This document shows positions 1-64,000 of a stretch of DNA of 64,000 nt, piece after piece. Every line of letters starts with the position of its first letter. Within the stretch, counting starts at the first letter, position 1. The stretch covers positions 2,728,001 through 2,792,000 of the forward strand of contig JAVTLE010000016.1 in NCBI GenBank assembly GCA_033439295.1, in the 5' to 3' direction. The notes beneath the pieces are model-generated. The model made no database searches. It was not told where the DNA came from and saw only the letters and a list, made by a program, of their open reading frames with translations. The position numbers and the translations under genes are program-made. The DNA comes from Deuterostichococcus epilithicus. Its lineage: Eukaryota > Chlorophyta > Trebouxiophyceae > Prasiolales > Stichococcaceae.

Positions 1-105
1 CTCCCCCATTTCCAGGACACCGGGCTGGGGGCGGAGCAGCAGACGATTCCTTCTTTGTGACCCCCTCCGATCCTGCTGACACCACCTCGTTTGGCACACT
101 TGCAG

Positions 106-676
106 GCATGCCGCTGCCGGAGTACCAGGACTCGGGGCTGGAGGCGGTGCAGAAGACGTTCGACGACCTGCTGGTGCAGGCGGGCGAGCTGTCGGCGCAC
201 TCGGAGAAGCGCATGGGCGAGATCCAGAACGAGATCAAGGCCATTGACGCCGAGCTGGTGGGTTGTATAGGGTTCATGGTTTAGGGTTGCCTCCCCCTGA
301 CGGCACTGCCCACGCAGTGTTAACGGGTGGCAGCGCCCGCCTGTGGTCGTGTGGCTCCCCCATTCCAAGGTGTGCCAAAGTAGAAAGTGCAGTATGTACA
401 GCATTGAAGTAGATCAACTACTGACATGGCAGGCAGGGCCAAGACTGGCTGGAGCGGCGGTGGCTTTGGCATGCTGGAGGCAGTGCAGACAGGCTTCCCT
501 GCAGGCGCCCGCGTGCGGTGCATCCTGCATCCTGCTGCTTGCACATCACAAGGGTCCTAATTTCCATGGTGCAGGACCGGGTGGCCAAGCTGACGATTGA
601 CGACGTGCTAGAGGCGGAGCCGGAGCTGGGCAGGCGCATCCATGCCGAGATCAGCGAGGGCAAGTTCATCCCCTAA
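106..676 (+). CDS. ATPQ: Mitochondrial ATP synthase subunit d, C-terminal part (gene begins before the window)
   Basis: Two exons are visible, 106-257 and 575-676 (stop TAA at 674-676), joined in phase 0 across an intron starting GTGGGT and ending GCAG. The deduced tail runs from MPLPEYQDSG through KTFDDLLVQAG to VLEAEPELGRR and EGKFIP. It resembles the C-terminus of plant F1Fo-ATP synthase subunit d, which has an IPKY-type turn, a charged helix and an EHPEL-like segment. Subunit d belongs to the peripheral stalk that holds F1 to Fo in the inner mitochondrial membrane. The first exon starts two bases into a codon after an AG at 104-105, so upstream exons lie outside the window. A telomere-like TTTAGGGTT (280-288) sits 22 bases after the donor. 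The family call rests on short similarity but fits over the whole visible length. Confidence 0.7.
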
Positions 677-2527
677 GCTGCGGGGACAAGGTCATGGTGT
701 GCGGGGGCGGGTCGCCGCGGACTGAGGCTGATGAGAGGCGCTGGCTGCGCTGGAGAGGTGGCCGGCGGGCGGCTGCCTCTGGCTGCCTCGTGGTGCCTGG
801 GCTGGCTGGAAAGTGTGCTAGAGGCCCGTGACCCCTGCCCGCGGTCAGGTCTGGCACGGTGCGTGTGTCCTTTGCCATGGGCGGGGCATGCAGCCGGCGT
901 TGCCATCGCAGCACATTTTCCAGGGGTTACCCTGTACTGGTGAAGCACATCGGCACCGGGGCGATAGCGCGCCCTTGGGTTCTGGGGGACCAGCGCTCGA
1001 ACCAAAAGTTTGGCGCAGCACATCGCAGCACACACTGCAAGCACTCGACGCCTGACTTGCTGACCGTTTGCTCGTACCTACCAGACTGTCCGCGACTTGG
1101 TCTTGACGTCGGGCACCATGGTGGGGGAGGGGGGGCAACCGACCCCCCTCCCCCCACCCTGCTACCTTANTCCCTCTGGNTAGCCTGAGGGGTTCAGCCA
1201 GCAGACAGNCCCCTTCCCCCACACCCCNCATGCGGGCTCCCTCCCCCACCCCGCCGCCGCCGCAGCAGCACCATCATGGGCAAAATGTCAGCTGGCCATG
1301 TCATCCATCTGGGTGGTGCAGTTGACTTGGGGCTTCAAAGCAAAGCACACCCCAATGAGCGCTGTCCAGCCAGACATGCACCTGTGCTGAGCATGCACAG
1401 CTCAACCTTCGTGTGCTAGGGTGGGGGTAGGGGTGGCGTGGGGCTGGGGCTTCAGCAGCATTGACCCCTCGCTCCCCCCACCCATGGCGGCAGCCGGCAG
1501 TCACCCCCCAGGGGTACCCTGCATGGTGGNGGGAGGGGAAGGGGGGGGTGGCTGCCTTACCCCTCCGCCCACCACAGCTTGACCCCCTACCCCACCCCAT
1601 GGTGCCCGACGTCAACAAGTCGCGGAGCCTGCTACACCTTGACGACCAGCAAAGCACCTCGCCGCAGCAGTGCCCCACTGCCGACCGCGTGGCAGGCGCA
1701 TGCCTGTGCCTGCGCCCAGCGGTTCTCGCGTGGCCCCTCGTAGCCCTTGACGACACAAATGCATGCTGAAGGATCCTCCACCTGCTGTCCAGATGCCAAT
1801 GCTGTTGCATCACCTTGTGCCAGCTGGGGAGGCAGCTGTCAGGGTTTTGCAAAGGGCAAGCCCCAGAATTGGGCAGGAGCTGTCCGCCAGATTCCATTGC
1901 TGTACTTGGCGCGATCGTGATTACAAACCAAACAATTAGCCACCATAAGTTGCACAGGAAGGCTGAGGAGGCAGCGCCAATCGAGGATCCGGCTGGGTGA
2001 GCGTGTGCAAAGCATGACAAGACCACGCTCCTTGCTTGTTTAAGCATTCCGCCTCTTGCATTGCTGGTGTCACTGGAAGTCGCAATAGACATGTTGATAG
2101 TCTGATCATCAGCTGGGTGCATCGATAGTGACGAAGCGGCCGCTTCACTTTTCATTGTGCACTGGCACCGGCCGTGTGCTTGATTTTGCGCCAGTCGCGT
2201 GCAACAGCCTCTAAACTGATGCGTTGTATGCAGTCGTCGGTCAAAATTGTAACGGTAGTCTGCCTTTGTTTGCCAAGGTATATTTGCGGAGTGAGGGTCC
2301 TCAGCAGCGCAGCCGGCACCAAGCTGACCACCTACCGGTCTCTTCCTGCAGATTAAAAATACATCAACAGTCAGACAAGGCGGTGCAGGTAATCAACGCA
2401 GGACGATGCGGCGAGCCTTGGAGGCCGCTTGACGACGCAGCAGCTGCCGCATGCATAGACAGCTTGTCACACCCAGGCTGCTGCCAAACCCGCAGCAGCA
2501 TCAGGCTCCGCCAGGCAGGCTGCCAGC
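677..2527. other. Long intergenic stretch with C/G-rich low-complexity DNA
   Basis: This holds the 3' flank of the ATP synthase gene and the upstream flank of the channel gene. I could not support a coding exon here. The part from about 1090 to 1625 is rich in C and G runs, contains five undetermined bases (1170, 1180, 1209, 1228, 1530) and is bounded by an inverted repeat. A long open minus-strand frame at 1301-2155 has no recognisable family and reads through the same low-complexity DNA. Confidence 0.5.
1091..1625. repeat. Inverted repeat around low-complexity C/G-rich DNA
   Basis: The left arm (about 1091-1127) carries TTGACGTCGGGCACCATGG. The right arm (about 1590-1625) carries CCATGGTGCCCGACGTCAA, its reverse complement. 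The arms are roughly 30-35 bases and enclose about 460 bases of C/G-rich sequence with five Ns. Both arms read as the same short peptide (MVPDV-x-KS) on opposite strands, so this may be an inverted duplication of a coding fragment. Confidence 0.55.
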
Positions 2528-5500
2528 ATGCATTCACGACGCCGGCAACCTCTGCCCGAAGAGCAGGCTGCCCTGCGGTCGTCTCTGGAGGAGGTGCTGA
2601 TTGACGGTGCCGATCGGCTGCCAGAGCCCTCCGGCCGCTCCGTGGTAAGCTCTGTTCAGCAGCAGAGAGATGAAGGACGGTGCTGTGGCGCTGCTGCTCC
2701 GGCATTGCTGATCCAGCACTGCCATGCATAGGTTTCGGGGACAGCTGCGCATCTTCGCTGTGCAGTTCTGACGGCTGCACGCCTGGAAAGGGTCCATCTT
2801 GCAAGCTGCATGCTGTCACAGCCCATTCGGTGCATGCTGGCATGTAAGCAAGCATTGCTGCACAAGGTTAGATCCTTGCAGCGGTGGTGCAGCAGGAGGC
2901 AGGCTCAGGAGTCGAGGACAACTCACGGCAGTTTAGCGGCGATGGCTTGCGGCCGGCTCAAAGCCCAGACAGGTGCCGGCGCCTGTCAACTGGTCCTGTA
3001 ATTATCAAATGGCCAATGTATCCACGTCGCTGCCTCGTCACCCGCCTAGGGCCTGGCTGACGAGTCTCGGCTATGTCGGCCATCTGCAGATTGGTGGACG
3101 ACGCCATCGAGACGACACAGCACATTCGCGAGCGGCAATCCAACGCCTGGCATGACTTGGATGCGCCAATGGAGGGACAGCCCCGGGCGCCGCCATTGCG
3201 CACCGACAAGGGCGAGCCGGTCAGCGAGCAGGCGAGGCCCTTCTGCTCGCCAGCATGCTGTCTTTACTGCACGCGTCCCGCGTGAGCTACCTCCGAACAG
3301 CTTTCTGCCCCTCCTTGTCACTTGGTACGCTCTAGTGGTCAGAAGACTTTGGCGGAGGTAATCTGGGAATGCAATGGGTTCTCAGTATGGGCCCACACGA
3401 ACGGTGGAGGCCAGGCGTGCGAGCTGCACGGCAGCGCGTATCCCCGAGCACCCGAACCACTGCGAGCTGTCACGCTGTGCAGGCCAGCATGCGCAGCGGC
3501 TCCGGCAGACCGCCGATGCCGACGATCCGCTCCTCGGAAGCACTGCTGGCCCTGGAGCGAGAGGACAGCGGCGGCAGGTGGGTGCAGGGTTCACTTGCAG
3601 GTCTGTAGCTTGCGGCCGCGGCTCGGCCCGTCAAGCACGACTGCTTTTGGAGGATGGAGCAATGGATGTACTGTCACTACTGCTGTGGCTGCGAGAGACT
3701 GCGTGATGGAGCCGCACAGACAGCCGCAATGATACATATTCCTGCTCGCTTGCTGTCCTGTCCTGCCGCCCTGAACAGCGGAAGCCGGCTATTCAAGTTC
3801 ATTGGCGAGAGCGTCATCATGCTGCCATGTATGTTGCGCAGCGTGACGCTTACACCAGCGAGGAAGGGCCAGGCAAACCAAGGCCCGCTGACATCCCGCA
3901 TCATGAGCAGCCTGCGCCGCAGCCGCAGCCGCGCAAAGCAGGAAGCGGAGGCAGCAGGCGACTCTATGCATGGTGAGCGTCCTGCAGCAGCTGCTTGGTG
4001 CTGATGGCAGATCGGCGTGTATGCCTGTGCCTTGCTCGCATTGCCGCCTGCAGCTTCCTGAGCTGACCAAGTCTTGCAGCTCGTGATGAACTGGAAGTTG
4101 CCACTCAGACTCATTGGCAGCGGGAGGTAAAACTTGTACGAACTTTGTACGAAAAGTGTGCCAACACTGCCCAACATATCACCATCCTCGTGCGGCACAG
4201 CAGATGTGTCCATGTCATCGAGGGTGACGCACGACAGCTACAGCGGCAGCGATGGGGACGGGCCACCAACACCGCGCGCGTGGCTCGGCGGTCCTGCTGG
4301 CACTGCCAACGGCGGCGGGGCAGCAACGGCGGCGGCAGTGCCGGCCCTGAGGCGGCCCAGCCTCGCGCGGGCATCCGCATCGTTCACGCCGCGCAGCGGA
4401 AACCAGCACCATGAGGTGCGGGCCGCATGATACTCGTGTCAGTGCCATGCAGAGTCCAGCAGACTCCGACTGTAGCATTTGGTTTGGAGGCTGCCTCGTT
4501 GCAGTCTGCAGACCCACCAGCGCAGTTGCTGGATCACCCCGTGCGCTGCACACTCCACAGGTTGCAGGCGATCTGCACACTGGGCAGCCATTGGACGATG
4601 CGTCGCTGCCGCCCTCCGCCGCGGCCCCTGCCGGCGCCGCCGCTGGCGATGGAGGGCCCGACTCCGACCTGGACGACGCAGCAACCATCGCGGAGAACGA
4701 CCTGGAGGTATGCACAGGGGTAAATATGCACAGGGGAAACGGGAGTGGAGCCGTAGTAGTGCAACCCTCGACACTCGGGGCGACGAACTGTTCGCCCTTG
4801 CGTGCAGCGCTCCCAGCTGTGCCGCCTCACTGTGAACCTGCCCACAGCAGCACCACCGCCGATGCTCCTCTGGGCGCTGTCGCGACTCGGAGCTCGAGGA
4901 GCTGGCTCACCTGCCAAGGAGCAGGCCTTTGTGGTTGACAATCATGTGAGGACCGAGGCTTGAAGTGCCGCTGCAGCGCAGTTGTCAGACAGGGAAATCG
5001 AGGAGCTTGACGAGCCTGACAGACAGGGTCTCCCGCATATTGTCAAGTTAGATCTTGCAGTTCAGAGAGTGAAGAACTCTATGAGGAGAAGCCCCCAATG
5101 TGGTGGCAGCAGCAACATGGAAGTGCTTGAACCAGTTTCAGCTGGCTCAATCATGTCTGCTGCAGCTGTCGGACTCGGAGATCGAGGAGCTCGAGGAGGC
5201 GCCGCCCAAGTCATGGTGGCAGCGCTGGCGGTGGCACCTGCTGGCCATCTTCGCCTCCTTCCTCATCTTCTGCGGCGGCATCACGCTGCGCGTGCTCGTG
5301 CCGCAGGAGGTGCCCTGTTTTGGCACATGCAAGAACGGTCTTAGTTGGCTTTGGGAAGATGCTAGTCACCTGCAGCCTGTTGGCTCGCCGAGTCTGAAGT
5401 ATAACCCTTCAGTAGGATGCTTTGGCTGGGCGGCCACCATTCCCGTGGAGCTGGTTTTGAACTTGCCCTTGCTTCGACCCGCAGTACGCTGGCGGCAATG

Positions 5501-8500
5501 TGACGGCGTGGCGATGGGTCATCTTCGTGGGGCTGTTGGTTCCCACCTACTGGGTGGGTGAGGGCATCGCACAGCTCGTCGAGGCTGTCATCGAGTGGAA
5601 TTTCTTCGAGAACCGACGCGTGCTCTACTACTTCATCGGCACCACAGTGCGGGTTCTTCAGTCTCCTAGTCCGTCAGGGTATTCCATTGGAATACCCGAG
5701 CCACAGGCAGCGATGAGCCTCTTCACAGCTGATCCCAGTCGCATTCCCACTTGATGCATGTCTTACCTGCGGCCCTGCTGGCTCAGCGGCTGGGCCTTCA
5801 GCAGGCGCTACTGCTCGATGACACATGCTTGCAGGTCGCATGTCTCCAGCCGAGTTGTCGAGGAGCTTTGAGAGGCCGCCTGCAGGGACAGTGGACTGAA
5901 GCAATGGCGCTCTTTGCTGCTTGCCATGCATTTGCAAACCGCCGAAAGGTGATGCGAAACTGCTGCCCCATGTGTGCAGCGGCCGCTGGCCCGCATGTTC
6001 AAGACGGGCTTCCTGCCGGTGCTGTGGACATGCATCTTCCGCGACCAACGCAGTGCCAGCCACACCTGGACCGAAGTCTACAAGTGGACGCTGCGGGTAC
6101 GTTTGGCCCCGTGCGCCCTGCGCTTGATTCTCTACATGATTCTCTACATGGCCCTGAGAAATGGATCTGGCTCCTCATCATGCAGAGCTAGTGCGGTGCA
6201 TGCTCGAAGCTTGTGGGTTTGCATCTGGACATTGGTGCCTGCCCAGAGCCAGGAGCAGCATTGCACCTGTTGTGAATAATGCCGCGCAACACACATGCCC
6301 CAGATGCACGCTCGAAGCTCTGGAGACAATCACACGAACCATGTGCATGCTCGACAGCTGCATTGACGGCTCGCGCGCGCCCAGAAGGACGCTCCGTGCT
6401 GCCGCGTTTTTGGCGCATCATTATCCCTCCCTCTGTCCTGCACAGGTGCTGCTGTGCATCTTCCTGTTCAGCGTGGCGCTCTTCGCGACCACCATGACGG
6501 CCAAGCTGCTGGCTTCCTACTTCCACAAGCAGGCCTTTTTCGACAAGATGCAGGAGACGCTCAAGCAGGCGCGCCACATGTTGTGCACGCGCATGTTATT
6601 CCTCCGACTCTGATCCGTCCTCGCATCAGGCGGCTCAAAAGCATTGAAACAATTGGGCGACAGCTCCACTGGTCTTGCGGTGCCATGCCGAATGCTGTGA
6701 TCAATCCTCTTTGATGGTGCACTTCCACCACATCTGAGCAGAAGCTGCGAAGGCATGGCGCCCGTGCCCTGTACTTGACTTGACTCGTGGACAAGACGTC
6801 TGGACTGCCGCGAAGCTTGGGCAACTCTACAAACTCCCCTGACGACTGCAGGAGTACAACCTGTGGGCGCTTTCGCGGCCTCGCGAGTCGCTGCGGGCGG
6901 CGGACGGTGAGGAAGCAGAGGAAGCGGACGAAAACGAGGTCCCCGCCTCGCAAGTGGACGGCCGTGCTTCCAGTCGGTGAGGGTTTTGAGGGAGCAATGC
7001 TTGATGGCTGGAATACGAGAGCTCTGGGCATTGGCTGAAAGGCAGAGCAAGTCTGCGTGGTGCTTCCTCCCGTAAGCCATCAGTGGAGGTGGTGCCATGC
7101 TGATGGCACAGCTGAGGACACATGGCGTGCTGCCAGCATGTCGTCCAGATGGCACTGCAATGGCACCAGTCGCGTCTCACAAAGCCGATCACGAGGAAAC
7201 TCCATCACAGAAAATATTCCATGGCACGCGCAGGTCGTCGAGCAAGGTGGGGCTGTCGCCGCCGCCGGCGGTGCCCGCCTCCAAGGCCGCCAGCGAGCTG
7301 CTGCCGCTGCAGCCCCAGCGCGTGTCAGTCAGGTGCCTGCGACGTTCGACTGCCTGCGCTGCCAGCTTCGAGCCTGACCTGATGTGTGCGATGCACCACG
7401 GATCGTTTCCTCCTTAACGATGCGCACTCTGCCGGCTGATGGGCAGGGGAGGCCGGGGGGGGGTGAGGGAGTGAGCCTTCGATGTTGTGTCGCGCACCGT
7501 TCTGATCACCATGCTCGTATTCTCGGACAGTTGCACCCGGCAGCATGGCTTCCACACGCCGTTCGGCCCTCTGCACAGGGCGGACGCCGGGCAGCAGGCA
7601 CCGCTGCCGGCTGCCAACGGCGACCCGCCCGCCGCCGGGCCGTCGCCCGCCAGCCCGGCCCCGACGCCACAGCCGCGCTCGGCCCGGTCCGCCGCCTCGC
7701 CGTCGGCGACGGCTCCGTCGGCGTTCCNGCAGCGCCCCGCGGCGGCGCAGCCGCCAGAGCTCGCGGGGCGCACCCCGCGGGGCGGCAGCCGGCCGGCAAA
7801 CATCGGGGACCGCGCCTCGCAGCTGCACAGCCGAGGCGCCTCAGTCGTCAGCAGCGGCGGCGCCGGCTCGGGTGCGGCTGCGTGCATGCTGCATCTCTGC
7901 ATACCTATACGTGCATCCTGATGACATGATCTGGCTGATCAGGCAATGCAGCTCTTTCGTCACCTGCAGACTGCTGCGCAGATGCGCGGCTCGCGTCTGC
8001 CGCTCGGTCACGCTCTGCTTTGAGACTGTGACGAGTGATTCTGAGCCTCTAGCAGCCCGTCTGGCCGATGCGCAAAGACACCGGCCGCAGGCGGAGTCGG
8101 CAGCAACGCGCCCGCATCGCGGGGCATCGCCAGGCGGTGGCACAAGCGAAAGGAGTCTGTGTTGGCGGCGCTGCAGCAGGGTTCCTCCTCGCACAGGACG
8201 GCCCGCAGCTCGCAGGTGCCCCCCGCCTTCCAGCTTCCGCCTTCCATCCCTCCAGGCAGAGGGGCCAGTCACAGCAGCGCAGGGGCGCATCCCTGTACCG
8301 TCTCAGCACAGATAGTGTGTCTGCCCACGCGGCGTGATGCAGGCAGCACGGTGGCATATTCCCCAAATCACTGCTCCGAACACCTCCAGATGCACAGGCC
8401 ACCTCCAAACCGACCCGCGCTCTCGCCGCCACCACCCATGGCACACGAGGCTCGTGACCGATCAGTTCCGAACCCTCGAGACCTGCACGGTCGCGCGCAG

Positions 8501-11500
8501 GGTGCGGAGGAGATGATGGAGGAGGAAATTTTGCGCAAGCCAGACCTGGCGCAGGACAAGCTGCTCGCCCGGATGCGCCAGGTGCGAATTTGTAGTGTTT
8601 AGGGTTTCATCACATGTCTGTCTGCAGCTCCTGCTCATTCCGGAGCTGCGGTCGTTGCAGCTGCCGGCGACCGTCGCCAGGCCTCCTCCATGTCAGCAGG
8701 GAGTGCGCACCTAGACTCGCGCGTGAGGGGCCAGCATGGACAAGGGCTGCGTGCCCGGGCCTCGGGCGCCGGCGCTGCCGCGTCTGGGAAGCTGCCGGTG
8801 TGCACGGTGCACCTGGCGGCGCCTGCGCCTCCTGGCCAGACCCCAGAACCCTGGAACTCCAACCCTCGAAATGCGTCTGCAGCCTCAGGCGTGGATTCAT
8901 GACTCCGCAGGTGGAGGGGCGCATCCGCCACAAGGAGTTTGCGGCGACATTCGACGCGCAGCTGGGCGCGGCCAAGCGGCAGGCGAGCGAGGCGTCCGAC
9001 AAGGAGGCGAAGCGCCTGGCTTTCTACATATTCTGGAATGTGAAGCGCGACTTCGACCGGTGCGCTGCGGATCGGTCATGGTGCATGTTGCAGGCGGCTT
9101 GCTCGGCGGCTGTTCGCCTGCGCCTGTGGCGTGCCTGTGGCGACAGCGCAGGGCGGCAGAGCACGGCAACTCCAGCGCATGCCAACACAAACAAAGGCTG
9201 ATAATCACAGGGCCCTGGGATTGACACGACTCAGGAGCCCTGGCAGATGTCGGCCGCTCGACGCTGTGTCAGCAAGTTGGGGTGCCCTCTGCCGCACTCC
9301 CTGGTGTCGGAAACTCTTCAGGGTTTCTGCTACCTTTCAGTTGTTCGCAAATTGCTGGCTGAGTGCAGGAACTACCTGGTGCGACATGCATGGCCCGGCT
9401 CCTGCCGGGAAGGAGGGCGCTGCCAATGTGCTGCCTGCAAGCAAACTATCACTTTGTGAGCGCTGATGCGTTTTTGCTGCTGCAGCCCATCACAAATCTG
9501 AGGCCAACTCTCTGCATCAACGAGACCCAAACAATCGGCCTTAAGTCGACATCATCAGCGTCCAATGCGAGCTCCCCACTCGCTGAGTAAACCCTGCGCC
9601 CCAATACCCGCAGGAACTATCTGGTGCCGGAGGACTTCCTGGGCTTCCTGCCGGAGAGGAAGGCGCGCGCGGCGTTTGGCTACATGGACGACAACGGCTC
9701 GGGGCGCGTCGGCCAGGGGGAGCTGCTCAACGCCGTGGTGCAGATCTTCAGGTGCCCCTGCTCCCCCTGCCCCCTTTCCAGGCCCCGCCTGAACGCCGTG
9801 GTGCAGACCTTCAGGTGCCCCCACTGCCCCCGCCCCCTTCCCGGGCCCTGCCTGAACGCCGTGGTGCAGANCTTCAGGTGGCCCCGCTCCCCCCGCCCGC
9901 TTCCCAGACCCTGCCCGAGGCCGGCGGCACGAGGCAGCAGCCCCCGCGCATGCAGATGCGCGGGCAGTGAGGGCCGAGGCGCGGGCGGCTAGGGTCCTGC
10001 AGGCGCTGGCTCAGCTGCACTTTGCGTCTCCTGGAACCCCCCTGCAGCAGGCGGACGAGGAGAGATGGCGCCCTGGTTGCGGCCACCACACCTGGGCCGG
10101 GGGGCTCCACGGGTGGCGGGCTGTTGCAGAGCACCTTTGGGGTGCCTGCTCGCAGCGTCGCTCGGCGCACAGGCTCAGCCGGTCGCCTGCCCCCGTGCGT
10201 GCAGGGACCGGCGCAACCTCGCGGTGGCGCTGAAGGACACGCGCTCGGTGATCGGCACGCTGCAGACGGTGCTGGGCATCATCATCCACATCTTCTTCTT
10301 CTTCATGTACCTCCTGGTCCTGCAGGTGCGCTGTGTGAAACTCTGAAACCGAAAGTGCCGGTGTGATGAGGGGGGGTTCAGGGGCACACACCGAGCGCCG
10401 CGGGGGCCGGGTGTCGGGCGTCGTCACACACCTGCGTCTTCGTGCGCCTCCGGTGCAGCACGTGTGTGTCTCTGGTGCCGGCGGCGGCGCTCTGAAACCC
10501 TACCCGCGGCGCAGTCCGCCTGTCCCTCCGCCTGCCGTCGGCATGTTTGCAGGTTCAGGGCCGCAAGCTGATGGCCCTGAACCGTGACCGAGCGTCCGAT
10601 CCATGAGCACCCCTTGCTGCGCGCCGGTACACGGGCCTGCAGTCAACCGTCCGCTGGTCACGCTCTGTCCTGAGGCCAGACCACCTCATCAATGCGCATC
10701 TGAGTAGCACGTGTACCTGCCGCTGCACGCAGTCTGCGCTGATGACGTGTGGATCGCTGTCAGCAGCGGGCCGCCAACCTTCTCAATCTCGGCACCCTTG
10801 AACTCGGTTTAGAACGAAGCATGCCTGGTGCCAACCGCGACAAATGATCTCGCCTGCGCTGCCGCGCAGTTCTCGCTGGACAACATGTGGATCACCATCT
10901 CCAGCGGCGTGCTGGGCTTCAGCTTCGTCTTCGGCAACAGCATCCGCACCGTCTTTGAGTCGGTGCTCACCCTGTTCGTCATCCACCCCTTTGATGTCGG
11001 CGACACCATCTACATTGACGGCGCCTACTGCGTCATAGAGGAGGCCTCCCTCAACAAGGCGCGCAAATAGAGATTGCCGTTCAGGTTGGAAGAGTCCGTT
11101 TCTTGTTGAACACATGTGCACAGGTGTGAGGAAGGCAATTGTGACGTCGTGTGTTCCACCTGTGGCGAGTGTCGCAGCGATGGACCAGCTGCCGCTGTGA
11201 CGCCTGCGGCAGGGCAGGTGGTTGCCAAGCCGTGGGCGCCTGCATGCATGTGCACAGACCTCAGGACTCGGAACTCAGAGGATGTAAACTGTGAGTCGCG
11301 CTCCAGCGACAGGTGGCAATGAAGCGGTGGGACGGCGCCCGCATGTGAGACAGGCCTCAGAACCGAGACACACAGGGTTGATGTTTGTGTTTCTCTCCGG
11401 CGACAGATGGCCATGGAGCGGTGGGACGGCGCTTGCATGTGATACAGGCTCCAGAATCGGAAAGACCAGACTTGAACTATTCGTGTCGCTCCGGCGACAG

Positions 11501-13255
11501 GTGGTCATGAAGCGGTGGGACGGCGCCCGCATATGGTACCCCAACGAGATGATGAACACGGTGGCCATCACCAACGTCACCCGCACAGACACCCGCTGCC
11601 AGTGGTTCAAGGTGCGGCGGGCCGACATGGCTTGTCGATGCACGCTCCGCCCCTGTATGCGCAGCAGTCCAAGGAGACTTTGCTGCGCGAGCGCCTGCTG
11701 CTGGCCAGTGACGCCCAGTGCGTGCCATGCGGGCGAGGTCGGGGTGGATAGCAGAGGCAGGCTGCACAGAGGGTCCAGGATGGGCGTGCTTGGGGGCCTG
11801 ACAGGCGATCAGGAGCGCGGCATCGGCCATCGGTACAGCGGTGATGAACAGGATGCCGGTAAAACGGAGACAGTGCAGCAGTGCGAGGAAGGGGTGCGGT
11901 GTCGACGAGAAGACACGAGAACAAAACAGAGATCTGAAGCCCGCATCGTCCGTCGCAGGTACTGGTGGACACCGACACGCCCGGCGAGGTGTGCACCGCG
12001 CTGAAGGAGATTCTGGACCCCTGGTTCGAGGCGCGCTCCACGGAGCTGAAGCCCGACCCGACGGTCGCCTTTTTCGGCCCCAGCACCGACCCCATGAAGG
12101 TGACTGTTTCTTGGGGGCTCGATATCTCGTAACTGCGCTGTATCTCGTTGTGCATCATGTATGTGTTGTCTTGTTGTGTCGTATTGTGCGCAGCTGTTGG
12201 TGGCGCCCTGGTGCAGCATCCCCGGGCCAGAGCGATGCAGCAGCAGCTCCGTACCACAAGCCCTCAGCGAGTCTGCGCACCAGACCCTGGATCCCTGTTT
12301 TCGCGCGCAGGTGTACCTGGCTGTCTACTTCAACTTCAACTTCAACGGTGAGGCCAGCACCTTGAGGATGGCACTGTTGTTGTGCAGGATCGCTCAGGGT
12401 TGTGTGCACATGCGAAGGTTGTGGGGGCCCCATGTACTGCGAGCGGCTCGCCTGCCGTGTCCATCACCTGGCAGCATCTGCCACGGACTTCCTTGTCACA
12501 AACGCCCCTTCAAGCCCTCCGAGGTGTGGGCGTGCATTTGATATCGCTTTGTGCCCTACGTGTGGCGTGCCGACGCCTTGAGATCCGCATCTGCAGCCTT
12601 CGAGGACGGCGATCGGGCAGGCCCTACCCGGCACGACCTGTTCATGCTGGTGGGTGCCACTCCCGTTCGATTGCGTCTTGTCTCGCAGCATAACCTCGAA
12701 CCTCACAGACGGCTGCCTGGAGGCTTCGTGTTGCGCCTTGATTGGTGGGCCAAACACCGCCTCCGGCGGTGCACACAGATGCCTAAAGGAGCTGGGGTTA
12801 TGGAGTCACGAATCGGGTTGCAAGTCCATGACACACACAAAGGCGGAACTGCTGTGTGCCTCGCAGGTGGCGGAGACGCTCGTGGAGCTTGGCGTCAAGT
12901 ACACCCTGGTGCGTTCCTCAAGGTTTAGGGTTTAGGGCCCTTTGTTCTGGGGTTGCGCCGCCCGCGACGTCTCACTCGGGCGACTGCAGCCTGCTCACCG
13001 ATTAGGTTGAAGCGCTCTGCATGTTGCACACAGCACAATGCAGCGAATTAATGGTGCGGCTGATGAACAGACCATTGACAGCCGGGCTGCCAATGTGCAT
13101 ACATATCCTACATGTCGATGCACACTATCGTCCAATGATCTTACGCATGTCGTCTGCTGCAGCCCAACTTTGGGCGACCGCATGCGCTGGAGACAGCGAC
13201 CACAGAGCGCCGGTCCATGCTGCAGAAGCTGCCGGCCATGCGGTCGCACGGCTAA
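2528..13255 (+). CDS. MSL: MscS/MSL-type mechanosensitive ion channel with an EF-hand, about 24 exons
   Basis: This membrane channel opens on membrane tension; fission yeast Msy1/Msy2 are relatives that also carry an EF-hand. Confident exons are 5166-5309 (first membrane helix), 5485-5646, 5980-6096, 6446-6568, 6852-6976, 7234-7332, 8911-9059, 9614-9751, 10205-10325, 10870-11058, 11501-11611, 11959-12099, 12311-12347, 12597-12649, 12867-12908 and 13163-13255 (stop TAA). Family marks include IERN-like VIEWNFFENRRVLYY, FHKQAFFDKMQETLKQ, the pore-helix run GFSFVFGNSIRTVFES and HPFDVGDTIYIDG. Exon 9614-9751 encodes a 12-residue EF-hand loop, DDNGSGRVGQGE, suggesting Ca2+ control. The acidic, Ser/Pro-rich N-terminal exons (about 2528-4710) and the linker at 7531-7871 and 8160-8580 are less certain. 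The start could be ATG 2528 or ATG 3073. Two introns (after 6568 and 11058) need GC donors. Exon-edge duplications surround several exons. Confidence 0.85.
4982..5200 (+). repeat. Repeated exon start encoding an LSDxEIEELxE motif in the channel gene
   Basis: The exon start at 5166 (LSDSEIEELEE) is preceded by a diverged copy at 4982 (LSDREIEELDE), each just after a CAG. The spacing is 184 bases. The upstream copy may be a separate exon or a decayed duplicate; only the downstream copy leads into the first membrane helix. Confidence 0.5.
9369..9420 (+). repeat. Decayed copy of the start of the EF-hand exon
   Basis: Following an AG at 9367-9368, the sequence matches the start of exon 9614-9751, including its acceptor (GGAACTACCTGGTGC against GGAACTATCTGGTGC, then a shared CTCCTGCCGGGA-like stretch). 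The copy lies 245 bases upstream in the intron and no longer encodes the EF-hand. Confidence 0.65.
9725..9892 (+). repeat. 63-base tandem repeat, three copies, spanning the donor of the EF-hand exon
   Basis: CGCCGTGGTGCAGA recurs at 9731, 9794 and 9857, exactly 63 bases apart, each followed by a CTTCAGGTG-type donor (GTGCCC in the first two, GTGGCC in the third). The first copy is the true end of exon 9614-9751; the other two lie in the intron. Because 63 is 21 codons, the frame stays open through all copies. The third contains an N at 9871, so copy number in the assembly may not be exact. Confidence 0.85.
11218..11545 (+). repeat. 94-95 base tandem repeat, four copies, ending at a real exon start in the channel gene
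   Basis: Copies begin after CAG at 11218, 11313, 11407 and 11501. Each starts like GTGGTCATGAAGCGGTGGGA, with divergence increasing upstream. Only the last continues into the channel sequence (ARIWYPNEMM). Each unit carries its own acceptor, often as GCGACAG, so four candidate acceptors sit in tandem. Confidence 0.85.
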
Positions 13256-14337
13256 GGCGGGATGCTCCGGCAGGCAGTGGCGGGCGGCGGCGGCAGCACC
13301 TGCACCGGGGACTGGCGGCGCCAGCCAGTGGGATGCGGCCCTTGCGGCTGTGGCGGCGCCTGGCGGCACTGCAGCAAGGATGGTGGCGATCGGCGTGCCG
13401 GGGGCGAGGGACAGTGCAACAACCTCCGATTCTTTTGGGCATGCCAGCCGTCGTCAGGGGCGATCTGCGACATGGCCGGGCGCCAGCTGAGATGTTTGAG
13501 GAGACACACAATGCATGAAGCAGGGGCACACGAACCACAACGGCAATGGCTACCTATGCCAAGGATAATGACGTTGCGACCAGGTGTACTGCGGAATTGG
13601 GGATTGATTGTCGGAGGACAAAACGTTCGCGACGTCTATCAGAAGGTCTGCGAGGCAACGAAGGCTGAAATGCACAATTTTGTGGGGCTGGGGCCGCGTT
13701 CAAGGTGGCTGCGTGGCACAGTGGAACAGACATTGTGCGTGCGAGAGTTTCAGTGATGAACAAGTTTGAACAATCTTCCGTGAATCTTTGTTTTGGTAGT
13801 CCAAGCGTCCGTACTTATGCCAGCATTGTTGACGGCGGTGCTGGACACTAGCTCGGCCCCCACCTAGGACAACATTAGCTGTTGGTTTGATATGGAAAGG
13901 ATCCGACATAGCAGCCTGTAGGGGCAGCACAGCAGTCGTATGTGAGTGGTAATACTGATCGTTCAATCTTCTGCTGTTCTTTGGATCTTTGGATCTTGTT
14001 ATCATAATCCACCTGCTGAGAACATGGCCTGACAGACGAGGACGCTCATGGCAAGGCTCCCGCGAGAAATCTCTCGGAACTTGGTTGCGTGGCGCCAGCG
14101 CTATCCGCTGCGGGGGCGATGCCACCCCAAACCGTGGTTCTGGTGGCTGACTTGCAAGTGGCTTGTATGCCATCAGCACGTAGTGTCTGAACAACGTTCA
14201 CCGTTTGCTTCACATAACGTCGCCATCTGACGGCACGAAAAGTGACGTCTCGCGCGTGAAAACGCTGCTGAAAGGAACGCGTCAGTGACTGAACGGCGAA
14301 TCAGCATTGTCCTGTTGTCGCTGCGCAAACTCTAAGC
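13256..14337. other. Intergenic region between the channel gene and PDS
   Basis: This is the 3' flank of the channel gene and the upstream region of phytoene desaturase. The part from about 13740 to 14060 is noticeably less GC-rich than the genes and includes a short tandem TTTGGATC repeat near 13980. I see no supported coding exon. Open frames at 13262-13756 (+) and 13700-14194 (-) match no family I recognise. Confidence 0.5.
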
Positions 14338-19391
<5,054 letters not shown>

Positions 19392-19836
19392 GATTAGTGC
19401 TTGTTTTGTGCTCGTCCTGTGATGTGCTCGTCCTGTGATGTGCGAGTTTTCGAAGTGGGCAGCCCTTGCTGCAAATGTTAGGTCAAAGCCCTTTGCAATA
19501 CTCATGTTGGGCATGTCGAATCTTCACGCCCGCTTTGAAGCTGTCGCAAACACCTTCGAGGTTTGAGGTGGAACAGGCACTTGCGCTACGGGGACAGAGT
19601 GCCTTTAACAGACACCTTTATGCTGTTCTAGACCTTAAGCGGTTTCTGCTGCCGAAGGACAGCCTTTTGCATGCCACATTCAAGCTGGCCAAAGTTAGCA
19701 CTGCCATTTGCTGCTACAATCCGGAGATGCTGATGTCTAGTGGTCTATAGTTCTCCTGACGGAACAGCTGCGGATGACAATCTGGCGGAGTCTTGGCACG
19801 TATCCAATGACGACAGGATCAACGCCACAGATGTAC
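19392..19836. other. Convergent 3' flanks of PDS and DCP2
   Basis: These 445 bases between two convergent stop codons presumably hold both 3' untranslated regions. A 16-base direct repeat (GTGCTCGTCCTGTGAT, twice) lies at about 19409-19440 just after the PDS stop. No gene is seen. Confidence 0.6.
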
Positions 19837-22800
19837 TCAGACCAGGATGTATCGCAAGATGGCGGCGCGGTCGAAGCGGAAGCCCGTTAGGGCTGCACTT
19901 GTATACACGCCATCTGCACCCACTGACATTTGAGTTGCAGGCACATGCCCTGGCACAGCCAGCGTTGCTGCGGGATCCGCCACCAGCTGTCCCAGCGATG
20001 TGGGTGCCGAGGCTGTGGCCATCGCCTGCGAGTCTAAGCCCGGCTGCAGCAGGGCTGCATCTGGGACGGAGGCCAGCGGGTCTGCGCCGGCTGCGAGTGC
20101 CGCCGCGATGGGCGTCGGCCGCGTGGCCGCCGCAGCGGACCATCCCTGCGTGTCAAGCAGCATATCAGTATCCGTGCTTCTCGAAGTCGTATGCACGCAC
20201 GGCTGCAGCCTGCGCCACCCGCAAAGTGGCGCTGTTGCGTTCGACTAGGAGTGCCAAACGCTACTGCCGCAACAGAGGTAGGCCTTTCCCCTCAAGCAAC
20301 TTGAGACTGCTTCGGTAAACGGTCAACACCCTGCCATCAGTACCAACCTGCAGGCCTGTGGCGCTCGAGGCGTGCGCCGCTGCTGCCGCGGTCGCCAGCA
20401 GCGCCGCCAGTGGCTGGCCGCTTGCGCCGGCCGCCGTGGCGTCCGATGCCGCTGTTGCCATGCCGGCAGGCGCCGCCTGCACCCCCGACTGCTGCACGGC
20501 CGCCTCCTGCTGCGGGGCAGGCGCTCCCTTGAGCGCCGCCGCTGCTGCTGCTGTTGCTGCTGCAGCAGCCGGCAGCTGTTTGCCTCCGCCACGAGCGCGC
20601 TTGCTGGCACGCGCCGCCCTGGCGGTGCCGCCGGCTGGCGCCTGCGTGCAACAGGCCAGCGCAGCTGCGTGAGCAGAGCAACTCCTGGAGCTCCCTGCGT
20701 GGTTGCCACACAGCAGCATGCACATATACGCGCGCCCACACGCCAGCTGACTGAGGCCGGGGTGTAGACTCCACCCAGCTGCATCCAGCCCCGCTCAGCC
20801 TCGATCTGAGAGAATCCTGCCTTCCGAAAAGCCTCAATTCCCTCGGAGCCTGCAGCAAGCAGTCCAGCTGACACACACCTGGGCGGCCGCGGCGGCGGCG
20901 ATGGCAGCAGCGCGGCGCTGGTGCGCCCGTATCCACCGCCGCAGCTGCCGCACATAATTCCAAACCATGAAGAACTTGTGGCGGCCGCCCGCATCGTTGG
21001 TGAATACCTGTGGCACAAACGCAGGTCGGTTCTAGGCAAACATGCTGGACGTTTGGTAACAGTGTTGCGCATCCAATCGGCGTGCCAGGTGGCGCGGTTG
21101 CCGGCCAGCGGTGGCATGGGCCGGGAGACAGCGTGCTGCAGGGCGGCTGCACATGCTGCAGCCCACAACGCGTCTTGCTCTGACTGCAGGCAGCTGGGTG
21201 GGTTGAGTTGTGCCGACGAGCACGCATGCCCGCGGCAGACCGGCACCTGGGAGTCCTGCTCTCGCGACGCCGGCAGGTGAGCGATTGTGTGCCAGGCCAA
21301 GGCGCTGATTTCCTGCGACGCATGTGTCCAGAGTTTTAACCCACAGGGCCAGACCAGAATCGCCTTGCTTTGCATGTGGCCGCGCTGCACAGGTGGGCAC
21401 TGACAGCTGGCTGCAGGCGCGGCCGCCATGCCGGCGGCCGGCTGACCCTAAACCCTGACCCGTGGGGTGGATGCAGGAGTCGAGCTGGGTCTGCCCAGCA
21501 GGGTGGTGCATTTAGGGTTTAGAGGTGCATGGCGGGAGCGAGTGCCCCGTCTCTGCGTGTCATGCGGACGAGCGCATTTCCGCTCGCGCGTGCAGAGCCC
21601 TGCCTGCGGGCGGCTGTCCGCATTTCAGGCAGGTCCTGGAGGCCGACCAGAGCAGCTGACAAAGTGAAAAGTACAAACTAAAAGGGGACCGCACCTTCCG
21701 CACTTGCGGCGCAAAGTGGGTGGCCTCATCCACGTCCGGCACTATGAACAGCCGGGTCCGCTTCTGCCCCAGGTGCACCTCTATGGAGTCCTCCTCCCGC
21801 AGCCGGCCGGTCAGGTCGAACCCGGTCTCCTCCTGCACCTGAGGTGTACAGGACAGACGCTCTCGGGTATGTGTGGTCTCCATGCATGGAGACCTCCTAG
21901 CGCAGCCGGCCGGTGCGAACCCCGCCTCCTCCTGCACCTGCCGCTGCCACAGCAGGCGCCGTCAAAACTAGAAGGTTTGTTGACGCCCTGCTGACGCCAT
22001 ATATATGGCGACTTCCATGGCGCAGCCGTCCGGATGAGAACACACCCTGTCTCCTTCACCCGCCAGGGGGAATTCGACTTGCGCCGCAAGGATCTGACGA
22101 GAGTGGCCGTGCCAGAAACGGGGCCGAAGGCCAGAGGCGCTGCCGCCAGGCGCCACAGCACCTCTTGGGCCGCAACGACCAGGCGCAAGCCAAGGCAGAC
22201 GATGGACTGCACCAACCTCCTTGGCAGGACAGTGCGTAATTTCTTCGCCGCACCCTGAAAACCTTAGACTCGCCTCGCGCTACATGCGCAGTAACTCTGT
22301 CTCCGCCTTGCAGACCTTGCTGCGGGGGAGCCACAGGCAACCATCAAGGTTACAAGGAGGAGAAACCATAAAAAACCCGGCACCTCGCGCTGCGCGCACT
22401 GCAAGTCAGTCTCGTCCTTCGCGATCTTGCCGCGGGGAAAGCCCCACGCGCCGCCGGCGCCCCACGACTTGACCAGCAGGCACTTGTCCAGCCCGGGGTT
22501 CAGCATGATGGCGCCCATCACTGGCACTGCCTGCGCCAGGCGCAAAGGCACGGCATGAGAGGCATGCTGTTCCTCCCAATGGCGGTGGATTTGATGAATG
22601 CGCCGCCCCATTGGCATGCGATGCTGGTGCCCTGCGGCAGCCGCCTGCGGCAAGCAGCACTGCACTGGCTGCGGTTGTGGCTGCTCCCTGCGATGAGCCA
22701 GTTGCAACTTCGCATGGACGGACCTGTCACCTGGAACTCCCCAAGAATGATGGGCCCTTCAGCATGTGCCCGGCAGGTGCCTCTTCGTGCAGCCAAGCAC

Positions 22801-23554
22801 TTTTGGCACATGCAAAGCATGCGAGCTGAGACCGAAAAGGACTGTGATTAGTCACTGAAGTTGCATGTTTATAATCGTTAAACTGCTCGTAGATGGTTTC
22901 CACTGCGCCCTGGTACTGCATGAGCCCGGGGCACTTCTGAAGAGACCCCAGGCGTTTTCAGGCCCTGAAACTGCAAAGCCCTGCCTGCTTGTAGTCGTTG
23001 AACTGCTTGTAGATGGCGTCCAGCGCGCCCGAGTACGGCCCGAGCCCGGGACATGTGCCAAAAATGAGCGTCGCAAAGCGCTTGAGCGACAGGCTGACCA
23101 GCTGCTCCTCGGGGTCCGCCTCCCGCGCAAAGTCCTGCGGTTGTTGCGCGGCAGGGTTGGGGGGGCTCCAATGTTTTGGAGCGGAGTCGTGGGGAGGGTG
23201 CGCGAGCGCATGGCCGTGAGCGCGCGCACTGGAGGCAAGTCGTCATGCCAACGGGCCTCAGAGCGTGTCCTTTACGTGCAGTGCATTAGAATGCGCCGGG
23301 CTCACCTCGTAGAACCAGTGCGCCTGCTCGATGAGGAACAGCAGCCGTTCGAAGGACCTGCAGTGAAGACCATGGCGGATGAGCAGCCGCAAGCGGCAAG
23401 GAGCATTGGTGTTGCATGCATCGGTGCACCGTTGACCAGACATGCAGGAGCACTGGTGCTGGAGCAATTTCACTCACGCCAACTCCTCCGGCGGGCTGTT
23501 CAAGATGAAGCGCGAGCACAGGTCATCTAGGAGCTCCTTGCTCGGCAGCGTCAT
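19837..23554 (-). CDS. DCP2: mRNA-decapping enzyme subunit 2 (Nudix hydrolase)
   Basis: DCP2 removes the m7G cap in 5'-3' mRNA decay in cytoplasmic P-bodies. Exons in gene order: 23554-23478 (start, LLDDLCSRFILNSPPEEL, Box A), 23357-23306 (LLFLIEQAHWFYE), 23134-22985, 22530-22384, 21838-21695, 21312-21247, 21007-20879, about 20849-20773, 20641-20348 and 20145-19837. The Nudix box GKIAKDE...REVQEETGF has the full G-x5-E-x7-RE-x2-EE-x-G pattern and is split by a phase-0 intron between RE and V. The next exons encode TRLFIVPDVDE-like and ISALAWHTIAHLP segments, as in Box B. The C-terminal tail is Ala-rich and ends GFRFDRAAILR, possibly a short interaction helix. The intron after 22985 needs a GC donor. 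Three exons have decayed edge copies nearby. Confidence 0.93.
21887..22063 (-). repeat. Two decayed copies of the start of the DCP2 Nudix exon
   Basis: The true exon starts at 21838 (VQEETGFDLTGRLREED). Copies start at 21937 (VQEEAGFAPAGCARR) and at about 22059 (VKETGCVLIRT), 99 and 122 bases further upstream in gene order. The middle copy keeps its CAG acceptor and an open frame up to the true acceptor; the furthest has lost the acceptor. Confidence 0.85.
22270..22450 (-). repeat. Copy of the end of the DCP2 exon carrying the first half of the Nudix box
   Basis: The exon end at 22384-22445, reading GKIAKDETDLQCAQRE, is echoed about 112 bases downstream in the intron at 22270-22333. The copy has the same CCCCGC(G/A)GCAAG start and ends GTAGCGCGAG followed by GCGAGT. 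The copy is diverged and has lost the GT donor. Confidence 0.75.
22876..23062 (-). repeat. Copy of the donor-side end of DCP2 exon 3
   Basis: The exon end (DAIYKQFNDYKQ, 22985-23060) is repeated 120 bases downstream at 22876-22940 as ETIYEQFNDYK. Shared + strand words include AACTGCTTGTAGATGG against AACTGCTCGTAGATGG. Confidence 0.85.
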
Positions 23555-24226
23555 GGTTGCCCTTCTCCGCGAACGTATCGACTATTCAACGCGGCTAGCT
23601 CGACAGCCCGGCCGCCCCACCGTCACCTGAGAAGGCCGCTGCAAAATTTGCCACATCAATCTCGGATGGGTTCGTGAAGCCCTTTGCTGTCGAAGGAAAC
23701 AGACAAGGGCAACAGAAGTCTGGACTGCACGCCTGCTAAGCTGCTGCTCCCCGGCTTGCTGCGAAGTATGGGTACACGAACAGTTGCGAGCTGCACAATG
23801 AACGTGCTGAGCCTGCTGCGATGGTGGTCATCTTGCGGCAAGCGCTTGCTGTCAGCGTACTGTTGCGCTGCCAGGTTCAGATATGTTTCTAGATTGTCAG
23901 GCGAGTTCCGGAGTCACAACCTCAGCAGATTTGAAGTACAACGCCTTTGAAGCTCCTGCTGACCTGGCGCAGGTCTGTTGCTGTTGCTTCTGATGCTACA
24001 GCCAGCTCTTGAGGCCGACACCTAGCCTTCAGTATCAGATTGGCTAAGTTACAGCGCTGGAATGCGGCAGGGAATGTTTGGCGTGCTACATCGATGAACG
24101 TGCATTAAGCGGCACTTGAGTCAGCACCAGCAGACGCATCAGCACGGCCAAGTTACCACGCGGACGTCTAGCCTGAGCTGCCTTCAACTTGGGTCTGCGA
24201 AGATTCGGGCCATCGCTCGCTGCAAG
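23555..24226. promoter_or_regulatory. Divergent promoter region between DCP2 and the RMC1-like gene
   Basis: These 672 bases separate two divergent start codons and presumably hold both promoters and leaders. No TATA box is convincing and no coding exon is supported. Confidence 0.45.
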
Positions 24227-27200
24227 ATGGCGCAGCCGCCTCTGGCGCCTGCCGGCGAAGCCGCGTCGCCACCCATCTACATGCAGCCGCTGCTGAATGG
24301 CTTAAACACCGTCGGTGCCAGCTATGTAACCGCGGACGACCGTGGCAGCCGCCTCATTATCGTGCACGGCGACGCCATCGAGCTGTGGCCCCTGGCCGGC
24401 GACACGCCACCGCAGGTATCGAATGCTTCCTCAAGCAGGTCGCTTGCGCTTGACACCGCCATCCATCTGCACACAACCAAGGAGTGTCAGCAGGCAGCTA
24501 TCAGGCGCTGCAAGCGACGACAGACCCTCTGAAGGCTTCAGTGCCTCTGGCTGCATTGATACCCACATGATTTGACCAGTGCCCAGGTGCATGGCGGCAG
24601 CCAGGCTACATGCGTCTGATTCAACCCAGATCGAATACATCCCCTCTGTGGCAAAGCCTCTTGGAGCGGCTGAAGCTTTTGGAGAGCTCGTGCAACTGCA
24701 GACGGTGGCGCTGCATGCCGGGCCGGTCGTGGCATCGGTGCGGGCGGCGCCAGACGGCACGCTGGCTGTGCAGCGATCCGCAGCCAATGTGGAGATTGTG
24801 GACCCCGTTTCGGGGCGCACCTTCGTCCAGGTAGGCACGTTTACCATTACGCGTGTGACTCGGCCTTTCCATTGGTGTGCCAGCAGGCAGTGGGGGCTAT
24901 GTTACCCAAACGAAAGAGCGGGGACCTGGCGTCAGGGCGCACCTTTGCACAGGCGCCAGTGAAAGCGCCAGTCAAAACTGCAGACGCTTGGCAGATGGAG
25001 CGGTGCACAATTGTGTGCATGCAGCTGTGAGGGGCCGGGCATCCGAGCCGTGCATCAGGCATAAAGCGCTGCGCTCGGTTGGGTGGCACGAAGCCGCAAA
25101 ATACGAGGAAGACAGCAGCACATTCGCCTGCACGCTGCGCTTTCCCTGCTGTGCCTCAGCCACCTTGAGGCCTGTTTGCGCGCCGACAAGACCATCTGCA
25201 TGTTTCCGCACAAGCAGGCAGCGCGGAGCCGGGCGCCACTGCGGGGCGTCTTCTGGACAGATTCAGCGGCAGGGGACCTGGCTCTCGTCACCTCTGCTGG
25301 CCTGGAGCTGTACAGGCAGGTTTTCAACTTGAATCCTTCTGTTTAAACTGAAGGAATGCATTCCATCAGTACGTAGAGCTGAAGTCTGTTGTTGGCAAGC
25401 GAGCTATGAGCATGCTGCCAGACGGCACCGCATCAGCAGCCTGGCGCTTGCTGGGACGTGGGGCGGTCTATTATCCATGCGAGCTGGCATCGAGGTGCGG
25501 TGTCGGATGTGCTGTGCTGCAGCCGTCGGGGCACGGCGGGGGGCCTGATGCATCTGGAGACGCGGCGGCATGACATCGCCTGGGCGGCATGGTCTGCCGA
25601 CACGCGCGTCATCCTGCTGGCCACCGGAGGCGCATGGCTTCAGGCAAGCTGCTGCTGGCAGTTCCTATGCACTGCAGAATGGAACACGCCCGGCGAGCTC
25701 TGTGCGTGGCTATGCTCGTGTCATTACGCTGCACCCCGCTTCACTCTGTCCTTGGGATGCCCCAGGGTTGCGACTGCCAGTTCCTGCTTGCCTAGCCTTT
25801 TAATTTAGCGCTGCGACGGCACTGGCATGCTATTGTGTATCACCCTGCTGCACGCCCGGGCCGGCCTTTAGATGCTGGCTGATGAATGCAGCATGTGAGT
25901 TGGATGCGACTGTCTGCCAGCTGCCAGCCCGGGCCATTCCAATCCCGCCGCATTCACGCCTCAATCCTCACTTTCCAGCCAATGCGGCTGCCCCTGCATC
26001 ATGAATGCACACCAAGTTTGTGCGAAGGTGCTAGTGAAGCTGCTGCCATTTCCGATGTGCCCGTCGTTCAGGCATATCAGGTTGGTGCGGAGGCGGTGGT
26101 CAAGCTGCCGCCATTCCAGCTGCCGGCTGCTGCAGCGCCCATCGCACCAGACTGTGTGGGCCTCATAGCTCTGTACGGCCGGGTGTACTGCTGGCACCAC
26201 GACCGGCCGGGGCGTCGCCTCACCCTGCACCGCTTCTTCAAGTGAGCACTGTCGACGTGGTGCCCTGGAGGCGGCAGGCCATTCAGCTTCTCTCACTGCT
26301 GCCAAGATGCACTGCTGCACGCGGTGTCTTCTGCACCGTAGGTGGGGGTGCTGTTGGCAAGTAACTAATTGAGTGGATGGCGTGGAAAGAAACCGAGTGA
26401 TCTTGCCAATTGCTGCGCCAGCACTTGGGACGCTCCTCCTACTACAAGATGGTGCCGCACCTGACTGTAACCTGCTGCTGACAAAGACCCAGCTTCTGAC
26501 GTAAACCCTGCTGACCACATAGTCACACAGGGATGCGGTGCCGCTGCAGCACACGTAGGCCGTCTATCCCGCTGCGGCGAGCTGCGCCAACGAAATCCTG
26601 CTGTCCGCGACACCCTGCCATGTAGACAGGACCGGACACAGAACCCTGCTGGTGCGGCGCAGAGACGCGGTGCTGCTGCGGCACACGTTGGCGGTCGCGC
26701 CCGCCGCCGGCGGCCTGCGCCTGGCGGTCGACGACAATGTGCTGCTGGTGTGCGACGTGGCCGCCGGCTCTGCAGGGGCTTTCGACGTGTGCGAGGATGC
26801 CCCGCCGGGGGAGCAGCTGCAGCCGCTGGCGACGCACCCAGTATTTGCGTCGCCCGACAGCCAGGTCTGAGCTTGCGGCGGGCGCTGCACCTTGCCAGTT
26901 CTGTCGGAATGTTTTCGAACAGGATTGCGCGGCGCATCTGCGCGGGCGCCTGCAGCTCGCCCTGCAGCTCAGTACTGCATCCGTGGCCCTCTCGGCAGCC
27001 GCCATGGAGAATCAGCCCACTTCCAGAGGATGGAAAACTGATGCCACCAAGTGGACATGCGAGGTTGGATGTGCCCGACAGGATGCGACGGCGTCGGAGT
27101 TCAGCTTGCACCCGCGAAACCTTGTGCTGGACCGGCCGCGCGGCGTTGTCGCACGGCTGCGTGTGCGGCCGGCGGCGCTCGCATCGGGCGCCAGCGGCGG

Positions 27201-28907
27201 CGGCGGCGCGGCGTCGGCGCTGCGGATGCTGCTGCGGCGGCGCGCTGCGCACTTCCCGCACGCCAACCTGCAGGGCCTGGCCCTCGGCCTCGTGAAGGTA
27301 TGGTGATGCACGGGAGCTCCATGATCCTCAGCTATCTGATCCAGACTGGCCAAGCTGAACTTTGCCCTCTGCGTTGAGCGGCCAGGAGCGACCTGCTCCG
27401 CAGCACATTGGCTCGCAGAGGTACGGCACGCAGGCTGCCAGCATGTCGGGGCCAGCACATGATGCACGCGCACTGTCTCTGCCGCTGTGCTCAACTGGCA
27501 TGCGGTGGCAATCCATGGTCCTCGTCTTGTGCGCCCACAGGATGCACTCCTGGCGCGGTGCAGCATGGGCGTTGCGGCGGCGCTGTTTGCTGCTGTCGCA
27601 GCGGCGGCGGCGGCCGCTGCAGAGCCCTTCAGTCCCGACCGCTATGTGGGTTCGCCGCTGCTGCTGCAGCCGGAGGTGGGGAATGCGTGTAGCACTGCCT
27701 TCGGATATACATCAGCAAGCCGTTTCGGCACATAGTCGTTTGAACAGCCTGTACTGCATGCCCAGCGCCGGAGGCTGTTGGCACCCGCGAGCCCACACGC
27801 TCTGCAGAAGACGCAGAGAGCACCCTATGTGCTGCCGCAGGACCTGGCGGGGATCTTCAGGTGGCTCAACGAGGAGGAAGCTGTGGACGTGCTGTACCTG
27901 CAGGTGGGACTGGGGTCATTATGCGGTAGAAACTGATGGTAGGCGATGGTAGGTGTCGACGTGGCGGTTGCGGCTTCGACCCGCAGCAGTGTGAGGCTCT
28001 GCGAACGCCTGCAGATCGACCGCCGGACAACGGCGCGGCCGCCTTAAACCCTGAGCCCTGCATGCGCTGCACCTGTCGGGGCATCCCCTCCACCTGACCT
28101 GCCGCCGGCGGCCGCTACGCTCGCCAATTCCAGGAGCGCTGCCCATGAACCGTACAATAACGGTCAGGGCTCACGAAACCATCTGTTTCCAACCCTCAGA
28201 CGAAGAAGTCCCCACTGCTGCAGGCGGCGCTTGCGGAGTTTGAGCACGCCTGCTGCCTGTATAACCAGTCGGTGCCGGACGGCGTCGCCGCGCTGTCTGT
28301 GGACGCGGCGCTGCAGCAGGGCCGGCCGTTCGCGGCGGCGCAGCGGGCGGCGGGCGGCGCCAGCAACGACAGCGCCGCGCTGGCGGTCCGGCTTGTCGGC
28401 CTAGCGGACAGCGGCCGGCTGCCAGAGGTGCGCCAGGTTTCTAAGGACTGAGGTTGCACTACTGGCTTTGCCGACCTCCGACGACGAGGCTCCACACTCC
28501 CGTTGCCTCCCTGTGGCCTGACCAGGCGTGGTGCTCATCGCTCAACCCTGCGTCAGCGGAACTGCGCTGGCGGCGGTGCCAGCTGGAGCTGAGTGGTACA
28601 CGCTTATTTCCTGTGCGCGGGCGTTTAAATGGGGCAAGTTTGTAATGTGACTGCCAGCAGCGGCAGGAGCCAGCACAGGGTCGCCACCTGTGCCCCGACA
28701 GATCTGCCTGACGGGTCTGCTGTCCCTGTGCTGCAGGGGCGGCAGCTGGGCGTTGACATTTATGCACGCCTGGGTCAGCACGAGGCGGTGCGGGAGGCCC
28801 TGGATGGCGGCGGCCTGCATGGCCGGGCAGCCCGCTACGCGGCGCAGCACGGCCTGCAGTCCGCGCCCTCGCAGCCGCTGCCGCTGCTGCACCCGCTGGT
28901 GGTGTAA
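24227..28907 (+). CDS. RMC1: RMC1/Mic1-like regulator of the MON1-CCZ1 complex
   Basis: RMC1 (C18orf8, Mic1) works with MON1-CCZ1, the exchange factor for Rab7, in late endosome and vacuole traffic. Firm exons are 24227-24415, 24702-24830, 26072-26241, 26642-26864, 27541-27675, 28200-28427 and 28737-28907 (TAA). Exons ending at 25319, 25643, 27297 and 27903 have uncertain starts (about 25165, 25523, 27106 and 27808). Resemblances run in family order: VALHAGPVVASV...LAVQRSAANVEIVDP, then GVFWTDS...LVTSAGLELYRQ, then LETRRHDIAWAAW...RVILLATG, then VVKLPPFQLP...LIALYGRVYCW, then GGLRLAVDDNVLLV, then a C-terminal helical part like the Mic1 domain. ATG 24227 is the first in frame. The junction after 25643 appears to use a GC donor. 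I know of no gene here that would share its task. Confidence 0.8.
24811..24952 (+). repeat. Copy of an exon end in the RMC1-like gene
   Basis: The exon end CGGGGCGCACCTTCGTCCAG (24811-24830) recurs 122 bases downstream as CAGGGCGCACCTTTGCACAG (24933-24952), followed by GCGCCA where the true site has GTAGGC. Confidence 0.65.
26532..26715 (+). repeat. Copy of an exon start in the RMC1-like gene
   Basis: The exon segment GACGCGGTGCTGCTGCGGCA (from 26664) is preceded 132 bases upstream by GATGCGGTGCCGCTGCAGCA (26532). Similarity continues for about 45 bases. The copy contains an in-frame stop, so it is not an alternative exon. Confidence 0.75.
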
Positions 28908-29259
28908 CAATGCGGGCGCGGTGGCGGGTTCACTACCACCCGTCCCCTGCGGCAGTGACAGCCCCTGCGGCAGTGACAGCGACCTGAACGCAGCCGCAGC
29001 AGTCGCTGCCGGCGGCGCAGGACCACCTTTCAGACGATGAGTTACGCATGCTTCAACTCTTCTGGACTCGGTCGGCGTGCGTTACGTACTTCAGCATCAT
29101 TATGAGGTTTCAGAAGATGGAGATGGGGAAATAACGTTGGGACTATATACGCAGCCAAGACCAGTACACCTGTACCGGCAGATCCACTGATATTGTGCAG
29201 TTTCGCACCAACACGCATCCCTGCTGGACCTGCACGACGTCGAAGGTCCAACGCCGATC
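28908..29259. other. Intergenic region, RMC1-like gene to 2H phosphoesterase gene
   Basis: A short head-to-tail gap. It begins with an 18-base unit repeated twice (CCCCTGCGGCAGTGACAG, 28944-28979) and otherwise shows nothing recognisable. Confidence 0.5.
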
Positions 29260-32170
29260 ATGACCGTTTCGACGCCCCGTGAGAACGGTGGGCTGCAGGG
29301 GGCGCCACGCAAGGCAGCTAGCACAGCCGATGGGCCGGAAGAACCACCAGCGGCAAGTCCCGGCGGCATGAGTCTCGATTCTCCGCTGATGTCGGGGGGC
29401 TCGCCGCGGGACATGCTGCAGGACGTCTACGACGCCATCTCCGACCAGTTTGTGCGGGAGGGGCTGCAGCATGGCGTCCTGGCTGAGTTTAGGTACGATA
29501 AATGGGTTTCGTCAAAATCCACGTCGGCGCGATCATGCATGTTGATGGCCGCAGAGCCATCGAGCCGTTTGGTTGCGTGTCGTGACATCACTGCACTCCG
29601 CCGTGGGCCAATCGCACCGCAGATCAAGCGCTGTGCGCACATATCTGTCTTCCCTTGCGCGTGCTGTCGCCGCCGCTGGCCAGTGGTGCTTCTGGCATGC
29701 AGAATCTGAGCGCTCCTGGCTAAAACAATCAGCCGCAGCTGTCGCACCTGGCTGGTACTGAGCACCTCCATTGGCACTCCTTCGCCGCCCCCCCTGTGCC
29801 GCACAGGCAGCGCTGCAGGGTGGAAGGCGAGGTGGCACAGCCGCTGCGCTACGACGCGCTGAAGCCGCCGTACCCGCCGGGCGCGGTTCGGCTGGCCATC
29901 CTGCCGGTGGTGCCCAACAGCGATCAGCGAAGGCTCATCAAGGACGCAACGGCGGCAGTACATGCGTCACTGCCAAAAGGTGCACACCCACATGGCAGGA
30001 TCTTGGAGAAGCCAGTGCGCTCAAACGGTGCTGCGCCTGCTCAGCTGCAGAGCTGCATGCCGACTGAGCGGCACAGGCCCCGCCATGATGTGACTGGAGG
30101 CACGGGTGGCAGTTGTCCGCTGCCATGCGTCGGCAACGGCTGTGACAGGCTGGGCCGGTACTTGTCATACCTCAACTCCAGCATGCATGGCTGCATCCTG
30201 CAGTGGTCGTGACGCTCAAGCCTTGAGCTCAGAGGCATGACACCCTGGCTGCAGGCGACGACTTTGCGTCATACATCAACACGCCGGAGCACTGGCACAT
30301 CACGCTGTTCCACACCGCACGGCTTGGTGACGCGCGGCCGGACGCTTTGACGGCAGGTGGCGGCGTGAGGCAAAGCCTCGACGGTCCGGCAGTGAGTCTG
30401 CTTTCTGCAGCCCTCGACTCTGTAGCAGTGCACCATTTCATGGCGTTGCGGCGGGGAGGGTGTGGCAAGCGCCGACTTGCAGCGGTCATCCACCCCACCA
30501 GGGTGATGCAGTGACGCTGTGGCGATGTCGTCAGAGTCTGGTTCAGCACGAGGGCTTGCGGCATTTCACTCTACCGGTTGCAAGCTGGCTGATGGAAACG
30601 CGTGACGTATGTGCACCAGGCGCAGCGCCCGCCGAGCGAAGCAGAGCTGGCGCGGGAGGTGGAGGCCTTTAGGGTGCAGGCGCAGAAGTTTCAGCCCATC
30701 TCGCTGCAGGCGCGGATCTGCTGCCCTCCCGCTGGGAGTCTGGCCTGCCAGTGCATGTGCCCGGCGCCCTACTGATGTGCCGACACTGTGCCGGACCATT
30801 CTCGGTGTCTCGCTTCAGAGCACCTGGGGTGATAGTCCACATGGTCGGCTGCTTGCACGAGTACTCCAACTTGCTGAGCCATGCTGCAAGTCGACATGCA
30901 CGGTGCACAGCCGCCACCATTCACACAGCAAGTGCCATGGCAGGGATCGTGCAGCGCGCTGCTGTCCTCGACGGCCTTGGCCCTCTGATCAGTCATTGAC
31001 CATGAGTTGAAGTCGTCCGCAGGTGTACCGACTGGTGATGGCGGACAGCGGCGTGCTGCTGCTGTGCTGCCTCGATTTGTCCGATCAGGCAGGTCCCGCC
31101 TCTCGCTCAGGGAGATGAGGGCGTCTCCCACCCAGAATCAACCTGAATTTACCAAAGGCTGCTGCATGGCCCCCGCAGCATCTGTTGCGGATTTGCCTGT
31201 GCGTTGACGGCGCCGTACCCCCGCTTCCGCAACGGCCCCCTCGCCGACCAACCCCTCGCTGCCTGCACAATCTGTGAGCACCCCTCAGTCTGTGGTGTAC
31301 AGGTGCCGCAGCTGCGGGGGCTGTTGAGAGACGCGCTGCCTGGCGCGCCCGCACAGCAGGTACTCTATGTACCCTTTTCCCTGTGCAACTTGCGCTTTTC
31401 TCAAACATTTCCATGCCCAGCCGTCTACCCTGTCTGCACTCCATTGCTGCCTCTGTGCACACACGCACTTCTCGACAGCCTCAGTGTCTCGTGTCCATCC
31501 CTGCAACCTCCCGAGGGGATGAAAGTATTGTCTTGCAAAAGCGCGTAGCCGCTGACTGGCGATGGCGGCTGCAGACGTCCATCATACACGTGTCGCTGGC
31601 GCGGATGGCCGGTGGCGCGGCGGCAATGACGCCCGAGGCACGACGGCGGGTGCGGGCAGCGTGCGACGAGTGGAGCGACCGACTGCGTGGCATGACCCTC
31701 ATCGTGGACCAGGTCCCTTGAAAATCCCTACACAAAGTTTCCGAACACACCCACACCTCCACACCTCCACACCTCTAGACCTGTTTCCGACTTGCGCTCC
31801 CTGATTCGGTGATTCGGAGAGGGCAATACGGACCTGGGGCCAACTAACGGGGGCGAAACGAACGAGCTGCCGCTTATCCTGCCCTTGGCACCTCGGACTT
31901 TCCAGGCTCAAAACACCTTACGCATGGTGCGGCTACTGAGAGACCAGCCTTCAGCCAATGCAGCCGGGCACAAGCAAACGCCTCGTTAGGGACCATGCAC
32001 TCCCACTGTGCAAGCAAGCGTTCAGCACCCCAGATTTGGTGCCATCCTCCCTGCTGCAGGTGGTGCACGTTTTGGAGGAGGTGTTTTCCACCGTCCAGGG
32101 CAGCCGCCGCACGGTGTTCCGGCTGGTACTTGGCCTCCCAGAGCTCGAAGGCACCGTCAACGAGGAGTGA
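29260..32170 (+). CDS. 2H phosphoesterase superfamily protein
   Basis: Eight exons join in frame: 29260-29492, 29807-29979, 30255-30391, 30620-30709, 31023-31088, 31303-31359, 31575-31712, 32060-32170 (TGA). The family hallmark is two H-x-T/S motifs: WHITLFHT in the third exon and IIHVSLARM in the seventh. In 2H enzymes these histidines act on 2',3'-cyclic phosphates or 2'-5' linkages in RNA or on cyclic nucleotides. Plant proteins of similar layout are annotated as RNA ligase/cyclic nucleotide phosphodiesterase family. Other segments include LAILPVVPNSDQRRL, VYRLVMADSGVLLLCCLDLS and LRGLLRDALPGAP. The N-terminus (TVSTPRENGG on) is low-complexity. The substrate is unknown. The introns after 30709 and 31088 need GC donors in this model, the weakest part of it. 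Confidence 0.7.
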
Positions 32171-33301
32171 TGCAGGAATTGCAGTGCCACAGCCACGAAA
32201 GCCGGGCGCCGTGGCGTCAGGCAGCATTAGTGCGTGTCAAGCAGCTTGTCAACCTGCGCGAGCACTGCTAGGAGCGGCGGGCCCAGCGCGGCGCTGCTGG
32301 CGCCGCTCGCTGCCTAGGGGGCGGCGCGCCGTAGATTGAATTTATAGAGGGCACCCGCTGCGCCTATGGGCGCCGGCCCTCCGTGACGACCACTGCAGCT
32401 GCCTGCAGTGGTCACGTCTGCGGCGTCAGGGCCGGCGCCCCAAAGTGGCCGCCGATTTTTTTGTGGGACTGTCGGGGGAGAGCGTGTGAGCGGGTGAGGA
32501 GAGTTTCTTTCTTGCAAGCACCTGTTCTTCATTATTATGTGGGCTTGACAACACTGCGCATGTCAGCATCGTAGTGGGGCACTATCTTGCTTCCAGCTCC
32601 CGCTGGAGGACACACATATATGCTCCAGATGGATTTTGTAGGCCACAGGTAGCAGTTTGGGGTTCTGTGCAAGGCCATTTTATCTGCAACGAAATACTAT
32701 GTCGTCAACTACTGCAAAATGCAATTACATCATCAACCACACCAAGCACCACGAGCGGGACAGCAAGCTGACCTGCCACATCTTGCAGCGCAGACCGGGA
32801 GCACCTAGTTTCTGTTCACAACCTAGGTCGCTGCACAGCTGTTCGTTCGTTCCCATGCCACCACCTGAGCTTGTGAGCCACTCCACCGGAGTGCCAGTTG
32901 AAACAGGAAGGCTGCAATGGCCCACTTTCGGCTTGCCCAGTAATGAAACAGGCATGCGACAAGCTGGCAATGTGCCCTGCCCTGCACACTATGCAAGCTG
33001 CGCAAAACATCGAATATTAGTTCTGCAGTGATTCTCCACTGGCCTACACCGCCCCACATGCCTGCACTTGGCAGGACGTCAAGCGTCAGCTGCGCCACAT
33101 GACCCCAAGCATCAGCTGCGCCACACCTGGCAGCCGCCGCCGCAGCTGCATCCATTCCTGCACTTCCACTCTCCGTGCTTCTGCACCGCTGCGCCCCCCA
33201 CTGGGCCCGAAAGGAAATGGGGCATTGCTTGCTCCACCCTGCACATCACATCTCCGCTCGCTGGCCGCCTCGCGGCACCGCCGCTCAAGGGAGCCCTTTC
33301 C
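32171..33301. other. Convergent intergenic region, 2H phosphoesterase and ARM/BTB genes
   Basis: About 1.1 kb between convergent stop codons, probably including both 3' untranslated regions. It contains a strong perfect-arm hairpin at 32368-32440. I found no supported exon in the rest, which is moderately AT-richer around 32580-32800. Confidence 0.55.
32368..32440. repeat. Long inverted repeat / RNA hairpin
   Basis: The outer arms GGGCGCCGGCCCT (32368-32380) and AGGGCCGGCGCCC (32428-32440) are perfect 13-base complements. The inner arms GACCACTGCAG (32388-32398) and CTGCAGTGGTC (32403-32413) are perfect 11-base complements around a 4-base loop. Seven and fourteen unpaired or partly paired bases lie between. 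It lies 198 bases after the phosphoesterase stop codon. It could be a stable 3' RNA hairpin, a small-RNA precursor or a small foldback element. Confidence 0.8.
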
Positions 33302-36300
33302 TCAGAAGCGCAGCGCCCGCGACAGCTTGTTCAGCGCGGCCTGTGGGTCTGTCGATGGCGACGGCGGCGGCGGCAGCGCGTCGGCGTCACTGCGGCAGCT
33401 GGCCTGCCTCATGGCGGGAGTGCTGTCGCCATTGGGCGCGTCAGTGGCGGAGCCTGCCTGGGAAGCACGCCCCTCCTCGGCCTCGTCCGATGCATGGTCG
33501 TTCTGTGTGGTGATGGATGCGGGCGTGTGTGGCGGGGTGCTGTCGGCAGCTGGGCCGCCCTGCAGTGCAGCCGGCGGCGGCGGCGGACTCGGCGGCAGGA
33601 AGGCGCTCGAGTTCCCGCGCCTGCACAGCGCATGCCGAAATGGTGAGCGCAGGCGCTGGTCGGAACAATATGCGATGCAGATGACGTGGACCAGGTCGAG
33701 AACAGCTGCGCCGCGGCACGATTGGCAGGCACACATGGACAGTTGTCACACCAAGCGGCGCCCCGGATGAGCAGCGACCCGCGCATTCGGACATCTCCTC
33801 CCGTTCTTGGGAGCGGCAAACCCAGAGAACTCCCGGGCCGGGGTTTTTCCCCGCCCTGCCGCCAGCGCGTAGCACCCGACAACGAGCAGCAGCTGGAGAC
33901 GCGTCATGCCGGTCGGGCGGTACCTTTCGGCCGCCAGCGGGGAGGCCGCGACGGAGGCGGCGGACGGCGTCGGTGGCTCGTTGCCGGCGCCGCCGCTGAC
34001 GTCGGAGAAGGTGCCGGAGCGCGCTGACAGGAAGGCGGAGTTGGAGCGGCGGGCCAGATCTGCTGAGGAACCTGCACGCGAGGGCGGCCCCGGCGCCAGT
34101 GGCTGCGCGAACAGTGGACACAGCGCCAATTTCAGAGAGAGGTGTGTGGGGGGGGTTGGGGAGGCCGGCCGCCCACTTGGGTCGGGGCTCGACAACCGCC
34201 AGGGGCTGAGGAGCACACGGGAACGAAGACTCTCTGGTGCAGGCAGGGCGCCACCCTGAGGAAAGCTGCTCGCGCTCCTCAGCTGGCGGGGTGGCCTCCC
34301 GAAAAAGCTTGATGCAGCACCAGGGCAGGGGCACCGACATGTTGTGTGCATCGCACAGCACAAGGGTCCAGGGCTCGATTTGCAGGGTGAGAGCATCCAT
34401 CCTCTGCAGCCGGGTCGCCATGAGGGCGGCCGGCCCTTTTGCTGCAGCACCGCTGGGAGGGTAGCCACCACCACACCAGGGGTCAGGGTCCAAGTCCAGT
34501 TCTGTGCTGACGCAGACCCCACCTGCAGGCGATCGGCCATGATGGCGGCCAGCCCGGACTGCAGCATGTCGGGAAAGTCGGCCGCCAGCGCCGCAAGGCG
34601 CCCGTCTGCGTGCAGGGCCGCGAGATTGCGACCCACATGCAGCAGCGCCGCCTCCGCCAGGCGCTCGCCTGCAGTCAACCATAGGGTTTGAGGTTGGCGC
34701 CGTGTGCCGGAGCAGCAGCAGTCTGACATGCTCATCGCTCGAGAGACAGCAGCAGCGTGCTGAGGTTGCGGTCCGTGCGCAGCAGCACCGCCACCGCGAG
34801 GCTCTCCCTGTCGGCAGGGGCGCGAACCATATTAGACCGCTTGGGTGTGGGGGGGTTGTACCCGGTCACCCTTTTGCCTAGTCTGTCGGTCGCTGTGTTC
34901 GAGTCAGCAGCAGACGGGATCTCTCTACTCCGACTTGCCCCCACTCCACAGGGGGTTAGGACCGCCTGCATCTGCATCTTAACGCCGTTTGCAAACAGGC
35001 TGCTGGCAGGGAGCCACGATCCAGAAGGGCCCTCTGCAGAGAGGCTGTCTGGGCTGGCACGCCGCCGCTGGAGCTATTGAGGCAGCATGCAGCATGCCGC
35101 TTGCGCCTCGGCAGTGATTGCTGCAGGACTGTAACTCCCCAACACTTGTTCAGACCCTGCCACCTCCGCTGTCGTCACTGGGTATGTGGCGACGGCTGCA
35201 AGCCTGCTCCGGGTTTTGGCGATCCTGGCTTCCAAAGACATTGACAGAGTCACGATCCCTCGGCAGCAGAGCCTGCCAGCAGTTTGTGGGCAGCGTCCAA
35301 CGCGCTGCTACAGACGCCACCGAAGTGCGACCAACGAATGGGGGGGGGGAGGGGGGGATCTGTCCAGCCGAGCAACCAGGCAGCCAAGCTCTAATCTCTA
35401 ACCCGGCGCGCACCCGCGGGCCGGCGGCCGCCGCCGCCGCCAGCGCCGCCGGCAGCGCCCCGGCGCGTCCTGCAGTGCGGCGGGCAGCGCGGCCGCGGCG
35501 GCGGCGCGGGGCCCCGCAAGCCGCAGGTGTGCCGCCAGCAGCCACAGGTCCACCACTTGGTCCGGCTCCAGTGCCGTTGGCGGCCTGCCACAGGCAGGCG
35601 GAGCACGCATCACTGCCAGGAAGCAGGAAGTCTGCAGCCTTGGGTTGACAACCTGCTCCGCATTCGGCGCTGCCGATGGCCTGTGCCGGGGAGTAACAGA
35701 GAGTCTGCGTGCTTCTCTGTCGGATTTCGATTCGGTGTGGCGAAGGTATAATCAATGTGTCGTCGTCTCATCCTAATGCAGCTCCTGGAGGCACCCAGTG
35801 TACAGAGCAAGGCGTCATGACCGTGCGTCACATTGGTAGAGCGTGCAGCGCTGCCAGAGGTGCCAAGCGCATCACATGCTCTGCAGCGTGACGCTCCCAA
35901 CAGCGCTGCACTGGCTCCGTCAGCATAGAACCAGCCTGTGGCCTGTGAGGGGTTAGCAAGATGCAGTCGCGCGCCATCTGCGCGCATGCGAATGCGAAGC
36001 CCACCTTGCAAGGCAGGCGAGCGCCAGCGCAAACGTCTTTGTCATGCGCCCGGGGCTCAGGCCCGGGATTGGGGGAACCACCACCTGCAGCGCAAGCTCG
36101 CGGTAAAGCTCGGTGGTCTCAGCGGCAGTGCATTGGATTCTGCTTAGAACTTTGCGAACCCTCTGGAAGCGTGAAATGATGGCGTCACCGGCAGGCACCC
36201 ACCAAACTGCCCAGCGGCAGACGAGCTCGAGCACTGCGGATTTGAATGCCTGCGTGCAGAAGCGCGTGCGGCAGGCACACCACGGTATAGCAGCAAGGAG

Positions 36301-39300
36301 TCTGCAGCCCTCGCGCCGTGTGTCCGCATCACCTTGATGTCCGACCCGGGCTCGACGCGTGACAGCGCCGCGGCCACCACCGGCGACGCCGCTGCGATGG
36401 CCGCGCGGCCTGTGACCACCTCCTGGCCTGCAGCAACGCACTGCCAGTGCATCAGCAATCGATCGGCGTGATGCTGCTGACAGCTATGCCTGCGGCGACC
36501 AGGATGGTACAGCAGGCAGCTCACCATAATCCTACCCCTTGCTGGGTTGGAGACCAGCACCAACTCTGGGAGGTGACAAACGCCTTTCCTTGTGCAGCGC
36601 TGACAGGCTGGCGTCAGGGTTTTCTTGAGGAGCAAGTGCTGAACCCCGCACCGTCGACCACGAAAGTGATGTCCCCAAGGTCGCGCCCATCATCCGCCGC
36701 CAGGGACTCCGCATCATCCTCCTCTTGCAGCGGTGGCGGCGGCCCGCCAGGCTGCTCGCACAGAAAGGCCATAGCGTCCGCCAGCGCCCTCACGCAATCG
36801 GCGCCTGCAGATGACGAGGAGCTCGTTCCTTTCGGGCCGGTGCGGCGATCGGTGCCCTTACTTGCATGCATCACCTCACAGAGCAAGCCGAGCCGGTGAC
36901 GTCACATGCCGACTCTCAGACGGGTGCGCCTGTGGGATGACGATGGCCTCATTCAAGGCCCACCGTCGCCCAGGACGATGCTGTCGGCCCCGGCGCCGTC
37001 TCGGTCGCTGGAGCCGCCCCCGGCCGCCTCNGCGAGCGCCGCGGCGACCAGCGTGCGGGCGCGGCCGCCGCGCAGCAGCGCCGCCGCCGCCGGGCGCAAC
37101 CGGTGCAGCAGCAGCTCGGCTGCCGCGAGCGCCGCCTCCACGGGATGCTCCGCGCCGACGGCCGCCAACAGCAGCATGCCTGCATTGCAGGCGGTGAACG
37201 AGGAGGTCGTCGCCAGAGCGGGCAGACCAGGGCAGTAGTCGCACTGAAGATAAATATGTGGAAGCGGGCGTCTGTCGGTGCCCAGCTGCCCGCCGGCCCC
37301 CGCGCAGGGCTGATCACATCCCGCAGTGCAGTGTGAGCGAGAATGCCCTGACGCATGATGCAGCGAAGACTCAGCCTGGTCCAGCGCCCGCCGCGGCACA
37401 GGGTGCAGAGCAGGTGCGAAAAAAACACAATGAAGATCTCAAGCCAGCATGCGGTTTGCCTTCCTTGAAGAGATAAGGCGACCGGCAAGCGGCTCCATGA
37501 CGCGGCACAAAGCGGCACATCCGACCACAAGACAGCTCTGCCACTACGCTGTGTGTGTGTGTGTGTGTGTGCATGCCGCTGTTCTCCGGTGCTCCTACCT
37601 TCCTCAGATGCCAGGCGGTCTGCGAGCGGCTCCGCGACGCCGGGCATGGAGAGGCACGGCCCGCAGTCCCGCGCCAGCAGCAGCCCGCGCACCACGCCCA
37701 GCTCGGCCCCCGCGACCAGCCCTTCCAGGAGCTGCCGGCATCCCTCTGCGTCCTGCAGGCGCGTGTTGGTGGTTTCAGGGTTTGTGGCGCGCCAGCGGCA
37801 GCCCGCACACGTGCCCCGGCTCGGTGCCGCCCACCGAATTCCCCTGCAGCTGCCGGCTCCCTCCTGCGTCCTGGGGCGCTGACTGAGTCCCTGCAGGTCA
37901 GATCCGCCGGCCCACGCCCCCGCACACGCTGCCCCGCAGCATGTTGGGTGCGGCGGCGGCAGCGGAATGCTGACCATGTGACCAGGCTGCGACAGGTCTC
38001 CGGGCAGTTTGATGTGTCGGCACCAGGCGCAGGAGTTATGGCAGGTTGATGGAGGCGGATGACGGGACAGCAGTCACCAGAAGTGCCGGTCGCATGTGCT
38101 TCGTACCACCAAACTAGAATCACGCACCAATGCAGATGGTGGGAGCAGATGCATACACAAGACTCCGTTCTGCTGCTTCCCATGGCATGTAAGGCGAGCA
38201 TGGCGATGTGGCGCGCTGCCACATGTCAGGCACATTGCAGACAATTGCAAACAAGCAGGTGCGAGGAGAAGGCTGTTTACTTGTTTTCAAAAAATGCTGG
38301 ATGTGGGAGGCAGGGAGGGCAGTGTGGCCCAAGGTTCCACGAGGTCACAAGCATGTGCGCAGGCAATGTGAAACAGCAGAGCAACGCGGCCGGCAAGGGC
38401 ATCGTACCAGGTCCTGAGCGTGGGAGGCGAGCAGGGCAATGTGGACCAGCGCCGCGAGGTCGCGCGGCTGCAGCAGCGCGCGAAGGGCCGCGAGCGGAGC
38501 GCGGGCAGCACCGCCCACCAGCGCCGCCAGCAGCAGCGCCGCCTTGGAGCCCAGCCCCCCCATGTGCAGCAGCCGCACCTGCAGCCCGAGGAATATGATT
38601 GTGTTGTATGAAGGGTACCTTATACTCCTTGCTGCAGCCCGGGTGATGCACAGCTTCTTCTGGCTCCGTAGGTTCAGGAACCTGAAGCTGTGATGTGATG
38701 GGTGCTGGACTCAGCTCGCAAGAGCTCCGACATCAGGGTGCTAGTGCGGGGCAGGCAAGTCAACGTGGCACCAGCCCCGCATTTGCGTGGATCGCAGCAG
38801 CCGGAACCGGCCCCGGCCGGGGGCAGGGGCCCCAGGGCTGCTGGGGCCCACTGAGCACGGAGGAGAAGTGCTGCGAGGCCTGCGACGCACCAGGGGCGCC
38901 AGGCCGCCCTCGGCAACGATGGCGCCGCGGGCGCGGCTTCCCAGCGCCGCCAGCAGCTCCTCGAACACGTCCAGCCCTGCGCGGGGGGGCAACAGCATGC
39001 GAGCACTCCAGTGGGGTTCTCGCCATTTTTTTAAAGCACCGTCGCCAGGGCGTTTGATCAGCGCAGCGCATCGCTGGGCCTGCACTGTGCCTCCTTTGGA
39101 GCTACGGAGCCAGCACACGTGACGCGGTGCCCACGTCGGCAGCCCGCGTGGTGAGGGAGGCCATGCAGGTGCATCAGGGCGGGCGGTGTTTGAGGCTCAT
39201 CACGGCAAATGCCCAGACGTCGCACCCAGGGACAGCGTCAGCGGGTCGTCGAGCAACGTCAGCAGCCGCACAAACACCGGCAGCTCCTGCGGCATGAGGG

Positions 39301-41661
39301 ATGGCGTCTGAGTGCATCACTGTGGCCTCTGAGGGCATGTTGTGGCCTCTGAGTGCATACTTCCTGTGGCCCTGCAGACGGCAGGCGAGCTCGTTGACAG
39401 CCTGCCAGCGTCACTCCAAGCATGGCAGCCAGCCGCCGCTGCGATGTGAAGGCGGGTCTGCTTTTAGCGCCGCTGGCTCATGACCGGCCCACACACCAAG
39501 GCCCACATGGGGCCGGCTCAAGATTTGGCACACATATGCATGGCCCCAGAAGCCGATCGCGATTGAGCCATCACCCTTGCAGCAGCACTCATGCAGCGGC
39601 AGCGCCGCGGCGACAATCCCGAGAACATCAAGACGAGTCCATCTGAGAGCGCGCAGATCGAGGTCAATCCATCCGTTTCAGGCCAGCGCAGCACCTGCAG
39701 CAGCAGCGCGGCGACGATGCGGGAGCGGGCGGCCAGCGGGTACAGCAGCTCGATCAGCTCGCGCGCCCACACGCGGCAGCGCGCATCCCCGGGCTCCTCC
39801 ACCACCGCGCCCAGCAGCCGCACCTGCTTGACGATGCTATTCCTGAGTTCACAAGTCCCGAAACCTGGAATCGTATGTCCTGAAACTACTGGCCGAAGGA
39901 GCAGTCTGCACACCATCGCGTCCGGCACCCGCACCTGTCCCCCCGGTGCAGCGGTGCAACAGCGCAGGAGTCACCGCTGAAGCCATGTGCTGGTGCATCG
40001 GTCGGTTCGTGCAGGTTTGGTTCACAGCCCGAGCCCAGACCGCTCCGCCGAAGCGGCCAGCAGCCGCGAATACATCCCGGCCTTCGACCCGGCGACACCA
40101 GCGCATGAGAGCCCGTCCGAATCTCAGCCAGCTCAGCACCGCCACACCCACCACAGCGAGTGGGTGTGGCCTGAGGCGAGCGGCTGTGACGCCGTGAGCG
40201 CCCCAAGGAGTCCGCGGCAGCAGCAGAGGTGTGATGTCACCCGTGGATACGTTTGCAGAATCCAGGCGCTGGCAGGGGTGTGCTCCACCCACCAGCGAGT
40301 GGATGCCGCCGGAGGCGAACAGCTCTGACGCCGAGTGCCCTGAGGAGTCCGCGGCCGCAAGCGCGTACAGCGCCTTGAGCACATCGTCCAGCGCAATGGG
40401 CACATGGCGAGCCGCGCCCGCCTGGAGGATGGCGCACAGCGCCGGCACCGCGCCCGCCTTCACGGCCGCTGCCCTGCGGCAGCAGAGGGTGGGTCGAGGG
40501 ACACCCGGCTAGGGCCGCAAGTGCTGAGCCTCCGAGGCCGAGGGGGCGCCTGCAGGCCCCTCGGCGCGCGCCGCCAGCGCCTGGAAGGCCGCCGCCCCGC
40601 GGCATGGAAGCGCGGGCGATACGAGGAATGCAACACCATCAAGGCACGGCTGTGGGGCTTATTCCCTTGGGGCTTTGACTGGCAGGGAGCGTTGCCTCAA
40701 CACCATGCCGCAGGGTCTGGGGCACCAACATGACGATTGCATTGACACCGGGAAGGAAACATCTGTGCATGGGTGAGTGCACGCAGCCGCACCCAGATGG
40801 GCCAAACAGCACCTGGTATGTATCGGTTGCCTCGAGGCAGAACAACCAGAGGGCATGCAGTGCATGCGCAGACAGACCCCGCAGAATCGAACAAGAGACC
40901 GCCAGGTTCTAGCTGCCCCGCGCACAGACAGGTGGCCACCGACCTGTTAGCCGGATTGTTGCGTGCCAGCATGGTGAGAGCCTCCACCGCCGGCGACATG
41001 CGCGCCGCGCCCGTGCCCTCTGCCCAAGCGTCGTTGCTACCTGCCTTCTGCTGCCTGCCGGCGCTGCCGCCATTGCTGTCGCCGCCCGCGATGGCGGCCC
41101 TATCCCCGTTGCCACTGTCATGCACAGGACCTTCGGAGCCACCATTGTCATGATCTGCAGCGCCTGGCCTGCTGTCTGCGCTGCCGCCACCAGCGGCGCC
41201 GCCGCCGCGGTGGCGGGGCAGCCGCGGCGGCAGCGCAACATCGAGCAGCTTGACCAGCAGCGGGAAGCCGCCAGCCTCACGGAAGGCAGCCTGGAGCGGC
41301 AGGAACATGGACGCATTGCGCGCCAGGCCCTGCAGCGCCTTAAGCCCCTGTAGCTGTTGCGACTCTCCATCGGCCTGCGGGCAGACAGCAGGGACTTGGC
41401 GATCGTCTAAGCAGCCTTCGCCGATGGTGGTGGCCGGACTGCCCGAGAGTGTTTTGCACCGCTGGTCGCCTGTGCTGCTTCGGGAGGCGGCAGCAGCAAT
41501 GAGTCACAAGCTTGCATGTTTGCGCTTCCTTGCAGCGAGCTTGCATAGCTGCACGCTGCACAAGAACAGTGCGACTGCAATCATACCTGAATGTCCTTCA
41601 GGATGGTGGCCAGCATGGCCTGCACGCCCTGAGCCACCATTTCGTCATGCTGCCGCGCCAT
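33302..41661 (-). CDS. Armadillo-repeat and BTB-domain protein
   Basis: A long multi-exon minus-strand gene. ARM-type helical exons come first: 41661-41587 (possible first exon, MARQHDEMVAQGVQAML), 41347-40944, 40473-40293, 39842-39695, 39286-39226, 38976-38891, 38578-38408, 37752-37599 and 37179-36965. Next are 36804-36652, ending DLGDITFVVDG, and 36427-36333, reading EVVTGRAAIAAASPVVAAAL. Together these give the start of a BTB fold. Later exons are about 36160-36070, from 35584 (DQVVDLWLLAAHLRLAG), 34668-34523 (LAEAALLHVGRNLAALHADG, BACK-like), 34071-33924 and 33620-33302 (Ser/Pro-rich tail, stop). The ARM-then-BTB order matches plant ARIA/ABAP1-type proteins, thought to act as nuclear adaptors, some with ubiquitin ligases. 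That role is an inference. The 5' end and the exon order between 36330 and 34670 are uncertain. An N lies at 37031. Confidence 0.7.
34615..34807 (-). repeat. Copy of the start of the BACK-like exon of the ARM/BTB gene
   Basis: The exon starting at 34668 (ERLAEAALLHVGRNLAAL) has a copy starting at 34807 (ESLAVAVLLRTDRNLSTL), 139 bases upstream in gene order and also preceded by a CAG acceptor. The copy is open for at least 25 codons, so use as an additional or alternative exon is possible. Confidence 0.75.
37550..37573. repeat. GT dinucleotide microsatellite
   Basis: About eleven GT units lie in an intron of the ARM/BTB gene (CA on the coding strand). Confidence 0.9.
37679..37875 (-). repeat. 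Copy of the start of an ARM exon
   Basis: The exon at 37752-37599 (acceptor side) is matched by 37797-37870, 117 bases upstream in gene order. Shared + strand words are AGCAGCCCGCGCACCACGCC against GGCAGCCCGCACACGTGCCC, then AGCTGCCGGCATCCCTCTGC against AGCTGCCGGCTCCCTCCTGC. Confidence 0.8.
38303..38465 (-). repeat. Copy of the end of an ARM exon
   Basis: The exon end in 38420-38465 (RDLAALVHIALLASHAQ) is echoed 117 bases downstream in gene order at 38303-38345 (CDLVEPWATLPSLPPTS). The + strand words TGGGAGGCGAGCAGGGCAAT and TGGGAGGCAGGGAGGGCAGT show it at nucleotide level. Confidence 0.75.
40147..40365 (-). repeat. Copy of the end of an ARM exon
   Basis: The exon end at 40293-40365 is repeated at about 40147-40225. 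Both copies carry CACCCACCA...GCGAGTGG, a GAGGCGA(A/G)C(A/G)GCT run and AGGAGTCCGCGGC. The spacing is about 140 bases. The copy keeps no clean donor. Confidence 0.8.
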
Positions 41662-42792
41662 GATGGCAGCGGCCTCAGTGCCAGCACCTTCCCGCTGCCT
41701 TGCGCGGGCGACAGGCCGCCTGATGTGCCCGCCCTCAATTGTCTGCTACCCGGACGGCGCTGCCGCCGAGGGTGTCTCACAAACGGCTGCCGCGGCTGTG
41801 CACCACTCGCGGATCGGAAGGCCAGAGCGTTCTGGCAGGGTCGTGCCGCTTGCTGCACCGCCCGGCTGGCTGTTCTGGCGAGGTTCTGCTGCGTATGCCG
41901 GTGTGGCAGGGCCTGCGTCAAGGCACAGAGTTCAGTCAAGGTTGTTCCATCTCGAGGTTCGGTTCCAAGCAGCCGGACATGATCATGTTGATTGTTGGTG
42001 GGATGCCAAGCGACGAGATCAGCGCTAATGTCACTTTCTAGGCTGGTGTACCTAGCTTGCAAGTTCGGCCTGCAAGCAGTCGATCACTCCTTCAGATCGT
42101 GTTAGCAAGCTGGACGCCGCTTCCCGCTCGATCGCACCGAGCGAAATCCCAGGCCCGCGCATCTAAAGCCAATTGCTGTGATAAGCTGTGATGCAGTCGG
42201 GGTGATGGGGTGCTGTGGCTCACCGGTGTGCGGGTATGTGTGACTATCCACGACACCCAGCTGGCAGGGAAGCCGCGGCGAACAAATACAGCTAGTTACT
42301 TGGAGGAAGGCAGGACCCTGCTGATGGAATCGGATGCGTAGATTGCGGAGCTGTTTGGCTCCATTTTTGCCGGACGCATGCAAATTGCGCAAGAGCATGT
42401 TGCACGGGTTTTCGCTGCACAGATCATGTCAACTGGGAAGTTGAACTGTCAAATGGCAGTCACATTCCAAGTGCAAAGTTCTTCGTACCGGTAGCTGGTC
42501 CGGCGTGCGCCTCTAAGTCGTCTAAAAGGGCATGCACATCAGCATCCCGCTCCTAGACCGGCTGTCTACAGGACTGGCTTCTGGGCGTCCTCTGCTGCAA
42601 ATCACAGCGTAGCATACGACTCGCTTAGCAAGTGAAACCTGTAAGAGCGTCAAGGGCTCAGCCTCATGGTGAAAGTCAAGTGATGCACAGCGGCAAGCGG
42701 CCCTCCTTGCCGGCAGTCGGCGCGGAAGACTTTGCGTGAGCGTCAGCGGGCTCAGTCACTAGTAATATATATAAGCTCACAGCGTCGACGAG
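41662..42792. other. Divergent intergenic region, ARM/BTB and eIF2D genes
   Basis: This is the upstream region of both genes, and it may hold additional 5' exons of the ARM/BTB gene. An in-frame extension to a stop at about 41748 exists upstream of ATG 41661. No other family is recognisable. A TATA-like sequence precedes eIF2D. Confidence 0.5.
42765..42775 (+). promoter_or_regulatory. TATA-like element just upstream of eIF2D
   Basis: ATATATATAAG lies 18 bases before the eIF2D start codon. If it works at the usual 25-30 base distance, transcription would begin at or after the ATG, so either the leader is almost absent or the element is not a true TATA box. Confidence 0.35.
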
Positions 42793-45700
42793 ATGTTCAA
42801 AAAGAAGGGCGATGTGGTGCTGGCCCCGAGCCAACTCGTGTCGGGCGCCGACCGCAAGCGCCTTGCGCGGCGCGCTGCTGATGCCTTCAGGCTGGAACCC
42901 GAGGCGGCAGCGGAGCTGCTTCCTCCCAAAGCGCAGCTGGCGCTTGCGCGCTTTTCGCCACCCAGCCGCGCAGGCGCGCCTCCTCTTGCTGGCGATCATA
43001 TCGTTGTGCTGCAGACCATTGGCAGGATGTGTCACCCGCCTTCATTGCCTGCCATGGCATAGACACTTGCATCCGCTGCCACTCGTGGCATGTGCGCGTC
43101 CAGGTGCACCCGAAAGCAGATACGTGAATTCAATCTCTCTGCACTTACAAACGCGCAGCACTGTATACCCTGGACGGCGAGCCCTGGCTGCTGGACGCAC
43201 GGGCGGGTCGGCCAGACGACCTCGTGCCGACGGTGCTGGCGCTCTGGCTGCTGCCGGGTCTGCTTCCTTCAGTGCCCCTGCGCCACGCCGCCGTCTCGCA
43301 CTTCCTGATCAGTAAGTCCCCTAGATTATCGAGCCGCGTTGGTTGCCGCCTGCCTTGCTGCAGTCACGCCGGATCTCTGCCGTTTATGGGGACCATGCCT
43401 GCGCCCGGCGCGCCACTGACGCCTTTCTTGCTGCCTGTCTAAACCTGCCCTCTGAGGCGACTTCCGGGCCATTAAGAGCAAAGGAACTTTCAACAGAAAC
43501 CTTCCTTGGTGCAGATGGAGCGGACCTCATGCTACCGGGGGTAAACCCGGAGACGCTTCCGCAGCTGCCCGCCGGTCGCATGGTCAGCATCTGCGTGCCG
43601 GGCAACCCGGCGCCCCTTGCAGTGAGCTTTTCCTGCTGTCAATGCCTTTCTGTGTCCAGCCCCACGGTCGCCCCACGCTTCAGGGTTACACAGGAAGCAT
43701 GAGACCCAATGAGCGAAAGAAGAGACCCCCACCCTGCCACGCACATGGAACACCCGTGCAAGCAGTGCATGAAGCGCCAGATGCGCAATCGCAGATGCAC
43801 CAAACATCGTGACATGGTTTTGTCACGTGCACACCCAGGTTGGGCGCACGCTGCTGAGCACGGAGCAGATGCGCGGCGGCGGCAAGGGCCGCTGCGTGGA
43901 GCTGCTCCACGCTTTTGGCGACATGCTGTGGGCGCTGTCGCCGACCAAAGCGGCGCCCAATGAGGGCTTCTCTTTGGATGGCGTGCTACCTGTCAACGCG
44001 GGGGACGTTGATGCCGAAGAAGCGCCTGCAATGCCCGAGGCGGCTAGCGCTGCAGCGGCGACCGCAGGTGCATGCCGCTGTGACTCTACAAGCTCACACA
44101 GCACTGCGGGCCGACAAGTCTCCCAGGCGTGAGACGACATCGCACAACACATTGCGTTGGTCTTGCTTGCTGAGCGCTTGCAGTGTGCATCATGAGCGCG
44201 GGTAGCCCACTGATATGCAGTAAGGGCGGTGCAGGCCGAGCCGTGGGCTCTAAAACCTAAACCCTGCGCCTGTAGGAAGTTCAGCGCTGAGCGAGCAGCT
44301 GGCGCAGCTGCGGCTCAGCCCAGTGAACGGAGGCGGCACACACGACGTCGAGGCGCCAGGCGCAGCGGGCTCAGCAGAAAGCGCCGTCGGCAGCGCCAGC
44401 GGCGGCGGCGATCACGCTGATGGTGACGCCGGAGCGGCGACGCCGCAGCAGGGCGGGCTGCAGGAAGCGGCTGCGCTTCCGATGCCGCCGGCGGAGATGG
44501 ATGCATTATTGCAGGTGCGTCTGCAAACTGCCCATTCTAGAGCGTTGCCGGCTTGACCGCAAAAAGATGTCTTGCATGTGCCATGAGCCGGCGGCAGTGC
44601 ATCTCTGCAGGGGGCGGTGCTGACGCAGCTTGAGCAGGCTCAGCTGCAGCACACTGCCGATGTCAAGGAGTCAGAGCTTCAGCTTCAGCAGACCGGCATC
44701 TGCCGGTTATGGGCGCTATGCGAGCACCTGCCCCCCTGCTGCCACACGGGTGTGTTCACACGGCAACCCGTCCTTGCTGCAGGAGTCCCTGCTGCAGGCG
44801 CTGCACAGGCTGCCCGACAAGCAGCTGCCGATGGCCAGCGGCGTGTTGTGGCACTCGCATGTGCTGCCGGCGCGGCGCACGGGCGTGCACCTCGACCTGA
44901 AGGGTTCCACCCACAAGAAGCTGTCCAGGCTCCTCCAGGTGAGTTGAGGTTTAGGGGTTTAGGGCTGCACCTCAGTCCCAACAGCCTGCCGCCAGAGCAC
45001 CTGTGTGCGCATGCCATGGCATCATGTCAGGTGACGTCGAGGGCTCCACTCACAATCTGTCGCTGCAGGGTGGGGTCTGGCTTCCTCCGATTCCTGCGAA
45101 ATGATCTGGGGCAACCCTTCCTAGCCCCGGCAAGCAAGCTGGTGCAGGCGGCTGGGTGGTGTGTAGGCCTGAATGGTGCAGGAGACGATGCAAGGATATC
45201 TGTGCTGTATTGCCCTGCCATGCCAAGCCTGCTTCCGACTGATGGGGGACCTACCTCCACGCTTGCGCTGCGCCAGACTGAGGGCACGACACGGCACTTT
45301 TGCATTGCCGCAGGCCCGTGGCCAGGCAGGGTTCAGGGATTAGGCGACGACAAGCCCCTGACGAAGAGGCGCTCACGCGGCGCGTGTTGTCATGTCTTGT
45401 CTCTGATTGCCGCAGGCCCATGGCCAGGCGGGCAGCCGGCTGCTGACCCTGCGCGACGACAAGGCCTCCGGCGAGGTCGTGCTTGTGCACGTCGACCGCC
45501 GGCACCCGCTGTACCGAGGCCACGCCCGGTGGGCCGAGGAAGAGGCGGCGGGGGCGGCAGGCCCGGCAGCAGGCAGTGGCGGCGGCAGCGGTGCGCCTCC
45601 CGCCAGCTCTGCAAGCGCCTGCTGACCGCTGCGCCTCCTGCCGCGGGTCCCTGGCAAGGGCCTCGAATGCTGTCGCCTGCACCACTGCCAGATACTGACC

Positions 45701-47617
45701 ATTGTGACCATGGCTGTGCTGGCCCGCTGGTGGACGCAGCCACCGAGCTTATCATGTGTGCGGCAGGGGCGCAGACAGCGCTGGACTCCCAGCGTCCTCC
45801 CGCGCATCGTCTTACCGACGAGCTTTTTGACTGTGCCGCTGAAGCCCTAAAACCCTGCTGCAGGGCTGCTCATCGAGGAGGCCTTCCGGCCGCACCCGGC
45901 GCTGGTCCCGATCTTCGCCGCCGTCGGCACCGACCCCAAGGCCACATACTCGGCGCAGCGCGCCGGCGAGGTGGCGGTCGCCTACGCGCAGCAGGCGCGG
46001 CTGGAACAGGGCGCTTCCGCGCCGAGCCACATCCTGCTGGACGCAACGCTGTGCGACGCGCTCTTCAAGGTGTGCCCCGCCCTCTGAGGAGTTACCCACG
46101 GGCTAGGACTGCGCAGCGGAACAGAAGCAGGAGCAGGCAGGGCGCACGAGTGTTATCACGCGCTGCCGCCACATAGCTGCGAGCCGGCAGTGACGGAGTG
46201 CCCGAACCAGTGTGCTCCTGTCGGGCCAGACGGCGCTGGGCAGGGGTGCCTTGCCCCCTTTGTTTGGTCTACTTCCTGGGACGGACATCAGGTCCACTGC
46301 CGGCGCTCTGGGCATTCTACAACAGGACAGCGCCCTCTCTTTTTGAGCTGCCAGTGCCGCACCCGCGCTGGGCTGATGCCTGCGTGTCTTCACACGGTGC
46401 CTTTCCAATGCGCAGGGCGTCCTGAAGAAGGGAGCCGCATTCCCGACGGAGCTGCCCAAGTCGCAGCTGCGCGGCGCCTTTTTGCAGCGCATGCTGCCGC
46501 AGCTGCAGATCACCCGCGGTGCGCGCCGTAACGCCCTCGAAGGCAGCCTTGCAAGCCAGTCGCTCGTGTCCATCCCCTGGCCACTCAACTGGCCGTGACA
46601 GCTCAACCCGGGATGCAGAGGCTCTCCCTCTGGCCCGTTGAGTCCGATCCTAGGCCGTTGTAGCGCTCAGTAGGTGTCTCTCCCTCGTTCAAGCAGTGTA
46701 GTCGAGAGCTCACTGCATCATCTGGGCTAGTTTCGCGGTCGCTGAAGCCCGCTCCCTGCCCTGTCCTGGCAGGGGGGCTGACGGCGGTCAGAAAGGGCGC
46801 CCTGACACCGGTGCAGGTCACAACGGAGAAGCGCAGCGGCAACAAAGTGCGCCGCCTCAACTTTCAAGGCTCTTCCAAGCCTGAATGTAACCCCTAAACA
46901 GGTTGAGGTTCTGCAGGCTGGCTCTGAGTTAAGCCTTCATTGTCCTTGTCCGCCCATCGACTTGGTGTTGCGGGGCGGCAGGGGGTTCAATCGTCCAACC
47001 TCTTTGAGCGCCTCGGCCACATCGACATGGAGCTGTGCTGCGCGGGCATGCGACAGGGTGTGCTTTGCCAATCCTTGGAATGCGGCTGAGGCACGGCCCA
47101 CACAATACCTGTGCTGCCAGGCAGCCCACGCATGGCTTTTGACCTGGGTGCAGAAAATCACACGAGTGGTGGGCGTCGAGACCTTCTTGCTGGACGCCCA
47201 TGAGCTGGCGGCGGACCTCCAGAAGCGCTTTGCCGCATCCGCCACCGTGGCCGAGCTGCCCGGCGACAAGAACAAGAACCGCTTCGAGATCGTGCTGCAG
47301 GTCTGGGTTCCAGACGCCTGGCGCCGTCCGCCTTTGTGCTGCACATTGTATCATCACTGTGTGAGCACTGCTTGGTCGCGCGCGTCGAGCAGGCTCGAGC
47401 GCTTGCAATATGCGAAAGGCTGGTCACCCAATACTCGCCTGGGCAGGGTTTGTTTGTCGAGGTCAAGCAATCCCTCCTGTGCCGATGCAGACCATACAGT
47501 TGGTTTGTGCAGGGCGAGGTTGTGAAGAAGCTGGCGGCGTATCTGGAGTCGGGGCACGGCATCCCCGGCAAGTACATCTCCGTCAAGGAGCCGGCCAAGA
47601 AAGGCGGCAAGAAGTGA
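42793..47617 (+). CDS. EIF2D: Translation initiation factor eIF2D (ligatin)
   Basis: eIF2D delivers or removes tRNA at the 40S P site and recycles ribosomes in the cytosol. Twelve exons close in frame to about 624 residues, near the human length: 42793-42973, 43159-43311, 43515-43621, 43839-44067, 44276-44514, 44783-44938, 45416-45590, 45864-46069, 46416-46518, 46773-46846, 47154-47300, 47513-47617. The N-terminus MFKKKGDVV and DGADLMLPGVNPETLPQLPA match the ligatin/PUA part. MDALLQESLLQALHRL and HLDLKGSTHKKLSRLLQ match the middle region. LLDATLCDALFKGVLKKG matches the SWIB-like region. RSGNKKITRVVGVETFLLD with the C-terminal VVKKLAAYLESGHGIPGKYI is the SUI1 fold. The first intron appears to use a GC donor at 42974. 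Two exon-edge copies lie in its introns. Confidence 0.95.
44894..45068 (+). repeat. Copy of an exon end in eIF2D
   Basis: The exon end GACCTGAAGGGTTCCACCCA (from 44894) recurs 139 bases downstream as GACGTCGAGGGCTCCACTCA (from 45033). The copy ends in CTGCAG where the exon ends in CTCCAG plus donor. Confidence 0.75.
45301..45475 (+). repeat. Copy of an exon start in eIF2D
   Basis: ATTGCCGCAGGCCCGTGGCC (45304-45323) precedes the true acceptor and exon start ATTGCCGCAGGCCCATGGCC by 102 bases. Similarity continues to a shared GCGACGACAAG. The copy has an in-frame stop. Confidence 0.88.
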
Positions 47618-48157
47618 CGTATTGCGAGAGGTTGTCATTTAGCTGGCTGACCCAACAACCACTGTCTGAACAGAGTGACTCACAAAGGGTTAGGGTCAGG
47701 AAGCCGCTCTGGCCTTTCTCTGATGTGCTCTAATCCTGTGCTTCGGCGAGTCCGCAAGCACTGATGGTAATCAAGCGATCTGCCCAGCGACAGCTGGTGA
47801 CAAGCAGCGTCGCTGCTATGCGGCAGCGGCGGTGGCACGCTAGTCGGCGCACAGAAACAGTGCGCAAGTGCGGTTGTGGCGCCGTGGACAGGACCTGCCG
47901 GCGCTCCTCGACGGTAGCCTCCGTGTCTGGAGGACGCATCAGACCTGCTGCTGGCAGAGAGCTGTGACTCGAAACATCGTAGTCCCTGTAGCTGTCCGAC
48001 AAGGGTCGGCGAGGTTGATGCCGCAACATCTTTTGCATCTCTGCCGAATCACACCCCGACCCGATAAGCTTCAAGTCACCGGCCGCCCAACCGCAGACCG
48101 CCAGCGCCGCGCCTCTCGCATTCACCTGCAGTCATCAGCCCCGTATCAGCCGCAGCT
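47618..48157. other. Intergenic region, eIF2D to psaE
   Basis: This holds the 3' flank of eIF2D and the promoter region of psaE. A GATAAG (48063-48068), the core of a light-response element in plants, lies about 90 bases before the psaE start; on its own it is weak evidence. No exon is supported. Confidence 0.45.
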
Positions 48158-49598
48158 ATGGCGTGCCTCACAGCCTCCAGCAGCGCTCTTGCCGGCACCC
48201 GGCTGGTGGCCGCCCCCCGCGGTGAGCAGTGCTGGTCACCCCGGCCCTACTCCAGACCGTGTGCAGGTCGGGGACATCGGGGTGCGAGTAGAAGTGCAGG
48301 CCGATGCAGCCGCGGGCTGGACGCTGTTGGCCCCTAGGAAGGCGTGGAGCTGCCTTGCGATGGCGACGCTGAGAACCGTGCAGCGTGCGAATTTCGGACG
48401 CCGCCCAGGCCGTTGATCCGGCTGGAGGGACGGTTGGCCACGCCCATCAGCTGTATGAAAGCCCGCCTCGCTCGCTGCGAGGCAGAGCGGGCGGGACAGC
48501 AGTGTCGCCAAGTATCTTTCTGCTCAGCTTGAACTGACGAGTGATCGACGCCATGCAGGCCGCGTCACAGCCCGCCGCCCGATCCGGGTGGTGCGCGCAG
48601 GCGAGGAGCCGGAGAACGCGTGAGTGTTCCGCCTTCTGCCTGCCCCCTAGTCCATGCAGGCAACCTCGATGCTTGATCTGGTGCCTTCATTTGCGAAGTC
48701 TGCTCATTGTCATCTGCGCTCTGCCATCGTGCAAGTCCACCGCTGTTGAAAATATGCAAAGCGTCCCGATTGCCTGACAACCCGAACCACCAGGTGGTAT
48801 CCAGCCACGGTGCTGAGGTTCGCACCTGTGTCCCATCTGGCCTGCAGACAGCCCAAGGGCAGCGACGCCCCTAAGGAGAAGAAGCCGGAGGTCGGCCCCA
48901 AGCGTGGTTCGCAGGTGGGCGTCCGGCAGTGTCCATGCGTCAGCAGTCCTCTGCAGCGCTTGCAGCAGTGACGCGCACTCCCGCCGGGCGAGCATGCCCA
49001 GTGCACCAAATCACGGGAGCTGCTGCTGACATGTCCACCTCTCATCAAAGCTGCGGCAGGCAGTGCATTGCAGGATGCGGGGCTTTAGCGTCCTCTCTGG
49101 GCTTGTTGTTGGGAACTTGTTGAAAAATCTGCCGCCCCTCCGCTGTAGGTGCGTGTGCTGCGGCCAGAGTCATTCTGGTACCGGGAGGTGGGCAAGGTGG
49201 TGTCCGTCGACCAGGTGGGTTCCATTCGTCGTTATCTGTGCTCTTTGGTTCACCCAGGCTCACCCGCTGGTTGCCGCTGTTCCGCTGCCAGCGGCATGTA
49301 GCTCTCCGGGGGCATGTATAGACCAGCTGGCAGCAGCAGCATTCCGGCGTTCTCTGCTCAAGTGGTCCAACAGAATGGAATCGCCTGTGCTTTTCGAGCA
49401 CAGGTGCCCCAGCCCGGCATGCGTCTCAATTGATCTGGGTCTGTTGCCATTGCAAAACGCGATACCCTTTGCTGACTTCTTTGCTGCGTCCGAATGCAGA
49501 GCGGCATCCTCTACCCGGTGGTGGTGCGGTTCAACAGCGTGAACTACGCCGGCGTGTCCACAAACAACTACGGCCTGAACGAGGTGGAGGCCGCCTGA
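48158..49598 (+). CDS. PSAE: Photosystem I reaction centre subunit IV (PsaE), nuclear-encoded
   Basis: PsaE is a small SH3-like stromal subunit of photosystem I that helps dock ferredoxin and supports cyclic electron flow. Five exons close in frame to about 118 residues: 48158-48221, 48559-48619, 48848-48914, 49149-49214, 49500-49598. The first exon and part of the second give a transit peptide ([20 protein letters not shown] onward to VVRAG). An acidic and Lys-rich segment follows, then the conserved core [27 protein letters not shown] and [23 protein letters not shown] 48158 is the only start that gives this layout. All introns are GT-AG. The neighbour eIF2D is on the same strand 540 bases upstream but unrelated in job. 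Confidence 0.97.
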
Positions 49599-50432
49599 GC
49601 GGCGCCCAGCCTGCAGCAGCCGTTCGCAGCGGGGGCATGCGAATTTCGTGCGAAATTCGCAATCAGTGGGGGACGGCCCAGCCGCGCACCAGGCGCCAGG
49701 GTCTTGAGGCACGCCGTTGGCTGCAGCCCGCCTCGCCGCAGGCGCACCTTGCCAGCGCGGCGCGGCGGCCGCAGCAGCCGCCTGCCAGAATAACCCCTCA
49801 GAGGCAGTTTCATAGCACATTGTTGTACGGTCCCACAGTCCCCGTCGAGTAGATGGCGAGGAGGAGGATGGGAGTGCAAAATTTTCGAGCATACACGATG
49901 CAGGCTGTGTGAGTTGCTCAAAGTTGCCGCGGCGAGGCAGGGAAAGAGAAGCCAACGCAGCGGGTTCCCTGCCACCGCGCCGTTCTGACACGAATGCCAC
50001 CATTGCCCGTGCCTAGAGCAAAAGGCCCAGGCAAGGTTCAGTTGTTTGAAATCGTTCTGTAAAGCAGTCCAGGTCGCTCGACATTTCATTGCCGGATAGG
50101 CATACTGCTGGATTCCCTCGCTTCTTGCAGCAATGGCACCCACACACCAGCTCTAGGTATGTACCTCAAAAGACAACAGCTGAGACATCCGCAATTCAAT
50201 CACTCGCATACTTCAAGAACGCCATCTGTACCTCCCACAGCTCCCACATTCACGCAGCTCCCACAGTCACGGCCAAGGACTACCAGCCCATCCATTCTAC
50301 CCATCAGGTGACAATAGGTCGTCCAGGCGAGGCTGGCATGTCACATCATTCCGTGCCCAAGTCGTCACACATGGCCATCTGAGGCTTGGGGCCTTGCGGG
50401 CATTTGAGGTCTCAGGAGGCAGCCCAGCTGCC
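49599..50432. other. Convergent region after psaE and the Vps62-like gene
   Basis: Some 830 bases between convergent stop codons. The first 250 are GC-rich, the rest less so. Nothing coding is supported and no repeat was noticed. Confidence 0.5.
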
Positions 50433-53368
50433 TCACCGCGGCCCGCCCGCCAGCTGCGCCTCCGCCGGGAAGTGCAGCACCCGCCGCAGCAGCGTCCGGC
50501 TGACCGGCGGCTCGGCCCGCAGGAACCAGCGCTGCGTGGCGGGGCTGGGTGTGCCGCCGCCAAAAGTGCCCCAGCGCCCCTTGAAACGCAGCCACTCCGC
50601 TGGGGCCTCCACCACCTCGACACCCCCCAGGCGGAAGCTGTTCGGCGGCGGCGCCGCCGCCGCCGCCGCCGGTGCAGCTCCAGCAGGCGGTGAGGGGTGT
50701 GCCTGTGCCGCTGGCGGCGGCGGCGGCGTCCCGTTTGCATCCGCGTGAGGGCCTGGGGCCGCAACTGCGGCGCACCCAGTGCATGCAGCGCGCGCTGCGC
50801 CCGACGCAGCCGCCGGCTGTTGTTTCCTGTGCGATGCCATGACAGGCGGCACCGCCAGGCTGCTGCCGCGGCTGGCCACGCGCGTCAGCCGCCGCTCGCC
50901 AGGCGGTGGCGACTCCCTTCCTGCAGCTGTACCCAGCAGGTCACCACCTCAGCCTTCATGGTTGCAGGATAGCAGGTCAGGTCGCCAGCACCACCCAACG
51001 TCCACCCGCCGACGTCGGACGCCATTCGGCACACATTGGTAACCCCACTGTCTGGCCCAACCAGTTCGACCTTCCGCTGCTGCGGTCGAACATGGCGGAG
51101 GGCTGTGTGCACACTCTGAAGGCATCAGTACAGATGTGAGCGAAAGCACAAGGTGCAAGACAAGAGGGTTTGGGGTTTAGGGTAAGGCCGAGAGTGAGCA
51201 AAGACTCACGCGCGGAGTCTGGCGCGACATCAGGGAGGTGCGGCAGCAGGAAGCAGCAGCGGGGGCGCCACACCGGGCCCGCATCTGAGCAGTGGTCATT
51301 GGCGAACAGCATCGCCCGGAGCTGCCGGCCCGCGGTCGGGTACGTGCCATGGCCTGTGAGCAGGCCGGGAACATCTGCACCAATCCTGCAAAAGCTGTCT
51401 TGCATCACGCACAGCTGCCGTCCAAGCCCGATTACGTGCCTTACCCTGCAGGAAGAAGTGTGCGTCTAATGCAACTACAGTATTGAATGACTTCTGCAAC
51501 CATGAAGCGGCGCCCTGCTCCGTCTGTGCCTGTCTCTGGGCCCCAGGACCGCACACTTGCGGCAGCGCTACCTGTTCACTTCAGAAGCAGAGTCGAACAG
51601 CGAGGTGATATTCGCATGGCCTATGTACCATTCCGGGGGGCTGGTGACAGCACGGCGATAGCGCACCGTGCAGCGCAACGTACGCTGCGGGGCGGCCGCT
51701 GCCGGCGCGGCAGCGCGGCAGGTCCGCCGCCGCGACCCACACGCCGTCGTGATTGCGGTGCGCATGGTAATAGGCGCCAACGGTGCGGCCAGTCTTCGCG
51801 TCCAGCCTTCGCAACACAGTCACAAATGAGGCTTTGTGCATGTTTGAAAGGAGGGTCAAAGCTGGCAGTTAATTAGGGCCCACCGTGTGCCCCTTGGCGT
51901 CTGTGTTCAGCCTGCCGCAGAGTTGAGAGTCAGATGACGGGATGACGGTAGGAATTGACGGATTCGAGCTCGGAGCTGTGGGGTGCGAAGGGAGGGCGAA
52001 GACAGGAAGCTGCAGGAAGGCGTTGTTTAAACTCCTAATACATGCCAGCGAGACCGGCGACTGTGAGCACGACAGGCGCGTGTCGACATGGAGTTGGACG
52101 CAACTCTGACAAGAAGACTGTTCGACCATCACCTGACTGTGATGTGCTCCCAGTCTCCGTCATGAGCGCCAACCTTACTTCCGAACACAGAGTAGGGGCC
52201 TGCGTGGATATGAGCCTGAGATTGCAGTGACTAGAGAGTCAAGAGCGAGCCCCAAAATGCAAGATCCATCATGCTTGCACTGCCGCTTGACTTGATGAGT
52301 CGGAGCAGGAGGCATCAGCAGCGTCCACACCTGGACCATGTCTCGTCAACTTCGGCAGGCCCAGTGGATCTACCAATCATGACAAATTTGTTGTAGCAAG
52401 CAAGACGGCGCAGAGCAGGCAAGACAGTCAGCGCTCTCACCATTGTGCGCATAGAAGGTGAGGTAGTTCAGCTCAAGGGCCTCTGAGCAGCCAGCTGCAT
52501 CCACCACCTCCTTTGCATTCACATACAGCGGCACGTCGTCAAGGAGGTCCTGCGGTTGCAGAGATACAGAGATGGTGACTCTCGAGACGAAAGAGTCACG
52601 CAGGGACCACCACACCGAGTTTGCAGCTGTCATTTCAACAAAGGTCCGACGCCCTATCGACGCTCCACAGTACTGCGCGCAGCTGCAGCCGTCCTGCAGA
52701 TGTCCATGCTTCCAGGCGCGACCATCTGTCTCACAGCTCCTTGCAGCCGGCTGCTTGCACTGTCAAGGCATGACCGCAAGTGCAATTCGAGGTATGTAGC
52801 ACGACGGTATGTCGGTACCTTCGGGCAGCCGTTGCGCCCGCGCTCGTGCAGGCTCAGGTCCAGCTGGCCGCCGCCGCCGTGCCGAGCCTGCGCAGCCGCC
52901 AGCGCGGCGGCGTCCACCTCACCCCGCTTCAGCAGCACCTCCGAAATCCCGTTGGGTGTCAGGCGCCGCAGCTCGCTGTGCCGCACTGCAGCAGGAGCGA
53001 GCAGCACTTTGGTCCCTGGCGCGGACGCCCTGCTGGTGCTTGCGGCGGAAAGCCCGGGGTTAGCCACAGCGGCGGCCCTTGTTGCAGCAGCATCATGCTC
53101 AGATCGAGGGATTTGGGGCTGCGATATGGCGCTGCAATTGAGCAGTTGAGCCGCATGCTTCGACGCCGGTTGGTTCTAATCTCGACCTGAAGCTCGCATT
53201 GCCATGGACCGCATTGTCATGACTGTTGACCAGGACTTCAAAACAAGGATCCAGCTGACACTTACTGAACTGATCGACGGAGCAGGGCATGTACTGGTCG
53301 TCGGGGTGCAGGTAGAACACCGGCGCATTTACCGCCACGAGCTCCAGGAGCCGCGCCTTGGCCGCCAT
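50433..53368 (-). CDS. VPS62: Vps62-like protein (DUF946 family)
   Basis: Plant DUF946 and yeast Vps62 proteins are implicated in vacuolar sorting, but their biochemical role is unclear. Recognised exons: 53368-53266 (start, VNAPVFYLHPDDQYMPCSVD), about 53080-52819 (ELRRLTPNGISEVLL), 52549-52441 (DDVPLYVNAKEVV...LNYLTFYAHNG), about 51840-51667 (RLDAKTGRTVGAYYHAH, GVWVAAADLP), 51353-51210 (GHGTYPTAGRQLRAMLFAND) and a last exon ending at 50433 (WLRFKGRWGTFGGGTP). These fall in the family's order. The exon expected between 52441 and 51840, with the usual H-E-x-D-W-E region, was not found. The acceptors of the second and last exons were not settled. An odd segment near 50960-51140 is unassigned. 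Confidence 0.65.
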
Positions 53369-53683
53369 GGCGCCGCGGCCACAGATACCGCGGCCAGCGA
53401 TGCTGGCAGGCTGCCAGTGCTGTGCCGTCTAGCGCGCAGCTCAGCGCGGGCTCCTGCTGCGCCCTGCGGCGTGCCGCCGGCCGGCGGCGGCGGGCGGCTG
53501 CGCACAGGCTTCGGCTTGCTCACTGAGCGCGCAGATCATTGGGGGCCGGCTGCGCAGGCCCCAGCGCCGACGAGGCTGGCCCGCTGGGCTGCAAAATTGT
53601 GGCTTTAGCCCAGTGACACTGCCGAAGCCGCTGCCGCCGCCGGCTGGATCAGGGGATGTTTCCCTGCAGCCCCTACTGGGCCA

Positions 53684-54607
53684 CTATCGGCCGAGCCAGT
53701 TGTTGATCTTTGTGGTCACTTTCGTCTCGTCCGCGCCCTGCCAGCAGACAAGAGCACTCGCCCACTTTGTGAAGCTGGTTCGATCCTCGGAGCTGCTGCA
53801 GTCATGCCCGAGCTTGGCAGCGCCACTACGACGGGCACAGCCCCGCAGCACCAGGACGGCAAGCCTCCCAACAAGCCAGGCCTCGTCTTCCAACGGCGGC
53901 CGTCCCTCTCACCCGTTCGCGGGCATAGCAGGCCCAGAAGGCGTGGTGCTCCTCCCTGCAACACCAGCCCAGGAAGGTGCACGAGCGGAAGCAGTCCACC
54001 AGCGCCTCTGCAAGGGCACACACACAAGATGTAAACGGAACTTACGGGGATGTTGGGCCTTCTGTTGCAGCTCCAGCCCAGGAAGCTGCAGGAGTAGAAG
54101 CAGTCTATCAGCGCCTCTGCAAACGCGCATGCGCGACTTTTTCGAGCTTTTGGGGTTATAGGGCTGGCGCATCGCGCCAGCCGTGCATCCCAGCCCTGAC
54201 TCAGACTTGCAATGTGCGACCGCGAGGCCCGCAATATGCATGCTGCCACGGCGCCTCCGAATGACTCGCATGGTCATTCGGATGTGCCACTCTGTTGCCG
54301 TCCAGATACAAATGTAACGGTCGTATTCGTAGCACACGAGAGGCACGCCTTGCGCACTGGATCAGAAGGCACGGTGGTGTGCGCCACAACATGGGGAACA
54401 AAATGCACATTGAGGTTGGGCGCCGCATCAGATGCGTAGCACCTGGATCTGGGCATATGGGACGGCGGATCACTCACTGTGATGCTCCACGCAAGCTTCC
54501 AGCGCCTCTTCCTTGCTCTTTGTCGGATTGCTGGGCGACAGAACAGCACTTGCCGAAACAGGCGCAACGCTGCGAGCTTCGCCGTCCGGCACGGGCTGCC
54601 TGGACAT
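53684..54607 (-). CDS. Twin-CX9C mitochondrial protein (CHCH type)
   Basis: Three exons close in frame to 92 residues: 54607-54478, 54007-53913, 53737-53684 (stop TAG). The second exon completes a twin CX9C layout across the splice junction: C-VEHHKALVD-C and C-REEHHAFWA-C, each with exactly nine residues between cysteines. Such proteins are imported into the mitochondrial intermembrane space by Mia40, and many (CMC1, CMC2, COX19, COX23) help assemble cytochrome oxidase. I cannot tell which member this is. ATG 54607 (MSRQPVPDGEA) gives the closed frame; an in-frame ATG at 54652 is an alternative start. A near copy of the second exon, with its own splice sites, lies at 54116-54046. It shares a divergent promoter region with NDUFAF5. 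Confidence 0.72.
54046..54116 (-). other. Candidate mutually exclusive exon of the twin-CX9C gene
   Basis: This 71-base block starts after TTTGCAG and ends before a consensus GTAAGT donor. It encodes KALIDCFYSCSFLGWSCNRR after the first exon, closely matching KALVDCFRSCTFLGWCCREE of the known second exon. Both blocks have length 2 modulo 3 and fit the same phases, so either alone keeps the reading frame and both together break it. Only 38 bases separate this donor from the next acceptor, probably too few to splice. The copy keeps the first CX9C pair but lacks the second. Confidence 0.6.
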
Positions 54608-54909
54608 CAAGAGGATGTGGATCGACAACCCTCCAGATTCGCTCGGGGCCAAACAGGGACGTTTGTGTTGAGCTGCACCTCGGCATCTTGTTTCAAGGAG
54701 GCCACGTCAGCACCTCCTCTTTTGTGCAAGCCACAACATTGGTTCATTCCTTCCTCAGCCCTGCTGTCGACAAATTGCGAGCGCTGCATATGATCAGCAT
54801 GATGCACATGATCAGCACGATTCACGAGCATTGAAACACTGCAACTACAGTCGTCACAAAGTTTTGCCCGACTGCCATTCGTGACGCACAGGCCGCTGCA
54901 CCTTTTGCA
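54608..54909. promoter_or_regulatory. Divergent promoter region shared by the twin-CX9C and NDUFAF5 genes
   Basis: Only 302 bases separate the two divergent start codons. They probably hold both leaders and a bidirectional promoter for two mitochondrial respiratory-chain assembly genes. No single element is convincing. Confidence 0.5.
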
Positions 54910-57900
54910 ATGCTCTTTCTGCGCTTGCCAGGCTATCTGGCCGGTGCATCGCCCGCCAGTAATGTGCTGAGGGCCGTCTCCTCGTTGCAGCCAGCCGCCG
55001 CTGCTAGCGCCGTTGCGGACTGGCCGCTGTGCACGGGCACCGCCTTGCAATTGGTACAGCTTAGCAGCCTCTGCGGACCAGCTTCTGGTCGCGCTGATCG
55101 TGCCAACGCAGGTGGTCGTCAAACACAGCCAGGCTTTCAAGCCGCTGTGAAGCCAGATGCGGCAGTGAAGTCACACCGCAGCAGTGGCATTTGTCGGGGC
55201 TTTGCCGCCATTGCGGCCCCGGACTCCGCAGCATCCGAGATCTTCGACAGGCAAGTGAGCGTCATTGTGAACGCTGCCAGCAAGGCGCCCGCAATTACAA
55301 TGCAAGCGACTAGGTTGTGTATTCCTGACAAGACGACACTGTAGGAGTGCGACGTCTAATGCACCGTCGTTGCAGGGACCTGAAGCGGAGACACCGTGAC
55401 CGCGCAGCGCGCCTGCAGTCGCCAGAAGACCCTGTCCTGGTGTGCAACCAGTAGGCAGTCCTTGAGATGTGCGCAGGCCTAGTGCGCCGGTTCGTGCTCT
55501 TGACACCAGGGGCAGCTCCCGCGGCGCAGCATGCTGCGATCAGACTCCCAAACTTGACACAATCGAAGAAAGAATTGCTGTCGTGCAGGAGGCGGTGGCG
55601 GAGGGTTTAGTGGACAGACTGGACGACTGCAAACGCACCTTCCCGGTGGCTGCCGTGATCAATGGCGCAGGTGCTGCCGTGTTCGTGCTGCTCGTCGTCT
55701 GTGACTGCTGCGCTGCTCGCCAGCATTTCATGCCTGCAATCAGGCGACGAGGTCAGCGGACGCTTGCGGCAGCGGAGCTGAATCATCCCTTGGATTGCTC
55801 ATCTTGTGCAAATGTCAGACGGCAGCAATGCAAGTGCAGGCGCTAATGTCGTGCGCCGGCTGGCGGGCGGGCGCGCCGGCATTGGCGAGGTCCTGCTGCT
55901 GGACACCTCTTCGCAGATGCTGGCCCGTGCACAGCGACAGGAGGTGTGTTTTCGAGTGACTTACACTCAGCCCTATCTGCGCAGCGCGGCTCTGCAGTGC
56001 AGCAGTGCTGCAAGGTCACAATGTGCACCAAAAGGTCGTAGAAAATGCAGGTCACATTGCAGATTGCTCAACCAAGAATGCACATTGTTGTCCAGCACAG
56101 GCTTGGAGCCAGGCAGTGCTGTGAGATTGCAAGCTGACAGCCATGTCTCGTGCCTGGCGTAGGAACTGCTTCGACAGTCTGACCCTGATGCCAAGCTGCC
56201 AAAGGTCAGTCACAACTTGAACTGTGTCAATTCGTGAGCAAACATTCAGCACGCCGAACCAACCTTTCCGAAATGCACATATGCTGGCAGAAACAGGATT
56301 TGTTGTAGCAACAGGTCCAATTTGCAGTTCACGCACTGTTCAGCAGTGACCATCTGTTTCCCGTCTGCTGCAGATCCGCTACATCCAGGCAGACGAGGAG
56401 GCCCTGCCACTGCAGCAGCACAGCGTTGACGGTGAGGCTACGCACAGAATGCTGCTCATCTGCAGACCCCATTCGCTTCGCAGGGTGAACGACCCTCCAC
56501 TCTGGCTACCTGATGATGCTGAACTGTGCTAGTTCTGCTGCAGTGATCATCTGTCCGCTGGGGCTGCACTGGGTCAACGATCTGCCGGTAGGTTGCCTGC
56601 CACACTCCCGCTCGTCGAGCACACTCTCGCAGCACCCTCAAACTGAGTCGACGCTCTCGCTCTTTCACACTGCGCATTTGGAGTCTCCACGGGAGCAGCC
56701 TTCCGTAACTTGGCGGGGCACTTCAGCAATTGTGCCCGCGCTGTAAACCGGACGGACAGTGAACCGCGCGCTCTGCAGCACGGACGGTCCGCAGAACAGT
56801 TCCCCGCCCTGAAGGCTCCTGGCGGGGAGCTACTTGCGGTCCGACAGCCCCGCCTGCAAGGGCGTCCTAGAGAACTTTGGCAGAGGGAACATGCGCACAG
56901 CGCGACATGATGAGGGGGGAGGGGGGGATCTGTATGCCACTGGCCGCTGCGGGCGCGCGCGCTCGAGATGGTCGTGCTTGTGCCACGTCTAGTAGGCCTA
57001 CAACGCTGGGCCACATCACCAGCGGCGCATCTCCAACTCCCTGGCGACTGCGCTCAGCCAAGGGGCCGGGTACCATCGTGGAGGTGGCACGGTCGCCGCC
57101 GGCTGTGCAAGCAGCAGTCCCTGAACCTGGGACCCTTGCCAACGTCGCAGGGGGCGCTGACGCAGTGCCGCAGAGCGCTCAAGCCGGACGGGCTGCTGCT
57201 GGGCGCACTGCTCGGCGGCGACAGCCTGCAGGTGCGACTGACACTGGATATTGATCGTATGGGGTTGGAAGCTGGGAGAATGTCATCTCCAGATGAGGGA
57301 CACATATCGTGGGTCCAGGCTGCATGGCGGCGTGCTGCTGGAGGCTCGAGTCAGATTTGCACGGCAGTGTGCGGTGCCACCTTGCAAGAAACTGGCACCG
57401 GCTTGCCGCCGCTGCCCCATCTTTGGGGCCGACCCTCTGACCTCGGACATACACGCCCAGCTGTGTCAGGAGCTGCGCATATCGTGCGCCCTGTCGTAAC
57501 AACGAGTTTGACCCTCTGACCTCTGTCATAACGCCCTTGTGTCGCAGGAGCTGCGCATAGCGTGCGCCTTGGCGGAGCAAGAACTGGAGGGCGGCGTCTC
57601 CCCGCGCATATCTCCCCTTGCGCAGGTGGGTTAGGGTTTAGGTTCCTGCACTGCAAAGCGTGCAGCGTCTGCTGCGCCGCATCCATCCTGCGATCCGTTT
57701 GCGTGACAAGCTGTGCGCCATCAAGTCACGACGTTCACATGCGACCTGGAGCTGGTCACCCACGAGAAGGCTCAGCGCAGCTGCTGGCGCAGTGCAGAGT
57801 TGCCTTGAACTGTGTCGCGTCCGTGGTGTGCCCAGGTGCGCGATGCAGGCAACCTGCTGACTCGCGCCGGGCTCAATATCCCGGCGGTCGATGTCGACGA

Positions 57901-58933
57901 GATCGTCGTGCGCTACAGCCACCCGGCCCGTCTCATCGCCCACCTCCGGGTGAACCTGCATGACAGCTGGCCGCTCTGCAGTGGCGGTGTTGATGCACAC
58001 CAGCGCTGGATGCGCTCGGCTGAGGGGGCCGGGTTGCGTGCGGGCTGCTGCAGTTCACAGCATGCGGGCGTGGGAGTCAATGAATGCATGATGGGGTTGG
58101 GACAGGGCGGCACCTCATGCCTGTCCTGTGCTGGTTGCAGGCAATGGGCGAGAGCAATGCTGTGCACAGAGCACGGCGCACCCTCAGGTGAGCCCTAAAC
58201 CCTAAATCCTACAACTGTGCCGCCTCCCGCCGCCTGCTTGTTCGCGCTGCAAGGGAGGGCGCACGCCTCGCCTTGCCGCACTTCAGGGTCGCGAAACTTC
58301 CCGGGCAACTTGACGCCATCTGGAGTCATCGGCCTGAGAGTCTCCTCCGCCTGCAGGCGGGCGACGGCAATTCTGACCGCGCAAAAGTACCAGGAGATGT
58401 TTGGCGAGGAGGACGGCACCATGCCTGCGACCTTCCAGGTACGCCAGCCACCTCGTATCGCGTATGCTAAGGAGGCTGCTCGACTGTGCCTTGTCTTGAT
58501 GCGTTGATCACAATGCGAACGCGGCCGCAGCCTTCTGGCCGCATCGTCTGATCCACGTGTGACTGCTGAGTCAACTGCATGTGCAGGTGATATACCTGAC
58601 GGGCTGGTCGCCGCACGCGTCGCAGCAAGTTGCCTCGCGCCGCGGCTCCGCCACAGCCTCTTTTCAGGTCAGATGCATGTCCTTGGAGCTTAGCATTGCG
58701 CAGACCTTCTACGCATATTCTTTGCTCATCAAGCTTGTTTCGATGATGTGTACCGCCCTGTAGGTTATGCTGCTAACAGGTCCCGGTTCCTGCTCGTGAC
58801 CTGGCTGGCGGCGAATGGCCGCCTGCCCACGCCTGCAGTCGCATCGCCGCCATGCTGTGATGCTTTGCTTTCTGCCGCGCAGGACCTTGAACGGGAGATA
58901 CAGAGGGTGCAAGGCAATGACGGCAGCTCTTGA
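54910..58933 (+). CDS. NDUFAF5: Complex I assembly factor NDUFAF5 (SAM-dependent, methyltransferase fold)
   Basis: In animals NDUFAF5 acts in the mitochondrial matrix on complex I subunit NDUFS7 (arginine hydroxylation). Fourteen exons close to about 437 residues: 54910-55250, 55376-55439, 55544-55670, 55840-55943, 56163-56204, 56374-56431, 56544-56587, 57151-57231, 57548-57625, 57836-57949, 58141-58187, 58357-58438, 58587-58667, 58883-58933. The first exon is an Ala/Arg-rich targeting region ending EIFDR, continued by [11 protein letters not shown]. Later matches are [101 protein letters not shown] and [11 protein letters not shown] motif I is weak ([16 protein letters not shown]), as in plant homologues. 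The first intron has a GC donor (GCAAGT). Confidence 0.94.
57431..57577 (+). repeat. 78-base duplication of an exon start in NDUFAF5
   Basis: AGGAGCTGCGCATATCGTGC (copy, exon-like start 57470) precedes AGGAGCTGCGCATAGCGTGC (true start 57548) by 78 bases. GACCCTCTGACCTC upstream of each acceptor is duplicated too, so the unit includes intron tail, acceptor and exon start. The copy meets an in-frame stop. Confidence 0.9.
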
Positions 58934-59331
58934 AGCACGGGCTTTATGCTGGTCTTTTTTACTTCTGTATTCATATGGGGATTGTTTGCCATGAACTCGT
59001 AACTGGTGTTCTTGCATACGAATGTGCATGATGGGCGCGGGCACTGCTTAGGTAGTGCCAATGACAGTACATGCCGAGCAACACGTCAAGGGTAACATGC
59101 TGACGCAAAGTAGGCAGGCAGAAGTGTCTTGCCACCGCTGGCATCTATGTCGATGGTGCACATCTTTCGTTCTAAACTGGGCACAGTTTGGTCGAGCTGG
59201 TCAGCACCCACGTGCGCACACCATGCCCGTGATCGACCGATCGACGTAATGGCAGGCCTTCCTCCATTTCCTCCATTGAGTTTTGATCACTTGTCACGAA
59301 TTTGCATTCTCATTGCTGGTCTGACTTCAAG
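58934..59331. other. Intergenic region, NDUFAF5 to first MIF gene
   Basis: About 400 bases in head-to-tail arrangement. It is AT-richer than the genes. No feature recognised. Confidence 0.5.
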
Positions 59332-60159
59332 ATGCCGCGCCTCAGTGTCTACACAAACGGTAAGGTCTGCTGCCGATCCCGACACAGAGCATGTGAATTG
59401 CATAATGCGACAATGCACACAATGGCATTTACTGCCTACATGGTTCACAGCATAATCCCGACTGCAAAATCGCCTATGATACTCAGCCGTTTGTGCTGCA
59501 GTGCCAGCGGCAAAGGTGAATGCATCGGCTCTGCTCAGGGAATTGACCGCCGCGGCGTCACGAAGCATTGGCAAGGACGAAGACGTGACACCCCGCTTCT
59601 TTCTGCTCTCCATCCACGTCCTCTGATGTACAACGTCGTGAATGCAGTCGCCGCTCAAGAGGACAATCTGCACCGATGCAACCTGCCAAATGGTGCCGCA
59701 TCCTGCTGCCCTACAGCGCTTCATGACCCTGTTCCACCCGGACCAGCACGTCTTCTACGCCGGGTCCGAGGAACCAGCGGCGTTCGTCGAGGTGGCCTCC
59801 ATCGGCTTCATTGGTGGCGACAAGAACGTCAGCATCAGCGGCGAGCTGACCGCGGTCGTCAGCAAGCACCTGTCCGTGCCACAGGATCGGGTGTACATCA
59901 ACGTAAGGCCTTCCTCCACGTGTGCATGCACAACCCTGTCACTACCTGCAGATGTACATGCATATGCACACGCTACTGTCTGCAGCGCGTGGCCAGTGCT
60001 CCCGTGCCGCACCCCGACCGCAGGCATACTGTTGGCCGCGTCGTGGCAGCAGAGGGATGACAAACGGTCTGCTTCACACTGGGTCGCTCACATTGTTGCC
60101 CTTATTGGCCCCCCGCAGTTCTTCGACATTGCTTCTCCAGACTGGGGAGCCAACGGCAG
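59332..60159 (+). CDS. MIF-like tautomerase, first copy
   Basis: Macrophage migration inhibitory factor homologues are small trimeric tautomerases whose catalytic base is the N-terminal proline after Met removal. Plant and algal copies are cytosolic or organellar. Exons: 59332-59359 (MPRLSVYTN, giving Pro1), 59502-59584 (ALLRELTAAASRSIGKDED), 59747-59902 (HVFYAGSEEPAAFVEVASIG...HLSVPQDRVYIN) and 60119 to about 60159 (FFDIASPDWGANG). The last few residues, usually NGSTF, were not found. The final exon end is therefore open: a GT donor at 60160 or a GC donor at 60156 with a further exon before about 60470 are both possible. The first intron has the same position and phase as in the second copy at 63486. 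Confidence 0.82.
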
Positions 60160-60968
60160 GTGCGGCTTGGAATCTGCTGCGCACAGTGCGTCCCACCGCG
60201 TTGTGTCTCACCACAGCGCGCAAGCCTGTTTTGCTTTGATGTCGGTGTGTGGCACATGTCCTTGGGTCACGTGGAGATCACCCCCAGTCGCTCTCCTGAT
60301 CGCCTCGAGACTTGTGTGGCTGCAGCACGCACGCAGCCATCCAGAAGAGCCTGCAGAAGTAGCGCCGCCATCAGCTGCCAAGCCAGCGCCCTTGGGCAGC
60401 AGAAGCAGCGGCTGCGCGTTCGGATGGTTCGTTTGTGAAGGTTCACATGCTTGTCGTGCACTTGGTTAATACCTTGATTCTTAACGTTAATCCGGTGTCG
60501 ATGCTGTCACCACTGTTATGAAGCAAGCTGATTCGTTGTTGACAAACCACAAAGTGTAAGATTTCCCGGGGGTATCACAGGTCGTGTTGCTTTTCACGAG
60601 AGGGGCTGGCGCTCAATGAACAGTCGGTGTTGCAAGTCTGAGCGGCACCAACGGTGCCATCTAGAGTTTTGTTCACCACCACTTCGAAATGGTCCGCAGT
60701 CATGATGCCGCGTCTCAATTACTACTGCCGTCCTTCAGCCGGTCTGCAGGCACACCAGCAACAGTGCATGAGCCATCATTCGTCAGCCATGCATGGTTGC
60801 ACGGCCCCCATGCTTGCTTGCACGCGACAACACTATCGTGATGCCCACCAGCAACAACATAGCCCACCTTGCTGTTCTGGCGCTGTCAGCCTTGCATCGC
60901 AGCCGCTTGTCATTGAGGTATTCACCGGCAACTTTAGCAGCCGCTGGCGCCGCTTGCTCCCAGTCGCC
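60160..60968. other. Convergent region of the first MIF gene and the rRNA methyltransferase gene
   Basis: Its first 300 bases may contain the last exon of the MIF gene. The remainder is the shared 3' flank. A TGTAA (60555-60559), the usual polyadenylation signal of chlorophyte algae, could serve the MIF transcript. No other gene seen. Confidence 0.45.
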
Positions 60969-63077
60969 TCAACCTAGGCTGTAGCGCGCCACCCTGATAT
61001 CGATGCTGACTGTCAATAATTCACATTCCCGGATCGCCTCCCGCTGAGCAGCTTTAGCCTTGTGGAAGTAGGGCGTCATTGCAAGCAGCTCCGCCGCGGT
61101 TGGGCCTGTAAGTTTCAGAGGGTACTGGACCACTTCGACGTGCTCCACTGCTGGTAGGCCCTGGAAGCAACAGCAGAACTGTTTCCCCCAGCATCAATGG
61201 CATGGGGGAGGGTTCAGATGCCGCAAGTGCGCAGCTCGGACGCTGTGTGCTATGCCATAAACAATCATCATCTTCAGCCACTCGCTGGCACTGGCAGCAA
61301 TGCGAGCTGGCTTTGCAGCAGGCAGTTTGCTGTGACCGAGGAGCATGCGGAAGCTGGACAGTGGAGTTGCTCCACCTGCATGTCCGGGTCGGTCGCTTGC
61401 CGCGCCGGCAGCGCCTGGGGACTGTCGTAGAACAGGTCCCGGAACTCCGCCAGGTGGCGCGGCCCCGGGGAGGCGACCACCAGCGTGCCGCCGGGGCGCA
61501 GCACCCGCCGGAACTCGGCCGCGGGGCACGGCGCAAAGACGCTGAGCACCGCGTCGAATGCCTGCGGCGGTGGCAGCAATAGGAGGTTTGAGGTCAACAG
61601 TAAACCCTTCACTGCAGTTGGGGCAAGCGTCTGCGCCGGGTCTGCATTTTGCAACGGCCACGTCCTGCAATGCTCAAAGTCGACCTGGCAGGATGCCTCC
61701 CCACCATTGTTTCCAGTGGGTCAGGGGCACGAGGTCACATCTCCCAGCCGTGCGTTGGCGTGGAAGGAGTGCAAGGCCAAAGTCACTACGGGCACTCGAG
61801 GGGCCTCTGACCTGGTCGTCGAATGGCAGGCGGTAGGAGCTGGCAACGGCGAACTGGGCACCCTTGTGCCGACCGGCTGCCAGTCGCACGGCAACCTTTG
61901 ACACGTCCAGCCCGAAGGCGGCAGCAGCAGGGTGTTCTGCTGATTGCAGCCGCGCCAGCACCTGCCCTAGGTAGTATCCCTCGCCTGCGGGAGTCGTATA
62001 TGCGATCCTCGGCACCATGACAGATTGACACGCCAGGACGCGCAGCAGCATCCTGAAATGAGGCCGGGCGCCTGTCTGGGGGACTCATATGGCGTCACCT
62101 CGTGTCCCAACAGCAGAAAGCATGGGTCCGAGGGTGCTCAGAAGAACAAGAACGCACCGCAGCCTGCGTCCAGGATGCGGAATGGCCTGCCGGACGCAAG
62201 CCGCTGCCCGCCCGCGGCGCCGCCATGGTGCAGCACTACTTCGCCCGCTGCATCCCCGCCGTCTGCTGCCGCACAAGCTGCCGCCCCGCCAGCTGCTGCG
62301 TGTCCCGGCCGCTGGCCAGCCTGCGCTGGCGCCGTGGAACACGGTAAGGTCGCAACTGGCCGCTGCGCCGCCACTGCGCCGCCGCTCTGCAGGCCGGTCG
62401 CCGCGGCCGCTGCCACCGCGTCCGCAACCTGCTGGTAGTGTCCACCGTCCAGAAATGCTCGCCGCGCCCTCACCTGCAGCCATAGAGGTGAGCGCATGGA
62501 CGCTGCACGAGCCTCTCGCGAGCCTTTCAGTAAGCGCTGTTGGTCCGACCTTCATACCTCGCGCAGAGGTATCTCTCCTTGGTATGTGGACACTGTGAAC
62601 AACCATGATGCGTCATTCAGGAGAGAAAATAGCTGCCATCCTCACCATGGCTTCGCTGTCGCCGGCGTCTGCCGAGCTCTTTGATGCCAGCCGGCCCGCC
62701 GGCAGCAGGTTGATGTGGCCCTGCCGAGCCACCGAGATGGCGTGTCCGCTGGCGCAGTGCAGCGCCGTGCCGCTGGGCGCCGGCAGCAGCGGCTGCTGGC
62801 ATGTCGGACACCGCCACCACATTGCCGCTGCTGCTGCTGCTGCTGCTGCTGGCTGAGACTGAGTGTGCTGCGGAGCCGTGTCGGTGATGCCACTGACGCG
62901 GCCGCTGCTGCCGCCCACATGGCTGCCATTGCTGGGCGGTGCAGGCGCAGTCCGCCGACTGCGAGCTGGATGCGCGCGCCTTGAAGAAGCAGAGTTTGGC
63001 GCCGCGTTGGCCACCATGCCTGCACGGCTGGTGGCTGCATGGCTGCCTGATGTGCGTATGCGTCGCACCCTGAGCAT
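60969..63077 (-). CDS. RlmA-type rRNA (guanine-N1) methyltransferase, probably organellar
   Basis: Five exons close in frame to about 432 residues: 63077-62646, 62473-62158, 61984-61812, 61561-61376, 61160-60969. The protein starts with a Ser/Arg/Ala-rich extension (MLRVRRIRTSGSHAATSRAG), probably a transit peptide; bacterial RlmA lacks it. A zinc-binding C-x2-C...C-x3-H unit follows (CPTCQQ...LHCASGH), then GHINLLPAG and ARRAFLDGGHYQQ. The SAM pocket is split by an intron: ILDAGCG then EGYYLGQVLARL. Then come AFGLDVSKVAVRLAA, ASSYRLPFDDQ and FAPCPAAEFRRVLRPGGTLV. E. coli RlmA methylates G745 of 23S rRNA, so plastid or mitochondrial rRNA is the likely target here. A start at 63239 or 63017 is also possible. 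The second exon carries a long low-complexity Ala/Gly insertion. Confidence 0.88.
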
Positions 63078-63485
63078 TGCAGATGCAGGAACCCCTGTGC
63101 ACCGGCTGTGCCTTGCATGTTGGCTAAGGAGATGAATCGTGTTGAAGGTCCTATGCCTGTGGATCTGGAACAGCGCTGGCGATCGAGAAAAGTCTGGGGT
63201 GAGGAGGCCGCTGCGGAGCATGTGGCAAATGTGTGCCATGCTATCGCAGCGCCGTGCACCGCGTCGCGCCTACAAGCTCAAGTTCAGACTCTGTAGTACT
63301 TGCGCTGACAATTCTGCAAGTTGATTCTGCGACAGCGCCTTCGGACCACCAGCACCTGGCTGCACGTGCGTGTGTCGGATCTCCTCCAAGTCTGGCAATT
63401 GTGACCAAGCTACATGCAGCAGGGTCTGGCTCAAAAGCAATTTGCCGCTTAATTCAGTAGATAGAACAAGAGACATCTGGCCGAG
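63078..63485. promoter_or_regulatory. Divergent region between the rRNA methyltransferase and second MIF gene
   Basis: About 400 bases between two divergent start codons, presumably both promoters. If the methyltransferase begins at 63239 it would shorten. No clear element. Confidence 0.4.
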
Positions 63486-64000
63486 ATGCCGACCGTCAAC
63501 CTCTACACCAACGGTGCATCCCCTCGATCGGTCCAGCACTAGTCCAGCTCTGCGTCTGCCAAGTGCACAGCTGCCAACTGTAACACTCTCAGCTAACTCT
63601 GAAATTTTCACGAACGATCTTCCAATGCACAAACTTACAGAGCATCCTGCGACTACTGTGCATTACACCAAAGCAGGGCTGCGCATGGTGGTACTGCGCA
63701 TGGTGGTACTGTCGGTTGATGCTGATTGCTGTGTGCAGTAAGCACCGTACCCGACAAGAAGGAGCTGCTCACGAGGCTGTCTGCGACGGCTTCCAAGGCC
63801 ATAGGGAAGCCAGAGCAGGTAGAAACCGTTAATGTCAGCACGGCCTACATTGGGCAAGGTGCCCGGCTTCCAACCTGCCGGCAATCCCATTGAGACATTC
63901 TTACAGCAGAATTCGCACATGCCACATCTGACAGGGCATCATTCTTGCCAGCAGTGGTGCGACTCGCCAGTTTCGACTGCAACTGCTTTTGACCAAGGGC
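63486..64000 (+). CDS. MIF-like tautomerase, second copy (cut by window end)
   Basis: Exons 63486-63513 (MPTVNLYTN, giving the catalytic Pro1) and 63739-63818 (VSTVPDKKELLTRLSATAS, then KAIGKPEQ) are followed by a GTAGAA donor; the rest lies beyond the window. The intron sits after the same residue and in the same phase as in the copy at 59332. Together with the similar KELLTRL and KAIGKPE motifs this marks a paralogue pair. The two copies are about 4 kb apart on one strand, with the methyltransferase gene inverted between them. The first intron contains a 15-base tandem duplication (63680-63709). Confidence 0.85.

Follow-up and report, generated by a model that had tools for sequence, protein, structure and literature searches.

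Many introns in the window (the whole 64-kb stretch of DNA analysed here) carry decayed direct copies of the edges of neighbouring exons, far above what chance would give, and these introns have probably grown, repeatedly, through local tandem duplications, mostly ~60-145 bases long and in a few cases longer. A scan of the window for direct repeats without gaps, at lags of 40-299 and a score ≥14, returned 30 pairs, which collapse into 21 loci; with one weaker locus added there are 22 (Table 1), distributed over seven genes: five in an MscS-type channel gene, three in DCP2, three in an RMC1-like gene, eight in an ARM/BTB gene, and one each in eIF2D, a twin-CX9C gene and an NDUFAF5-like gene. 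The weakest are E15 and E18 (score 14.5 each). Far-lag controls of equal size at the same score contain 2 pairs (lags 2000-2259) and none (lags 10000-10259), and inverted pairs number 2, both at one place; thus same-strand copies at short range exceed chance. (A further far-lag band, at lags 3000-3519, holds 3 pairs at this score.) An earlier, sequence-only reading had claimed ~16 half-decayed, same-strand copies in these seven unrelated genes, and the controls bear it out with a longer list; its statement on spacing agrees with nearest-copy lags of 63-245, 17 of the 22 loci falling within 94-140.

The position of the repeats relative to exons is also far from random. With labels from a gene finder that was trained on the window and blind to repeats, and without hand correction, exon lies predominantly on one side in 23 of the 30 pairs (circular-shift mean 11.7, sd 3.0, n=5000; P 0.0002), and a second gene model gives 22 of 30 (P 0.0016). 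Using 11 gene models with 155 exons and 144 introns, 17 of 287 exon edges match their own intron at z≥4, and 13 of these reach z≥6; with the same intron reverse-complemented the counts are 3 and 0. A rerun on 281 edges found 17 matches at z≥4, versus 2 (reverse complement) and 1 (reversed). The 17 edges of the 287-edge test comprise 14 curated loci (E5 matched twice) and two uncurated donor edges, the latter in introns 10326-10869 and 37180-37598. Absence of copies from PDS had been taken as a sign that the process is not universal; none of the 24 PDS edges matches, a result that is not significant (P(0)=0.165). As had been described, the true exon is the last copy on the acceptor side and the first on the donor side, but this order is forced by geometry and has no evidential weight. 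The copies had also been said to include the splice site and some intron: the exon edge is indeed copied, but most matches stop at the splice site, with little intron in common.

Table 1. Exon-edge copies in the window (positions are those of the window; identity is given as identical/compared bases)
Locus	Gene	Strand	Side	Copy	Exon edge copied	Lag	Match and remarks
E1	MscS-type	+	acceptor	12-45	~125-158	113	29/34; exon start uncertain because the locus is near the window end
E2	MscS-type	+	acceptor	4978-5014	5162-5198	184	30/37; z 8.5
E2, second copy	MscS-type	+		4884-4903		288	19/20
E3	MscS-type	+	acceptor	9365-9382	9610-9627	245	17/18; z 8.0
E4	MscS-type	+	donor	9726-9918	exon 9614-9751 ends in unit 1	63	tandem units x3; 113/130 at lag 63; TRF 3.0 copies; intron side common
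E5	MscS-type	+	acceptor	11292-11573	real exon starts in last unit	94	tandem units x3; intron side common; exon start set by eye, misplaced by gene finder
E6	DCP2	-	acceptor	21886-21940	21783-21841	103, 99	small indel; z 11.4
E7	DCP2	-	donor	22273-22327	22383-22437	110	40/55; z 9.9
E8	DCP2	-	donor	22862-22933	22982-23053	120	56/72
E9	RMC1-like	+	donor	24915-24953	24793-24831	122	72 per cent over 39; z 4.0 and 5.9
E9b	RMC1-like	+	acceptor	26007-26050	26072-26115	65	34/44; exon start shifted by hand to 26072, frame open from there into modelled exon
E10	RMC1-like	+	acceptor	26528-26575	26660-26707	132	38/48; z 11.5
E11	ARM/BTB	-	donor	34404-34436	34523-34555	119	26/33; z 8.4
E12	ARM/BTB	-	acceptor	34779-34806	34639-34666	140	24/28; z 6.5; same exon as E11
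E13	ARM/BTB	-	acceptor	37788-37873	37670-37755	118	two segments; z 5.3; intron-side match weak
E14	ARM/BTB	-	donor	38303-38331; 38192-38211	38420-38448	117; 233	two copies, spacing 117 and 116; z 9.8
E15	ARM/BTB	-	donor	39592-39613	39696-39717	104	19/22; z 3.6; weak
E16	ARM/BTB	-	acceptor	39911-39937	39800-39826	111	23/27
E16, weaker second copy	ARM/BTB	-		40034-40067		246	74 per cent over 34
E17	ARM/BTB	-	donor	40154-40222	40293-40359	139, 137	34/41 and 23/27; z 15.4
E18	ARM/BTB	-	acceptor	40578-40604	40455-40481	123	22/27; z 1.6 and 3.0; weak; same exon as E17
E20	eIF2D	+	acceptor	45304-45330	45406-45432	102	25/27; z only 2.0 and 2.7
E21	twin-CX9C	-	acceptor	54066-54122	53957-54013	109	49/57; gene name from the sequence-only reading; gene missed by gene finder, reading frame seen separately
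E22	NDUFAF5-like	+	acceptor	57431-57502	57510-57580	79, 78	near-full tandem unit; 19/21 and 40/50; z 11.5; intron side common

Several observations indicate that the duplicated unit took in intron as well as exon. E4 (63 x 3), E5 (94 x 3) and E22 (78/79) are full-length head-to-tail units, and three arrays are evenly spaced (63/63, 94/94 and 117/116), those of E2 and E16 being uneven. Among 21 loci tested, intron-side similarity is clear in E4, E5 and E22, weak in E13, E20 and E21, and not clear in 15. Pooled, the 19 loci other than E4, E5 and E22 have a residual intron-side score that averages 2.62, whereas permuting the partners gives 1.45 (sd 0.40; P 0.0046); these loci probably share a tandem origin. 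Duplication away from exon edges is apparent from an excess of faint intron-only pairs, counted inside single introns with exon copies masked and hand-corrected labels: at lags 60-145 there are 52, 25 and 9 at scores ≥9, 10 and 11, versus 20.3, 6.0 and 1.9 in 24 block shuffles, with a smaller excess at lags 200-349 (18 and 7 versus 10.2 and 2.75). At score ≥14 and lags 40-299, no separate clear intron-only pair was found in the window; 28 of the pairs join exon to intron, and the only 2 that join intron to intron are parts of E5 and E22, a division that favours the exon-intron count, since labels were corrected by hand after the repeats had been seen (the E9b start, the twin-CX9C exon, E5, E8 and others).

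In the mechanism that we propose, duplication of a segment straddling an exon-intron edge would leave the intron with an extra exon edge. If splicing uses the copy that adjoins the uninterrupted exon, the protein stays unchanged, and the other copy would become intron and decay at the neutral rate. Duplications lying wholly within introns would lose both copies to decay and fade sooner; those at edges would stay readable, one copy still being exon. The divergence of the copies, as modelled, corresponds to ~0.2-0.3 substitutions per neutral site per copy, so that most events would be old.

Two results strain the simplest form of this account. A model of random duplication at a steady rate expects 55-59 per cent of detectable pairs to straddle an edge, and steady-rate duplication with ascertainment alone is rejected: it predicts many clear intron-only pairs, where none separate was found at score ≥14 and lags 40-299. 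In a locus-matched simulation (21 of 22 loci, E3 being dropped for too few accepted runs; Fisher's combination, Stouffer's being undefined with one P equal to 1), the intron halves are too diverged relative to their exon halves, with a combined P of 0.0002 at an indel ratio of 0.1 and 0.005 at 0.2. The lack of clear intron-only pairs and the over-diverged intron halves together argue that the duplications are mostly old, or else in part directed at exon edges. Ages skewed towards the old would ease both strains, but this needs recent events to be few. The same strains lend something to a process that specifically copies exon edges (exon plus core splice site) into the adjoining intron, for example through templated repair or an RNA-linked route. 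Such a process would account for matches that stop at the splice site in most loci, for the missing separate intron-only pairs, for the poor fit of plain tandem duplication with uniform ages, and for exons matched on both sides, of which there are 4 versus 0.93 expected (P 0.004), so that matches are clustered. It does not account for the three full-length units, the three even arrays, the residual intron-side similarity or the faint intron-only excess at the same lags; on the last two it is rejected as the sole cause, and we regard it as unlikely overall.

That selection maintains the copies as genuine alternative or mutually exclusive parts of exons is very improbable. Of 16 acceptor-side copies, 13 have an AG ≤3 bases from where one is expected, open frames are kept in some copies, and the extensions predicted for E4, E16 and E17 are in-frame and stop-free; GT, however, is within 3 bases of its expected place in only 4 of 10 donor-side copies, the lags show no bias to multiples of three (9, 5 and 9 of 23), and the 190 codons of the copies include 3 in-frame stops. 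By codon position, mismatches number 39/198 (first), 43/200 (second) and 57/196 (third), or 0.197, 0.215 and 0.291 (18 of 21 rows; E5, E5b and E21 excluded as of unknown phase, E6, E9b, E14 and E15 not entered, E17 and E2b counted though slightly out of register). Positions 1 and 2 thus carry almost as many mismatches as position 3, instead of showing the constraint on both copies that duplicated coding exons would have, and alternative coding exons are rejected. The pattern is close to what neutral decay of the copy, combined with synonymous drift of the exon, would give, and since the mismatches resemble those of neutral DNA, the copies are not second coding exons. The Rogers model, in which duplication of an exon segment containing AGGT gives birth to a new intron, likewise starts from tandem duplication within a gene, but the intron it expects is one unit long and opens with a copy of the exon downstream. 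Here the introns do not appear to amount to one duplicated exonic unit, and most copies sit 63-245 bases from the edge within longer, apparently pre-existing introns; we give this model little credence. Assembly artefact or chance is more doubtful still: there are 8 scattered N in the window, but the pairs are 72-95 per cent identical, not near-identical, and the far-lag, inverted and circular-shift controls are far lower. ARM protein repeats were also considered as a source of the spacings in ARM/BTB and provisionally rejected, given the same lags in other genes.

Two further claims of the earlier reading concern intron length and spare splice sites. Copy-bearing introns are longer (median 427.5, n=18, versus 240, n=126; P 5e-5), although longer introns also offer more room for a match. 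(The intron-length, lag and both-side tests cover 21 of the 22 loci, E21 being outside the gene models.) Within the window, the claim of a general intron-lengthening process is supported in the form of a shared process, since intron-only duplications with this spacing, though faint, also exceed expectation, but exon edges need not be its target, because selection on the real exon lets edge copies outlast intron-only ones. As for spare splice sites, the AG counts favour acceptors as potential sites, but the GT counts do so poorly for donors. A wider reading for the lineage, which we put forward tentatively, is that a large share of the length of introns was built by short tandem duplications, which perhaps came in an ancient burst and were partly attracted to exon edges; an intron would then be a stack of decayed copies, of exon edges and of itself, whose inherited acceptors form a reservoir of cryptic splice sites.

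To our knowledge, the growth of intron length is less documented than intron origin. Exon-edge copies act as dated fossils: selection holds one copy, and the duplication stays legible when intron-only ones no longer are. Should the whole genome have the density of the window (22 loci in 64 kb), one could measure directly how often intron-lengthening duplications occur, how large they are and how old, and one source of cryptic splice sites would be accounted for. The copies are also a warning for gene finders, which can mistake them for exons or gene starts; here the E8 copy was called an exon and the first E5 unit was used as a gene start.

Protein searches of viral contigs with DCP2 and the Vps62-like protein found no relative, and a DCP2 search of genome contigs found 8 bacterial loci, which match in or near the Nudix motif region and were left out of the comparison, and no algal relative. 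A literature search by title and opening lines of abstract, with most subscription journals outside its scope, found no description of dense exon-edge copies in algal introns, and the available portion of the Coccomyxa genome paper does not mention them. The closest parallel is the potato RdRp gene (PMC4974935), where, in the available text, a local tandem duplication spans intron, acceptor and exon start, and an 83-base tandem duplication within the first intron left the structure unchanged. As there, the unit here would take in intron, acceptor and exon start, and splice signals would be inherited; the potato case, however, is one recent event that made a new intron, whereas here many old events would have left decayed copies in apparently pre-existing introns. 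The Hellsten case, as that paper describes it, likewise involves tandem duplication in a gene with splicing that preserves the protein sequence; its unit is exonic and its product a new intron, so the geometry differs. Novel Drosophila introns are attributed, in the part of the report available (PMC2891723), either to intron sliding or to tandem duplication, the latter accounting for 5 of the 31 near intron pairs; there too a duplicated exon part turns into intron and is then lost to decay, but the cases are new intron positions recognized by cross-species comparison. Introner elements, as outlined in the accessible text of PMC9860276, share with the present loci a single process recurring over many genes of a genome. 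They are, however, one family inserted at many places, whereas similar introns in unrelated genes were not found here in the far-lag bands scanned (2, 0 and 3 pairs at lags 2000-2259, 10000-10259 and 3000-3519 in the window), and each copy matches its own exon only.

Gene models for the window, in which GC content is ~0.58-0.67 in 2-kb steps, were obtained with a custom-written gene finder trained on the window itself, with repeat information excluded. The final output is 11 models; they contain 155 exons (median length 103 bases) and 144 introns (median length 247 bases), with GT-AG splice sites. A Pfam scan of nine predicted proteins, from which the PDS and twin-CX9C proteins were excluded, gave matches to a mechanosensitive channel domain, DCP2 box A and NUDIX, Arm repeat, eIF2D winged helix and SUI1, PsaE, Vps62, methyltransferase, and MIF; the RlmA zinc ribbon matched below the cut-off, and in these proteins neither piece of the RMC1-like model had a match and BTB had none. 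The names PDS, RMC1-like, BTB, twin-CX9C, and NDUFAF5 are tentative assignments. The presence of PsaE, in a gene that is rich in introns and of nuclear type, points to a photosynthetic eukaryote, and a green alga is the likely source. PsaE and eIF2D are likely separate genes, and the DCP2 exon that bears the E8 copy seems, from the expected protein join, to use a GC donor (Table).

Table. Positions of additional features in the window.
Position	Feature
6125-6150	tandem repeat, period within 8-18, 100 per cent matches
10326-10869	intron with an extra donor edge outside the curated loci, z 4.8
19407-19443	tandem repeat, period within 8-18, 100 per cent matches
22979-22985 (- strand)	DCP2 exon bearing the E8 copy; apparent GC donor (CAG|GCAGGG), inferred from expected protein join
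28944-28980	tandem repeat, period within 8-18, 100 per cent matches
31751-31775	tandem repeat, period within 8-18, 100 per cent matches
37180-37598	intron with an extra donor edge outside the curated loci, z 4.2
48848-49598	PsaE exons immediately downstream of eIF2D; merged by the gene finder
50655-50730 (centre ~50690)	sole inverted-repeat place at score at least 14; exon-intron border, Vps62-like gene
58883-60521	MIF-type tautomerase domain (Pfam) downstream of NDUFAF5-like gene; fused in gene model
63679-63711	tandem repeat, period within 8-18, 100 per cent matches

The exon-edge copies that the sequence-only reading had described in introns are real: at score at least 14 and lags (distances between two copies) of 40-299, the window contains 30 ungapped direct repeat pairs, versus 2 and 0 at equal numbers of far lags and 2 inverted pairs, both at one place. 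Exon lies predominantly on a single side in 23 of the 30 pairs, against a mean of 11.7 in circular shifts (P 0.0002, uncorrected gene models); a second gene model gave 22 of 30 (P 0.0016). When each exon edge was aligned with its own intron, 17 of 287 edges reached z of at least 4, compared with 3 for the reverse complement, and a second design gave 17 of 281 versus 2 and 1 in controls. The pairs group into 21 loci, and E9, detected separately, raises the total to 22. With strong edges removed, the other 263 have a mean z of 0.095 (s.e. 0.061) versus -0.062 (reverse complement) and -0.397 (reversed control); because this shift is only slight, few further edge copies are likely to be hidden among them.

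Nearest copies lie at lags of 63-245, as claimed earlier, and at 94-140 in 17 of 22 loci. A second copy is present in E2, E4, E5, and E14, and a weaker one in E16; spacing is even in two channel-gene loci (E4, 63/63; E5, 94/94) and in E14 of ARM/BTB (117/116), and uneven in E2 and E16. Modulo three, the lags divide 9, 5, and 9 (n=23). The true exon is indeed last on the acceptor side and first on the donor side, but this order is geometry and carries no information: it depends on the copy to which the remainder of the exon is attached. Exons with copies on both sides number 4 versus 0.93 expected (P 0.004), and ARM/BTB has 8 matches versus 2.9 expected (P 0.005); heterogeneity across all genes is not significant (P 0.098). 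The absence from PDS, formerly taken to mean that the process is not universal, is unremarkable at 0 of 24.

Mismatches at codon positions 1, 2, and 3 (39/198, 43/200, and 57/196; 18 rows with known phase) are near what would be seen if one copy decays neutrally and the other undergoes some synonymous drift. The copies carry 3 in-frame stops in 190 codons; among the 16 acceptor-side copies (exon starts, upstream intron), 13 have an AG no more than 3 bases from where it is expected, and among the 10 donor-side copies (exon ends, downstream intron), 4 have such a GT. Taken together, these counts argue that the copies are pseudo-edges. Their interpretation as functional exons was rejected, given the near-neutral mismatches, the stops, and GT in only 4 of 10 donor-side copies; some could, judged by sequence, be usable as cryptic splice sites.

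Such copies might arise by general tandem duplication or by a process that copies exon edges specifically. In most loci the visible match ends at the splice site. Anchored alignment of 21 loci gives clear intron-side similarity in E4, E5, and E22 (NDUFAF5-like) and moderate similarity in E13 (ARM/BTB, score 11.6), E20 (eIF2D, score 10.0), and E21 (twin-CX9C, score 10.5), versus a control 99th percentile of 9.0; the other 15 intron sides are without clear similarity. Simulated duplications with 0.22-0.3 substitutions per site plus indels reproduce such a loss. In locus-matched simulations with uniform ages (21 of 22 loci, E3 dropped), the observed intron sides are too dissimilar (Fisher P 0.0002 at indel ratio 0.1; 0.005 at 0.2); in the opposite direction, in the 19 loci without full units (head-to-tail repeats including the intron side) similarity exceeds that of permuted partners (P 0.0046). 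The test of greatest weight between the two readings is the intron-only excess. General duplication should also leave intron-only copies of the same size, mostly too decayed for single detection. Matches were therefore counted within each intron separately, after masking of the exon copies and of the loci with full units, and 24 block shuffles served as controls. At lags of 60-145 and scores of at least 9, 10, and 11, there are 52, 25, and 9 matches versus 20.3, 6.0, and 1.9 in shuffles; a smaller excess is present at lags of 200-349, with 18 and 7 matches versus 10.2 and 2.75. The excess at 60-145 favours a general duplication process, of which the exon edges are the readable remainder. At lags of 15-39 and score at least 14, 7 of 7 pairs are intron-intron or intergenic; the period 8-18 repeats look much younger than the 60-145-base duplications.

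Duplication at a steady rate would have 55-59 per cent of detectable events straddle an edge. With hand-corrected labels, however, the pairs at score at least 14 and lags of 40-299 comprise 28 exon-intron and only 2 intron-intron pairs, the latter being parts of E5 and E22. Fixed ages of 0.25-0.35 predict a straddling share of 0.70-0.95, and a mostly old duplication episode fits better than a steady rate; beside it, duplications may have had an extra bias to exon edges.

A literature search, in which coverage of subscription journals was poor, found no report of comparable density in algae. One report on the potato RdRp gene describes a tandem duplication that takes in existing intron-exon structure and another, of 83 bases, that lies within an intron (PMC4974935), and a Drosophila study describes tandem duplication of exon segments as a source of intron positions (PMC2891723). 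The exon-edge copies described here are probably of this same, already known kind; their density within one 64-kb stretch is the unusual feature.
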